Positions 1 to 64,000 of a stretch of DNA of 64,000 nt are shown piece after piece. Where the stretch lies: contig OZ038472.1 in NCBI GenBank assembly GCA_964036295.1, positions 12,644,068 to 12,708,067 on the forward strand. The letters are read 5' to 3'. The notes under the pieces are model-generated. The model ran no database searches, was not told the origin of the DNA, and saw nothing but the letters and a program-made list of their open reading frames with translations. The DNA is from Plumapathes pennacea (lineage: Eukaryota > Cnidaria > Anthozoa > Antipatharia > Myriopathidae). The position numbers and the translations under genes were made by a program. Numbering within the stretch: the stretch's first letter is position 1; each line of letters begins with the position of its first letter.

Positions 1-96
1 CTATCCGACCCCTCCCCCACCGCCTTCTTTCCTAAGTGCGTTACAAATGTTTTTCTACTTTAGTTTAATTAACGTTCGTGCTTTCTTTAATTGCAG

Positions 97-3000
97 GTCT
101 TCCGAGAGCATTTGTCTGGTTGATAAGGCTAAACTTAAGTCCACTGAGGTACACGTTGCATCGATCAAACGCCAGGGTCCAGTTGTTCAAAGCCCGGCGA
201 TTAAGCTAATCCTGGATTAGCCAAATTCTTTCGCTCGATTTTGTGGCCAGCAAACTGCATAGTTTCGATAAAAACCAAGTAAAAAGCTTGTTCTAGAGTA
301 AAACATGTACCGAGAAAGTCGTTTAGTGAACAAAAGCTCCTCATTTTCTGGCTTAAAAATAACAGCAAAGTTTTGACCTAATCCAAGATTAGCTTAATCG
401 TTACTTAAACAACGTGGGTCCAGGCTATCAAGTACTTTAGCGTCGTGACAGTTTTATGCCAGCAAAGTACATCATCGTGAAAACGACAACAAAACAGCTA
501 CTGATAGCCATAGAAGCCAATATGACAATCGAGCCCATAAACAAACAAACAAACAAACATGCATTGATATTTATATTGAGGCCTAATTTAACAGCTACAT
601 TACTGACGACAGATTTAATATTTATCGTATATTAATTGTATGTATAATTTTACTACAGATTTTTCCCGATGCTTTTGCAAAACGTGAAATTTTCTCGCTG
701 AAGGTACACTGCGCATTACATGCTCAAGGCTGCACGTGGTTTGGAGAAATGAGAGACATGGAGGTAAGAACATATTTTCTTTCTTATATTCTCTCGAAAC
801 ATCATAAGCAGAAACTACACGCACGTTATCGTTACTGCAATTATGAGGATTCTAATGTTCAACAATAATATTGTGGCATTTCCCACAAATGAAAACAGTC
901 AGTGTATGGCAATACTTTATGAGTGTATGAAGCCTGAGTGCTCATATTTAACCTTACCTTTCTAGGGCCATCAGACGTCTTGTCTTTTCGTGAAAACTCC
1001 CTGTAAAAATGATGGATGCCAGACTGTCGTACCAAGGAATTCTTTAGATCATCACATGAAGGAAGAATGCAGTTTTAGGAAAACAAAATGCCAACTTTGT
1101 GGCGAGTCCATCACTTTCTCCAAAATGAAGGTAAGTTTACTGCAGTTGTATAAACATATGTCATAGAACAATGCAATGTATTGCCCAAACTAAAGCCGGG
1201 TTCCATTTCGAGAGCACAGTTTATAGCAGTCGTTATAGTTCGCAGCGGTTTCTGGTTAAGACGACACGGGAGGAAGGCGCCTTGTGGGTCAACGCATTTT
1301 TGTACACTTTGGAAGCGATGCAATAAGTAGCCTATTAATGTCAAAACTGGTGTGAATATTATCGATTAAGGATTGAAGCGTTCATTCCCTTTAAGTACAG
1401 GGAAGTGATTTTATTTGAACACAAAATCTGTCAACAAGTACAGTGCCTTTTAGGACCTTGTACACTGATTGAAGTATAATTGTAGACTTTGAAATCGCCA
1501 AAACATAAAGTTTATTCAATTGGCCTACACGCCCTACTTTCATGTCCTTTCTAGCAGAAACTATTGGCAGCTGTAATAACTATTGTTGCTGCTGTAAAAG
1601 TATAATTAACTGCTGCTATCAGTAATGGTCAATCTATATTTTGTCATATGATGGAATAATGTCGATTGTGTTAATAAGTGATGATATTTTAACTTGATAT
1701 ATTTTGTCGAGACAACAAATGAACGGTTATTCACTGTTTTTTATTTTGTTACAATAGGAACATCAACTGGGTGTGTGCCCATCTTATCCAGTCCAGTGCC
1801 CAAAATGCAAGGACCAAGTTTCACGATGTGAGGTGAGGGAGATTTAAAGAGCTTTTTGAGGTTACACCTTAAGTTATTTGTAGCAATACAAACCACTTGA
1901 TCCCCATTAAAATTCGGCATAAGGATAAAATCAAATGATTAGTTGATGACCCATGAACAACAAACCTTTCTATTACTCTATGATATAAATTGATTATTAT
2001 ATCTTTTTTTTTCCCTTTTCAGATGCCACAACACTTAGATCCAGGACACGGTGACTGCACAGCAGTTGAAGGACCGTGTCCATTCCATACTCTTGGATGT
2101 AAAAAAGGGAACAAGGTGAGCAGATAAATATCACACTTCACGTCACCACAGTATAACTACCTCTGCTATTAAATCCTTCTACTACGCCAGTACCTCTGCT
2201 ACTATATTTACTACTGCTCCTACTAGAAATAACTAGAGTGATTTCAATAAACCCGTGAAACAGTTTTTATCAGTGAGGGTGTACTAGTATCTAGTAGAGA
2301 GTATTTGTCTATATCTTTGATTCGAAACAAAATGTCGCGATATTGGGAAATTGAATATCCGAAGTGGCCGCGATCCGACAGCTAGCAAGTGCTAATGTCC
2401 GCATCGATGCAAATATATTGAAAGCATATCTACGGAACGTCACTAAAAGCATGCGAGTCGACGTCAACTCAAGGCAATTTCTTGTCCTTTCACCGACCAA
2501 ATGCCAGTAGTGCATGCACGCTCATTAGTTTTGCAAATTACGCGGAAAATGACAATTCTAGGCTCCTCTCGCACAGCTCAACACGCCAATCAAGTGCCCA
2601 CATTGTTTCCTAACATTAGATGGGCAAGAGTCTAGTTTACTGTGAGTTTTGTGTAGGGGTTTTTGAGAAGAATTTCCGGTGGCAAATAAACATAGTCCAT
2701 TGCCGTGTAGTCTGACATCTACTTGGAGTGTGTACGTGTCTCTAATAGTCTCTAATAGTGTAGTATCTGTTTCACGGGTTTATTGAAATCACTCTAGTAA
2801 TATTACTACTGCTGCTATTATATTGCATACTACTGAAGCTACTGTGTTATGCCTGTGACAAGCGTCTATACAGTCCACACTGTTACTGTGCTTTCTCTGG
2901 TTTAATTTTCGTTTGTACTTTATTTCCAGCCGATGCAAAAGAAGGAAAAACAGCTGCATTTACAGCAAGAAGTTGTGGAACACTTAAATTTCCTTCTGAC

Positions 3001-3991
3001 CTTCATGAAACATCAGTCTGACTCCATTGCCCTGTCTCTTGAAAATCCTAAACCAATTGACGGGACCATTGAAGTAATAAATAAACAGATTGAAGATATA
3101 CAGAGAAACCTAAAGGACGCCAGTGGAAAGTATTCCGAGATGGTTCCGAAGCTAAAGGCGCAAGACCAGAGAATTAAGAGGCTCGAAGAATGCTTAACAT
3201 CTGACTGTCTCTTTGAAGACGACCTAGTTACTGACAGCGAAGTTCAAAAATCAGCCGTTGCTCAAATGAAACCCAAGGCCCATAAGGATCTACTATTAAG
3301 GATCACGAACAACGAGACGAAGGTGGCCAACCACGAAATGTTGCTTGTTGAAAGGAATGGGTTGGTAGAACAGCAGAAACTCCGCATCTCAAACCTGGAA
3401 CGGCAGCTGCAGTCGGCCCAAGAGACCATCAGGAGACTTGAACGTCGGGTAGAGTCACATGACCATATAATGACCATGAGGAACGTTGCAGTGGCGGATC
3501 TAGAGGAATGTGTCCGACAGAATAATATGTCCAGCTTCGACGGAACACTATTGTGGCGAATAGACGACTTCGCCAAAAAGAAGAACGACGCCATAACAGG
3601 AAAGCAAGCTTCATTTTACAGCCCTTGTTTCTACACCAGTCGCCATGGCTACAAGATGTGCGCGCGCATCTATTTGAACGGAGACGGCATGGGTAAAGGG
3701 ACTCACGTCTCTGTGTTTTTCGTCGTCATGCGCGGGCAGTGTGATGCGCTACTCCGCTGGCCATTCAGACAAAAGGTAACCATGATGCTTTTGGATCAGG
3801 ATAAAGTAGAGCACGTGATCGATGCGTTCAGACCCGACTCAGGCAGCCCGTCTTTCCAGAGACCGCGGAGGGAGATGAACGTGGCCAGCGGTTGCCCGCT
3901 GTTCTGTTCTCTAAGTGAGCTCAATAAGCATGCATACGTGAGAGACGACACCATGTTCATCAAGATCCTTGTTGATACCTCGGATATCTGA
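97..3991 (+). CDS. TRAF-A: TRAF-family signalling adaptor, 5' partial
   Basis: Exons join(97..148, 659..763, 966..1130, 1758..1832, 2023..2115, 2930..3991), all with AG/GT borders and one open frame. The first RING exon lies left of the window. The 97..148 exon carries the end of the RING (C-x2-D, seen as CLVD). The next four exons hold TRAF-type C/C/H/C zinc fingers. The last exon has a long coiled coil, then a MATH/TRAF-C domain from about 3536 with hallmarks such as LLWRIDDF, RIYLNGDG, ALLRWPF, MLLDQD, HVIDAF and ASGCPLF, ending at TGA 3989-3991. These are diagnostic of the TRAF1/2/3/5-like class. By family, the protein is a cytoplasmic trimeric adaptor that binds receptor tails through MATH and may ubiquitinate targets through the RING. 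Compared with TRAF-B and TRAF-C, an extra intron (1833-2022) splits the ZnF4/5 exon. Which vertebrate TRAF is closest cannot be settled by eye. Confidence 0.93.
172..424. repeat. TIR repeat in TRAF-A intron (GGGTCCAG ends)
   Basis: The element begins CCAGGGTCCAG, followed by GATTAAGCTAATCC, and ends with GATTAGCTTAATCG followed by GGGTCCAGG, so its termini are inverted. The same terminal words, in the form GGGCCCGG with TTAGGCTAATCC, recur at 43525-43772 and 62797-62978. No coding capacity is seen. It looks like a short non-autonomous DNA transposon or old MITE. Confidence 0.6.
2233..2797. mobile_element. MITE-like element with 31-bp perfect TIRs
   Basis: The sequence CTAGAGTGATTTCAATAAAC at 2233 and its continuation to about 2263 are repeated as an exact reverse complement at about 2767-2797. 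The element is 565 bp and lies in the last intron of TRAF-A. The CTAG at both tips fits a TA target duplication around GAGTGATTTC ends. A 68-codon minus-strand ORF inside has no recognisable similarity. This is a non-autonomous DNA transposon; the superfamily is not certain. Confidence 0.75.
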
Positions 3992-6466
3992 GATGGCACA
4001 GGCAAGGAATACAGTGGGATCTAAGATATCTATACCAATGACTCTCGGTAAACTGATATCTCAGAGACTAGCCAGGAGGCCCAGGAAAGACCGAGTACAA
4101 GTAGCTTTAATGGTGCTCACATGGTTGTTCACTTCGAGGCGCCAGAAGTGATTCAACTCGAAACAATCGAAGGAAATGAGAATGGATTTAAAGTCACTCC
4201 GATGGAAGATTAGAAAGACTGATTGAGGAGTGAAGAGAAAAGAAAGAATCCTTTTGTAAACTGGACTTCCTCTGCAATATATAGGAAGCGTAACATGGCA
4301 GCCCATGGCGTCAGCACACATTGCATGATAGGAGGAGTGATCAGCAATGCTATACAGCAGCACCCAATGAAATAACACCTGAAAACTATCTGCAAATGAC
4401 TGCTACCACTGATGACAGTTCTGATGTATTCCCCTTTTAATAGAAATTTACTACATAGTTTACAAATTATTTTTCACAAGAAGATGTTGTTTATATGTAC
4501 AATACTTTATTACACGACTTCACATTTTCGAGTGCAAATACGGGCCAAAACGAGTGCAAAGATGGGAGCGTATTGCACTCGTCAGGAACCAGATCAACTG
4601 GTTTATTAGCTTACGTGATCAGTTTTCGCAAGCAAAGTTTACGAACGCGTCATTTTTTTTGTTCCATTTTGCGCGCGGCCGAGCTTGCAGAGTTCTCCTG
4701 CTACTAGATATTACTCGATAGATAGGCTTTGTACAAATTTTGCCACGTTTTTGTAAATAGTCCGTGTTGAGTGCTTGGATGACGTTTCAGAAAAACTGCC
4801 TCAAGAGAATTGTATATTTCGAGACTTTACTCAATTTTATCGTTAGCATTTCAGAGGCGAATGTTATATGACTTAACTGTGACAGGTCAAATGGAACCGT
4901 TGTAAAGTGTGCCCGAATATACATTATCATAACTCGTTATTGTTTAGCAGGGTTCTTTGGAAATAAATGGATATAGCGGTAAAAATATAGGAAGTGACTC
5001 AACCCCCTGTGTTTAACCCTTTCACTCCTGAGTGATTACGTTCAATTTTCTCCTTCAGATTTTCAGGAGAGATATATATGATACAGTATGGAGAATTTGC
5101 TACTTGATAGTTTGCTCAGATGAAAGCTGATTGGCCTATCAATTCTCACTACATCGCACATACTTTTTCTTCTGGAATGGTTGGGAGAATTTGTATTGTG
5201 AGCTCAGCGGGCTCATTTTCTTTGCCTTCATTTTAAGGCAAGAAGTTTCGACATGAAAAGCACAGCATGTAAACGGTTATAATTAGTGATTCGACCTCTT
5301 TAAACCGTAGGCGCGATGTTTTCCGCTTTTAGTAGAAATCGTTTGATAATGATGTGTCATCAAGTAAATGCACAGAGAAAAGAAAAGCAAAAAAGGGGAG
5401 ATTTATTATGATCGATTTTTGCCTTTATGCGCAAATCCAGACAACACGGATAAGATAGACAGTCAAGTATTGTATAGTAAAACGCTTGAAAACGAAATGG
5501 TATTTTCATTGTCACTTCTAAACCATTACTGAAGTCGTATGTTTCAGTAAAACAAGAACGCCTTTTTTTTTTTCGCTTTTCTCTAACATCAGCCTAATAC
5601 GTCGTGTTAGCAAAAATTTTGCTGACGTATTTCATTTTGAGCATTGGCTTTAAAACTGCATACTGGACGTGACAAATCTTAATTGCACCCAAGGTAAAAA
5701 TAGAGTTGGCGATCTAAGATTAGAAACCCACACAGCATTTTGCATTGTAATAATAACTAATCGATCTAAAATTAGACCGAAGGCACTAAACATAGATAGT
5801 GCGGGGGAGGGACACGACAGCTTTGCCATTGCGTTGGCGGAAAACCAAATGAAAAGCTGAATAATTATGTGGTTAGCTTTAAAGTTCGCTGATCCGAGAA
5901 ATTGTCTCTGTTTAACAGGGTTTATTTGATAGTGTATAGTTGTATAAATTGCCAAGACGTTTTTCCTATTTTTACTAATTGAAATATGGATAGCGTAAGT
6001 TTATATGGGGAGTTCGATTATTTTTAATTAAAAACTTCTTGTAAGTCATTATGCGTGGTCTTACTAAGATGACAGATACCAAGCACTTGAAAAATCATAC
6101 ATTAAACTGATTTAATTTTGCATTCGAATATCGCAAAGAAAACTTAAGCCGAACACAAAGACTAAAGCGCTGAATATGTAACTTAACTCTACTCTCCTTG
6201 TTTGTATTAAGATCACGATCTGATACAATTAGCTATAGGGCCAAGGGTAAATATCTAACAGAGCTGCAGTGTAAACACCTGTCCAGTGTTACTATTTAGG
6301 GATAATACCACCAACTCGGGCTACTATTGGTAGATGTGGGTTTTTGTTTATATTATTATAAGCTATATTTGTAAGATTTTAGTATTTTTATCCTCTGTTC
6401 GCTGAAAGTCAGACGCCGTTAGTCGTAGCATCTTTCAGACCGCATCGTTATATTGTCCGCTACGCA
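3992..6466. other. TRAF-A 3' flank, no gene recognised
   Basis: The sequence after the TRAF-A stop is AT-rich and has no convincing ORF. AATAAA at 4962-4967 is a plausible TRAF-A polyadenylation signal, giving a 3' UTR of about 1 kb. From about 5015 a segment beginning AACCCTTTCACTCC resembles an anthozoan interspersed repeat, but I found no second copy in the window. The stretch from about 6336 matches the leader in front of the second small membrane-protein gene near 19790-19930. Confidence 0.5.
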
Positions 6467-7522
6467 ATGACTTTCTGGTTAAAGTGCGAACTCTACTTTA
6501 CTTATACATGGATGTTATTTGTCGGTGCTGTCCTGGTGATAGCGGCTTCTGTGGTTTATCGTCCCGCGTTTTTGCGTAAATGCTTACGGTGTGGTTTACG
6601 AGCAGACGACACACCGAGTAATTGGAGGAGCGACCGCCGACTCAGTGATCACGGGCTCCCTGTTACACAAGAGACTGAACAAGCAGATGGGAATGCAAAA
6701 AGTGACAAGACTCAGGAAGGTAAAGTAGCGACCAGATTCCTCGAAGTTATAAAAAGGTTTATTTTTATCTTTTTCTTTTCCTTTCCATCCCCGCGATCTT
6801 CTGGACCCGTTCACAAGATTGATCAAAGCTGAACCCGAGCGAGTTCTAGAATAATCGACGTTTTCCTAGATCGGTGATTCGGATGTAAATTCCATTTTAC
6901 TGATCCAAGTGTGAATGGGCCACTTAGTGCACTTTTTAATTTATTGATTCCGAACAAGTTTCGCACCACAGTCGGCTTCTTTTTTTTTTTTTTTTTTTTG
7001 TTTTGTTTTGTTTTTGTTTTTTTTTTTTTTGAAACTTTGCACCTGCTTTGGACGTGAATTATTAAATGACTGGATGAATAAATGAATTCTTTATTTGAGC
7101 ACGATAAACAACAGAGATGGGTGGCGTCGTGTCCGTGCTGTTTTCGGAACTCGATATCATTGATGGTAAAATCCGATGAAAAGATGAAGTAAGTTTTACT
7201 GATATATGAAGGAAAACTTTTTCTTGCTCCTCCAATACGGCACTAGCCAAATGTTCCAGTGCTATTGAATTTCCAGAGTGGTAAAAAAAAAATTATTTAA
7301 ATTCTATGTTTAACTTGTAAACACCCTAGGTACTCTCAGCTAGTTTTGTATACAACGAACAGAAAGTAACAACTCGCTTTCTTGTTACGTGAGAGCATTC
7401 AGGAAACGCAGCGGTCCTCGCGATCCCGCGCCACCAGGACATCACCGGTTACGTATTTTTGTAATTTCCTCTGGTTTTCTTTGATTTCAGGAAGCCTGGC
7501 AGTCGAGTTAGGAGACCCCTAA
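6467..7522 (+). CDS. Small single-pass membrane protein, TRAF-associated copy 1
   Basis: Two exons, join(6467..6719, 7491..7522), predict 94 aa. The ATG at 6467 is the first in frame. The protein starts MTFWLKCELYFTYTW and runs into one hydrophobic helix (about residues 15-30), then a basic, Cys-containing stretch and a polar acidic tail. The splice is supported by a second copy at 19934-20521: both have GAAG at the donor before GTAAAG, a TTTCAG acceptor, and a short last exon reading SLAVELGDP or NLAVELRDP before a stop in the same frame. An N-terminal helix without a cleavage motif suggests a signal anchor. I recognise no family. It could be a separate gene or a downstream ORF in a long TRAF transcript. 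Confidence 0.5.
6981..7030. repeat. Poly-T / T-G homopolymer tract
   Basis: The tract has long T runs interrupted by single G residues, inside the intron of the small membrane-protein gene. It is a simple sequence with no coding role. Confidence 0.9.
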
Positions 7523-7968
7523 TGATAATGCCGCGACTTGATGAAACAGAAACAATTTCGTGCAGAGAAGAATAGTTACTACCTCGAAGACTAAACATAT
7601 AGAACAATGTGATATGTAGAATTTTCCCTGAGCAATAGCTTACTTAAAATATAGAAGAATGTGAAAAAGTACGATGCTTATGCACAGCGGATTAATCCTT
7701 TCTTTGCTAATTTCCAGGCCAGACTCAATTACGAAACATATTCCAAAATCATGAACATTGCTACTTTACAACTTCAGAGTGGGTTCATGCACTTTTACGT
7801 TTTATTTGACAGTTTAAAGGTTGGGGAATTTTTATATCCGGTGATTTGGCGGCAGACGACTGAAGTCAGTACTTGGGTTATTAAATATATAGTAGCCGGA
7901 ACTGTATTGCCACCGTGGGGTCTGTATAGAAACAACCAGTGACAGTTTACTTAGCTGCATCAACAACT

Positions 7969-8337
7969 TTAACCAATATATTTAATATGATATCTTCGGG
8001 GGACTCCCCTTAAAATAGCGTTCGAAGCACGTAGTACTGGTTTGATATCGAAGAACTTAAGTCTGCAATAAAATAGAAAGACGTCCTTTGGCAGTGACTT
8101 GCAACCCATTTTTCGTCGGCGATACAGTTCCGCTTGCACTTGAAAAGCTGTAAATGCCAACAGAACATTTTTTTTTTCCGGCCGTCTCTTGTGCATTTCA
8201 GACCAAATCCCGAATACAAGATTCATACTCAAATCACACAAGAATGAAACTTTTGCTCTACAAAAATAAAACTGTGCCGTACGTACTGCCAGAAGCATTA
8301 TTAAACCAGAGTAAAATGCACTGACAAAACTAGCCAT
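7969..8337 (-). CDS. Doubtful hypothetical ORF, 122 aa
   Basis: Read on the minus strand, it starts at an ATG in a fair context (AAGATGG). It has a hydrophobic N-terminus followed by Cys-rich and basic stretches (for example KRRPEKK). No domain is recognised, no flanking exon is seen, and there is no second copy in the window. It may simply be a chance open stretch, so treat it as a weak prediction. Confidence 0.15.
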   Translation of the reverse strand: MASFVSAFYSGLIMLLAVRTAQFYFCRAKVSFLCDLSMNLVFGIWSEMHKRRPEKKNVLLAFTAFQVQAELYRRRKMGCKSLPKDVFLFYCRLKFFDIKPVLRASNAILRGVPRRYHIKYIG

Positions 8338-9343
8338 CTTGGCTTAGCTAATTACAGTTACCTACTTAACGAGAAAGCGAAAAATTCAGGGGACCCTGCC
8401 TCAGGTATGTAAATATCAAACTTTCGATCTGATTATTATGCTAATATGCGATTGCACTTTCTTAGCCAGTGCCTGCATAATTCATAGTGTACAACAGCCA
8501 CATGGTAGTGAAATAGACGCAAGCGGTTTTGCCTTGGAATTACAGGTTAGAACTGTCTTCTTTGCTTCTCGGAGGCATTACTAAATGACGTATGATTCTT
8601 GGTGTGCTCTCAAATTGCAAAATCAGTCGAGCAATTAATCCACAGACGAAAGTGACAGAAAATATGCAATGCTTAGCAAACAGAATACTAGTGCTACAAA
8701 TTTCGAGTCGAACAAAGTGCAAAGCGCGACGCATTCCACACGGCATACTCTGTCGGCGATTCCGCATGTACAACGCAGTGTCCGCCCAAGTATAATGGCG
8801 GCAAAGCAGCCAGAGTATAGGCCCTGCACAATATGCAGACTTGGACAGCTAGCACAGGGAAATTATTTAATTTGTCTAAAGTAAACAGCAAAGCTAACAG
8901 CACAGCGCTACGCAGTAAAGTGCAGATTAGCAGAGAATGATGCCCATGATTCATCTAGTGTCGTAGTTTAATAATATCGAACCTCGCTTAATAGGTCGAA
9001 AATGTGTTAGGACGATTGGTAAGGATACTTCATTTCGGACTCCGTTCAATTCGTAGCTCGTGAATACAGCCGTATCACGTTGAGCTCCAATAGAAGAAAC
9101 AGATTGCTTAGGTCGGAATATTGAGTATTTATCCTGCTGACAGCGAGCATTCCATCTGCTTCCCTCCCCCCTTGGCCTTTGACTCTGTCTCGCCCCATTT
9201 CCGCGCGCCATACCTGGGCTCACGACGAGGCTCCTAATGGCTATGTGGAGGGGAAAAGAGGGACTGATCGCAGTCTATAGACAACGGTTTTATGACCCTG
9301 AAGTCAAAGTGCGAGTATCTTTTTATTTTATATTCTGGAGTTA

Positions 9344-9544
9344 TGTGCTCGGGACTGAAAACCCTTACCCTATTTCAGACCAATTTCGACCCTATTTCAG
9401 ACCAAAATGTGCAATTGTTTACCCTATTTCAGACAAAATATCAAAATTTTCGACCCTATCTCCGACCAAAGGTTAGAATCGATACCCTATTTCGACTAAA
9501 ATACTGAAAATGAAAACCCTTTCGGGGGGGGGGGGGGGGGGGGG
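9344..9544 (+). repeat. CCCTATTTCAGACCA tandem repeat with 21-bp poly-G end
   Basis: About five degenerate units of roughly 30 bp share CCCTATTTCAGACCA. They are followed by AAAACCC and an uninterrupted run of 21 G (9524-9544). A related copy in reverse orientation, ending in a 16-bp C run, lies at 55428-55670. This is a dispersed repeat, not a gene. Confidence 0.8.
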
Positions 9545-11429
9545 AGGGGTCCACACCTATAACGTTCATGCAGCACCACTCTGCACAAAAATGGCACACG
9601 AATGACAGTGAACAAAAATTTTACCTGGCTCTAACATCCAACAAAAAGAATATTAGAAGCTGATTTGAAAATAGTGGTTGTGGTAATCAGCTTTCCTGGG
9701 GCGACATCACGTGATAGTCGAAAGTGAAAGTGCTTAGCAGTGAATTCCGCTTTAACTTCGAGGAGGGTCTTCAAGCGCAAAGGTAAGAGAAATGACTAGC
9801 TTCTGCTGGATATTTTTGAGTGCCGATAAACAGCCTGAATACGGACTTCTAAAATTATCAGAAACTACAATCAGTGAATACGGACGACACAAGAGGAAAC
9901 TTTGCACGGCGCGAGAAGTCAGATCTAAAGCGGAAGTATATCTGTAGTGGGTTTTTCAAAGCTTCGATTCAAAAGCAGCAAATATAGTTTGTACGTAATA
10001 CTGATCCAACTCACATTTGGTCAGTGGTATTCCCATTTAATCATGGCCATTTTAGTGCCTCAATTTTAACTACGCGGCGTCGAAGTGATATCATGGCAGA
10101 CGCGAATTGCGGAAGCTCCGCTGTAATTTGTGCAACTGCACTTGTACTGAACACTTGCGAACCAGTTGTTCACACTAGGAAGTTAGATCCAAGCTAAATG
10201 CATAGATTGGTGTTAATAATTTTTCGACAGCGAACGCGCACAGTACGATATTATTGCGATCGTGTGAACCGACCCTACCGGACACTCATAATAGTAAGCA
10301 CTTAATTTACAAAAAAACGTTTGCTGTATCAGTGTAAAAGGCACCTTTGTCCATTCCGGGGAGATCCACCATCACAAATAGCTTCCCTGCTTGTATTATA
10401 AGTGTGTTAATTCCGTACGGGGACTGCCAGATTCAACTAAATCAGTTACCGCGTTTATTAGATGCGATGGTCGTCCAGTATTGGCGGCCGTCAACACGTC
10501 AAAGTCATTGAACGAGCGGAGCTACAATAGGTCCAAGCATGTGCAATAACGCAACTCAGCAACTGGTATAGAAAGGTTCCAGTGGGGCGGGGTGGGGAGT
10601 GGTAATATTTTAGCTGTACATCATCCCGCGCCCTGCGAGGATACGTTTTACCGGCCCACGACCAACGCGCATCGCGAGGTATTCTGGGAGTCAATGCATA
10701 AACACGATTTGACTCACAGCCAACACTTTCTCGCGTGAAAGGTTAAAACTGATTAACCTCCTCACTGCGTCGATAAAAATTATTGAGTGCCCGAACCTTG
10801 AAGACGTGAAGGCAGCTGACGACGCAATGACTCGGTATACTACCCGCAGAGTTTTAATATATATTAACGACAACTGTCACTAACGTTTCGTTTACCCTCC
10901 TGATATTTTGGTTAAATTTATGGAACATTGTACTCAGCAAAACTCGCAAGTCCTAACCTATCTGTTTGAATCCAACCCTTGCATGCAACTTACGAAAGTA
11001 CACTCATATAATTATGTTGTTTGTTATATATTGTTTAGTACGGTGATATAATTTATCTCGGTTTCAGCGTTTTTCATTTTCTTTTGAAAGACTCTAGTTT
11101 CCTTTTTACAATTTATATGCCAACTCGTTCTCGATTGCCTCAGCCACAGGCTAAAACTTCACTTACTCTGAATAGGCCGGTACTTAGCTGATTCGGAAAT
11201 TTTCTTGTTCTCCAAATTCAATCAGAAATATTAAAGTACATAAACAACATTACTAATGTTGTTTGCGTTTTAGCAGTTCGTTCCCATCACCATGCCATCA
11301 GCCTATTACTAGCTACTTTGTGGGAAAATTTTATTGACAGACTAATGAACTCAACCATTTGGGCTTGGGTACGTCTGTGTGAATATCGGTTTTAAGTAAC
11401 TTACAAATGGACAGGGAAATATTTTTATT

Positions 11430-11573
11430 ATATAGACACGAGTGTTTTACTGGAAAATATACCGTGCGTAAAATCCATACGAAACTACATCCGGGACCCG
11501 AGTGGCGTATTTTCCATATTGTCGAAAATAAAATTCATATCTTCGCGCCGCCGTGTAATATCCTCTATATATG
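11430..11573 (-). repeat. Dispersed 'GAGGATATTACACGG' element, copy 1
   Basis: On the minus strand it reads GAGGATATTACACGG, then GCGAAGATATGAATTTTA, and ends with the word ACTCGTGTCTATATAATA. The same blocks recur at 53992-54178 and 57125-57375, and the first block alone at 56672-56725. This looks like a MITE-type family. Small ORFs in both directions are by-products. Confidence 0.7.
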
Positions 11574-12239
11574 TGGATCGGACGTTAAAGGGGAAGGGGA
11601 TCGGTCGGAACTGGCAAATATGTCGACGACCCTTCCGAGGCATATTCTTGCCCGTTGAAGCATGGTCCGAATTAAGGTTATATTTTAGCACAATCAGTAA
11701 CATTTCTGGCAGCTCGTCAAAGGCAACATATCACTGAAAAGTTATCGGCTTGTTCGGCAATAATTTTGTAAATTTCATTACAACGATTTTAGTCCGAAAT
11801 TTAACTGTTGGCATAGTTATAGTCGTATCTGCAATTTACGAAATACAGGTGGATGCCTGTATAGACATATACTTTGAAATATACATCAATATTATTTAAG
11901 CCGTCACTAGTTTGGCGAACTGAAATAGGGCTCATTTTATGCCGTCAATATTAATAGTATATTTTAGCTTGTGGCCGTTCAACAGTAATAAAATACGATC
12001 ATGACCAGTATATATCAGAGCAACCCGTGGTTAAAAATGGCAATTCCCTGGACCAGGGTACGGTAATACAACAGTGTAATAATAATATTAAAAAAGAAGA
12101 AATAAGAGTAAGACGATGATTGATGTGTGCGGATATCCGGCCTGCTGTTTGGGGACTTTCCCGCGGATTGGGACTTTCCCGCTTCATACTTTATTCATAA
12201 GTTCAATAGCTGTTAGTTAAAAAGGAAACAGACTGCTGA

Positions 12240-13203
12240 TCTTTCGTCGAGGTTTATCGGTTCTGACAAGTTCCGATTTATTAGTGTCGTGTTTTCGCCG
12301 ATGAGATCCTGCGGCTGTGCTGCCAAGTTTTTGCAAGCGATTTCTTGAATTAGGAGTGCCACTGCGGATCAGCCGTCACTGTGATCTGTAATATTTCGTT
12401 TTGAGTTAGCGTGATCACGTTCGTCTGTAGCGCTAAGAGCTGCCAGGCAAGAAAAAGCACCATTTTATTTCATCCCAGGTGAGTTGTAAGTTTAGCGACG
12501 ATTTTGTCTCAAGCTTGGATTAAACTACACTGTATATAAGTGCGATTATATTACATACAGTGTAATACCAGCTCTTAAGAGAACTAGGTTGACTGCGTCG
12601 GCGTGGCGGAAGACAAACTGGTGTATCAACTGTGTGTTGATGAGGGTAATGGAAGGCCGTAAAAGAGACAATAGCTGACGTTTCGAGCGCTAGCCCTTCG
12701 CTCTGACGAAGGGCTAGCGCTCGAAACGTCAGCTATTGTCTCTTTCACGGCGTTCCATTACCCTCATCAACACACAGTTGATACACCCGATTATTACAAA
12801 CCCTGTTCGCTGGGGACATTATAGCTCTCAAACCCAATACAATTTTGTCTTGCGGAGCATTCTAAAGACTGATTTTCACACTAACATATCGATGCGTCCG
12901 TGAAAACGAGCGACGCAAACCTAAGCGATGCGTCCGTGACTCGGTCCGCGAAAACGCAAGCACAAGCACAGCGCAAGGAACACGAGAACATTTGACCCTT
13001 GTGCTTGCGCTGGTGTCGGGCTTGTTTTTACTCACTGTGAAAGGCTCCCCAGTGCTGACTATTATCAAATTTCCGACATTTCTGTTTTAGGTACAACCTG
13101 CAGTCATCCTGGCGTTCAGTGCGATTGGTGCAAATAAACCGTCGAAGGCCCTCAGTTGTTGTACTTGGTATACCAGCTGTTATCTGTACTTTACATTTAC
13201 AAA
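12240..13203 (+). promoter_or_regulatory. Candidate TRAF-B promoter and 5' untranslated exons
   Basis: A candidate non-coding first exon ends at 12478 with a strong donor (CAG then GTGAGT). A pyrimidine tract and AG at 13081-13090 give an acceptor, so the coding exon would begin at 13091 and carry 113 nt of leader before the ATG at 13204. TRAF-C has a matching acceptor (exon from 36615), and the two leaders share CATCCTGGC. The transcription start is not identified. The implied intron holds the 168-bp palindrome. Confidence 0.35.
12620..12787. repeat. 168-bp palindrome (arms about 81 bp, 6-nt loop)
   Basis: The arms are inverted copies around a loop at 12701-12706 (CTCTGA). They start GGTGTATCAAC and end GTTGATACACC, with few mismatches. 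The arm contains GAAACGTCAGC and GGGCTAGCGCTC. A diverged copy of the left arm, including flanking sequence such as CCAGCTCTTAAGAGAACTAG, is present in reverse at 39205-39360, so this is a repeat family that has duplicated head-to-head here. Confidence 0.9.
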
Positions 13204-16200
13204 ATGGCGTCCTCGAAGCACGTCATTCCCGCTGGCGATAAAAACATCAATCCCAAATACCTATGTTCAAGGTGCAGCTCCATTCTTCGGGAAGCAATGC
13301 AGACGCCTTGCGCTCATTTTTACTGCAGGGAATGCATAGATGGCCTCCAAAGGTAAGCTAGTTTAAAAATCTGAAAAAGTTGTCGTTCTCCGGATTGGGG
13401 TGAGATATCATTGCAAAAATTCCAGTAAAGAAAATAAAGTATAGTTCACTAAGTTGCACACGAAAATTGCTACAGTCAAATCTTTCTAAGGCAGACACCT
13501 CGGGACAAGATTGAGAGGTGTCCGCCTTAGAGAGATTTCAGTCACAGAGAAACAAGTGAAAATCGGCAAAGGACCAAATCTGCATGCTGTCCGCCTTAAG
13601 GCTGGTTCACACGAGTAAAGCAAGCGCAAGCGCAAACGCAAACGCAAGCGCAAGCGACTGGTTCACACGGTAAAATTTGTGAAGTAAGCGCAAACGCAAG
13701 CGCAAGACAGTTGAAAAGTTTTCATTCTCTTGCGCTTGCGTTTGCGCTTGCTTTACCGTGTGAACCAGCCTTTAGAGAGGTGTCCGCTTTAGAAAGGTGT
13801 CCGCTTAGAGAGAGTTGACTGTATTCGGTACAGCGAATATAGATTTGTTTATCTTTAAAGGTGTCTTGTTCTGCTTGAGCGAGAATTTAATCTGATGACA
13901 TTGCAGAAGTCATTCCATGGTCAAGGTCTAGTGATGTATACAATCGGATTGACTCTTAGGACTCACAAATGGATCTGAAATCAATCGATGATGCATGCCA
14001 AGTGCGAACAGTCGATGTTTTCGATCCATATATCTGCGATCAATCTGACTGATTTTGACTTGTCACATGTGTCAATAGACGCTCGCTGGTTTTTGAAATT
14101 AGAAAACTGGGATCTTTAAACGACAAAAATAGCCACTTTACACACAAAGAGCACATAAACATTAACATATTTGGAAAGTATCCACAGTTTATTGTGCGAA
14201 ATGCAAAATGATGTGAAGCATAGTATTTATAAACTTTAGCGTGGGATCAGTGCAGTCATGCCTGCCTCGTTTTGATATTTTTTCAAAATCTAAAACGGCT
14301 TTTAGGGAGAATAAACTATTTCCATTAAACCAAAATGTTATAAACGTAAAGTTCAAAGGTTTGATAGGACTGAAAAACAACAACGTAACGAGGCTGAACG
14401 GACACGACTTCAGAATCCCACACTAAACTGTCTCTAAATATCATCCTGAAATTCGGAAAACAATAGTACTCATTCTATTTTTTCTTTCTCCTTTTTCAAG
14501 TGGAAAGATGTTAGAATGTCAAGTTGATGGCTGCCTGTTTACTGAGGCTGAGGTATGGGAGCAAAGTTGTACAAACGTATTTATAGTGTAGCTCGAACTG
14601 CAAATGACAAACAAGTTTAGAAGACCCACATTATGTGTTGTGCTGGACCGGATAGTGAAAGTGGCCTATTTGAGGGCAACTTTGCAAAATGGCAACTGCT
14701 GAAATGTTAAATATCAACTCTATTGAGACGGGCACCTCTTATAACCCGGACAGGGTTTGTTGCCGGTCCCGGACAATCAAATTTCACACATTTGTCTCAG
14801 CATCTAAACTTTCTCATCTGCCGGAAACCTAGACCAAAGCAAGAAAACAACTTGATTGAACCTTCTATGTTTGAAAGGCCCTGAAGTATTGGTCGATAAT
14901 TTGCTCTTATTTCTCGGGTCCGGCTATATGACATATCAAACGTTGCAGTTGTAAAGTTTCGTTATTGTTCTAGGAAGGTTCCCTAAAAGTTTCATGCGAT
15001 TCTGAAGATAATTAGGCCTAAAATGAGTGTTTTTTGAAATATATAAAAAAAAGGCTATAGCCTATGCTTTTGGTACAAACTGGGAAATTTTGCATCTTTA
15101 GAGAAAATTCACTGTGGAACTTCAAAGGAAGCTCTGGATGAGCACGGGTTCACGTCCTGAGTTTCTTTCTTTTCTTTTCTTGTCTTGTCTTTTCTTTTCT
15201 TTTCTTTTCTTTTCTTTTCTTTTCTTTTCTTTTCTTTTCTTTTCTTTTCTTTTCTTTTCTTTTCTTTTCTTTTCTTTTCTTTTCTTTTCTTTTCTTTCTT
15301 TTTTCTTTCTTTCTTTTTTTTTTTTTTTGAACGGAGCAATTTAATTTACTTTGCATCAGTTTGTCTAAACTTCAAAAAACATGGTGAGTGAAAAGTAACT
15401 AAGGGTTATTAACACACAACATGGTTGGTATACAATTAGAATTAAATGGTAGAGAATGATCTTCACAGTTTGTGAGCAGTTGCAAAGAATGCCGAGAAAA
15501 GATTTAGAGGCTTCTACGGGATTCAAACCCACTGACCTCAGCGATACTCTACCCGAATCGTGTTTAATAGGTAAACTTATGAGATCAGGTGCAAGATGAT
15601 AACTACTATACTAATAATATTAGGATAATGCTCATAATTTTTGTAACGCCTAGTAACTACGGTTCCAGGTGAAAATTAGCGATTTTCACAGTTATGATTA
15701 TAGCAACTACCTTGCAGCTGCAAATTTCAAACAAGACGAATAAACAAATGTGACTATGAAGCCATAATGATGACGAAAAACACTAAGTGTAGCAGTAATC
15801 ACTACAACATAATTATTAATTACTGTATGCCATATGCTACTATATCATGTTATTGTATAAACATAACTATCAGTTAAACAGGATGAATTGGTGCAAAAAA
15901 TACGCTGAGTGTGTAAATGTCATTGATAACGACTCGCCATAAAAATAACTATCTTCACAAATACGAATGCATCAGGTGTTCCCAGACGCGTGCGTCAGAA
16001 AGGAAGTGAACAAGTTGATCATTCACTGCGTCAATTTTGAAGAAGGCTGCAAATGGGAAGGGAAAGCGCAAGAGTTGGATGTGAGTACCAATAACTATCT
16101 AAAATTCTATTATTGGTATACACAGTAGAACCCCGCTATATCGAACTCTGAAGGGAAGTGAGAAATAGTTCGAGATAGCGGGGTGATCACCAAAAGGAAA

Positions 16201-19200
16201 TTTCTACTAACGAATTCTGTTCGAAATAGCGGGATTCTAATGTTCCAAGATTTCGTTCCAAAGCAATGCCTGCAGTTAAAGTGCATATAAGCCCAAAAAT
16301 GATATCTTTACAATCGAATCTACATGAAGGAAACATGTCGATTATTAGAATAAGTCTGCGTTTTAACGCTGCGCCTTTGAGTTATAAAGGTTTATATTTT
16401 GAATATGGTAATGACGTGACGTCAAAGAAGGAACAATTTATTATACAAAATCTTGTTGGTGGACATAAATGACATTTTACCAACGTCAATCTTATATTTG
16501 AACTTTGTATAAATGATTTTACCAAATATTTTGTATGAATCTGAAAGCAGTTCCAATCACGAAGAGAAAGAAATAACATGGAATTACTGCTTTGACGTCA
16601 CGTCATTACCATATTCGAAATATAAACCTCTATAACTCATAGGTGCAATGTTGAAACACAAAAATATTCTAACAGCCTATTATAGTCAACTATTTACTTT
16701 ATGTAGAATCGATTGCAAAGATATCATTTTTGGGCTTATGTGCACTTTAATAGCAGTATCCTAACAGTATTGTTTCAAATAGGACTAATCGATATTTAAT
16801 ACATTTCCTACTTTTGAAATCAAATTAGTCCCATTTCAAATCTAGTACGGCATTTTTCCTTTTTTGCTAATTTATCAATATATCAATCATTTCAGAACCA
16901 TTTGTCATCTTGCGAGTTTGCTCACGTGTCATGTGAGAATAAGGAATGCACTGCAGTGATTATGAGATCGCAAATCCAACAACACCTAGAAAATATGTGT
17001 ACTCAGCGACTTGTAACATGCATTTTCTGCGACACGGAAGTTGTTTTTTGCAAAATGGAGGTAAGGCATTTTTTACTTATTAATATCTTGTGTTGCCTGT
17101 TTTAGTGTTCGCATAGTTCTAAAATGATATAAAGAAATCTTCCCAGTGAAATGAATAGAACTGTGCATACGTGAAACCAGCACAACGTTAAAAGTGTATC
17201 TTCTTTTCCTGGGAAGTGCAATGGAAAATTATGAACCCGTGTTACATCTCAGAAAGTGAGCGAACCAAAGGGACAAGGAGAGTCATGGTAAAAATGGCAT
17301 GCAAGCCATACGTACTAATGATAGCCTCGTACATAAGCCCCATCCATGATGGTTTCCTTCAGACACACACTATAGACTCTCAGGAGATTGAAGTTTGTGT
17401 TTATATCATCGACAACAAGAGCACTGCAAACATATTACCTTACAGTGTGAACGACCAGTTAAAGGAACTTCTCTAATGACCTGTGTTCCTTCATAAACTT
17501 GCTCTTACGACATTAGAGCGCTTTTCGGACGACTGTCAAAAACCAAAACCAAAGCAATCACAGAGCCAATCAATGAGGCAAGAAAAAACACGTCGGACCA
17601 TCACCAAATACTGGAACAGTGCCGCTTCCCAAACTCTCTCTACATATGACTCTAAATGATACAGAAGACATTTCTCGATCTCTATACAAGCTACATTGCC
17701 CGTGGCACTAAGTTAGTAATTTTATAACATTTCATAATACCAGTTTTCATGGTTTGGACGGAAACCATGACGGAAGCAGATTAAAACTTGGCTATTATCA
17801 CTAAAGTATAAGCTATGTTATCTTCTTGTCATCTATCATTGAACAATTTTGTGCCTTTCTTTTAGGACCACCAGGCTCTGCTATGCAAGTCTTTTCCAGT
17901 GGAGTGCGACTCCTGCAAAAAGGAGAATATCCCACGTGAATTGCTGAGTCAGCACAAATCGCAGGAGTGTCTCGAAACTAAATCTTTTTGCCCGTTCCTG
18001 GGCATTGGCTGCGGAGAAAAACAGGTCAGAGTTACTACAACTGAGTTTGATCTATTTTCACTACCTCAACTCTCGGACGCACAAAATTATAATTTTATAT
18101 CTCCGTTCTACTTTGAAAATGTCTCATTTATAACTTGGTACTAGGACCGTTGTTTAGTATGCGTTTTCAGAAAGTCTCAATCTCGTACATAAAGTCTTTC
18201 ACCTTCTTATGGCGCATGCAAATAACGAAAAAGGGGTTCAGTAGATAGGCCATTTTTTTAGAATGCATTAATTCTGTAGTTGCCTCTGGAGTCAAAACGA
18301 GAGCTAGTGTAGAATCAGTAGTGCATGATGAGTTACGGCGACAAATGAATCTGAACGTACATATTCAAATTGATGTTGTTTGAGTTTTATAGTTTAATGT
18401 TGAGTCATTGCATACACCCATTCACTGATTTCGATGCATGATGGGTAATTAAGGCAAATAAACTGCATATACATTCGTTTTTCTGATCGGTGGAACTTCG
18501 AAACACTCCAAATTGTCATTTGCAAGCTTTCAGTGGTTCTGATTGTGAGCGATTTTACTATTAAACCGAGACTTCTCGCACGCGTCGCCGCCATGTTTCT
18601 TCGTTCTTGCCCTGATTACCCATCATGCATTAAATACCGTGGAGGGGTCTATGTTTGAGTAAGTTGATGAAAAATAAAGGGATAAACAGAAATGTTCAAT
18701 TTGCAGGAGATGAAGCGTCAACCTCGCAAGAAACATGAAGAGAGCATGCTCCTCTTCCATCTAAATTTGCTGCTATATTTTGCCTTTGGGTTAAAGGAAG
18801 AAATTGGCCGTGTTGCAGCTGATGTAAACCCATTGAGAGATTCAGCAAGTCTCTGGAACAAAGTCAGGGAGACCGTTTCTCATTTGGTTCCGCAAGTGGC
18901 TTCGCTCGCCCGCGATAACAGCCAAATCAAAGCTCTCGTTCAAGCTTTTCAGTCACGGCTAACAACCGTTGAGGAAAAATGTGATGCACCGAGTGGTGCC
19001 ACAGCTTCCTCAGTTAATACCAACGGTTTACAGGCTCAACTGCAGCAACTGGTTTCTGTGATCAACGACTTGATCAGGAAGATATCCAACGTCGAGGCAA
19101 AGGAGGAGAATCACGAACTATTGCTCGTGGAAGCGAACGGAACTATCGAGAAACAGAGGGTGGAAAATGAAATTCTAAAACGCGAGCTCTCTACATCGAA

Positions 19201-19747
19201 GAACGAGAGACGAACTTTGGAAAAAAGAGTTGATACGCTTGAACAACTGGTGCGGAAGCTCGCTACGCCATTGGTTTTACATCCACCGAGCTATGATGGG
19301 ATTTTGCTTTGGAAGATTACCGACGTAGCAGAGAAAAGAAACGACGCAATCGCTGGCAGGCAGACGTCTGTTTATAGCCCTGACTTCTACACAGGTCGCC
19401 ATGGCTACCGCATGTGTGCCCGCATTTATTTGAACGGAGATGGCATGGGTCGTGGCTCACACATCTCGGTGTTCTTTACAGTGAAGCGAAGCGAACACGA
19501 CGCACTTCTCCGATGGCCGTTCAGACAAAAGGTCACCATAATGCTGCTGGATCAAGATAATGAAGAACACGTGATCGACTCCTTTCGACCTGATCCCAAC
19601 AGCTCCTCTTTTCAAAAGCCGCGAAGAGAGTCGAACATCGCCAGCGGTTGTCCCTTGTTTTGTCCTCTCAGTTTGTTGGAAAGAAGGGCGTTCATCAGGG
19701 AAGACACCATGTTTGTGAAGGTTGTGGTGGATTGCCTGGATCTGTAG
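13204..19747 (+). CDS. TRAF-B: complete TRAF-family adaptor, 556 aa
   Basis: Exons join(13204..13352, 14501..14552, 15976..16080, 16896..17060, 17866..18024, 18707..19747). The ATG at 13204 is the first in frame. The RING has C21, C24, C36, H38, C41, C44, C56 and D59, the TRAF-type pattern ending in Asp. TRAF zinc fingers follow at C85/C92/H104/C108, C115/C120/H132/C137, C144/C147/H159/C164 and C171/C174/H187/C192, then a fifth using C199/C206 and later His. A coiled coil (about 300-395) and a MATH domain (about 405-556; LLWKI, RIYLNGDG, LLRWPF, MLLDQD, ASGCPLF) complete it. Length and order are typical of TRAF2/3/5-like proteins, which act in TNFR or Toll/IL-1 signalling to NF-kB and JNK. 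The last two exons are nearly identical to TRAF-C, but the first four are not. Confidence 0.95.
13473..13821. mobile_element. Tc1/pogo-type MITE with TA target site, interrupted
   Basis: The element runs from CAGTCAAATCTTTCTAAGG to the inverted GAGAGAGTTGACTG and is flanked by TA on both sides. Internal copies of GGTGTCCGC(C/T)TTAGA mark the subterminal parts. It lies in the first coding intron of TRAF-B. A second element (13599-13771) is inserted inside it. There is no transposase. Confidence 0.75.
13599..13771. mobile_element. PIF/Harbinger-like MITE nested in the 13473 element
   Basis: Its termini are AGGCTGGTTCACAC and the inverse GTGTGAACCAGCCT, flanked by TTA on both sides (13596-13598 and 13772-13774). 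This is the 3-bp target duplication typical of PIF/Harbinger. The 173-bp body is built of GCAAGCGCAAACGCAAGC-type words. It interrupts the older MITE at a TTA, which dates it as younger. Confidence 0.8.
15162..15328. repeat. (TTTTC)n microsatellite
   Basis: About 27 units of TTTTC end in a T run, inside the second TRAF-B intron. Open frames on both strands (Lys/Arg/Glu or Phe/Ser/Leu repeats) are artefacts of the repeat. Confidence 0.97.
15430..15570 (-). mobile_element. tRNA-derived SINE fragment
   Basis: On the minus strand the segment GTCAGTGGGTTTGAATCCC matches a tRNA box B (GGTTCGAATCC, one change). It is followed by a body containing GAAGATCATTCTC. This combination resembles anthozoan tRNA-like SINEs. 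Box A is degenerate, so it is likely an old, inactive copy. It sits in a TRAF-B intron. Confidence 0.5.
16127..16250. mobile_element. Short DNA-transposon remnant (CCCCGCTATATCGAAC)
   Basis: CAGTAGAACCCCGCTATATCGAA at the start is followed by internal GTTCGA(G/A)ATAGCGGG words that are its partial inverse, a pattern of pogo/Tigger-like MITEs. The right end is not clear. The MITE at 38480-38640 in TRAF-C belongs to a similar class. Confidence 0.5.
16270..16756. mobile_element. Foldback element in TRAF-B intron
   Basis: The left arm starts CTGCAGTTAAAGTGCATATA and the right arm is its inverse, ending in GTGCACTTTAATAGCAG. Arms are about 180 bp with mismatches and meet around 16513. Both arms contain a TGACGTGACGTCAAAG-like block (near 16410 and 16595). 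No coding capacity. Confidence 0.75.
18434..18630. mobile_element. MITE with ATGCATGATGGGTAAT ends, TRAF-B last intron
   Basis: Inverted ends ATGCATGATGGGTAAT and ATTACCCATCATGCAT bracket 197 bp. The corresponding intron of TRAF-C holds the same insertion at 40756-40950, so it was present before the two gene ends were duplicated or homogenised. The interior contains CGCCGCCATGTTT. Confidence 0.75.
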
Positions 19748-19933
19748 AAGAACGTTGAGCAATCGTCTTTTTTAACAGGGTTTAATTGATTGGTTTACTA
19801 AATGTGGGATTTCGCATGTTCTATTATAAGCTGTATTTGTTAGATTTTAGTCTTTTTATATATCCTCTCTTCGTTGTAAGTCAGACGCCGTTGGTCGTTG
19901 CATCTTTCGGAGCGCAATTATATTCGCCACACA

Positions 19934-20189
19934 ATGACTTTCTGGTTAAAGTGCGAACTCTACTTTACTTATACATGGATGTTACTCGTCCGCGGTGCTG
20001 CCCTGGTGATAGCGGCTTCTGTAGTTTATCGGGAGCAGATTCCGTGCCGAGTAATTGAAGGAGTGACCGCCGACTTAATGATCACGGGCTCTACGTGACA
20101 CAAGAAACTAAACTACCAGTTGGGGAAGCAAAAAGTGACAAGACTCAGGAAGGTAAAGTGGCGACCTGATCTCTCGAATTTAAAAGAGT

Positions 20190-20226
<37 letters not shown>

Positions 20227-20521
20227 CCGAGCCGTGTAAGAACAGTCGACGTTTTCTCGTCCCATTTTAATGATCCCAACTGTAAGTGGGTTAGTTAGAA
20301 AACATTTCTCTTGAAATGTACATAGTGCATTATTTCTATTGATTCCGAACAAGTTTCACATCACAATCAGCTTATTTTCTAGGCATTTTGCACCTGCTTT
20401 GGACGTAAACTATAGATGAATAAATGCTCTCTTTGAGTGACGACATATTATACATGGTTGTAATTTCCGTTGGCTTTCTTTGGTTTCAGGAAACTTGGCA
20501 GTCGAGTTGCGAGACCCCTGA
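19934..20521 (+). pseudogene. Frameshifted second copy of the small membrane protein
   Basis: It is homologous to the gene at 6467-7522, and the leader, the N-terminal helix and both splice sites are conserved. Expected exons are 19934..20152 and 20490..20521. Relative to copy 1, sequence after the membrane helix is deleted so the frame shifts by one; the ORF then stops at 20096-20098 after 54 aa. The downstream coding words (TQET, KSDKTQE) and the last exon are intact but out of frame. It starts only 187 bp after the TRAF-B stop. It may be a decayed copy or a shortened protein that keeps the helix. Confidence 0.55.
20189..20224. repeat. (TTTA)n microsatellite
   Basis: Nine tandem TTTA units lie in the intron of the second small membrane-protein copy. 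Confidence 0.95.
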
Positions 20522-20695
20522 TGGTAATGCCGGGACTTGATGAACGTATTGTACAGAAAAGAACAAAGTATCTTGAAGAATACACATATACAACAACGCG
20601 TGGTATGTAGAGTTTTAGGGCCTGTTTACATGATGGGGCACCTAGCACTAGGATCACCCTAACTGGTGGGTCGGTTTTACATTTGGTTTACATAT

Positions 20696-20931
20696 TGTAA
20701 CGTTTTAAGGCCGGGCCCTCAGGCCTGGCTGAGCCTAAAGGCCCGACCGTAGCCGAGCTGACAAACGGACCAAACGACGCACACGTGAACCGGGACAAGA
20801 AGAGATTTATTTAAACAATTCATCTGCTTTTATATAGTTTCGGTTAATAATTAGCAGTATCCGTTTTAAGATCATGGGTTCGTTTGCGTAATGGAAGATT
20901 ACGCAATTATCTCAATGTGGCACACGTTACA
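20696..20931 (-). repeat. 3' LTR of the TRIM-like element
   Basis: 236 bp, TG...CA termini, and very similar to the LTR at 22228-22463. By eye I find no clear difference in the two copies, which implies a recent insertion. Confidence 0.9.
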
Positions 20932-22227
20932 TTATTCCCCTCTTAGAAAAAGATGCGTCCCGCATCTGTAACTTTACAAATAATCTTACTTGTACACACA
21001 AGAAAAACGATTTGATTACGTAACAAGGTACCTAAAAGCACGCAAAAAAAACATTCAGCCCCGATTAGACTGAAAACCACAACACAACTTATTCTTTAGC
21101 TCCAGTGTTGTATACCAGAGTCTCAACCGACTCCAAAAAAAAACAGAACAGATTCACCTAAGATTTGACAAGCCTTAGCCGTCACAATCTCGAATCCCCA
21201 TGCGTTCCCAGCCTCAAGTTACCACTGATTACGTAATAAAAAGCTCTGATGTTTAACTGTACGGGCACTGTAATTACAAGAATTCCTAGTTGATAGAAAT
21301 AACCAAAACATTAACAGTAGATCAGTCCCTAATGAAATGACAAGTCCGGTAGTCCCAACAGTCAGTTGGTCCGCATCACAAGTCCATGTGCACTCATAAA
21401 AAGAAAAGCAACACGCCAACTTTACTCAAAAATCTTCTATTCGAATGAGTGTCCTGCATCCACCGAGTCGATCTACACATCGCGCCAGCTCTGTGTTTTC
21501 CCGCTTGATCCTCTGCCCACGAAGACAGTCGCGTCCATTCGTCACCGGCAATCCAAGCCATTACACAATTCTCAGCTGCGCCCCATGCGTCTCTTGATCG
21601 AACCACAGGTATTAGCAGAGAGCGCCCATCACAAGGTCGAAGGCTTTCGTCTCTCAGTCAAGTTCTTGTATCCGAGTAATACCAGTTCCAACTGTCATCG
21701 AAAACCATTCCGTTTCTGTGCTGTCCACCGAGCCATCCGCTCCTCAGCCACCAAGCTATACCGTGTCGTTACGCCATTTCTGCGCCGTCCACGAACACTA
21801 GGCTCCTCCGGTGCTGGCACTCTGCGGATCTCTGGCTTTTCCGTGTAGCCACAGACTTCAGGGTTAATCCGGCACAGTTTCCTCCCTTCTATGAAGACTA
21901 CAGGCTCTGTGCTGACCACCAAGCCATCCGCTCCTCAGCCACCAAGCTTTACCGTGTCGTTACGCCACTTCTGCGTCTTCAACGAACACTAGGCTCCTCC
22001 GGTGCTGGCATTTTGCGGATCTCTGGCTTTTCCGTGCAGCCACAGACTTCAGTCCTCCTACTTGATGCAGTTCCTCCAAATTTGCTCAGAATTTTGCCGG
22101 GTCTCGGATAAGATCAAAGGGCGACCATTACTTTGATCTGGTTCTGCCTCCGTCATTACGTTTCATGTCGTCTTTGGCCATCTTGATCGGATCAAAGCAC
22201 TGATTTGCATCCCACCGCTGCCACCAA

Positions 22228-22463
22228 TGTAACGTTTTAAGGCCGGGCCCTCAGGCCTGGCTGAGCCTAAAGGCCCGACCGTAGCCGAGCTGACAAACGG
22301 ACCAAACGACGCACACGTGAACCGGGACAAGAAGAGATTTATTTAAACAATTCATCTGCTTTTATATAGTTTCGGTTAATAATTAGCAGTATCCGTTTTA
22401 AGATCATGGGTTCGTTTGCGTAATGGAAGATTACGCAATTATCTCAATGTGGCACACGTTACA
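22228..22463 (-). repeat. 5' LTR of the TRIM-like element
   Basis: 236 bp LTR next to the tRNA-Leu primer-binding site (one spacer base). The element is read from here leftward. Confidence 0.9.
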
Positions 22464-22865
22464 ATATGTAACAGGATCACATCCGTGCAGTCACTGCAAT
22501 CACGTCCCGTCTGAAGATTCCCCAGCTCGACCGTTTACATGACAAAATGCGTGCAAAACAACCCTATTACCAGGATCATCCTAGCTCTCAGGGAGGTTGA
22601 CCCTAGTGCTAGGAGTCATCCTGGTACCCGAGACAAATCTAACCCCAGACATGTAAACAGAAAGCGGAATACAATAGACGCAGGTTGATCCTAGCACGAG
22701 AGTGATCATAGTGCTAGGATGACCCTCCCATTATGCAAACAGGCCCTTAGCGCAGTTTGCTAATACATGATTGCCCGTTTGATACGCACGTACATGAAAA
22801 AAAGGAATGTGACTAAGCGTGATGCTATCTCGATTTTTAATGTTTGCCTGAAATGCTGTGACTGA

Positions 22866-23303
22866 GGCCCTGTTTATATGAGAACAAGTTGGCCCGTGGA
22901 CCCGGGTCAAAGCTGGCCTTTTCGGTTTAGAGACCGAAAAGAATTTCTAAAACTCAGTTTATAAAGCTTACGGATTACAGACCGAAGAAAGATTGTCTTA
23001 TCGTAGTTTTTTGTGCTCTTGTGTTTCGATTATGCCAAAACTTTGTTTTTAACAGCGTTCCGTAAACGCGAGTTGGCCCTCCCTCCCGAGCCAAAGTGTT
23101 TACATGGAGCCAAAGCTGTCCCGCCACGGTCACGTTATCTTATCCACCGAGTGTCCTGCCCCCAGGGTCACCCTGTCATCCGAGACAAGTTGTGATTTGT
23201 CATGTAAACGCTCGCTTCGATTTATAAAGAAATGTACGTCAATAGTTGGCGCGTCCAGGGTGACTCGAACTCCGGGCCAACTTTTCTTGATATAAACAAG
23301 GCC
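22866..23303. mobile_element. MITE with GGCCCTGTTTATAT ends
   Basis: The left end GGCCCTGTTTATATGAGAAC is mirrored by GATATAAACAAGGCC at the right, with inner inverted blocks AAGTTGGCCCG / CGGGCCAACTT. The flanks TGA and TAA are compatible with a decayed 3-bp target duplication. Small ORFs inside have no family match. It may be related to the 20618 element (shared GGCC-TGTTTA ends). Confidence 0.7.
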
Positions 23304-24371
23304 TAAGTCATTCCTTCATTGGGCGACCTAAGAAGAAAAAATTAAATCTTATGCACGTTCTTAACGCGAAACCGGATACTTGGCCAAATAGACAGATGAT
23401 TGGTAAAGAAACTCTAAGGAATTTGTAAACATTAATAACCGGGCGGCAACTAAATTAATGAATTGGACATTTGTTACGGAGTACTTTCGAGTGGTGTAAT
23501 AGACTTTAATTAGAGAACTCGCTTGCTGGAAATAAGTATCTCCCTAGATCAGTAGTCAAAATTTCGTTCAACTTCTTTATAGAGGAGCATCAAGTGTACT
23601 GCATTAACTCAAAGCTAAAATTTTTCCAAACATCTTAGCGGCTTCGTCTCTGTTCTCGGATTTCCTCTAGGCTCCGACTGCCTTTTTCTCCTAGGCACGT
23701 TGAATATATATTTTACCCAACTACTAATCCCAAAAACTTTAACTACACCTTGCGTTATAAGAGTATCCCTATTGGCAACGCAGAAGGCTACGTATAACCA
23801 CTTGACAGTTTGGTTGGAATTTCTTATACGCCTATAGTAACTCTTAGAATAAGCCGAAAAAAAATCCGAGAACAGATGTAAAACAGTTTCTCATCTCTTA
23901 GTACATGGAATTGTAGTTCACGTATTTAGATTCCATCTCCGTCTGGCATGGCTCCTTGCTGCCTTTGCTGTGTGCAAGATGTAGCATCTTCATAACTAGG
24001 TTCAGAGCATTCTATTGGGAAAGGAAGTCTGGCCCTGAGTAGAAGAAAGCGCGATTTACTTAGTATCAGTAAGTGACTAAGAGTAACGACAACAACATCT
24101 TAGGCGTGTATTTGAGAGTGCGATATTTTTATATGAATGCAGGGTAAACCCCCCTTTAAAATGCAATTCCTTCATACTTTCAAGTGGAAGATGCGTGGGT
24201 GATTTGCGGGGACAGCTTTGCAACAACGGGGTGTTACAAAAACGCACTTTCTTCTGCAGTTTGTCCGGAAACTTGTTTTTCAGTGGCGTTGCATTTCAAG
24301 TTGGCAAGCCCAAGTATTGCCTCGTGTAACAACAAGGCCTTTGAAAATAGAACACAAGTCGGACAGAATAT
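23304..24371. other. Unassigned intergenic sequence
   Basis: No gene recognised. The 24184-24371 stretch is open (starting at GTG GAA GAT), and its frame would continue into the sequence right of the LTR retrotransposon (28683 on) for a few codons. This hints that the retrotransposon may have split a short ORF, but no domain is visible. Confidence 0.4.
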
Positions 24372-25028
24372 TGTTACGGAGCAGATTTTAGAGAAATCTG
24401 TTACGGAGCAGATTTTAGGGGACTCGCTTCTGTACTCGATGACTTCTTTATTCGGGATTCAGTGCAGAACTCTTGAGCTTCGACACTAACGGAGAGCTCG
24501 GGCTCCAAGTCACAACTCTAGCTCAACTCCACTCAACTGAGCTCCACTCCACTCAACTCAATTCAACTCCACAAACTACCGGTTTAAGTATGCTCAGGGA
24601 GCACGTACAGCGATACCAAACTTCCGTTTGGGTAGACAACTAAATTGGATAGCAAATCCACAATGAGATTAGACCGGAAAGGAATGGACGGAAGTTCCAC
24701 GGCATAGGCGACTACAAAGACTCCTAAGGTGTCTGTGCATCACGATGCCGAGCAACCACTTGGCAGCTTAGCGCAAATCGTGCAGGTAAAGCTTACCGAC
24801 AGGCACATTCGTAGTGAACCTGGCGCCATGGCTTTCCTGCGGTTTGTGCTGCACACGCAAATGCTTCGCTGACCTCATTTATGAACTATGCTCCTAAAGG
24901 CTACTGCAAACCTAAGTCCGAAGGTCAAATGTGAATCCTTCCGTTTGCAAATACAAGTTCGCTCCAGGATAGCCGAAATATTATTCTTTATAATAAACTT
25001 CCAAATTGTTCCGAATTGTCCCTTGACA
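24372..25028 (-). repeat. 3' LTR (657 bp) with 27-bp terminal duplication
   Basis: Matches the right LTR apart from an extra 27 bp at the outer end: the word TGTTACGGAGCAGATTTTAG appears twice, separated by AGAAATC. The same GAAATC lies between the LTR and the primer site at the other end, suggesting the extra unit arose during reverse transcription. Confidence 0.88.
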
Positions 25029-26458
25029 TTACCCCCCTGTTTTGTAAAGTCGACTCCGGCGACTAAAAAGAAGAAAAAAAAGAAAACAATTTGGCAGAAT
25101 ACATCTGGAGGGAGACCTTGTGGTTGCATACGTAAGTGTTCCTAAGAAAAAAGTACCGGGCAGCGAATGCCGTATCGTACTAACAGTAACAAATGAGAAA
25201 ACTCGTCTACACTAAGGACATATAAAGCATGTTTCGCGGGTTACATGCGAGCGACAATTTAAAGCAATGTTTTACCAATTTCCCGTGCACAGCATGTCAC
25301 TTGTTACATTCTAAATCAACTAATTTTACCAAGTTCAGTTATTTCTAAGCGACTAGTATGGGAGTAACATACTATATGTAAAATTCGTTACACAAATTTT
25401 GAGCAATGGCAATGTTCAGAGTCTCAATAGGTTCAACCGAGAGTGTTCTTTTGTCGTTGTCTGATATGTCGCATGACATAGGTTCAGGGTCTTGGAAGAT
25501 CTGGTTCTTGGTTGGACGGTGTTGTTCTTGCGCCAGTAGTAAGGAGTAGCAAGTAGCAAGTCTTGATCGGCTGATATATCGCTGGATGGAAATGGAATCA
25601 TATGGTACGTGCAAGTTTGACTAGAATCGTTCTGTTGGACATGTTCTTATGTTTGTTTTTTGGATTTGCGGTCACGCAGTATCATGGCGTGCGGTATCGT
25701 GGGGCTGCTTGTTGACAGAGCCTGTCGCCTCTTGCGTAGATAGTTCACTGTTCTTCTGAAAAGCACGCGTTTGGATGTTTGGTTGTTCTCTCTTTGACGA
25801 GTGGGTTTTCTTGACAACGAGTGTACGTTGTCCTGACGTCGGCTGCGTGGTCCAACGTTGTATTAGACAGGAATTGTGTACCAGTATAAATTCTCGTTTG
25901 TAGTCAGCGAATCAGCCAAGAGTACAACAGGAGTGCCGGTGATTAGAACAGGTGGCGCAGATGTGGCGTCGTTGAGATGTGAGTGGGGTATCAAAGTTAT
26001 GAGAAAAACCAAGCCAGACTAAAGCTAACACTTAGATACAAAATATGATTCCTACTTATAAAAAGACGAAGATAAAAACTAAGTGATTACAGCAATAGGT
26101 GTCTGGCTACGTTATTGAAAAGAACTACGTGTCATTCCAAACGGTTGATAAAATATACTGACAGACAAAACGAAAGGTTGAACGAACAACTACTGATCTC
26201 ACTCTGAAAGTTGAAAATGATATTGCCGGCACAATATAAAAAGATAACTCGAATTCATATCAAAACATAATTATAGCTAGGTTTGGCTTACGAACGCAGT
26301 GCGCAATCAGTCCGTTCAGTGATAATGGTTATAGCTGCAATTGTTTTAACAAGTGTTCAGAACCATATCGTTTTTCTAATCCGGTTTTTCGTTCACGTTT
26401 TGATTTAGTCGCTGTCTTACAAAGGCCTTATGTGCTTCCCGTTCACATAAGACCAAAT

Positions 26459-27673
26459 CTAGTTTAAAGGTGGGGAATGACCTGTCGGGTGCTGTTCCGA
26501 CTGGCCTGCATATCTCTCGGGGTTATAATTTGGGAGCCTGGGGTCCCGTTGTCCTTGCCGTTGACGACAGGCGTAGGCCACATGGCCTGGTTTGTTGCAA
26601 TAATTACAAATCGGACGGCCGTCAAAAGTACGTCTGTTACGATTTGTGTTTCCCCTGTTGTTGGCGCGGCTGTCGCTCGTGCGACGCAATTCTTGGCGCA
26701 CAATTTGGGCAATGTCGTCGCGGTTCAGGGGTCGTTCGCTCACACGATTGCTAGATGACTGGCGGCTCTCGTACGCAGCAATTGTGGCTGGCGGAGCCGA
26801 TTTTAACAATGGCGTCAGCGCTTTTACCAGATCGTCAATTTTGTCGTCCGTTTTAGGCTCGGGCACTGACTCTTTTAATTTTGCGTGATTTTCCGCTTCT
26901 TCTAGTGTCCCTGGCCGTTGAAGCACCACATAATTCTTGATTTCGGGTTTCAGGCCCTGCACAAAATGGTTTACACATTCAGAGCGCGGTAAATCGATTC
27001 GCTGACAAGTTCGTCTTATGTCTGCGGCATATTCCGTTACTGACTCTGTTGACAGTTGTTTCCGATCGTTCAATTTTTGGCGGAGTAGCCATTTATCGGA
27101 TGCCGAGTGAAATTGATTTCTCATCGCTTCCATCAGTCCCTCATACGACTTGTCGGCTAAATCGGGACTGGTGTTGAACCAAATGCTGGCGTTTTCTTTT
27201 AAATGCAGGGGCAGCGCCTGCGCTTTTCGTTCGTTTTGCCACCCATGAAAGGTGGCTGCCCGTTCGAAATTGGTCAAAAATTCATTGACATCTTCGTTAA
27301 AGCTACCGGAAAATGTGGGTAACTTAACGCTATTATACTTGGCAGGCCCAGTCGGTTTGCTTGAGTTTTCGACAATTTTCGCCAAAGCGATTGTTTGAGC
27401 GTTCCATTTCTCGGCAAAACGCTGGTTTTGGTCCTCCAATAGCTGGAGAACATCTTTTGCCGTTAAGGGTACCGTGGCTTGAGCCGTTGGGTCTCCGCCG
27501 TCTGCCATGAAACTTTCCGTTATTTCAATTGCGTCAGTAAATGATTCCGTCGACTCTGATTCTGAATCTGATTCCAATTCTGACAGGACCGATTGAGCTA
27601 CCGGTTCATCTAGGTCCAAACCCGATTTTGCTTTTGAGGAGTCAGTCAAAGCCTTAGTTTTGCTTCGAGTCAA
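26459..27673 (-). CDS. Retrotransposon Gag polyprotein, 404-codon ORF
   Basis: A continuous open frame with no in-frame ATG before residue 56 (ATG at 27508). Translation therefore either starts there, giving about 349 aa, or at a non-AUG codon. The N-terminal part is acidic and Ser-rich. Residues 115-290 resemble a retrotransposon Gag capsid domain (LPTFSG, FLTNFERAA, LPLHLK, AIWF-like, RQKLNDRKQ, FVQGLKPEIK). A single zinc knuckle C-x2-C-x4-H-x4-C uses C356, C359, H364 and C369. The protein should package element RNA into a capsid. The ORF ends with TAG and no pol frame follows. Ty3/gypsy-type is most likely, because capsids of this kind are common there, but without pol this cannot be confirmed. 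Confidence 0.9.
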   Translation of the reverse strand: MTRSKTKALTDSSKAKSGLDLDEPVAQSVLSELESDSESESTESFTDAIEITESFMADGGDPTAQATVPLTAKDVLQLLEDQNQRFAEKWNAQTIALAKIVENSSKPTGPAKYNSVKLPTFSGSFNEDVNEFLTNFERAATFHGWQNERKAQALPLHLKENASIWFNTSPDLADKSYEGLMEAMRNQFHSASDKWLLRQKLNDRKQLSTESVTEYAADIRRTCQRIDLPRSECVNHFVQGLKPEIKNYVVLQRPGTLEEAENHAKLKESVPEPKTDDKIDDLVKALTPLLKSAPPATIAAYESRQSSSNRVSERPLNRDDIAQIVRQELRRTSDSRANNRGNTNRNRRTFDGRPICNYCNKPGHVAYACRQRQGQRDPRLPNYNPERYAGQSEQHPTGHSPPLN

Positions 27674-28024
27674 CGGTTTGAAACCTCAAATTAACCCAAG
27701 ACGAACTCGCGAACAATACCGTATCAACTCACAGCGAGATCAAGATCAACTTGGAAAAATTGTCAGCTTGCTGCATGAACATTAAAATAGACGCCTAGCA
27801 TTGATTATCAAACATTTGGAACGACACATCAATCAGTTGACTATATAACCATAACATACATAATTTCTTTTTCTTTTTCTTTTTTTTCCGAGTTTTTTTC
27901 CTAGACTTTTTTTTGTTACATATTGTTCTTACTTTACACTATACATGTTGCCTGGCTTGGCAATACACTCACAACTTCGATACACTCACTACAAGACTGA
28001 GAGGTCTTACCGGGAACGGTTGTG

Positions 28025-28042
28025 CCGCGGATTTTAACACCA
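28025..28042 (-). promoter_or_regulatory. Primer-binding site of the Gag-only element
   Basis: On the minus strand it starts TGGTGTTAAAATCCGCGG, so the pairing tRNA would end ...AACACCA. TGG next to the 5' LTR is the usual position and start. I do not recognise which tRNA this is. Confidence 0.6.
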
Positions 28043-28048
28043 GAAATC

Positions 28049-28678
28049 TGTTACGGAGCAGATTTTAGGGGACTCGCTTCTGTACTCGATGACTTCTTTA
28101 TTCGGGATTCAGTGCAGAACTCTTGAGCTTCGACACTAACGGAGAGCTCGGGCTCCAAGTCACAACTCTAGCTCAACTCCACTCAACTGAGCTCCACTCC
28201 ACTCAACTCAATTCAACTCCACAAACTACCGGTTTAAGTATGCTCAGGGAGCACGTACAGCGATACCAAACTTCCGTTTGGGTAGACAACTAAATTGGAT
28301 AGCAAATCCACAATGAGATTAGACCGGAAAGGAATGGACGGAAGTTCCACGGCATAGGCGACTACAAAGACTCCTAAGGTGTCTGTGCATCACGATGCCG
28401 AGCAACCACTTGGCAGCTTAGCGCAAATCGTGCAGGTAAAGCTTACCGACAGGCACATTCGTAGTGAACCTGGCGCCATGGCTTTCCTGCGGTTTGTGCT
28501 GCACACGCAAATGCTTCGCTGACCTCATTTATGAACTATGCTCCTAAAGGCTACTGCAAACCTAAGTCCGAAGGTCAAATGTGAATCCTTCCGTTTGCAA
28601 ATACAAGTTCGCTCCAGGATAGCCGAAATATTATTCTTTATAATAAACTTCCAAATTGTTCCGAATTGTCCCTTGACA
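28049..28678 (-). repeat. 5' LTR (630 bp) of the Gag-only element
   Basis: TG...CA LTR matching 24399-25028 closely over its whole length. It includes a patch of CTCAACTCCACTCAACT-like short repeats. Confidence 0.9.
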
Positions 28679-28682
28679 ATAT

Positions 28683-29615
28683 AGCCGCGTTGATAACAAA
28701 ATTCACGACATAGAAGAAACAAGCAAAACTGCTAAACCGTGACACACTTGTCTTGGCTTTCATCCTGTTCTGTGGCCTGCTTTGTCTCTTTTCCTGGTTC
28801 ACGCCTTGACCTTAGCTGCTGCACGTTGTTGCTTCCTGTTTGTGCGTTATTTCTTACTCCTTGGTGTCGACGTCTATCTCCTTCAGCTCCAGTTCCAGCT
28901 CCTGCTGCTGCAGCTCCTTGGTTTTCTGTCCTTGCGGATCTTCTCGGATTAAAACGTTACAATGATTATGTGTTAGGCCGTTTTACTTGTCACTAAGTAA
29001 ATTGCATGCTATGAGTCATACAAGGGATCGATACCCAAAGCATTAAAGGGTGTAATTACCGTGCGTGGTAGCAAAAGGTCTCATCGTTTTCACTGGCCTG
29101 TTTTTCTGTCTTAGATGGGTGTTCTTCTTCATGTGGCCTTTTGTTTTCCTTCTCTGCTTCCGTTGTTCGTGTTCAGACATAGTTACAAGACAGCAACTGT
29201 ATAATAGTATGTAAAAGTTGCAGCTGTGAAGCAAAAGAGTGAACAAGTGATTTGAATTACATAGGATGTCAGATTACATTCTTAGATCGACATCCCTTTT
29301 TAGCAGTATCATCCAAAACAAGGCTCGTGGTATCTAGCCTGAAACTCAATCGGACTACTGAATACTGTAAATACGCGGGTGAGCCAGAAGAAAAGGGGTT
29401 CGACTGAAGACCGGCCCCACTCCTTCTGCATGACGAATATCAAAAGCTTACTTGGGGCAGATTAGAAGACAATGTCAGAAAATGTGGAGAGAAACAGACG
29501 GAGAATACACCTGTGTAAGTAGGCCTCAGTTTCAGTACCTGCTTTTGTGTTATATATATTGTTTTATAGACACTCATCATGTTTAGAGACTGGTACGGGT
29601 CGTGTTTACAGACTG
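28683..29615. other. Unassigned sequence right of the retrotransposon
   Basis: No gene identified. A minus-strand ORF (within 29043-29246) has a basic C-terminal part starting MSEHEQRKQRR and is followed by a possible donor (GGTAATTAC). This could be a small exon but has no partner. 28740-28950 is pyrimidine-rich with CTG/CAG words. Confidence 0.35.
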
Positions 29616-29812
29616 GACGGCGCATCCCTCACTCATACTAAAGTCTCTCATTTTAACGATTTCTAAAAGCCCGCCATTCATTTCCTGATGGACCAATTTT
29701 GCTGAATCTTAGAATACTTACTAATTTGGATGTGCTCTCTCTTGTGATGAAGTTTTTTTTTTTCAATTTGATCAAGTTTGATGAATCTTCTGGAACTTCG
29801 GAATGGCTAATA
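29616..29812. repeat. Half copy of the foldback at 42592-42977
   Basis: Corresponds to the right arm of that foldback: CCCTCACTC, TTTTAACGATTTCTAAAAGC, ACTTACTAATTTGGATGTGC and the end GGAATGGCTAATA are shared in order. The left arm is missing. Confidence 0.8.
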
Positions 29813-29942
29813 TCAAGAGTCGCTCCAATGTCCTTGCGTACACGTGCGTACTAAAAATAGCATATTCAGTGTATTGTTAACTCATTTGAAGTTTGAAATA
29901 CCAAGAAAATGGCCAAGTCTGCCTCAGGTAGCATGATAAAAA

Positions 29943-29980
29943 CGGTTAGGCTTTTTTTTTTTTTTTTTTTTTTTTTTGTT
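29943..29980. repeat. Poly-T tract
   Basis: A run of more than 25 T. Sequence from about 29980 to 31140 shows no recognised gene or repeat unit. Confidence 0.85.
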
Positions 29981-31139
29981 TTACAAAATTTTTAACATCA
30001 AATTTGTATTTACGGAATACCAACTATCCCTTCGGCTCATTATTATTCATAAAACGCTTGCGTGAATTTTGAGCAAATTGGCGTTTGCAAATTGTCGTTT
30101 CAAATCGGCCGATGTAAAACCAGCTTTATTAGAAAAAAGAACGGTGAAAATCTGCTTGATGATATAGCAACATATTCATTAACATTCCATTTTTTCCAAT
30201 ATCTTTGATTACGACTGGTTTTTATGCTGGGCCAAGCATATAATTGTTTTCACCCAAAAACCACAGCGTAGGTATCATGTCAATTGGTCAAAGAAGTCCC
30301 CGCTCTAGGATTTTGAATTTTGATTGACGTGTAAACAAAAATACTATATTTTGATTGGATAATGTTCACGTGCAAGCGGCGTGGAAGCCTTTCTTTTCTT
30401 GGCATGAGGAACTTAGGCCGCTTCGGGATCAAATTGCATGATCAAATTAGAAGCGAGCGCTAATCTAATAAGTGAGGCGTGCAAGCTGAAGGGTGCTAAA
30501 GACTTGTCACAGAGTGAATCTTAATATTAAAAGATCAAAATCATTAAAATTTAGTACTCTAATTTGGCGCAATATTCAAGTTGTTCAAGTTGTATTCATT
30601 GTTTTTACCGCGCAATCATCAAAACTCAAATCGTACGTAGAGCCTGCGACCAATTTTCTTGACTATCCACCGGATTTTTGGCCATTTCCTTCATACAACG
30701 AGGCATAGCTTCTGATTGAGTGTAACATTTTGGTGCGGAGCTCAAAAAAAACTTGCCGAGGCGAACGTTGAGGTTTCTCCAATGAGTCGTCAAAATGGCT
30801 GGCACACTAGAAAAAGCTTATCTCCACCGCACCCCTACGCTTGCATGGTCAACGTTCGGTAAGTGTGCTTAGCTGCTTCGGCAGATTCGGCTTTGTCGAT
30901 TTCTTTACCTTCGAAACACTGAATTTCACGCCGCCATCCAGTCCGGATGCGAGTCGAAGTAATTCGTCCGAAGCCGTTCATCATCAAATAAAAATATAAT
31001 AGTTGATTGGAAAATTGAGACGACACCGTACTGCCCTTGTAATAGTATTTGGATACAACGCAGAGTAAATTGTTAAGTTGTAGCGCAGTAAAATGTTAAT
31101 GAAGTGAGTAGTCCGTATTTACTGTACTTAATGTTTCAC

Positions 31140-31372
31140 ACTATTAATTTGTTACGCTCTATTTACCTGAGGGTCAGCCTAATTTCTTGGGTAGAATATA
31201 CCTGTAATTATGGCTTCAGATCCTCCTGGGTAAGCTTTATTTACCTGAGGGTCAGCCTAATTGCTTGGGTAGAATATACCTGTAATTATGGCGCCAGATC
31301 CTCTGGGGTAAGCTCTAATTACCTGAGGTTCAGCCTAATTGCTTGGGTAGAATATACCTGCAATTCTGTATC
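31140..31372 (+). repeat. 78-bp tandem repeat, three units
   Basis: TTACCTGAGGGTCAGCCTAA recurs at 31163, 31241 and 31319, a period of exactly 78 bp (26 codons). The third unit is slightly diverged (GAGGTTCAG). One frame is open through all copies, but the peptide (YLRVSLIAWVEYTCN units) matches no family and the region lacks other exon signals. Confidence 0.85.
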
Positions 31373-31980
31373 GAGACCCCTTTTCACAATAATTCTTAAA
31401 TAATTTAGAACTCACTGGGAAACCCTTAGCCAAAAGTGACATTTATTCATTCGCCGGCTGTTTTTATTCTTTGTTGAGAAAACCTTCAGGTTCAAAATTT
31501 CGCCTATTATAGTCAGAGCCTTATCTCAAGTTCCGGAGAGCTTACCTTTTCTGAACAAGATAAAATCGGCCTTCAGAAGCTAGAAGAAGGAGTAAGCCAG
31601 TCAAACGATGATCTAGACGGTTGACTGAGCAAACACAGGCCGTTCAGCTCATTTTTTTTTCCTGGCTATTTCATGCCACCCTCAAATTTTATCGCGAGTA
31701 GTTGTTGAAGTATCATCAAGATTACACGAAAGATTTGGGTTTAGCGAGGTTTCGTCGATACGATACGATACGATACGATACGATAATCTTTATTACACGA
31801 TAAGAGTTTAAGCATCAGCTTGTGGGGTCGTGTATAAAAACAAATAGTAATAAGCTAATCAGTAGCCTATACTTAAATTATTAATAACTAGTAAAAACTA
31901 ACATTCCTATAATAAATATCTAAAAATACTAATAATGATAACCGCAATAACAATAGCGTGCTAGTATAATGTATAAATAA

Positions 31981-32122
31981 ACAATAAACTACTTTTGGCG
32001 AGGAAATATGCACGGATAATTGTCCGAGGATATTATCTGTTCCTCGAAGCTCACAGTTGCCCGAGACCATGTCCAAGGACAATTATTCGTGCATATTTCC
32101 GAAGCCAAAAGTAGTTTATTGT
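31981..32122. repeat. Hairpin element in LINE 3' UTR
   Basis: ACAATAAACTACTTTTGG and CCAAAAGTAGTTTATTGT form inverted ends, and GGAAATATGCACG / CGTGCATATTTCC pair further in. The 142-bp palindrome is probably a MITE inserted in the LINE tail. To its right, 32340-32370 contains another perfect short palindrome (AATGTCCGCTC/GAGCGGACATT). Confidence 0.7.
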
Positions 32123-32424
32123 CTTTATTATCCTTCAAATATTCCCTCTCGCAGCGCAAATAACGGCGCGGAAACTGTGAAGCTTTTTAGTGCTTTCTGG
32201 AACTGCATTTTCGACCAATAAATTGATGTCCTCCTCAGTAGTCGTCTTGTAATGATTTTTGTGACTAAATAAATAGAACTGTGTTCGGATATTGTCAATA
32301 AACATCGTTAGTTCGCCAGGCGGGGGTTATTCGCTGATAATGTCCGCTCACGAGCGGACATTATTCGGTCACGTGTCACGATTCTACCAATCACGCGCGG
32401 GAGGAAATATTTGATGGGTCATAA

Positions 32425-32895
32425 TTAATAATATCTAAAATGTTCATTAAAATCTGGGATGGACTGGGCAGATAGGGCGTTAAAATCTATATTACGAAGT
32501 GTTTTTGTTCCTTTGGCCCTTTTCACATACGTTGTAGCAGATAGTGTTTCATCGCAGGGTAAGTGCGCTGAAAGTGCGTTCCAAACTATAGGGCCCCTAT
32601 GGGCTATAGAGTTTTTCATGAAATAGGTATTGAACCGAGGCACCTTGAGTTTGTTGCTATTTCTGAAATTATAATTATTATTGGGTCTTTCTATAATGTG
32701 GGACATGCTGTTCGGTGCTAAATCATGATATAGCTTGTACATTAATTTCACTAAACTAGTTTTATATATAAAAAATAGGTTGTCCCATTTTGCCGTTCTC
32801 AGAACGTCCACTGTAGGCATATCCCATGGGAGATTGAAAATAAGTTTGGCTGCTCTGTAGTGTAAGGATTCTAAAGAGTTGAAATTGATTGTCGT
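32425..32895 (-). pseudogene. C-terminal fragment of a LINE ORF2
   Basis: Open from about 32895 down to the stop at 32425, about 156 codons. It begins at the end of the reverse-transcriptase region (LHYRAAKLIFN) and continues with the conserved tail of these ORF2 proteins (LYHDLAP, NYNFRNSNKLKVPR, HRGPIVWNAL, FRYY at the end). The polymerase and endonuclease parts are missing, so it cannot be active. A CR1/L2-like clade is likely from the tail type. Confidence 0.75.
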
Positions 32896-33195
32896 TTATA
32901 CACATCCATGTGCTGTTTTAGTTTTCAGGCGGTCATTACTGTCGCCTCGCCCAGCGACCTAGCGCCTCTTGCCTCATTACGTCATGAAGTTAATGAATGT
33001 GACTCACATCGGTCCGTCCAGCGAAGCGCTAAATACTCTGTGAAGACCGGGATTGTTCGTATTGAGTTTCAAAGTATGTAACGTGAGATTTTTGTTGACG
33101 TATACTTGCCTTTTTTGTTCATTATATTCACTTTCGCATTTTTCTTCGTCCAGCTGGTTAAAACTAAGCGAAGGAAAGCAAACATAATCAAACGT

Positions 33196-33455
33196 AGCCT
33201 GCGTAGCTGGCGGTCTTATTCGATGCGGTGGAACGGTGTTCACGGGCACCATTTTGTACTGATGGCAGAGGGGAGACTGAGGTCAAGTGACAAAATTTCG
33301 GGGCGGGGGAGGGGGGTCTTTTCCCCCGCTCCCACCCCCCTCTCCCGCCCCGTAATTTTGTCACTTGACCTCAGTCTCCCTTCCGCCATCAGTACAAAAT
33401 GGTGCCCGTGAACACCGTTCAACCGCATCGAATGAGACCGCCAGCTACGCAGGCT
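33196..33455. mobile_element. Foldback element with AGCCTGCGTAGC ends
   Basis: A 260-bp palindrome. AGCCTGCGTAGCTGGCGG at the left is inverted at the right end, and the arms match closely through ACCATTTTGTACTGATGGC and GGGGCGGGGGAGGGGGG to the centre at 33325. A half copy of the left arm lies at 60661-60790. ORFs on both strands are an effect of the symmetry. Confidence 0.9.
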
Positions 33456-33689
33456 AAATCAAACGATACCATTTCGACAAGCTGAAGTGGCTCCCGGCTG
33501 GGTTTTTCAGCTTTAACATAAGCTCATCAAACAATCGTGAATTCATCAAAACCGCGGTGATAATAGCTCAGAATGAAACAGGCCGACTGGAAATTTAGAA
33601 AGCTTGGTAGAAGAAACGCAATTTAGAAGACGAAAAACAGGTAAGTAATGAAGCACAGGCTAGATTACAGTAATCGTGGCCTGCGATTA

Positions 33690-34410
33690 GGCATGGGTCG
33701 CACTTAAGCAAAGTTGCCGTCTTTGCCGGCGAAAATAAACACAAATGTTTGCAACCGCAACCGGAAGGGAAACACTTTGACAACTGATTAGGGTCGCGCT
33801 GATTAGGGTCGGAGGTCTTATCAGATAAAGCCAGATGTTTGGGATGATTTGGCTTTCCGTGCCTCTCGGCTCTCGATGCGGTCAAAATTTTCCGCCCACA
33901 GGTCGATCAACATGTTTTCCTCTTCGGTCGACCAGCGATCGTATTATCTTCTCCCCTCTGATCCGAACGACGACGACGATGAAGGGGTTGAAGCGGTCAC
34001 CGGCGGGCTCTCCTGTGAATTGGCAGCCTGTGGCACGGGATACGACGGAAACTGCTGCTGGAGAGGATGGTCAACATCATACGCCTGGAATTGTGGAGCG
34101 GGGTAATAGAAACCACGACGTCCGTCCATTGCTGCAGAGCGCGGGCAAATAAAAATCCCACGCTTTTCGAAATATAACACAGGATGACAGGACTTGACAG
34201 CTACCACTCAGATTGCCATTGTTCAACTCGATTTTCGAAATATCTGCCTACCCCACCCAAGCACTACGGCCTCTTTGATGTTTCGGCCGATTTGCAAAGT
34301 TTTGCCAAGCTACAAAACTTGGGGTCGCATTTCGCGACGGGCGCCGCTGACAGATTTCAACCGCAGAGTAAACAAATCCTCACCAAACTTTGCTAAGTGC
34401 GACCCATGCC
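33690..34410 (-). mobile_element. PIF/Harbinger-like element carrying a Myb-like gene remnant
   Basis: Ends GGCATGGGTCGCACTTA and TAAGTGCGACCCATGCC are inverted and flanked by TTA on both sides (33687-33689, 34411-34413). The 721-bp body has no transposase but keeps part of a Myb/SANT-like ORF on the minus strand. Autonomous PIF/Harbinger elements encode exactly such a second protein, which supports the assignment. Confidence 0.85.
33850..34129 (-). pseudogene. Broken Myb/SANT-like protein of a Harbinger element
   Basis: From an ATG at 34129 the frame reads a Pro/Gln/Ser-rich leader (MDGRRGFYYP, then a Ser run), a TAA at 33944-33946, and then in the same frame a trihelix-like start (RWSTEEENMLIDLW, then WAENFDRI). 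The Trp-x-x-x-Glu-Glu and Leu-x-x-Leu-Trp spacing is that of Myb/SANT-like DNA-binding domains paired with PIF/Harbinger transposases. The in-frame stop precedes the domain, so the copy should be inactive. Confidence 0.65.
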
Positions 34411-34413
34411 TTA

Positions 34414-36614
34414 GAACAAATGTTCGAAGTCAAACTGTCAAAACAATTATGCATGAAAATGAGATGTCACGCAATTACTCCCAAACTCAAAATGTAGATT
34501 CTCTCATCCTTTTGAAGCAAATGTACGAGTGTTAGAATTATAACTTATAGTTTAATCAGGTTCATTTGAGTAAATCAAAAGCCAAGTTCCCCATACTGTA
34601 TAATATTGAAAGTTGATCCCTCTTGGGAGTCTCGCTCTAGTCCAGAGATTGCTTATTCAACAATTCATATGGTGCGTGCGGACACTTGCCATACCAAACT
34701 TGAATCCCAGCATCTGTCGCGTTTTCACGCGAAAAAACTTGTTAGTAATCCTAGTGTTACGTTAGGTCACTTCAAACTAAACTTCCCCCAGAAAAAGGAA
34801 CACTTTGGGTCATGAACTGTTCCTATTCCGGAACAGACTCAATGGAACGCACCCTAGGTGAATGCTTGTACGAAACAGAAGGCGTCAGCTTTTCGACAGA
34901 GTAATTATGAACAGAAGAGCAGCCCGACCTTACAAAATAAAAACGTCAGCAAAGGGCCCACAGCTCAAAATGAAGCTGATACTATTATCGTCTACAAAAA
35001 AAAAAAAAAAAAAAAACAGCATACGTTCCGCGGCTGAGCTTTGTGTATCTTGAAAACTCTAGCTTTGTACGAAGTTACTCAGAGCTACCTCAGGTAACTG
35101 AACTCCGGCTCACCGGTTGTCAACAGCTGAAACCGCGGGAATACGTTTTTTCAGCCGTGCGATCGTCTTGAATCAGTGTATGGCGACGAACGCTGACCAG
35201 CGGAAGTGACGTCGAACATATTTCCGCGGTCTCTGAACAATATACATTAGCATAAGGGAATTCCCCGGATTTGTTGATATCTGGAGCGCTCGTTCATCGA
35301 CAACAGAGCTTTCACAAGTAAGTAAATCGTAATTTTACAAGTTGTAGGACGTTATAAAGGGACTTCCCCGTTTCTTGTACTGGGTTGAATGTACACAAAA
35401 TGCTTACTTAGCATGTTTTTTAACGAGTCTAGCCTCAACACCAAACCACAGCTGCTGCAATTTAATAGCATTGACGAGTCGATTTTTATATTCTAGTTGT
35501 CTTGGTAGAGCATACTACTACAATGTTCAACCATCAGAAATTATATCACCAAACAATACTTTTACAACTAAACACCAAACCGTACAAGGACACAGAACCC
35601 CGTTCCGTATAAACGTGTTGGCACGGCATATATAACCCGCCGTGACGAGTCGTGCCCACAATCGAGACAACAGCCCATTTCCGCGAGCCGTACATTTAAG
35701 CGTTTGCTAGGAACTAATCGGGAATGAAGTTCCAGTCTTGTGTCAGAAAGCATTTTACTTAATAACCAGGAGCGGCTGAAATTCGGGCTAAATCGCTTCA
35801 GTCCCAGTTTGCTTCAAGGCCCATATATGAAGAACGAGGCTGGAGCGCAAGGGGCCTGAGGAAGAACTAAAGAGCAGCTGAAATACAGGCTACAGGCGAA
35901 TGAACTCATCAAAAAAGGAAAGCGTAAGATTCATTTGCCTCATATAGGCGCAGCAAACTTGGTCAGCTTCATCAAAGTATTGTGCTTGACAGCCAAGAGT
36001 ATTTTTTGGCATAACATGTGTACCAGCTTGCCAAATTGCGCTTTTCTTATGCTACTCTCATTACTGAGCTTCAGTTTCGTTCCGTGAGGGAAAATGATTC
36101 TGGATCGTTTTTCTTTTCTTTCTTTTTTTTTTTTTGTTTTTTTAGAGTTTATTACCCAATTTTCTCTCTCTTTGCTTTTCAAAGTATTAAAACGACTTGC
36201 TAGAGTCAGTCTCGACAGTCATTTTTTGTGACCACCCGACAGTATTGTGCGTTGATTATTTTTTAAGCGTCGTTCAGCGCAATCAATGCCAGAACCACAG
36301 CCTCAGTTGATCGGAGAAGACACGCAGACATGCATTTTTCCGCATCAGCAATTCCGAGTCTTATAGTGTGTCTAGATTTTAGCGTTGATTTGATGACGAG
36401 TTTTTTTCTATATATATATTGGACGACCGATACCAACTCGGAGTCACGTGGATATTGACAAGGTATATCCAAACAACTTTGATGGCATTCACAGTTCTAA
36501 TTGACCAACTGGTTAAATTAATGTTTCAGGCTCCATTAGGTACTTTCCCTGCAATTCAACACTATTTCGGCAGAGTTAGCACTTCTTAAGTCTCACTTTC
36601 CATTCCGCTTTCAG
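34414..36614. other. TRAF-C upstream region, no gene recognised
   Basis: Contains an A run at 34997-35018, a T-rich tract at 36110-36150, and short unassigned ORFs. A splice acceptor TTTCAG at 36609-36614 probably precedes the first coding exon of TRAF-C. No promoter element is clear. Confidence 0.45.
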
Positions 36615-36740
36615 GATTCAGTTTCGTAACCGAATTCCCTCATCCTGGCATACGCCGTGACTGCCGAGAAAAAACTATCCTTCATTGAGCAGAGTTTGGG
36701 CTTCTTTTCTGTGGTTTCTGTGCTTCACTTGCTTGTCAAC

Positions 36741-39700
36741 ATGAATTCAAAGCACGTGGTACCCGTTGACGATGTAAAGAGTACCAAGTACATGTGTTCG
36801 CTCTGCAAATTTGTCCTCCAAGAACCTATGCAGGCACCGTGCGCTCATTTCTTCTGCAAAGGATGCCTTCCGGGTATTTCAGTGAGGTAAGCCATTCATT
36901 TCTCCTGATATTAAAAAGCATGCTCCTTTACTGTTCGTTCTTTGACTGCACCTCCTTTACTGGATCTTGGATCAACGCAATAATGGAGTAACCTGGGGGC
37001 CGAAATGGAGCTTGGACTGGACCAGGGTGCAAATTACTATTGTACATTTTTTACAAAATTCAAAAGTTGAGCGTTAGCCTCTCCGTACCGTGGTGCTTTC
37101 TGGGATTGGAGACCGGTCAATTTTCCCACGGGCTGATGCTATTTTCCGTGACATTTGCACACGTCACAGCGTAGCGTAGCCATGGTTTTTCCTCAGCACG
37201 GATGACAGGCAACAGCACAGCAAGGTAGCGAACTAAACAAATGCACTTGGTAAAGAAGAATAAATACCCGACTAAGATAAATATCAACGAACGCGTGACG
37301 CGGCTTTAAGTTTGGTTTTAGAAACCTTTTTGTTTTGCACAGCTTGCACAGGATTTTATTTTCATGGACGTCCACGAATATTGTATATTTAACAATTATT
37401 CGCCGAAGTGGAGGTGAATAGCGGTGGATATTTACCGAGTCGTTTCGGCGAGGTAAATATCCACCGCTATTCACCGACACTGAGGCGAATAATTGTTTTC
37501 GTATATACCACACAAGTTTAATAGCCAACTCCCAAATAGCTATTTTATTTCCGACGAAAGTGGGCAAAAATTGGGTTAGCGCGCCGTTTTGTTTTACCGG
37601 AATTAGCCGCCGGGAGGTGAATAGTACTTGATATTCCGAGATTGAGGAGCCAATCAGAGCGCGCGAATAGCACTATTCACTTGCGTGGTATATACTAACT
37701 AGTATTACAGTTATAGTACTAACCTCAGAAATCTTAGTTTTGGCTCTTACCACCCCAGAATGCTGCCTTGTTCATAAATGTCTTTCACGTTGCAGTGAAA
37801 ACTTCATGAAATGCCCAGTGGATAGCTTTACTTTCACGAAGGAAGAGGTATGAGTAGATTGAGGCCAAAAGCAAAGGCATCGGTTCCCGAAGTCGACTTC
37901 TTAAAGAGACCCTCGCACCGTAGATGCTTTGCGCGCCCAGTGATTGACGGCGGTCATCAGTTCGTATCATACGAAAATGGCGGATTCTCATGTTTTTCTA
38001 CTAGTGACGTGAAACGTAAAACGTGACGTTTTATCGCGAAATAACTCAGTACAAACTCAGACAGTGTATTGAATACGGCAAGCAGCGAGAGTCAGATCGA
38101 TCAGTCACAACGTGGGCGTCTCGGGAAAGTCGAGCTCCGGATGTAAATATAAACTTGGACGCGCAAAGCATCTACAGTGAAAGGGTCTGTTTAACCGCGC
38201 AACGAAAAAATTACGAGAAGCAAAATCCTCTCCTCAAGACGCACCAAAGGCGGACTTTGAGAAAGTCTAGCAACGTATTGATTAGTCTGATTATCAATCG
38301 TTGAAGTTGTTGTTATCGGAACAAAGTTTAAAACATAAATATCTGTAAGCTAGTACAATTAATATAAAAGATCGGAAGTTCCAAAAAAGTATATTCTTTC
38401 GGAGAGTTCGCGTTTCTCGAAAAATGGCTGCGAGGCTACGAAGCGCGCAATGGGTTTTGAGTGTTGGTTTTTCTAGATTCAGTGAAACCTCGATATAAAG
38501 AAGGCCAGGGGACTGGGAAGATGTGTTCGTTATTACGCGGGGTTTCGTTATAGCGATGTTCCTTCTCACATACTTGCATTTTACTGTAACCGGGCTGCAG
38601 CAGGCTGAAGATTGTTGTTCGTTATATCGAGGTTTCACTGTTAAACGCAATAATATTCGAGCACATAGATAACAAAATGTAACAAAAAGATGGGGTATCA
38701 TTCAGGTTTTTCCTGACGCTTGTGTAAGGATTGAAGTGAGCCGCCTGTTAGTTCACTGCACCAAATTCAAAAGTGGTTGCACATGGGAAGGAAAATTCCA
38801 TGAACTAAAGGTAAGTAGTAACGTCGATCACTAAACACAATGACTGCTTGAAGCACATATTTTATAACAACATACATATGATTACACAGATATGAATGAT
38901 GAACTACCGAGATGATCCAATTAAATAATTAACCCTTGATTAATGCGTCTGTCGTCCACTGGGCTTGCATACCATATAATTATGTGTACAGTTTACCGGC
39001 TCGAGTTAGACACTTTAGCTGTCAGTAGTGGTTACGAAGTCAACGTGTTAAGAACGTGTTTTGGCGGTATCACAACCTTCTGTTTCTGTTAGTTCAGTTT
39101 TGTTTTGGTTTGGTTTGGTTTGTTTTTTTGTTTTTTGTTTGTTTGTTTGTTTTTTTTTTCACCAATCTGACTCACTGATTTTTAATTTGGGCTATATGTA
39201 GGATTCGTTCTGACGAAGAGCTAACACTCGAAACGTCAGCTACTGTTACCCTTACGGCGTTCCAAGTACCTCGATCAACTTTCAGTTGATACACCAGCGT
39301 TTTTATCACCACGCCGACGCAGTTAATCTAGTTCTCTTAAGAGCTGGTATCACACTATATGTAGTATGTTTGAGTATATACCATACATCTTAAAAAAGAA
39401 TCCCTTATATAATGTCTTTAAAGAAAAACAAGTCATGCGGGCGTGTCTTAACCAACTCTGTATTTCTTGCTCCAGAACCACTTACTATCATGTGGTTACG
39501 TTGAAGTTAAATGTGATCATACGGATTGCAATGAATTGGTGTTGAGGTCTGATCTCCAAGAGCATCTACAAAACCAATGCACCCAACGGCAAGTTCAATG
39601 TGGATACTGCAAGGAGGAAGTGGTATTCTGCGCAGAAGAGGTATGATTGACCATTACGAATCCAAGTCGGATTTTTAGTGAAGTTCAATACTATGCATTA

Positions 39701-42067
39701 GGCGGCACATTTGCAAATTAAAAGCATTTTTACAGTTGTACCTTTTAGTGTTTGTTCCCTTCATGCTCAGCAACTTGTCACTGAGCTCATAGTATGTATA
39801 TAGATGAATTGATGTATAATAATTTATTTCACCACTATTAATCTTCTCCAGTTCAAGTGGTGATATAATTCGTACTTCACAGTAGTATTTAAGTTCACCT
39901 ATTTTACAGTATTTGATGTAAATAGTTTTTCCTTGCCGGAAGACTAGCTCACCAGCACTTCTTAATAAACTTTGATAGGATTTTTGCTGGTAAGCCGCCA
40001 CAAGGTGGAAACACACTGAGCTTACTATGAATAATGAGCTAGTCTAGATAAAGGATTAACTTAAGTCCCCTTCTCAGCGCAATGGATAGTCGGCACACTC
40101 TTGGCTGTTATCACTAAAACATAAGCTATGTTATCTTGTTGTTAGCTTGCATTAAAGAACTTTATGCCTGTTGTTATTGTTGTTGTTGTTGTTATTGTTT
40201 TCTTCAGGACCACCAGACTCGGCTTTGCAAGTCTTTTCCAGTCGAGTGCGACTCCTGCAAAAAGCAGAATATCCCACGTGAATTGCTGAGTCAGCATGAG
40301 ACGCAGGAGTGTCTCGAGACTAAAAAATTTTGCCCGTTCCTGGGCATTGGCTGCGAAGAAAAACAGGTAAGAGTTACTGCAAATGAGTTTGATTTATTTT
40401 CACTACCTTAACGCTGGGACGTACTTTGAAAATGTCTCTTTTACAACTTGGTTACTAGGACCGTTGTTTAGTATACGTTTTCAGAAATTTTCAATCTCGT
40501 ACATACAGTCTTTCACCTTCTTATGGCGCATGCAAATAACGAAAAAGGGGTTCAGTAGATGGGCCATTTTTTTTAGAGTGCATTGATTCTGTTGTTACCT
40601 CTGGAGTCAAAACGAGGGCTAGTGCAGAATCAGTAGTGCATACTTATGAGTTAGCGACAAATGAATCTGAACGTACGTATTTAAATTGATGTTATTTGAG
40701 TTTTACATAGTTTAATGTTGAGTTATTAAATAGACCTCTTAGTTACGGATTTGAACGCATGCGGGGTAATCGAGGCAAATAACTGCATATACATTCGTTT
40801 TTCTGATCGGTTGAACTTCGAAACACTCTAAGTTGTCATTTGCAAGCTCTCAGTGGTTCTGATTGTGAGCGATTTCACTATTAAACCGAGACTTCTCGCA
40901 CGCGTCGCCGCCATGTTTCTTTGTTCTTGTCCTGATTACCCATCATGCATTAAATACCGTGAAGGGGTCTATGTTTGAGTAAGTTGATGAAAAATAAAAG
41001 GATAAACAGAAATGTTCAATTTGCAGGAGATGAAGCGTCAACCTCGCAAGAAACATGAAGAGAGCATGCTCCTCTTCCATCTAAATTTGCTGCTATATTT
41101 TGCCTTTGGGTTAAAGGAAGAAATTGGCCGTGTTGCAGCTGATGTAAACCCATTGAGAGATTCAGCAAGTCTCTGGAACAAAGTCAGGGAGACCGTTTCT
41201 CATTTGGTTCCGCAAGTGGCTTCGCTCTCCCGCGATAACAGCCAAATCAAAGCTCTCGTTCAAGCTTTTCAGTCACGGCTAACAACCGTCGAGGAAAAAT
41301 GTGATGCAGCGAGTGGTGCCACAGCTTCCTCAGTTAATACCAACGCTTTACAGGCTCAACTGCAGCAACTGGTTTCTGTGATCAACGACTTGATCAGGAA
41401 GATATCCAACGTCGAGGCAAAGGAGGAGAATCACGAACTGTTGCTCGTGGAAGCGAACGGAACCATCGAGAAACAGAGGGTGGAAAATGAAACACTAAAA
41501 CGCGAACTCTCCACATCGAGGGACGAGACACGAGCTTTGGGAAAAAGAGTCGATACGCTTGAACAACTGGTGCGGAAGCTCGCTACGCCATTGGTTTTAC
41601 ATCCACCGAGCTATGATGGGATTTTGCTTTGGAAGATTACCGGCGTAGCAGAGAAAAGAAACGACGCAATCGCTGGCAGGCAGACGTCTGTTTATAGCCC
41701 TGACTTCTACACAGGTCGTCATGGTTACCGCATGTGTGCCCGCATTTATTTGAACGGAGATGGCATGGGTCGTGGCTCACACATTTCGGTGTTCTTCACA
41801 ATAAAGCGAAGCGAGCACGATGCGCTTCTCCGATGGCCGTTCAGACAGAAGGTCACCATAATGCTGCTGGATCAAGATAATGAAGAACACGTGATCGACT
41901 CCTTTCGACCTGATCCCAACAGCTCCTCTTTTCAAAAGCCACGAAGAGAGTCGAACATCGCCAGCGGTTGTCCCCTGTTTTGTCCTCTCAGTTTGTTGGA
42001 AAGAAGGGCGTTCATCAGGGAAGACACCATGTTTGTGAAGGTTGTGGTGGATTGCCTGGATCTGTAG
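36741..42067 (+). CDS. TRAF-C: complete TRAF-family adaptor, 555 aa
   Basis: Exons join(36741..36886, 37796..37847, 38706..38810, 39476..39640, 40208..40366, 41027..42067). The ATG at 36741 is the first in frame after the acceptor at 36614. The RING uses C19, C22, C34, H36, C39, C42, C55 and D58. TRAF zinc fingers span about residues 84-230, a coiled coil about 300-395 and MATH about 404-555. ZnF1 shares about 22 of 35 residues with TRAF-B and ZnF2/3 about 27 of 55. By contrast ZnF4/5 differs at about 7 of 53 and the last exon at about 11 of 346. Function as for TRAF-B: receptor adaptor and likely RING E3. The different RING and finger surface could change its E2 or partner choice while receptor binding stays the same. 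No small membrane-protein copy follows. Confidence 0.95.
37391..37497. repeat. Hairpin MITE in TRAF-C intron
   Basis: AACAATTATTCG and CGAATAATTGTT bracket a 107-bp inverted repeat with inner arms GGTGAATAGCGGTGGATATT. A following segment to about 37690, with CCAATCAGAGCGCGCGAATAG and ACTATTCAC, looks like more of the same element. Confidence 0.75.
37905..38190. mobile_element. TTAA-flanked MITE in TRAF-C intron
   Basis: TTAA on both sides (37901-37904, 38191-38194) surrounds inverted ends of about 38 bp, including GTAGATGCTTTGCGCG and its inverse CGCGCAAAGCATCTAC. TTAA target sites are typical of piggyBac and Kolobok. It is 286 bp, non-coding. Confidence 0.75.
38480..38640. mobile_element. 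Pogo/Tigger-like MITE in TRAF-C intron
   Basis: CAGTGAAACCTCGATATAA at the left is inverted as TTATATCGAGGTTTCACTG at the right, 161 bp in total, ending just before ZnF1 of TRAF-C. It is similar in type to the remnant at 16127. Confidence 0.8.
39205..39360 (-). repeat. Diverged copy of the 12.6-kb palindrome arm
   Basis: Shares TTGATACACCAG, CCACGCCGACGCAGTT and CTAGTTCTCTTAAGAGCTGG with the 12550-12716 region, in reverse orientation and as a single arm. It contains CTGACGA...CGAAACGTC at 39210-39237. It lies in a TRAF-C intron. Confidence 0.8.
40756..40950. mobile_element. Shared MITE in TRAF-C last intron
   Basis: Counterpart of the element at 18434-18630, at the same place in the last intron. 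The left end is more diverged (CGCATGCGGGGTAATCG), and the right end CATCATGCAT is intact. Confidence 0.7.
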
Positions 42068-42078
42068 TGAGGTATTTT

Positions 42079-42150
42079 CCTGACAGCAGACCTACGAACG
42101 ACTCTTGTTTTACTAGTAAAACGGGATTCGCTCGTGGGTCTGCTGTCAGG
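42079..42150. repeat. 72-bp palindrome directly after the TRAF-C stop
   Basis: CCTGACAGCAGACC and GGTCTGCTGTCAGG are the tips and TTTTACTAGTAAAA is the exact centre. 31 of 36 positions pair. It starts 12 bases after the TAG stop of TRAF-C, exactly where similarity to TRAF-B ends. Confidence 0.9.
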
Positions 42151-42284
42151 AGGCTATAGATGCATTGCACTGTTTTAAAATCAAACAAAGGCAAAAAAAT
42201 ATATATAAATAGAGCGGAAAAAGGTCAGACGCACACTTGGATATGTCTCCTCCACGGGCTCTTCTTCGATCGGTTCGATCGATA

Positions 42285-42495
42285 CGGATCGCGAGGGAGC
42301 TGGGTGGAGCGCGAGAGGGCTGGGCGCAGCGCGAAAAAGGTGGGCGGAATGTGAGAGGGCTGGGCGGAGCGCGAGGAAGCTGGGCGGAATGCGAGAGGGC
42401 TGGGCGCAGCACGAGGAAGCTGGGCGGAGTGCGAGAGGGCTGGGCGGAGCGCGAGAGAGGTGGGCGGAATGCGAGAGAGCTGGGCGGAGCGCGAA
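42285..42495. repeat. 20-bp GC-rich minisatellite, about ten units
   Basis: Units of the form GCGAGAGGGCTGGGCGGAGC with small changes. Because 20 is not a multiple of three, all frames and both strands stay open, giving Gly/Arg/Glu-rich or Pro/Ser/Leu-rich phantom ORFs. Confidence 0.93.
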
Positions 42496-42591
42496 GGAAC
42501 ACAAATACACTAACAACACAGACAGACTAGACAGGCCCACAGAGCAAAGAAAGAAGAATTTACTTCATTCTGCCACTGAAATTCATCAATA

Positions 42592-42977
42592 TATTAGCCA
42601 TTCCGAAGTTCCAGAAGATTAATCAAACTTCATCAAATTGAAAAAAATAACCTCGTCACAAAAAAGAGCACATCCAAGTTAGTAAGTATAAATGCAAAGT
42701 TTCAGAAAGATTGGTCTATCAGAAACTGAGTGGCGAGCTTATAAAAAATCAGAAAAATAAGAGACCTTAGCATGGAGTAGGGGACGCGCCGTCCCTCACT
42801 CCATACTAATGTCTCATATTTTAACGATTTCTAAAAGCTTGCCATTCAGTCTGATGGACCAATCTTGCCGAAACTTAGAATACTTACTAATTTGGATGTG
42901 CTCTTTCTTGTGATGAGGTAATGTTTTTCAATTTGGTTAAGTTTGATTAATCTTCTGGAACTTTGGAATGGCTAATA
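42592..42977. mobile_element. Foldback element, arms about 190 bp
   Basis: TATTAGCCATTCCGAAGTTCC at the left is inverted as GGAACTTTGGAATGGCTAATA at the right. The arms meet at GGGACGCGCCGTCCC near 42788. The half copy at 29616-29812 shows that this is a family. Confidence 0.88.
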
Positions 42978-43524
42978 CACTCCCCAGATTGCCTGATAAG
43001 GCTGTGCAAACTATTACCTTATAGAATTAGCTGAAACTTTCTACCTAAGACTGGGCACTGCTTTTTTTAAGTAATTAAAAACTGCAAGCTCAGGTGATCA
43101 TTCATTGCAGTTGGATATAAGGCCAGATTTTTCTGTGTGCTCCAATTGCAGATGAGAGAACTAGAGTAAAGTAACTAGAAAAATCTATATCAGAAAAGGA
43201 AAAGAAAAAGAGTAAAACCGAAAACAAAAGATTGCCTAACCCCATTATCTAAGTTTTGATTTTAATGCTGATAAAAAGAAACACACAATGAAAGTATAAT
43301 TCTCAACTTTTACTAGAGAACTAGATAACCACCTGGCAAACTATAAATAACCAACGAAAATTACGCACAACCACAAACTAAAGCAAAAAAGTAAACGAGT
43401 TAACTGAAAATTCTACATGCATATCAATATTGTATGATTAGGTTCCTGTTCCTAAAGTTTACAGTCTCGAACTTTTCGATCGTCCCTCGCGGAAAAGAAG
43501 TAATTTGTCGACAATAACAGTCTT
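42978..43524. other. AT-rich spacer, nothing recognised
   Basis: No ORF or repeat structure is evident between the foldback and the TIR repeat at 43525. Confidence 0.5.
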
Positions 43525-43772
43525 CCTGGGCCCGGTTTTTTTAAAGTACGATTAGGCTAATCCTGGATTAGGTCTAAACTTTCTTGTCATTTTTTAGCCT
43601 GAATACGTGAAAGTTTTGTCCACAACAACTTTCTTGATAACGTTTTAAGCTGGAACAAGCTTTCTAATCCATCTTCGAACAAAACCTAGCAGTTTATTGG
43701 CAGAGAGGTCGAGAGAAAGAATTTCGTTAATCCTGGATTAGCTTAATCGACTTTCGAAAAACCGGGCCCTGG
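43525..43772. mobile_element. TIR repeat with GGGCCCGG ends
   Basis: CCTGGGCCCGGTTTTT and AAAACCGGGCCCTGG are inverted ends, with inner GGCTAATCCTGGATTAGG and TTAATCCTGGATTAGC. The interior (CACGTGAAAG-like to GGCAGAGAGGTCG) matches 62797-62978 almost base for base. A diverged relative lies at 172-424. Confidence 0.85.
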
Positions 43773-44930
43773 AGACTATTTTAACTCGGACGATCACAAT
43801 CAACGTTACTGTTCACACTCCTGGGGTCCAACTATTTGCAACGTAAATTGTTTAATTAGTTGAACAACAGGAATCACGCCAGTCTCAAAAACAGGGCAAA
43901 TGAAACATTCACATTCAAAAGAATTCCAAACACAGTAGTCCAAACCAGGTAATGATAAAAATGAAACAAGAAAACAAAGCAAGAAAAGCAAGAACATGAA
44001 AACAACACTGAAAATTGAATACCAAGCAGAAGCAGAAGAAATATTAAGAAAATGTTGACACTTGGTTTATTTGCTCGGCTTTTAAAGCGAAGCCCAGACG
44101 CAAAAAAAAAAAAAAAACAACAACAACAACAAAACAACAACAACAACAACAAAAAATCTGATTGTTTTTGCAGGTACGAGTGAGAGATTCATAGTTGAAA
44201 TGTAACTTTACCAAAACTCATACCAGAAGTAAATGCTTACTCTGATGATTGTCTAACACTGGGGGCATTGATGTAATTTTATATATAAGATTACCTTATG
44301 ATAAAAACGTGGAAAAAGTTAGTTCTATCTTTCTATCTTGTTTGTCTTTTATTCAGTAAATATGTAGATAAGGGTTTTTAATTCAGTTAGCTTCTGTCAG
44401 CAATATTTGCTTACTAATAGTATAAATGTTTGTTTGGCCAATCCAGCATAGATGCAAGTTAGGCTTTTGCTGATAAATGTTTAATTTGTATACAAACTAA
44501 TCCATCATAAAAGAAAATAATTCCTTATAAAAAGGGCGGAGATGCTTGTCGTACTTTATAGGGATTAAGATAATGGGTTTTGGTGCCACGTAGGTTACTC
44601 AAAATCAAGCGCTGGCATTTTTAGGTGACGCACTGTGCCGTTTAGGGATAGGTGTCTGTCGGATGGACCTATTACTCCACCAGTCAAAACTGTTATCGAT
44701 GTGCAAGCTTATAGTTGCATAATTTTATGGATGTCATTTAACGTCATATAATTTTTTACCTTTTGGTGATCAAAATAAGTTCAAGTCATGCCCACTTTAA
44801 TACCTATTAATTCCCGAAAAGCATCCCCGCTCTTTACTTTGGGGAGTTTCTGTTGTTTGTTCGTTGTTCAGAATCGCAGTTTTCCAGAGTATATATTATT
44901 TGTTATAACAAGATACATACATCTTATTCG
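43773..44930. other. AT-rich spacer with (CAA)n tract
   Basis: Holds an A run and AAC/CAA microsatellite at about 44101-44155 and otherwise no recognised gene or element. Confidence 0.6.
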
Positions 44931-45056
44931 ATGGTTTAGCGCGTAATACGGGCCGGTATTTTACGAGTTGCTCGTATTTTTCCAAACCCCGCCGCGGGGC
45001 GAGGAAAAATGCGAGTAACGAGTAAAATGCCGGCCCGTATTACGCGCTAAACCATC
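44931..45056. repeat. 126-bp palindrome abutting the TIR element
   Basis: GATGGTTTAGCGCG and CGCGCTAAACCATC are the ends. CGTAATACGGGCCGG and ACTCGT/ACGAGT words pair inside. The GC-rich centre is CCCCGCCGCGGGG. It ends 12 bp before the TIR of the 45068 element, and GTAATACG words recur at that element's right end. Confidence 0.85.
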
Positions 45057-45067
45057 AAATGAGGGAT

Positions 45068-46048
45068 TTATTATATGACTGTGACGTAGTTTTACCTTTA
45101 TATAAAATATATTTCAGCAAACATAAAACAGAGACTTCGAGCAAAAACTGTTTTCATTCAATCCCAGGCAAAATGTGCGCACACTCATTTACACAAAGAT
45201 TCACTTACAGCTTCCAATCCGGTCATCGATTTAAAAATCTTGACAGCCGGAGAAAATTAAAGAAGTTATGCCACCAAATGATCGAAGTTCAATTCAGATT
45301 AAATGTGCTGAGATAAATGCGCTGGAGACGAAAATGCTTGCTTCGACAGAATAAATATTCAGCGAACAAACGTGCTTCGAGCGGTTGAAATCGATCACTT
45401 CGCTTAAGCTTTTAACCATTTTTGTTCTTCAATAGCAAGCAGCTTTGTACTCAAAACAGGGTTTTTATTTTCTCGGAGTAGCTAAGGAATAAACACAAGA
45501 ACAGAGCCAGCGAATGTGTACGCTGAAGAATCTGAAACTTTCATAACACAACTAGGATTTTTACCGCCGACACGTTGTCAAGTTATAAATTATTAACAAC
45601 TCACCGATTTCCTGCCTGGTTGTAGAAAGTTTAAGACCCCTTCCAGCAAAGGAACCACTCAAAACAGTGTTCGTACACGGCGAAATTCATTTTGCAGTTT
45701 TTACAGTGACGGCATCGTGCGGAAAACTTTACGGAGTCAGAACTGCCGTTTGTCCATGGCGATTGTTCGCTTTCCACCAACTGAACTGTGCTTTCTCTTC
45801 CTTGACAAATTATGCAGTAACAGTTTCTTTCGATGGAAGGGTCTTGTATCTGAAAAGTCATAGACTTTCGTTGCACCGTTTTACCTTGCACTCAGAAAAA
45901 TCTTTGATTCATTCGTGATACGCCGGCGTCTAAGCCGGTCAAACCGGTTTTCTACAGTGTAATACGGATTTGAAGTGTGTAATACGCTCCCGTACCGGCA
46001 CTCTGTTGCGACCTTATATGGTAAAACTACGTCACAGTCATATAATAA
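45068..46048. mobile_element. Non-autonomous DNA transposon, 981 bp, about 30-bp TIRs
   Basis: TTATTATATGACTGTGACGT (continuing AGTTTTACC) at 45068 is exactly inverted at about 46019-46048. Internal ORFs on both strands (45059-45316 +, 45631-45891 -) have no transposase motif. The minus one has Cys pairs (CYCIIC, CRHCKNC) that could be a decayed zinc-binding segment. Superfamily unassigned. Confidence 0.75.
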
Positions 46049-46403
46049 TCTATATTAGTTGATTGATCTTGAATTGCCTAGTAGCAGTAATTTTGTGCAT
46101 ACCATTTTGGAGTCAAAATATTTCCTAGCACGTCAGGTAAAAAATGAGACTTCAAATGAACCATGAAGTTTTAATTAAAAATGTAATTGTTCCGATGTGG
46201 AGTTTCTGGTCTTCGCCCCGTTTTCACACCCCTTTAAAATACCAATATGATTCCATTACTCGCCGTTGTTAGTGTTTTATTGACCTTTTCAAATGCCCAA
46301 AAGACATTTTCCCATACCCGTTTTAGTACAGGTCTGAAAGGGACCTCTTTTGAGCGGAGCCTCCCCGTATAGCCCATTACAGGGGGTGCTCCCTTGCCCA
46401 TAC

Positions 46404-46640
46404 TCCTGTTCTTGTTCTTGTTCTTGTCCTTGTTCTGGCTCTTATTTCTATTGTTCTTGTCCTGGTTCTTAGGTTCGTCTATATTTTTGTTCTTTTAGTT
46501 GTTCTTGCTCTTGCTCTCGTTCATGTCTTTCTTCTTAGTTTTGTCCTTGTCCTTGCTCTTGTTCTTGTTTTTGCTCTTGTTCTTCTCCTGGCTCATTTCG
46601 CCTTATTCTTGTTCTCGTTCTCGTTCTTCAGTTTTGTTTA
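46404..46640. repeat. Degenerate TTGTTC/CTTGTT hexamer repeat
   Basis: Imperfect tandem TTCTTG/TTGCTC/TTGTCC hexamers. A nearby motif CGGAGCCTCCCCGTATAGCCCA (from 46358) resembles an interspersed repeat. No gene is seen between 46641 and 47186. Confidence 0.8.
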
Positions 46641-47186
46641 TTCTTCTTTAGTATACTTAGTGTTTCGTTCTTGCCTTTTGGTCCTCCTCTCGACAGTTTG
46701 CGAGGAGCCTGGTACGCTAGAGCCAGTACTCCTCATACCTTCTTGGAATGCCTGGTTGTTTTTGCTATTCGCTGTCTTCGTCGGCCATTTTGTTTTACGA
46801 GCTTCCCCTTGTGTTTGTCGTGGACTCCTGGAGGAGGGATGCTCGGGCTTGATAGGACTTGGGAGTGAAGAGAGGTGAGGTGAGTGCTTATTTCTATGTT
46901 CGTATTACCCGCGTTGCCTGTCTGCAAGTTTAGGCAAAGCGCGTTAATGTTTGGGTTCGTCATAACTGTATGCTGGACGATTGTGAAACTGCAAATGCAA
47001 CGGCAGCTCTTCATTTTATGAAACAATTACCTAGAATGAAATTAGACTGTGGAAAAACTATGTACTCTTCAGTCAGCTGTGTTCCCGTAATTTCACGCGA
47101 CCAAACAAATAAATAACAGACGATAGAGCTTCTTTTTGTTAGCAATGGACGTGAACCAACTCGTTCCTTGTGAACTACAGTACTGG

Positions 47187-50100
47187 GTTTATTATGATCT
47201 GAAGATAACCAAGGGATTTTTTGTGATCTGATTATCTGATCATATAGCCAAGGAGTTGATTATTATAATCTGATGATAGCAAAGGGATTTATTATGATCT
47301 GATTATGTGATGATAGCCAAGGGATTTATTATGATCTGATTATGTGATGATAGCCAAGGGATTTATTATGATCTGATTATGTGATGATAGCAAAGGGATT
47401 TATTATGATCTGATTATGTGGCGATAGCTAAGGGATTTATTATGATCTGATTATGTGGTGATAGCAAAGGGATTTATTATGATCTGATTATGTGATGATA
47501 GCGAAGGGATTTATTATGATCTGATTATGTGGTGATAGCGAAGGGATTTATTATGATCTGATTATGTGATGATAGCAAAGGGATTTATTATGATCTGATT
47601 ATGTGATGATAGCCAAGGGATGTATTATGATTTGATTATCTCGTGATGATCTGAAGATAACCAAGGGATTTTTTGTTATCTGATTGTCTGATCATGTAGC
47701 CAAGGAGTTGATTATTATAATCTGATGATAGCCAAGGGATTTATTATGATCTGATTATCTGATGATAGCCAAGGGATTTATTATGATCTGATTATGTGAT
47801 GATAGCCAAGGGATTTATTATGATCTGATTATGTGATGATAGCCAAGGGATTTATTATGATCTGATTATGTGAGGATAGCCAAGGGATTTATTATGATCT
47901 GATTATGTGATGATAGCAAAGGGATTTATTATGATCTGATTATGTGGTGATAGCGAAGGGATTTATTATGATCTGATTATGTGATGATAGCAAAGGGATT
48001 TATTATGATCTGATTATGTGATGATAGCCAAGGGATGTATTATGATTTGATTATCTCGTGATGATCTGAAGATAACCAAGGGATTTTTTGTGATCTGATT
48101 ATCTGATCATGTAGCCAAGGAGTTGATTATTATAATCTGATGATAGCCAAGGGATTTATTATGATCTGATTATGTGATGATAGCCAAGGGATTTATTATG
48201 ATCTGATTATGTGATGATAGCCAAGGGATTTATTATGATCTGATTATGTGATGATAGCCAAGGGATTTATTATGATCTGATTATGTGATGATAGCAAAGG
48301 GATTTATTATGATCTGATTATGTGGTGATAGCAAAGGGATTTATTATGATCTGATTATGTGGTGATAGCGAAGGGATTCATTATGATCTGATTATGTGGT
48401 GATAGCAAAGGGATTTATTATGATCTGATTATGTGATGATAGCAAAGGGATTTATTATGATCTGATTATGTGGTGATAGCGAAGGGATTCATTATGATCT
48501 GATTATGTGGTGATAGCAAAGGGATTTATTATGATTTGATTATGTGATGATAGCCAAGGGATTTATTAATGATATGATTATGTGATGATAGCCAAGGGAT
48601 TTATTATGATCTGATTATGTGGTGATAGCCAAGGGATTTATTATGATCTGATTATGTGATGATAACCAAGGGATTTATTATGATCTGATTATGTGGTGAT
48701 AGCCAAGGGATTTATTATGATCTGATTATGTGATGATAGCCAAGGGATTTATTATGATCTGATTATGTGATGATAACCAAGGGATTTATTATGATCTGAT
48801 TATGTGATGATAGCAAAGGGATTTATTATGATCTGATTATGTGATGATAGCCAAGGGATTTATTATGATCTGATTATGTGGTGATAGCAAAGGGATTTAT
48901 TATGATCTGATTATGTGATGATAACGAAGGGATTTATTATGATCTGATTATGTGATGATAACCAAGGGATTTATTATGATCTGATTATGTGGTGATAGCA
49001 AAGGGATTTATTATGATCTGATTATGTGGTGATAGCCAAGGGATTTATTATGATTTGATTATGTGATGATAGCCAAGGGATTTATTATGATTTGATTATG
49101 TGATGATAGCGAAGGGATTTATTATGATCTGATTATGTGATAATAGCAAAGGGATTTATTATGATCTGATTATGTGATGATAGCCAAGGGATTTATTATG
49201 ATCTGATTATGTGGTGATAGCAAAGGGATTTATTATGATCTGATTATGTGATGATAACGAAGGGATTTATTATGATCTGATTATGTGATGATAACCAAGC
49301 GATTTATTATGATCTGATTATGTGGTGATAGCAAAGGGATTTATTATGATCTGATTATGTGGTGATAGCCAAGGGATTTATTATGATTTGATTATGTGAT
49401 GATAGCCAAGGATTTTATTATGATCTGATTATCTGATGATAACCAAGGATTTTATTATGATCTGATTATGTGATGATAGCCAAGGGATTTATTATGATCT
49501 GATTATGTGATGATAGCCAAGGGAATTGTATTATGATTTGATTATCTCGTGATAACCAGGGACTATTATAATCTGATGATCAGTGGATTTATTTATATGA
49601 TCTGATTATTGGGTGATAGCCAAGGATTTTATTATGATCTGATTATCTGATGATAGCCAAGGGATTTATTATGATATGATTATGTGGTGATAGCCAAGGG
49701 ATTTATTATGATCTGATTATGTGATGATAGCAAAGGGATTTATTATGATCTGATTATGTGGTGATAGCGAAGGGATTTATTATGATCTGATTATGTGGTG
49801 ATAGCAAAGGGATTTATTATGATCTGATTATGTGATGATAGCCAAGGGATTTATTATGATATGATTATGTGATGATAGCCAAGGGATTTATTATGATCTG
49901 ATTATGTGGTGATAGCCAAGGGATTTATTATGATTTGATTATGTGATGATAACCAAGGGATTTATTATGATCTGATTATGTGGTGATAGCCAAGGGATTT
50001 ATTATGATCTGATTATGTGATGATAGCCAAGGGATTTATTATGATCTGATTATGTGGTGATAGCGAATGGATTTATTATGATCTGATTATGTGATGATAA

Positions 50101-52420
50101 CCAAGGGATTTATTATGATCTGATTATGTGGTGATAGCAAAGGGATTTATTATGATCTGATTATGTGGTGATAGCGAAGGGATTTATTATGATCTGATTA
50201 TGTGGTGATAGCCAAGGGATGTATTATGATTTGATTATGTGATGATAGCCAAGGGATTTATTATGATTTGATTATGTGATGATAACCAAGGGATTTATTA
50301 TGATCTGATTATGTGGTGATAGCCAAGGGATTTATTATAATCTGATTATGTGATGATAGCCAAGGGATTTGTTATGATCTGATTATGTGAGGATAGCCAA
50401 GGGATTTATTATGATCTGATTATGTGATGATAACCAAGGGATTTATTATGATCTGATTATGTGATGATAGCAAAGGGATTTATTATGATCTGATTATGTG
50501 AGGATAGCCAAGGGATTTATTATGATTTGATTATGTGATGATAGCAAAGGGATTTATTATGATTTGATTATGTGATGATAGCGAAGGGATTTATTATGAT
50601 CTGATTATGTGATGATAGCAAAGGGATTTATTATGATCTGATTATGTGATGATAGCCAAGGGATTTATTATGATCTGATTATGTGATGATAGCCAAGTGA
50701 TTTATTATGATCTGATTATGTGATGATAGCGAAGGGATTTATTATGATCTGATTATGTGGTGATAGCAAAGGGATTTATTATGATCTGATTATGTGATGA
50801 TAACCAAGGGATTTATTATGATCTGATTATGTGATGATAACCAAGGGATTTATTATGATCTGATTATGTGATGATAGCAAAGGGATTTATTATGATCTGA
50901 TTATGTGGTGATAGCCAAGGGATTTATTATGATCTGATTATGTGATGATAACCAAGGGATTTATTATGATCTGATTATGTGGTGATAGCAAAGGGATTTA
51001 TTATGATCTGATTATGTGGTGATAGCGAAGGGATTTATTATGATCTGATTATGTGGTGATAGCGAAGGGATTTATTATGATATGATTATGTGATGATAGC
51101 GAAGGGATTTATTATGATCTGATTATGTGGTGATAGCGAAGGGATTTATTATGATCTGATTATGTGGTGATAGCAAAGGGATTTATTATGATCTGATTAT
51201 GTGATGATAACCAAGGGATTTATTATGATCTGATTATCTGATGATAACCAAGGGATTTATTATGATCTGATTATGTGGTGATAGCCAAGGATTTTATTAT
51301 GATCTGATTATGTGATGATAACCAAGGATTTCATTATGATCTGATTATGTGATGATAGCAAAGGGATTTATTATGATCTGATTATGTGGTGATAGCAAAG
51401 GGATTTATTATGATCTGATTATGTGATGATAACCAAGGGATTTATTATGATCTGATTATGTGATGATAGCAAAGGGATTTATTATGATCTGATTATGTGG
51501 CGATAGCCAAGGGTTTTATTATGATTTGATTATGTGATGATAGCCAAGGATTTTATTATGATCTGATTATGTGATGATAACCAAGGATTTTATTATGATC
51601 TGATTATGTGATGATAGCCAAGGGATTTATTATGATCTGATTATGTGATGATAGCCAAGGGAATTGTATTATGATTTGATTATCTCGTGATAACCAAGGG
51701 CTATTATAATCTGATGATCAATGGATTTATTTATATGATCTGATTATTGGGTGATAGCCAAGGATTTTATTATGATCTGATTATCTGATGATAGCCAAGG
51801 ATTTTATTATGATCTGATTATCTGATGATAGCCAAGGATTTTATTATGATCTGATTATCTGATGATAACCAAGGATTTTATTATGATCTGATTATGTGAG
51901 GATAACCAAGGGATTTATATATATGATTCGATCATCTGATTATAGCCAAGGTATGTATTTATGATTTGATTATCTGATGATAGCCATGGGGTTTATTATA
52001 ATCTGATGATAGCCATTAGGGATATATATATGATCTGATCATCTGGTGATAACCAATGGATTTATTATAAATATCTGATTAGCTGATGATAACCAATGGA
52101 TTTATTTATACGATCTGATTATTTAATGATAGCCAAGGAATATACTGTATTATGATCTGATTATCTGATGATAACCAAGGAATTTATTTATATAATCTGA
52201 TTATCAGATGATATGTAGCCAAGGGACATATTATGATTTGATTTCTGGTGATATAACCTTGGGCTTTATTATAATCTGATGATCAATGGATTTATTTATA
52301 TGTATGCTTTGATTATTGGATGATAGCCAAGGGATTTTTTATGATCTGATTATCTGATAATAGCCAAGGGGTATATTGTAATCTGATGATAGCCAAGGAA
52401 TATATATGATTTGATTATCT
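47187..52420. repeat. 5.2-kb satellite of a 37-bp unit with higher-order repeats
   Basis: About 140 tandem units of ATAGCCAAGGGATTTATTAT followed by GATCTGATTATGTGATG, period 37 bp. Variants alternate at GCC/GCA/GCG and GTGATG/GTGGTG. A composite variant block (GAAGATAACCAAGGGATTTT ... AAGGAGTTGATTATTATAAT) recurs at about 47199, 47650 and 48065, and a second one (GGGAATTGTATTATGATTTG) at 49521 and 51659. The right end decays into irregular units from about 51890. Not coding. Confidence 0.97.
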
Positions 52421-53618
52421 AGTAGTGGTAGTAGTAGTAATAGTAGTGGTAGTAAACCTTTATTTATCCATGGGGTCCTGTATCACAATAAAGTGCTCTC
52501 CCAAGGAGCCATGCTAGTAGTAATTAAATAAATAGGAATAAAACTTATCTACAATTCTCCTAACTATATAATAAAGATAATCTACACTAAACTATTGTAA
52601 GTGTGTTTTAAGAACTGCTAATGAGGTGACCTGCTTAGCCTGTGGTGTGAGATTGTTCCACAAAATGGCTCCTCTATATGAGAAGCTCTTTTTTAGGGCT
52701 TCCGTGTAATTGGCCTAGGGACAAACAGGTTGCAGTTTGAGCCTCTATTGTAGCAATAAATTTATTTACCATGGTGAAATTGTCAGAGATGTATCTCGGG
52801 ACTCTGTTATTCATCGTCTTGTGCATAAGGCATTTCATTTGGTTCGAACATCTGTCACTTAGACTTTGCCAGCCAAGATCAGATAGAATTTCCAAAGATC
52901 TCACACCCCAGTCTGAGCCAGTTATAATACGGGCTGCTCTGTTTTGTAATTTTTCAAGTTTGAGTGCAAGACCTTTACCACAATTTCCCCAAACAGCACT
53001 GCAGTAGTCAAATTGCGGCGAAATTAAAGATTTATAAATAGAGATTAGAGTGTGTTGGGGAAGAAATGGCTTAAGTCTTCTGAGGGCCCCAAGGACTTTG
53101 GTAACTTTGACTGACACCCCAGGTATATGTACATTCCAAGTGAGGGTTTCATTGAGCTCTACACCTAAACATTTGTAGTTTGTGACCCTTTCGATATGTT
53201 GTCCATCTAGGCTAATGTTAGGTTGACTAGGGATAGATGAGACTTTTTGGTGCGTTCCAATAAACATGCATTTAGTCTTAAGAACGTTAAGGCTAAGCTT
53301 GTTAGCGTTCAGCCACTGTTTCAATTGGACAAGGTCACGATTCATTGCTGAGACCAGTTCATCTTGGTTTTTAGCTGCATACATAAGTCTAGTGTCATCA
53401 GTATACATTTTGGGTTTGAATAGGAGATTGCAGTTAGGGAGGTCATTTATGTAAAGTAAGAAGAGTAAGGGCCCTAAGATTGAACCCTGCAGCACCCCGC
53501 AGCAAATAAAATTTGCTTTGGATTTTACTCCACCATTGACCACCGTAAGCTGTGTTCTCCGCAAAATGTAGTTTCTAAAAAGCTGCAAGGTTTTGGCCCT
53601 GAGGCCACATGTATCTTA
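52421..53618 (-). mobile_element. 5'-truncated LINE adjacent to the satellite
   Basis: Minus orientation. The ORF2 part is followed by a 3' UTR, AATAAAGG and a tail of TAC/TACTAC repeats (52421-52455). The tail joins the last satellite units directly. Confidence 0.8.
52580..53615 (-). pseudogene. LINE reverse transcriptase, truncated and frameshifted
   Basis: The open part (53615-52674) begins inside the polymerase. It contains CGVLQGSILGPLLFLLYIND (the usual Pro of this motif is Leu), the catalytic YTDDT with both Asp retained, the thumb-like LNANKLSLN, KCLGV and SPQFDYCSAVWGN, and a C-terminal ARIITG block. After about 52745 the conserved tail continues in other frames (an in-frame TAA near 52690 and SYRGAILWNNL in a shifted frame), so at least two disruptions are present. 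Endonuclease and fingers are missing. It is inactive. Confidence 0.85.
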
Positions 53619-53679
53619 GTTTAGAACTCTATTTTCCCGCAACTCAGATGTACATACCTGTAATACTCGCAATAAGTCT

Positions 53680-53835
53680 AGTATCCACTTGGTTAAAATA
53701 TCTTTCAAGTGAGGTTATAGATCCTTTGGTTATTCAGCAGCAAAACTTTATAATAGTCTCAATTCAACAGTTACGAGTTGTAAGTCAATCAAAACTTTTA
53801 ATACCGTTGGCTGAACTTATTCAGATCACTCTAAG
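53680..53835 (+). pseudogene. Possible LINE ORF2 tail remnant
   Basis: In one + frame, interrupted by stops, it reads GYRSFGYSAAKLYNSLN, which resembles the R-S-F-x-Y-x-A-x-x-x-W-N-S-L tail of LINE ORF2 proteins. Short and decayed; could be coincidence. Confidence 0.3.
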
Positions 53836-53991
53836 ATAAATTATATTACTATTTATTTGCCATTATTACATTTTATAGCCCTGTTATTAGTTAAATTAGT
53901 TTAGTAGTGTTATTGTTATTTTAGAACAAAGTTGTCTGTCGGTATTAATATTTATTTAGGAATTTAGGTCAGACCATTTTATCTATAGAGG

Positions 53992-54178
53992 ATATTACAC
54001 GGCGGCGCGAAGATATGAATTTTATTTTCGAGTGGTAAAAACAATATTTTACGAACAAGCGCAAGGATATCCTCACTAGTGAGGATATGGAAAATACGCC
54101 ACTCGGGTCTCGGATGTAGTTTCGTATGGATTTTACACATGGTATATTTTCCAGTAAAACACTCGTGTCTATATAATA
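53992..54178 (+). repeat. Dispersed 'GAGGATATTACACGG' element, fullest copy
   Basis: Starts GAGGATATTACACGGCGGCG, has the inner palindrome ATATCCTCACTAGTGAGGATAT, then ACGCCACTCGGGTCTCGGAT, and ends CACTCGTGTCTATATAATA. Related copies are at 11430 (minus), 56672 and 57125. Confidence 0.8.
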
Positions 54179-55427
54179 AAACTCATCTAAACACGCGGGA
54201 AGTTGGGAGAATATGAGAGTAGCGTAAGGAAACCACGAGGCCGCCGAATATACCCCCTTTATTTGGTCTTATTGTTTCAGGAGAGTTAGAGTCTCCTTTT
54301 GACTCTGTCTTTGGCATCTGGGCTCGGTTGCATAAATCCCTGACGCCCGGGATTAGGTGTTAATAACAATGGGAGTTAAAGTATTTATATTGTTTTAACG
54401 CAGCCAACAGTTGTGGGTGTTAGAGTTTTATGCAGCCAGGCCCTGGTTTAGCATCACCAATCTCTTGGTCCAATACCCGAGGAACTGTTAGGGTTAGGGT
54501 TTAGTTTGGGTCGGTAGATTTCTCCTTGGATTTTTTGCATCTGCGATGGCTGCTGCTCAATGATCCGATGTCGCTGTAATGGTTTCTACTTGCTGTGTTG
54601 TTGTAGACAGTAGAAGGGGGAACTCTGGTTGCCTTGGACGAGGTTGCTAAGGCCTAATCTACTACATATATACTGTATGTATCCGTTCTGTCCACGCAGT
54701 TCTCCGACCGTTGATGGGTTCTGACTGTGATAACATGTTAGGCATGCAGGACAGTACTGTATGTCTGCATTGTAGTTGCTGTTTGTAGGCTTGTGCTTGA
54801 CTGTGAAGTCAGCCGGGACAGAGCAAGTTGAGATGCCCAGCACTGTTTCATGACTCTCTGATTTGCGGTCTGTAGGTAACTCTCGTACCTAGCAAATAAC
54901 TACAAAAGTTCTTACTTATTGCCCAAAGGAGTTCTAACTTCATGGAATTGCGATTTTTCATGTTGCGCTTGATAGACCCCAATTGAAGACTTGCATGGGT
55001 ATTATCATCTGGTACTTTGGCGTCCTTCAGCAGAGACAGAACTGCTCCTAGTCCCTAGTCTGAAAGGCTTTGAGTTAAGTCTGGGAATCTAATGATTGGT
55101 GCAGCTGTTGTGAGTCTCTCTGTAAGATAATCAAAGTCGGCTACTTGTTAAACAGGCCTCATCGCTGGCTGAACAGTACTGCGAAGCGCTTGCTGGCTTT
55201 CAGCTCGGCGCATAGACGGCTGTTGACTAATTCGTGGGATGTGAACAAATCTACTGACAAATCGTCATTAGTATCCGGTCAAACCAAGGATAAGTCGGGG
55301 CTACTTCACACTGGTGGGTGTTTGTCACTATGCTGCTGCAATGATTAATCTTTTCTGAACCTCACTGAAACTCGATGCCCCCAGGCGTGGTAGTGATACA
55401 TACCATATATGAGCCATATAGGTATGT
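54179..55427. other. Intergenic, nothing recognised
   Basis: No gene or repeat identified apart from a short GTTAGGGTTAGGGTTTAG near 54487. ORFs here are short and overlap on both strands. Confidence 0.5.
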
Positions 55428-55670
55428 GCCGCCCCAAAGGGTATCATTTTTAGTCGGAAATAGGGCATCAATTTTAGCATTTTAGTCTGGAATAGGGTCG
55501 GAATTTTTTATATTTGGTCTGAAATAGGGTCAAAAATTGCACATTTTGGTCTGAAATAGGGTCGAAAATCGCAAATTTTGGTCTGAAGTAGGGTAAGGGT
55601 TTTCAGCCCCGGGCGGCACACTCCCACCCAAAAGTTTGAGGAGTACTCCCCTCCCCCCCCCCCCCCCCAC
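55428..55670 (-). repeat. Second GGTCTGAAATAGGGT repeat with C-run end
   Basis: About six units containing GGTCTGAAATAGGGTC are followed by GGGTTTTCAGCCC and a C run of 16 (55653-55668). It is the reverse-orientation counterpart of 9344-9544, and in both the G/C run sits at the same end. Confidence 0.8.
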
Positions 55671-56174
55671 CGGGATACTGGGATATCATCGGTGGTGGAG
55701 ATCTTGTGTGTGATTGCGTCAGTACAGTCAAGATCATCTTCCTTTTGGTTTATGGGGTCGCTGATTAAATCTACAGCGCACAGGACACCAATTCTCGTTT
55801 TGAGCTGTTGCCATACATCATCGTCCTTCCAATTGGCGACGCTGGTGTGCGTCTGTTTGACTGTAAGCTAGTGAGGGTGCTGATGACTATTATTCTATCA
55901 GTTAAGGGTCCATTGAATGGCTGTATACATAATGACTCAAATACAAGTACAAAGTGATACGCTGTCTCGGACTCTTCCTCAACATTATACATCTACATGA
56001 TATCTCTGGTGAGAAACTGAAGCTTGGACAGGTAATTTTCAATCCAGACATCAATGTTACCATTAAATACCTGATTCAAAGTCATCTGCTGGCTTAACAG
56101 CGGCAGTTTCCCGTAAGTGACATGGATATTGCAGTAGTTTCCGGGAAAGGCGTTCCAGACAAAAGCTTGCTCTC

Positions 56175-56219
<45 letters not shown>

Positions 56220-56671
56220 CACATCATTTAGCCTATATACAATCAACACCCGTAACTTCTGCTTGTACTCAGGTGGGCTTAAGTGGCAAAGCGGGTTTGG
56301 ACATCCACGCAACTTTCTCAGGAAATCTGCAACACATCCCTTTTGCGTGAATCTATTGTAGGTGGTCATAGTTGCATAGTGCGTGTTGACGAATCGCTGT
56401 TTAGCCACGAGGGTGCAAGTATCATCTTCGCCACCGCCCTGCCCAAGAATTGTGTTTTTCAGTTTTTCCTTTATTTCACACTATTTCTATTACATATTTC
56501 TATACAACAGTTTAAGAATACAAAGAATAATTTAGCACACCAATGAATTAAGAGGGAATTAAAGAGTAGGTGTGCAAAGACCAAAGTAGCTAGAAGCTTT
56601 CGAGTTGGTTCCTGTCTATATTTGAATAGTGCGACATTAGTAATAAGTAATTGTGAGGTAAAATATACATA
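55671..56671. other. Intergenic with (GA)n tract
   Basis: A (GA)n microsatellite of 39 bp sits at 56178-56216. ORFs crossing it in three frames are artefacts. No gene recognised. Confidence 0.6.
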
Positions 56672-56760
56672 GAGGATATTACACGGCGGCGCGAAGATAT
56701 GAATTTTATTTTCGAGTGGTAAAACAATATTTTACGAACGAGCGCTTCGCGAGTGAGTAA
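56672..56760 (+). repeat. Dispersed element, left part only
   Basis: Matches the first 50 bp of the 53992 copy, then continues with GAACGAGCGCTTCGCGAGTGAG and a different body. It ends in sequence also palindromic with 57040-57080 (CTCGCTCGCAAAGC). Confidence 0.65.
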
Positions 56761-57124
56761 AATATTTTATTATATACGTACTGAGACATACTCACGAAAA
56801 AGCCATATCGTAAAATTTCGTACGCAAATGAGTTCTAGCCAATGAGAGGCCGCGAACGACGCTTTTCACACGTGAAAAAAATTGTTCGTCCAATCACAAG
56901 CTGCGAACGACGATTTTTCACTACTGTTAAAGGGTTTCCCGGTCCCATGATAAATGTCTCAGTATGTATATAATAAACAGAAAACATCATGGAAAGTGCT
57001 TTGTACAGTTTTTATTCACTCGTTGTTCCGTATCATAAAACTCACTCGCTCGCAAAGCCTCGCTCGTTCGTTTTATGATACTTCACAACTCGTGAATAAA
57101 AACCGTACGCGCGCACTTTCCATG

Positions 57125-57375
57125 AAGTAATCTCTATGTTTTTACCACAAGAAAATAAAATCCATATCTTCAAGCCGCCGTGTAATTTTCTTTTTATTAT
57201 ATTAGACACGAGTGTTTTACGAGAAATTGCACGAGAGATATCGTTGGGAAATGATGCCAACGATATCCTCACTAGTGAAGATATGGAAAATACGCCACTC
57301 GGGTCCCAGATGTAGTTTCGTATGGATTTTACGCACGGTATATTTTCCAGCAAAATCACTCGTGTCTGTATAATA
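57125..57375. repeat. Dispersed element, foldback form
   Basis: TTATTATATTAGACACGAGTG at 57197 and CACTCGTGTCTGTATAATAA at the right are inverted. The middle has the ATATCCTCACTAGTGA block also found at 54070. The left part is the minus-strand copy of the GCCGCCGTGTAAT block. Confidence 0.75.
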
Positions 57376-57489
57376 AATTTAGTTATGTACGGACCAAGCG
57401 AATCTGCATAGAACAGTGTTTGTAGAGAATACTCTTCGAGGTAACGGGATGACTAACATACTACAGAACAGAGCCATACTAGTTTTATT

Positions 57490-57660
57490 TTACTTTTGAC
57501 TGTTTAAAAAGATAATCTTTAAATTGATTCTTGAAACTGTGGACTGTAAGGTTCTTTAAGTTGGTTGGGATAGATTGCCAAATTTTTGACACAGCAAATT
57601 GTGTGGCTCTTTGAAATGGCTTATTGTTCTGTGTGCCCGTCATTGCCTTCATGGAGATTG
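57490..57660 (-). pseudogene. LINE ORF2 C-terminal scrap
   Basis: One minus frame reads ATQFAVSKIWQSIPTNLKNL and continues HSFKNQFKDYLF to a stop, the characteristic end of a LINE ORF2 (W-x-S-I/L-P ... FK-x-x-L). Nothing of the polymerase core remains. Confidence 0.65.
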
Positions 57661-58299
57661 CGGAACGACGTTATGCGAACAACTTGCTGCCGATTATCCG
57701 CGGTACAATCGTGTACTCAGACCATGCAGTGCCGAGTGTGTAATGGCGTGGATATTGATAATCTCAGGCATACCACATGAAAGTCAACTCTGATAGAATC
57801 GTATTGGAATCGGTCATCACTGAATCGCCCGGTGCAGAAAAACAAACAAAAAAGGGTGACTACAGAATACTCCGCCTGGAGTACACCTTGAAAACTGTGG
57901 ATATGCAGATACCCCCCCCCCCCCCCATATGTGAAAATTGGTACTTTATTTCACACTTTATTTCGCGATTTTGTTAAATTTGTAGAAACTGAGTCACTTT
58001 ATTTTCGCGATTGCGTCGATAAGTCAATCATTAAATACCTTGCTATTTGATGTAAAAAACGAAAAAAAAAAAAAAAAGACTGCCGTATACGATTCTTGAT
58101 TTTGATTTGTATTGCTCGTATGCTCGTAATCATGGCACACCAGTAACCATGTCCAGCGATTACAACTGCAACGAAACTGTACACTTGGGCAAGGAGATTG
58201 AACATTAGGACGACGAAAATAATGAACAAATGGTTTAGAATTATTATAATTATATATGTATGGTCACTTAATTTTTGCGCATGCAATTTTCGCGACGCT

Positions 58300-60660
58300 T
58301 CGGGTGCGTTCGGACGCTTCGGGTGCGTTCGGACGCTTCGGGTTGGGTCTATTCCGGAATAGGAATAGTTAAAATGACTCAAAGTTTTTTTGTTCTGGTG
58401 GAGATTCTGTTCGAAATTGTTTTAAAATCCTCCATGCTTGCATTTTGAGCAGCTCCCGACACATCCTAATTTTAATCAGCTCAAAACCAAAGAATTTTAC
58501 CGATCAGCAGCGCAATACCCATTTCGGAATAGACCCAATCCAATGTGTCCATATTTTTGCGATGCACAGTGGAGTTAGACCACCCCTCCCCTTAAGTTTT
58601 TGAGGGAATGACGGTGGCCGTTTACTTACCCAAAAAAACCCCACCCCACCCCGCGTTCTTGTTTTGTTCATGCGTCCCATGTGTATAAAATTAAGATGCC
58701 AAGCGTGCCAGAACCGGTTTGACTGCATTTGTTCACACGTTTCGTTCCAGCGTGCACAGAAGCCATTTGTAAGAAGACTCCGACGAAGATGGACGTGTTT
58801 GTGAGAAGAGATTTGAAGACCAAAAATGGCGGAGCAAGCGAAAGTCAGACTCTCTGGTGAGTCTTATTAAGTTAAACTTGCGACGTACGAACGGACGAAA
58901 CGGAACGAGCTTACGCTTAGCTTTATATCTGTCTCTGAAACATTCCAGGAACTTATTCAATGTCCTCTCATTTCTCGCAGAACTTTCACGCCACGCAGCT
59001 TTCAGGAGAGTGGAGAAGAAGCATGGCACATGGACTTGACTCAAAGTTTGGCTAGAGATGGCTTGAAACGAAAGACGAATGTGGAAGTGTACTGAACAGA
59101 AAACCGTAAGCTCTGATACGTTAATGTTATTCCACAGTCATGCATGTTACTTAGTTTTTCTTTGAATGGGGTGTTCCAAACGTTCTCAGTCAGTTCAATT
59201 TGCTCTGACTTTCTTTTACTTTAATTCGTGAACAAGAACGATTTTAAACGCGAGGGCACATTTTGAATTTGTTTTCCTGCACCACTTTGATAAATTATGC
59301 AAACAATACAGATATTGGCTGCCGAACAATGATGTCCAATCAATTTGGTTTACAAAGAATTCTTGTTTTGCCCGTGTTTTTTTATTTTTCTTGCCAACTT
59401 TTGTTGTCTTTCTAAAACGTTCATGATTGGCACTTGTTTGTGCGCGTAACTTTTTTTTTGTTGTGAAAACGTTGTTGTTACGCAGATATCGATTTAACGT
59501 TTTAGTGTTTCTGCTTGTAAATTTATCATTCTCTTTCTCGACGGTATAAAAAAAAAAACGCTTAACTTTGCTCACAAAACGGTTATTGTTTTCGCATATT
59601 TTTAATGTGTTTGCATCATTTTTGTCTTCGAAACTGCTGTTTTTTTTTTTAGTCGCCCTCGCGTTGATCTTGGCACAAATTTGTACAGTTCCTATTTTTC
59701 CTTTCGCTTTCAAATTTGGTTACGGCTTGATAAACAGATGTTGGACATAATGTTAGATTTTCTTTTATGTACAATTATTTTAGTCGCGACCTGATAGTTT
59801 TCTTTGGAACACCTCGAATTATTTTTCTACTTTTTTGCTGCTACAGCTGCTAGTATATACTCTTCAGAATTCGAACGTTGATTGTTTTCAAGCACAAAAA
59901 GTTTTTACGAGAACAAATCATTATTTTGATCTGGATATTTCGCGGCAGAAATATTACAACTTTGCTCGGAAGCAATGAAAAGTTGTGTCTTGTCTGATTC
60001 GTTTGCACCACAAGTTTGGTGGCCTGGCCAAATTGTCTCCAAAGTTTGTCGTGGCTTTTTCTTCGAATTTTCAGGTGTACCAGAGTTTAAGTTTGTGAAT
60101 TTCTTGAGTTAGAACTGTTTAGTTTGTGGTTCTGTTAAGTTGGGATGGTTGGAAGAGAATCGCGCGCTGTTTTTTTGTTTATTGAATTGGAAAGTCGTTT
60201 TGATTCCGTCGCACAGTTTTTAATCTGGCCTCGGTTATAGAATGTCGCGATGTCAAGCATTATTCTTCAACGTTAATATTTGTTCTTGACGCCGTGTTTG
60301 AATTAACTGGATGCTTCACGAAGCTGACGCGGTTCAACGAGAATTTAATCCCAGTTGTTGTTAGCTTTTATCGTTTTCAAATCCACGGCTTGAAATGTTT
60401 TAAGGACTTCATCTGTGATATTGTAATCGGTTTTAGTTCAAATTTGGCGCGCGCTTCTTAAACTTTACAAGGCGGGGACTTTTCACGGAGCAACTGATGC
60501 AGGCAATCGGTGTCTGCTTTCTTTCGCGGAGGCTCTAAAAGCGTCGTCGGTGTATTTTGAAATGTTCGTAGCCTTTAGCTTTTTAGTGAAGGACTCCTAG
60601 TTTGATGCAGGAGTCGCAGTTAGTTTTCTATTCCACCGCGGAAAGTACGTTTTTCTACCA
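58300..60660. other. Intergenic; weak candidate first exon
   Basis: A short tandem GCTTCGGGTGCGTTCGGAC sits at 58306-58350. ATG at 58789 opens a 68-nt stretch ending at a good donor (CTG then GTGAGT, 58857), preceded by TATAAAA near 58684. This could be a first exon but nothing downstream confirms it. 58863-60660 is T-rich with no gene I can identify. Confidence 0.3.
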
Positions 60661-60790
60661 GCCTGCGTAGCAGGGGGTCTCATTCCATGCGGTTCACGGG
60701 CGCCATTTTGTACTGGTGGCAGAAGGGAGACTGGTGGCGAGTGACAAAATTACAAGCCGGGGGGAGGGGGGCGGGGGCGGGGGCGGGAGA
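60661..60790. repeat. Half copy of the 33196 foldback
   Basis: AGCCTGCGTAGC, GCCATTTTGTACTGGTGGCA and GTGACAAAATTACAAGCCGG match the left arm of 33196-33455, ending in the same G-rich centre. Confidence 0.8.
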
Positions 60791-60984
60791 AAAGACTACG
60801 GCCAAAACGGTGGAAACGTCAGCATATGCAAGTGCAGGTTTTGTTGTTCGTACAACGCTTGTTCTAAAACATCAAGAATTATCCACAAACTCCAAACGAA
60901 GACTTGTTTACTGGAGAATAAGATATTGTGAAACACCCGTGCGCGATTTTTTTGTGTGCGTGTCTCGTGGGCCCTGCATGAATA

Positions 60985-61392
60985 ATTAGCCTTTGACCAA
61001 TGAAAGGCTGTTGTAAACCGGTTTTACATATTTCACACATATTTTGCCAAATGCGTGCATTCATATTTTGCCAAATGCGTGCATACAATGCATGCATGGT
61101 GTATTGGCCTTGCATCTGCAATGACTAGCCTTTGACCAATGAACAGGCTGTTGTAAACCGGTTTTACTGCATATTTCACACATATTTTGCCAAATGCGTG
61201 CATTCATATTTTGCCAAATGCGTGCATACAATGCATGCATGGTGTATTGGCCTTGCATCTGCAATGACTAGCCTTTGACCAATGAACAGGCTGTTGTAAA
61301 CCGGTTTTACTGCATATTTCACACATATTTTGCCAAATGCGTGCATTCTCGTGGAATATTGGCCTTGCATCTGCAATGATTAGCCTTTGACT
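60985..61392 (+). repeat. About 140-bp tandem repeat, three units
   Basis: AGCCTTTGACCAATGAA starts at 60988, 61127, 61268 and 61381, giving two full units of 139-141 bp and a shorter third. Each unit contains ATATTTTGCCAAATGCGTGC once or twice and GCATGCAT palindromes. Minus-strand ORFs repeating the same peptide are artefacts. Confidence 0.9.
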
Positions 61393-61469
61393 AATGAAAG
61401 GCTATTGTGTTTTACTTGCGTACTGCACGTGTTTTTGCTGCCGTGCACATTCCCCGTGCACATGTCCTC

Positions 61470-61502
61470 TATATAGTGCATCTGCTTCTCGTCATTTCAG
61501 TC
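61470..61502 (+). promoter_or_regulatory. Candidate core promoter, copy 1
   Basis: TATATAG at 61470 and TCAGTC with A at 61499, spacing 29 bp as expected for TATA to +1. No gene product is assigned. Confidence 0.35.
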
Positions 61503-61768
61503 AGTTGCTTCCCGAACTGCAAGCAGGACAGACGTACGGACCCGTTGGGACTCTAAACTTGAGGCAAGTCTGGTGAAATTTCTACGTGAAATGAAGGGAA
61601 AGGAAGCAGTCAGTGAAGTTTCAAAACGCTGCAGACGTGTCGGCTTTGTAAACGGCTGAAGAGCTCGCGTTTGTAAAATGTTCGTTTAATGAAGACGTTT
61701 CTCTCTTCTTTGCAGGGCAGTCGAAAGTCGAAGGCTTTGCCGGAGTTCTTCCCCGTGCACATGTCCTC

Positions 61769-61801
61769 TATATATTGCATGTGCTTCTCGTCATTTCAGT
61801 C
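61769..61801 (+). promoter_or_regulatory. Candidate core promoter, copy 2
   Basis: TATATAT at 61769 and TCAGTC with A at 61798, again 29 bp apart. Duplicate of the 61470 site. Confidence 0.35.
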
Positions 61802-62049
61802 AGTTGCTTCCCGAACTGCAAGCAGGACAGACGTACGGACCCGTTCGGACTCTAAACTTGAGGCAAGTCTGGTGAAATTTCTACGTGAAATGAAGGGAAA
61901 GGAAGCAGTCAGTGAAGTTTCAAAACGCTGCAGACGTATTGGCTTTGTAAACGGCTGAAGAGCTCGCGTTTGTAAAATATTCGTTTAATGAAGACGTTTC
62001 TCTCTTCTTTGCAGGGCAGTCGAAAGTCGAAGGCTTTGCCGGAGTTCTA

Positions 62050-62796
62050 CCTCGAAGTAAAGGTAAACCTTGTTTGTATTTGCTGTCTGGTTTATATTTA
62101 TCACGCGTAAAGAGGAGAAACGAAGCTTCAGAACTTTTTGCGCTTGCGAAATTTTCGATTAATAAGGACGTTTTGTCTCTTGTTAGCAGGGCAGCGGGCC
62201 CTTTCTGTACTTTAATTACTTGTCGAAGAGGGAGTGTTTCTTTCTTGTTTGTTACTAGTTCCTCGAGAAGTGGCCACAAGGCCGAATGTAGTTCAGACCT
62301 ACGGTCAAAATAGATCAATTTCACATCAAGTAAATAGGCGAATATTTCTTGGTTTGAATGTGGCGCAAAATGTTTATATGGTTTCGAATGTGCTAACGTG
62401 ACATCAACCTAGGAATTTTGTGTTGTTTCTTTCTCGTGATTAAAACTGAATTCAGTTTTGGGGATTTTGTTTTTGGTTTCTAGTTTTATTTGAAAAGGTT
62501 GCGAATCTAGTCCCTCGGATGTTTTTGCGTAGTTCATTTTCGATAGGGAGCTTAAGCAAACTAGGACGGCGACGGCAATGCGAGGAACCAGGAAAAGAGT
62601 GTTTCTGTAATCCTTATGTCTTTGTAACTTTGCCTATTCTTAGTTTGCTCAAATTTGTTCCGTTTTTTCCGAAGTTTTATTGCTTTCATCGTCTCCTACT
62701 AAGAAGAACGATGTCGTAATTTCTCAAAATGTCGTCCACGTCCTGACAACAGCATAAAAGAGTCGCACGCGAGAGCACGACAACCCGAGATCATGT
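62050..62796. other. Intergenic, nothing assigned
   Basis: Short ORFs in opposite strands overlap. From about 62518 the word CTCGGATGTTTTTGCGTAGTT appears once and is the key word of the array that starts near 62985. Confidence 0.5.
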
Positions 62797-62978
62797 CAAT
62801 TTTTAGCCTGAAAACGTGAAAGTTTCGTCCACAACGACTTTCTTGATAACGTTTTAAGCTGGAACAAGCTTTCTAATCCATCTTCGAACAAAATCCAGCA
62901 GTTTATTGGCAGAGGTCGAGAGAAAGAATTTCGTTAATCCTAGATTAGCTTAATCGACTTTCGAAAACCGGGCCCAGG
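62797..62978. mobile_element. Truncated copy of the GGGCCCGG TIR repeat
   Basis: TTTTTAGCCTGAAAACGTGAAA to CGAAAACCGGGCCCAGG matches the right three quarters of 43525-43772 with few changes. The left end is missing. Confidence 0.85.
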
Positions 62979-62984
62979 TGTTTC

Positions 62985-64000
62985 CCTCGGATGATTTTGC
63001 GTAGTTTCTTTTCAATGTTGGTCGTTAACTTTCAGTTCGTCGTCCAATTTTTTTTTTTTTTTTTTTTTTTGTGCTTAGATGTTTTTCTCTCGGATGTTTT
63101 TGCGTAGTTTATTTTCAATGTTGGTCGTTAACTTTCAGTTCGTCGTCCAATTTTTTTTTTTTTTTTTTTTTTTGCGCTCGGGTTTTTTTCGTGGATGTTT
63201 TTGCGTAGTTCGTTTTCAATGTTAGTTTTAAACGTTCAGGTAGTCGTTCATTTTTTTTGCGCTTAGATGTTCTTTCCCTCGGATGTTTTTGCATAGTTCT
63301 TTTCAATATTAGTCGTTCATTTTTTTTCGTGCTTGGATGTTTTTTCTTCGGATGTTTTTGCGTAGTTGCTTTTCAATGTTAGTCATTAACGTTCAGTTAG
63401 TTGTTCATTTTTTTTTCTTGCTGTGCTTAGATGTTTTTCAACATTCAGTTAGTCGTTCATTTTTTTTTTTTTTTGCGCTTAGATGATTTTTCCCTCGGAT
63501 GTTTTTGCGTAGTTTCTTTTCAACGTTGGTCGTTAACGTTCAGTTCGTCGTCTATTTTTTTTTTTTTTTTTGTGCTTAGATGTTTTTCTCTCGGATGTTT
63601 TTGCGTAGTTTCTTTTCAATTTTGGTCGTTAACTTCAGTTCGTCGTCCAATTTTTTTTTTGTTTTTTTTTTTTTTTGTTTTGCGCTTGGGTTTTTTTCGT
63701 GGATGTTTTTGCGTAGTTCGTTTTCAATGTTAGTTTTAAACGTTCAGGTAGTCGTTCATTTTTTTTGCGCTTAGATGTTCTTTCCCTCGGATGTTTTTGC
63801 ATAGTTCTTTTCAATATTAGTCGTTCATTTCTTTTCGTGCTTAGATGTTTTTTCTTCGGATGTTTTTGCGTAGTTCCTTTTCAATGTTAGTCGTTAACGT
63901 TCAGTTAGTCGTTCATTTTTTTTTTCTTGCTGCGCTTAGATGTTTTTCAACATTCAGTTAGTCGTTCATTTTTTTTTTTTTGCGCTTAGATGATTTTTCC
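62985..64000. repeat. T-rich tandem array with 509-bp higher-order period
   Basis: Units of about 80-110 bp contain CTCGGATGTTTTTGCGTAGTT, TTTTCAATGTTGGTCGTTAA, CGTTCAGTTCGTCG and a T run of variable length. The variant TTCGTGGATGTTTTTGCGTAG recurs at 63188 and 63697, 509 bp apart, and the following units repeat in the same order. The array continues past the window edge. Phe/Ser-rich ORFs in it are artefacts. Confidence 0.93.

Follow-up and report, generated by a model that had tools for sequence, protein, structure and literature searches.

How did two neighbouring TRAF genes come to share a nearly constant 3' half while their 5' halves diverged so strongly? TRAF-B and TRAF-C of Plumapathes pennacea raise this question in the window analysed here, a stretch of 64,000 nucleotides (C11:12644068-12708067) from a genome of 290,015,204 bases in 24 contigs. 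A preliminary description of this DNA had put forward gene conversion or a late partial duplication as the cause.

TRAF-B and TRAF-C, both on the plus strand, have six exons each, with GT-AG sites and matching splice phases (translation and splice-site search), and encode conceptual proteins of 556 and 555 residues, respectively, free of internal stops. In TRAF-B, exon 1 (13204..13352; translation, splice sites and alignment to the TRAF6 RING) contains the start codon and the first half of the RING, and exon 2 (14501..14552; splice-phase search and match to TRAF-C) supplies the second half with its C-x2-D motif. ZnF1 is encoded by exon 3 (15976..16080), ZnF2/3 by exon 4 (16896..17060; zf-TRAF match on the protein), ZnF4/5 by exon 5 (17866..18024), and a coiled coil (named by homology), the MATH domain and the stop codon by exon 6 (18707..19747). 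The corresponding exons of TRAF-C lie at 36741..36886 (start codon, first half of RING), 37796..37847 (second half of RING, C-x2-D), 38706..38810 (ZnF1), 39476..39640 (ZnF2/3), 40208..40366 (ZnF4/5) and 41027..42067 (coil, again named by homology, MATH and stop). The small 52-base second RING exon, present in both genes, was absent from the preliminary description. A third gene, TRAF-A, is an older tandem paralog; its coil and MATH exon 6 (2930..3991, plus strand) has a 72% DNA match to TRAF-B and TRAF-C over ~380 bases of the MATH part.

Pfam recognises the MATH domain (PF21355; 153.9 and 154 bits in TRAF-B and TRAF-C, cut-off 27.4) and, in two stretches per protein, zf-TRAF (PF02176; 54.3 and 55 bits, cut-off 27). 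RING models score under their cut-offs (20.3 vs 21 for TRAF-B; 20.1 vs 25.2 and 19.7 vs 27 for TRAF-C); the RING Cys/His spacing is present in both proteins, and TRAF6 RING-finger structures align across the RING. The closest solved structure to the TRAF-B MATH domain is TRAF2 (1ca4, E 7e-67), and the RING/finger part is nearest TRAF6 among solved structures (E 6e-22 for TRAF-C and 1e-21 for TRAF-B). Set against the structures of TRAF2/TRAF3 and TRAF6 (1ca4, 1kzz, 3hcs, 5vo0), the two halves of each protein are of mixed affinity, the MATH domain TRAF2-like and the RING and fingers TRAF6-like. The residues that we take to be the receptor-peptide contacts of TRAF2 (R393, Y395, D399, F410, F447 and S453-455) are all identical in TRAF-B in the alignment to 1ca4, and TRAF-C has the same residues.

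The window also contains repetitive DNA. Between TRAF-B and TRAF-C lies an apparently young LTR retrotransposon (24392-28681) with two 640-base repeats that are 99.8% identical and, inside it, a gag frame on the minus strand (26459-27685; Pfam Retrotrans_gag and Ty3 capsid). Downstream of TRAF-C there is a 5.2 kb minisatellite (47200-52387; 37-base unit, about 140 copies, 87% matches) and a minus-strand reverse-transcriptase frame (52674-53615; Pfam RVT_1) that is probably part of another retroelement.

The similarity between TRAF-B and TRAF-C changes abruptly between exons 4 and 5. Identical aligned positions number 25/51, 6/17, 22/35 and 27/55 in exons 1-4, and 46/53 and 335/346 in exons 5 and 6; the counts from ZnF1 onwards reproduce those first reported for this DNA. 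The synonymous change is likewise stepwise rather than gradual when taken exon by exon: silent divergence is near saturation in exons 1-4 (pS 0.64, 0.74, 0.76 and 0.71), then falls to dS 0.19 in exon 5 (dN 0.07) and to dS 0.076 in exon 6 (dN 0.015; dN/dS about 0.2). Among conserved amino acids only, with Met and Trp left out, the codons for identical residues are themselves identical at 34/77 positions in exons 1-4 vs 352/372 in exons 5-6 (Fisher p = 8e-24), a by-exon check of clustered identity of the GENECONV type that had been proposed, made with a Fisher test in place of that program. Self-BLAST of the window delimits the similar block to 17787-19747 in TRAF-B and 40100-42067 in TRAF-C, in agreement with the limits first estimated (about 17787 and about 40100, through to the stop codon), with 91.25% identity over 2000 aligned columns, 104 mismatches and 10 gap openings. 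In a global alignment, 100-column windows before 17787/40100 and past the stop are at background, 25-46% identity. The block begins in the 3' end of intron 4 (17787..17865 in TRAF-B, JC 0.22 to TRAF-C, with 15 mismatches over these last 79 bases; 40100..40207 in TRAF-C, where a 29-base simple repeat absent from TRAF-B is included).

Non-coding sequence inside the block is similarly alike. Intron 5 (18025..18706 in TRAF-B) shows 48 mismatches to its TRAF-C counterpart over 650 aligned bases (JC 0.078), along with 8 gap events, and, as had been noticed earlier, both introns carry the same MITE at the same site (18412-18652 in TRAF-B and 40730-40972 in TRAF-C, plus strand). The two MITE copies are separated by JC 0.088, and the element matches at least 38 other genome places at 88-95% identity among the 40 of 506 candidates scored. 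The shared site indicates that the intron was copied after the MITE had inserted. Divergence within the block falls into two tiers: the intron-4 end together with exon-5 silent sites differs at ~21/112 positions, vs ~66/893 for intron 5 together with exon-6 silent sites (p = 2.6e-4), so that the outer tier, on few sites, is ~2.5 times more diverged. These tiers suggest, again on few sites, an older, longer tract with a younger one inside it and more than one episode of copying. A further event within exon 6, considered for the near-zero silent change in codons 1-100 (~1/68 vs 16/175), was not adopted, the difference reaching only p = 0.047.

The edges of the block do not appear to be set by mobile elements. 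Where the block starts in intron 4, no repeat was detected (40 of 1143 and 31 of 31 candidates scored); the intron-4 elements, at 17512-17601 and 39800-40002, sit away from the boundary, and repeat insertion as the source of the sharp 5' edge is not supported. At the other end, identity stops at the stop codon. A palindromic repeat element (42078..42156, unstranded, with dispersed genome copies on both strands) starts at the 11th base past the TRAF-C stop, and it does not create the 3' edge, because the ten bases that precede it already mismatch, agreeing with TRAF-B at 2/10. Beyond the stop, the flank of TRAF-C is unlike that of TRAF-B. A low-copy segment lies 3' of both TRAF-B (19799-20616) and TRAF-A (6331-7625), the two copies being 76% alike; it is matched otherwise only at C11 12.740, 12.745 and 12.756 Mb, with no match near TRAF-C. 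The copy in the TRAF-A flank may hold a small membrane-protein frame (6383-6832).

Outside the block, TRAF-B and TRAF-C are nevertheless each other's closest relatives among the loci compared. For exons 1, 3 and 4, and also for exon 5 inside the block, either gene has the other as its best match across the window and 81 loci, with the runner-up RING to TRAF-B exon 1 close behind TRAF-C (54.3 vs 58.9 bits). In an exon-by-exon genome search that scored 150 of 193 candidates, TRAF-C is the best non-self match of TRAF-B exons 1, 3 and 4; the higher scores of certain other RING/finger frames in this search come only from a wider query span. We found no second MATH exon near TRAF-C, the window holding only those of TRAF-A, TRAF-B and TRAF-C, although a short decayed remnant could escape such a search. 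Genome-wide, the TRAF-B exon-6 protein gives 59 MATH-exon matches at E <= 0.001, some of which are pieces of one exon. This count relies on that protein as the query rather than on Pfam MATH PF00917, which finds one genome place only. Elsewhere in the genome, at G000:C5:2559207-2560760, a TRAF-like gene appears to have its RING/finger and MATH parts in one intronless open frame of 521 residues.

These observations bear on the two causes first put forward. Late partial duplication, or an unequal exchange, would have placed a duplicated B-like 3' module, reaching from the end of intron 4 to the stop, behind exons 1-4 of another old TRAF gene that lost its own 3' exons; in a variant, a recent whole-gene copy would have had its 5' half replaced. 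Such a junction could well lie in an unalignable intron, as the 5' edge does, and would agree with the unlike post-stop flank of TRAF-C and with the lack of any match near TRAF-C to the segment that neighbours TRAF-A and TRAF-B on the 3' side. The kinship of the 5' exons speaks against it: exons 1, 3 and 4 of TRAF-C are closer to TRAF-B than to any other TRAF among the loci compared and have the same splice phases, no second MATH exon was found beside TRAF-C, and the two tiers of divergence suggest repeated events. We therefore regard a partial duplication, in either form, as unlikely. Late partial duplication and assembly error both account for the data less well than gene conversion between two old tandem genes, which is favoured by the near-saturated yet best-matching 5' exons, the shared MITE, the edge at the stop codon and the failure to find a second MATH exon near TRAF-C.

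Under gene conversion, TRAF-B and TRAF-C would be old tandem TRAF paralogs, sisters with replaced 3' ends. Interlocus gene conversion would have written exons 5 and 6 of one gene over those of the other, together with intron 5 and the last part of intron 4 (79 bases in TRAF-B, 108 in TRAF-C), probably on two or more occasions, and the tract would end at the stop codon because earlier homology ended there. Exon 6 would since have been held almost unchanged by purifying selection (dN/dS about 0.2). A tract bounded by homology alone is an imperfect fit, because its 5' boundary falls within intron 4, and little homology is expected there between old paralogs. The exon structure differs from that of TRAF-A within the same part of the gene: ZnF4/5 is a single exon in TRAF-B (17866-18024) and TRAF-C (40208-40366) and is split by an intron in TRAF-A (about 1759-1830 and 2024-2116). 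Since ZnF4/5 sits inside the converted block, this intron loss could have passed between the genes.

Edges of the same kind recur elsewhere in the family. We compared eight hand-picked exon-6 pairs, TRAF-B/TRAF-C included, and in five of them (B/C, D/E, L025/L029, L033/L040 and L024/L028) similarity is lost no more than about 10 bases from the stop. The first four of these have exon-6 identities of 95-97%; their likeness ceases at a point from 2 bases before to 10 bases after the final base of the stop codon, and the next 200 bases show 43-48% identity, the level of unrelated sequences forced into alignment. In D/E (C11:12.73 and 12.78 Mb), likeness of the flanks resumes at 79-88% beyond an insertion. 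The fifth pair, L024/L028, has only the last 677 coding bases in common, at 88%, and there the likeness breaks off 7 bases short of the end of the stop codon. Two pairs, L031/L040 and L026/L034, agree across exon 6 and the 3' flank but not in the 200 intron bases directly upstream; L041/L043 match throughout. Edges at the ends of coding homology are the outcome that homology-limited conversion would give. One locus, L040 (C1:18411045-18412088), looks recombinant: its coil resembles that of L033 (C11; 161/169 identical codons for shared residues) and its 3' flank that of L031 (C11; 189/198).

The wider family shows a shorter unit of similarity, which the preliminary description did not cover. 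From the 59 matches, 30 loci were fetched and, with the partial L044, L046, L049, L050 and L051 left out, 25 copies of exon 6 were aligned (23 besides TRAF-B and TRAF-C). Silent divergence is lower in MATH than in the coil in 255 of the 300 pairs; in L024/L038, the coil is near saturation (pS 0.70) and MATH has pS 0.14. Low silent values centre on alignment columns 300-375 (~75 codons, 225 bases), a patch chosen after seeing the data; a later 75-codon scan has its maximum at start columns 295-305. These columns presumably correspond to TRAF2 residues 376-450, which would place R393, Y395, D399, F410 and F447 within the patch and the serine tong outside. When identical codons for identical residues are compared inside and outside the patch, 97 of the 253 pairs without TRAF-B or TRAF-C pass Bonferroni correction and 156 fall short, and 21 of the 97 (of 90 such pairs) join contigs C1 and C11; these counts are descriptive, because the patch was picked after inspection of the data and the pairs share ancestry. 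Against the remaining MATH alone, only 56 of 300 pairs are significant. Eight rows spanning the coil tree, some of them within one coil clade (L024 and L025; L028, L045 and L047), give 20 passing and 8 non-passing pairs out of 28. Not every pair follows the trend: coil and MATH do not differ significantly in L031/L040 or L028/L035, and L033/L040 shows the opposite (161/169 in the coil, 108/135 in MATH).

Several further comparisons concern the origin of this patch. There are 124 pairs in which less than half of the identical coil residues are encoded by identical codons. For these, the proportion of identical codons rises from 0.38 in the coil to 0.78 in the core and is 0.56 beyond the core; core codon usage predicts 0.51 against the observed 0.778, so codon bias accounts for only part of the core identity. 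A six-row clade of the coil tree (support 100/99) is rejected by the MATH data (AU p = 0.010); the coil tree carries long-branch warnings for TRAF-A, F and L045. A permutation test in the manner of GENECONV, on conserved residues, is significant for 10 of 300 pairs, none with TRAF-B or TRAF-C, and the runs lie inside columns 317-380 in nine of the ten. Mean GC3 in the 23 other rows is 0.709 in the core and 0.511 in the coil, a difference of the sign that GC-biased conversion would produce; the TRAF-B and TRAF-C cores have 0.53-0.55. A codon- or RNA-level constraint was rejected as the cause of the patch and is unlikely, because five recent pairs (B/C, D/E, L025/L029, L028/L038 and L041/L043) have no significant excess of identical codons there. 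A ~75-codon patch over the receptor-binding shelf of MATH thus appears, from the codon comparisons, to have been silently homogenised among TRAF genes with unrelated coils.

TRAF-B and TRAF-C stand apart from this pool, a further point beyond the scope of the preliminary description. None of the 46 pairs that join either gene to another copy passes for the core patch, and the B-C pair is also not significant; the TRAF-B counterpart (19370..19594, plus strand) does not share the homogenisation. Identity of TRAF-B or TRAF-C to the rest is uneven within MATH (windows of 0.26 to 0.73) and, in the core, slightly above the saturation expectation (0.47 vs 0.37).

Two accounts without conversion or duplication fare worse for TRAF-B and TRAF-C than the partial duplication discussed above. 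Strong purifying or codon-level constraint might keep the two 3' halves alike with no copying at all, as the strong conservation of MATH and the exon-6 dN of 0.015 could suggest. Intron 5 and the MITE, however, are about as similar as the exon-6 silent sites (Fisher p = 1.0 for intron 5 vs exon 6), and this agreement points to copying, not protein selection, as the cause of the likeness. Nor does the core of recent pairs show silent constraint, with 62/70 identical codons in the core vs 248/256 outside for B/C and 62/69 vs 239/249 for D/E; the mean for TRAF-B or TRAF-C compared with other TRAFs is 0.47 both in the core and in the remaining MATH. We consider constraint highly improbable. An assembly error that copied the 3' end of one gene into both places, which had been named as a possible refutation and which the abrupt start and the end exactly at the stop might recall, is just as improbable, because the two copies of intron 5 are 7-8% apart and separated by 8 gap events, whereas a copied contig would be near-identical rather than separated by 104 mismatches and 10 gap openings, and because similar blocks are present elsewhere in the TRAF family.

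Taken whole, interlocus gene conversion between TRAF-B and TRAF-C, with shorter MATH tracts in the wider family, is probably the correct explanation. The same process would act on the other TRAF genes in shorter pieces, and TRAF-B and TRAF-C would lie outside that pool and convert only each other.

Domain-limited conversion is itself established for another set of innate-immunity paralogs, TLR1 and TLR6 of mammals (Kruithof et al. 2007, PMC2077338). TLR1/TLR6 resemble TRAF-B/TRAF-C in several respects. Both are tandem pairs from innate immunity in which the N-terminal part has diverged and a block nearer the C-terminus has been homogenised; among codons for conserved residues, 96.3% are identical in the TLR block, 56.2% N-terminal to it and 64.7% after it, compared with 352/372 in exons 5-6 and 34/77 in exons 1-4 here, and the 3' untranslated region is outside the block in both cases (PMC2077338). 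The systems differ in that TLR1/TLR6 are a receptor pair with a tract within coding sequence, whereas TRAF-B/TRAF-C are an adaptor pair whose tract includes a MITE-bearing intron; the TLR data come from nine species, whereas ours come from one genome and add a multi-locus pool on two contigs. Expansions of TRAF genes are known (PMC4083563, PMC4346834). Acropora digitifera has 32 members, described in one passage as 'overrepresented relative to humans' (PMC4083563), and the 59 MATH-exon matches found here, some of them pieces of one exon, point to a similarly large set. That account counts members, and its passages on the family do not mention conversion. In the open-licence literature, in part as represented by titles and the opening lines of abstracts, no description of gene conversion among TRAF genes came to light; within the same range of sources, the TRAF case, a tract spanning an intron and a multi-locus MATH-core pool were not found in print.

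The arrangement had been read as a constant receptor-binding end with variable RING and finger surfaces. As anatomy of TRAF-B and TRAF-C this holds, with the amendment that constancy extends to the coiled coil and fingers 4/5. Since both proteins have the putatively trimerising coil and the MATH domain in common, they are predicted to form mixed trimers on common receptors, with RING and ZnF1-3 surfaces that differ between the partners. The RINGs may also differ in activity: at the positions of Ile72 and Pro106, which we assume to be E2 contacts of TRAF6, structure alignments place Leu and Pro in TRAF-C, which is thus TRAF6-like there, and Arg and Gln in TRAF-B, which is not. By extension, homogenised 3' ends might serve to diversify immune adaptors.

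A joint reading of these features can be offered only tentatively. Recurrent GC-biased conversion of the 225-base MATH core between clusters on two contigs might keep a common receptor surface while RING, fingers and coil diverge; TRAF-B and TRAF-C might then have departed from the pool to form a private, larger unit, with two RINGs on one coil-MATH, in which TRAF-B, predicted from its residues to be the less active, could compete. If MATH passes between loci, gene trees and ortholog calls based on MATH would mislead for expanded TRAF families. The family would also offer a natural test of whether conversion keeps the docking end of an adaptor common while its signalling end diversifies, as has been proposed for TLR1/TLR6.
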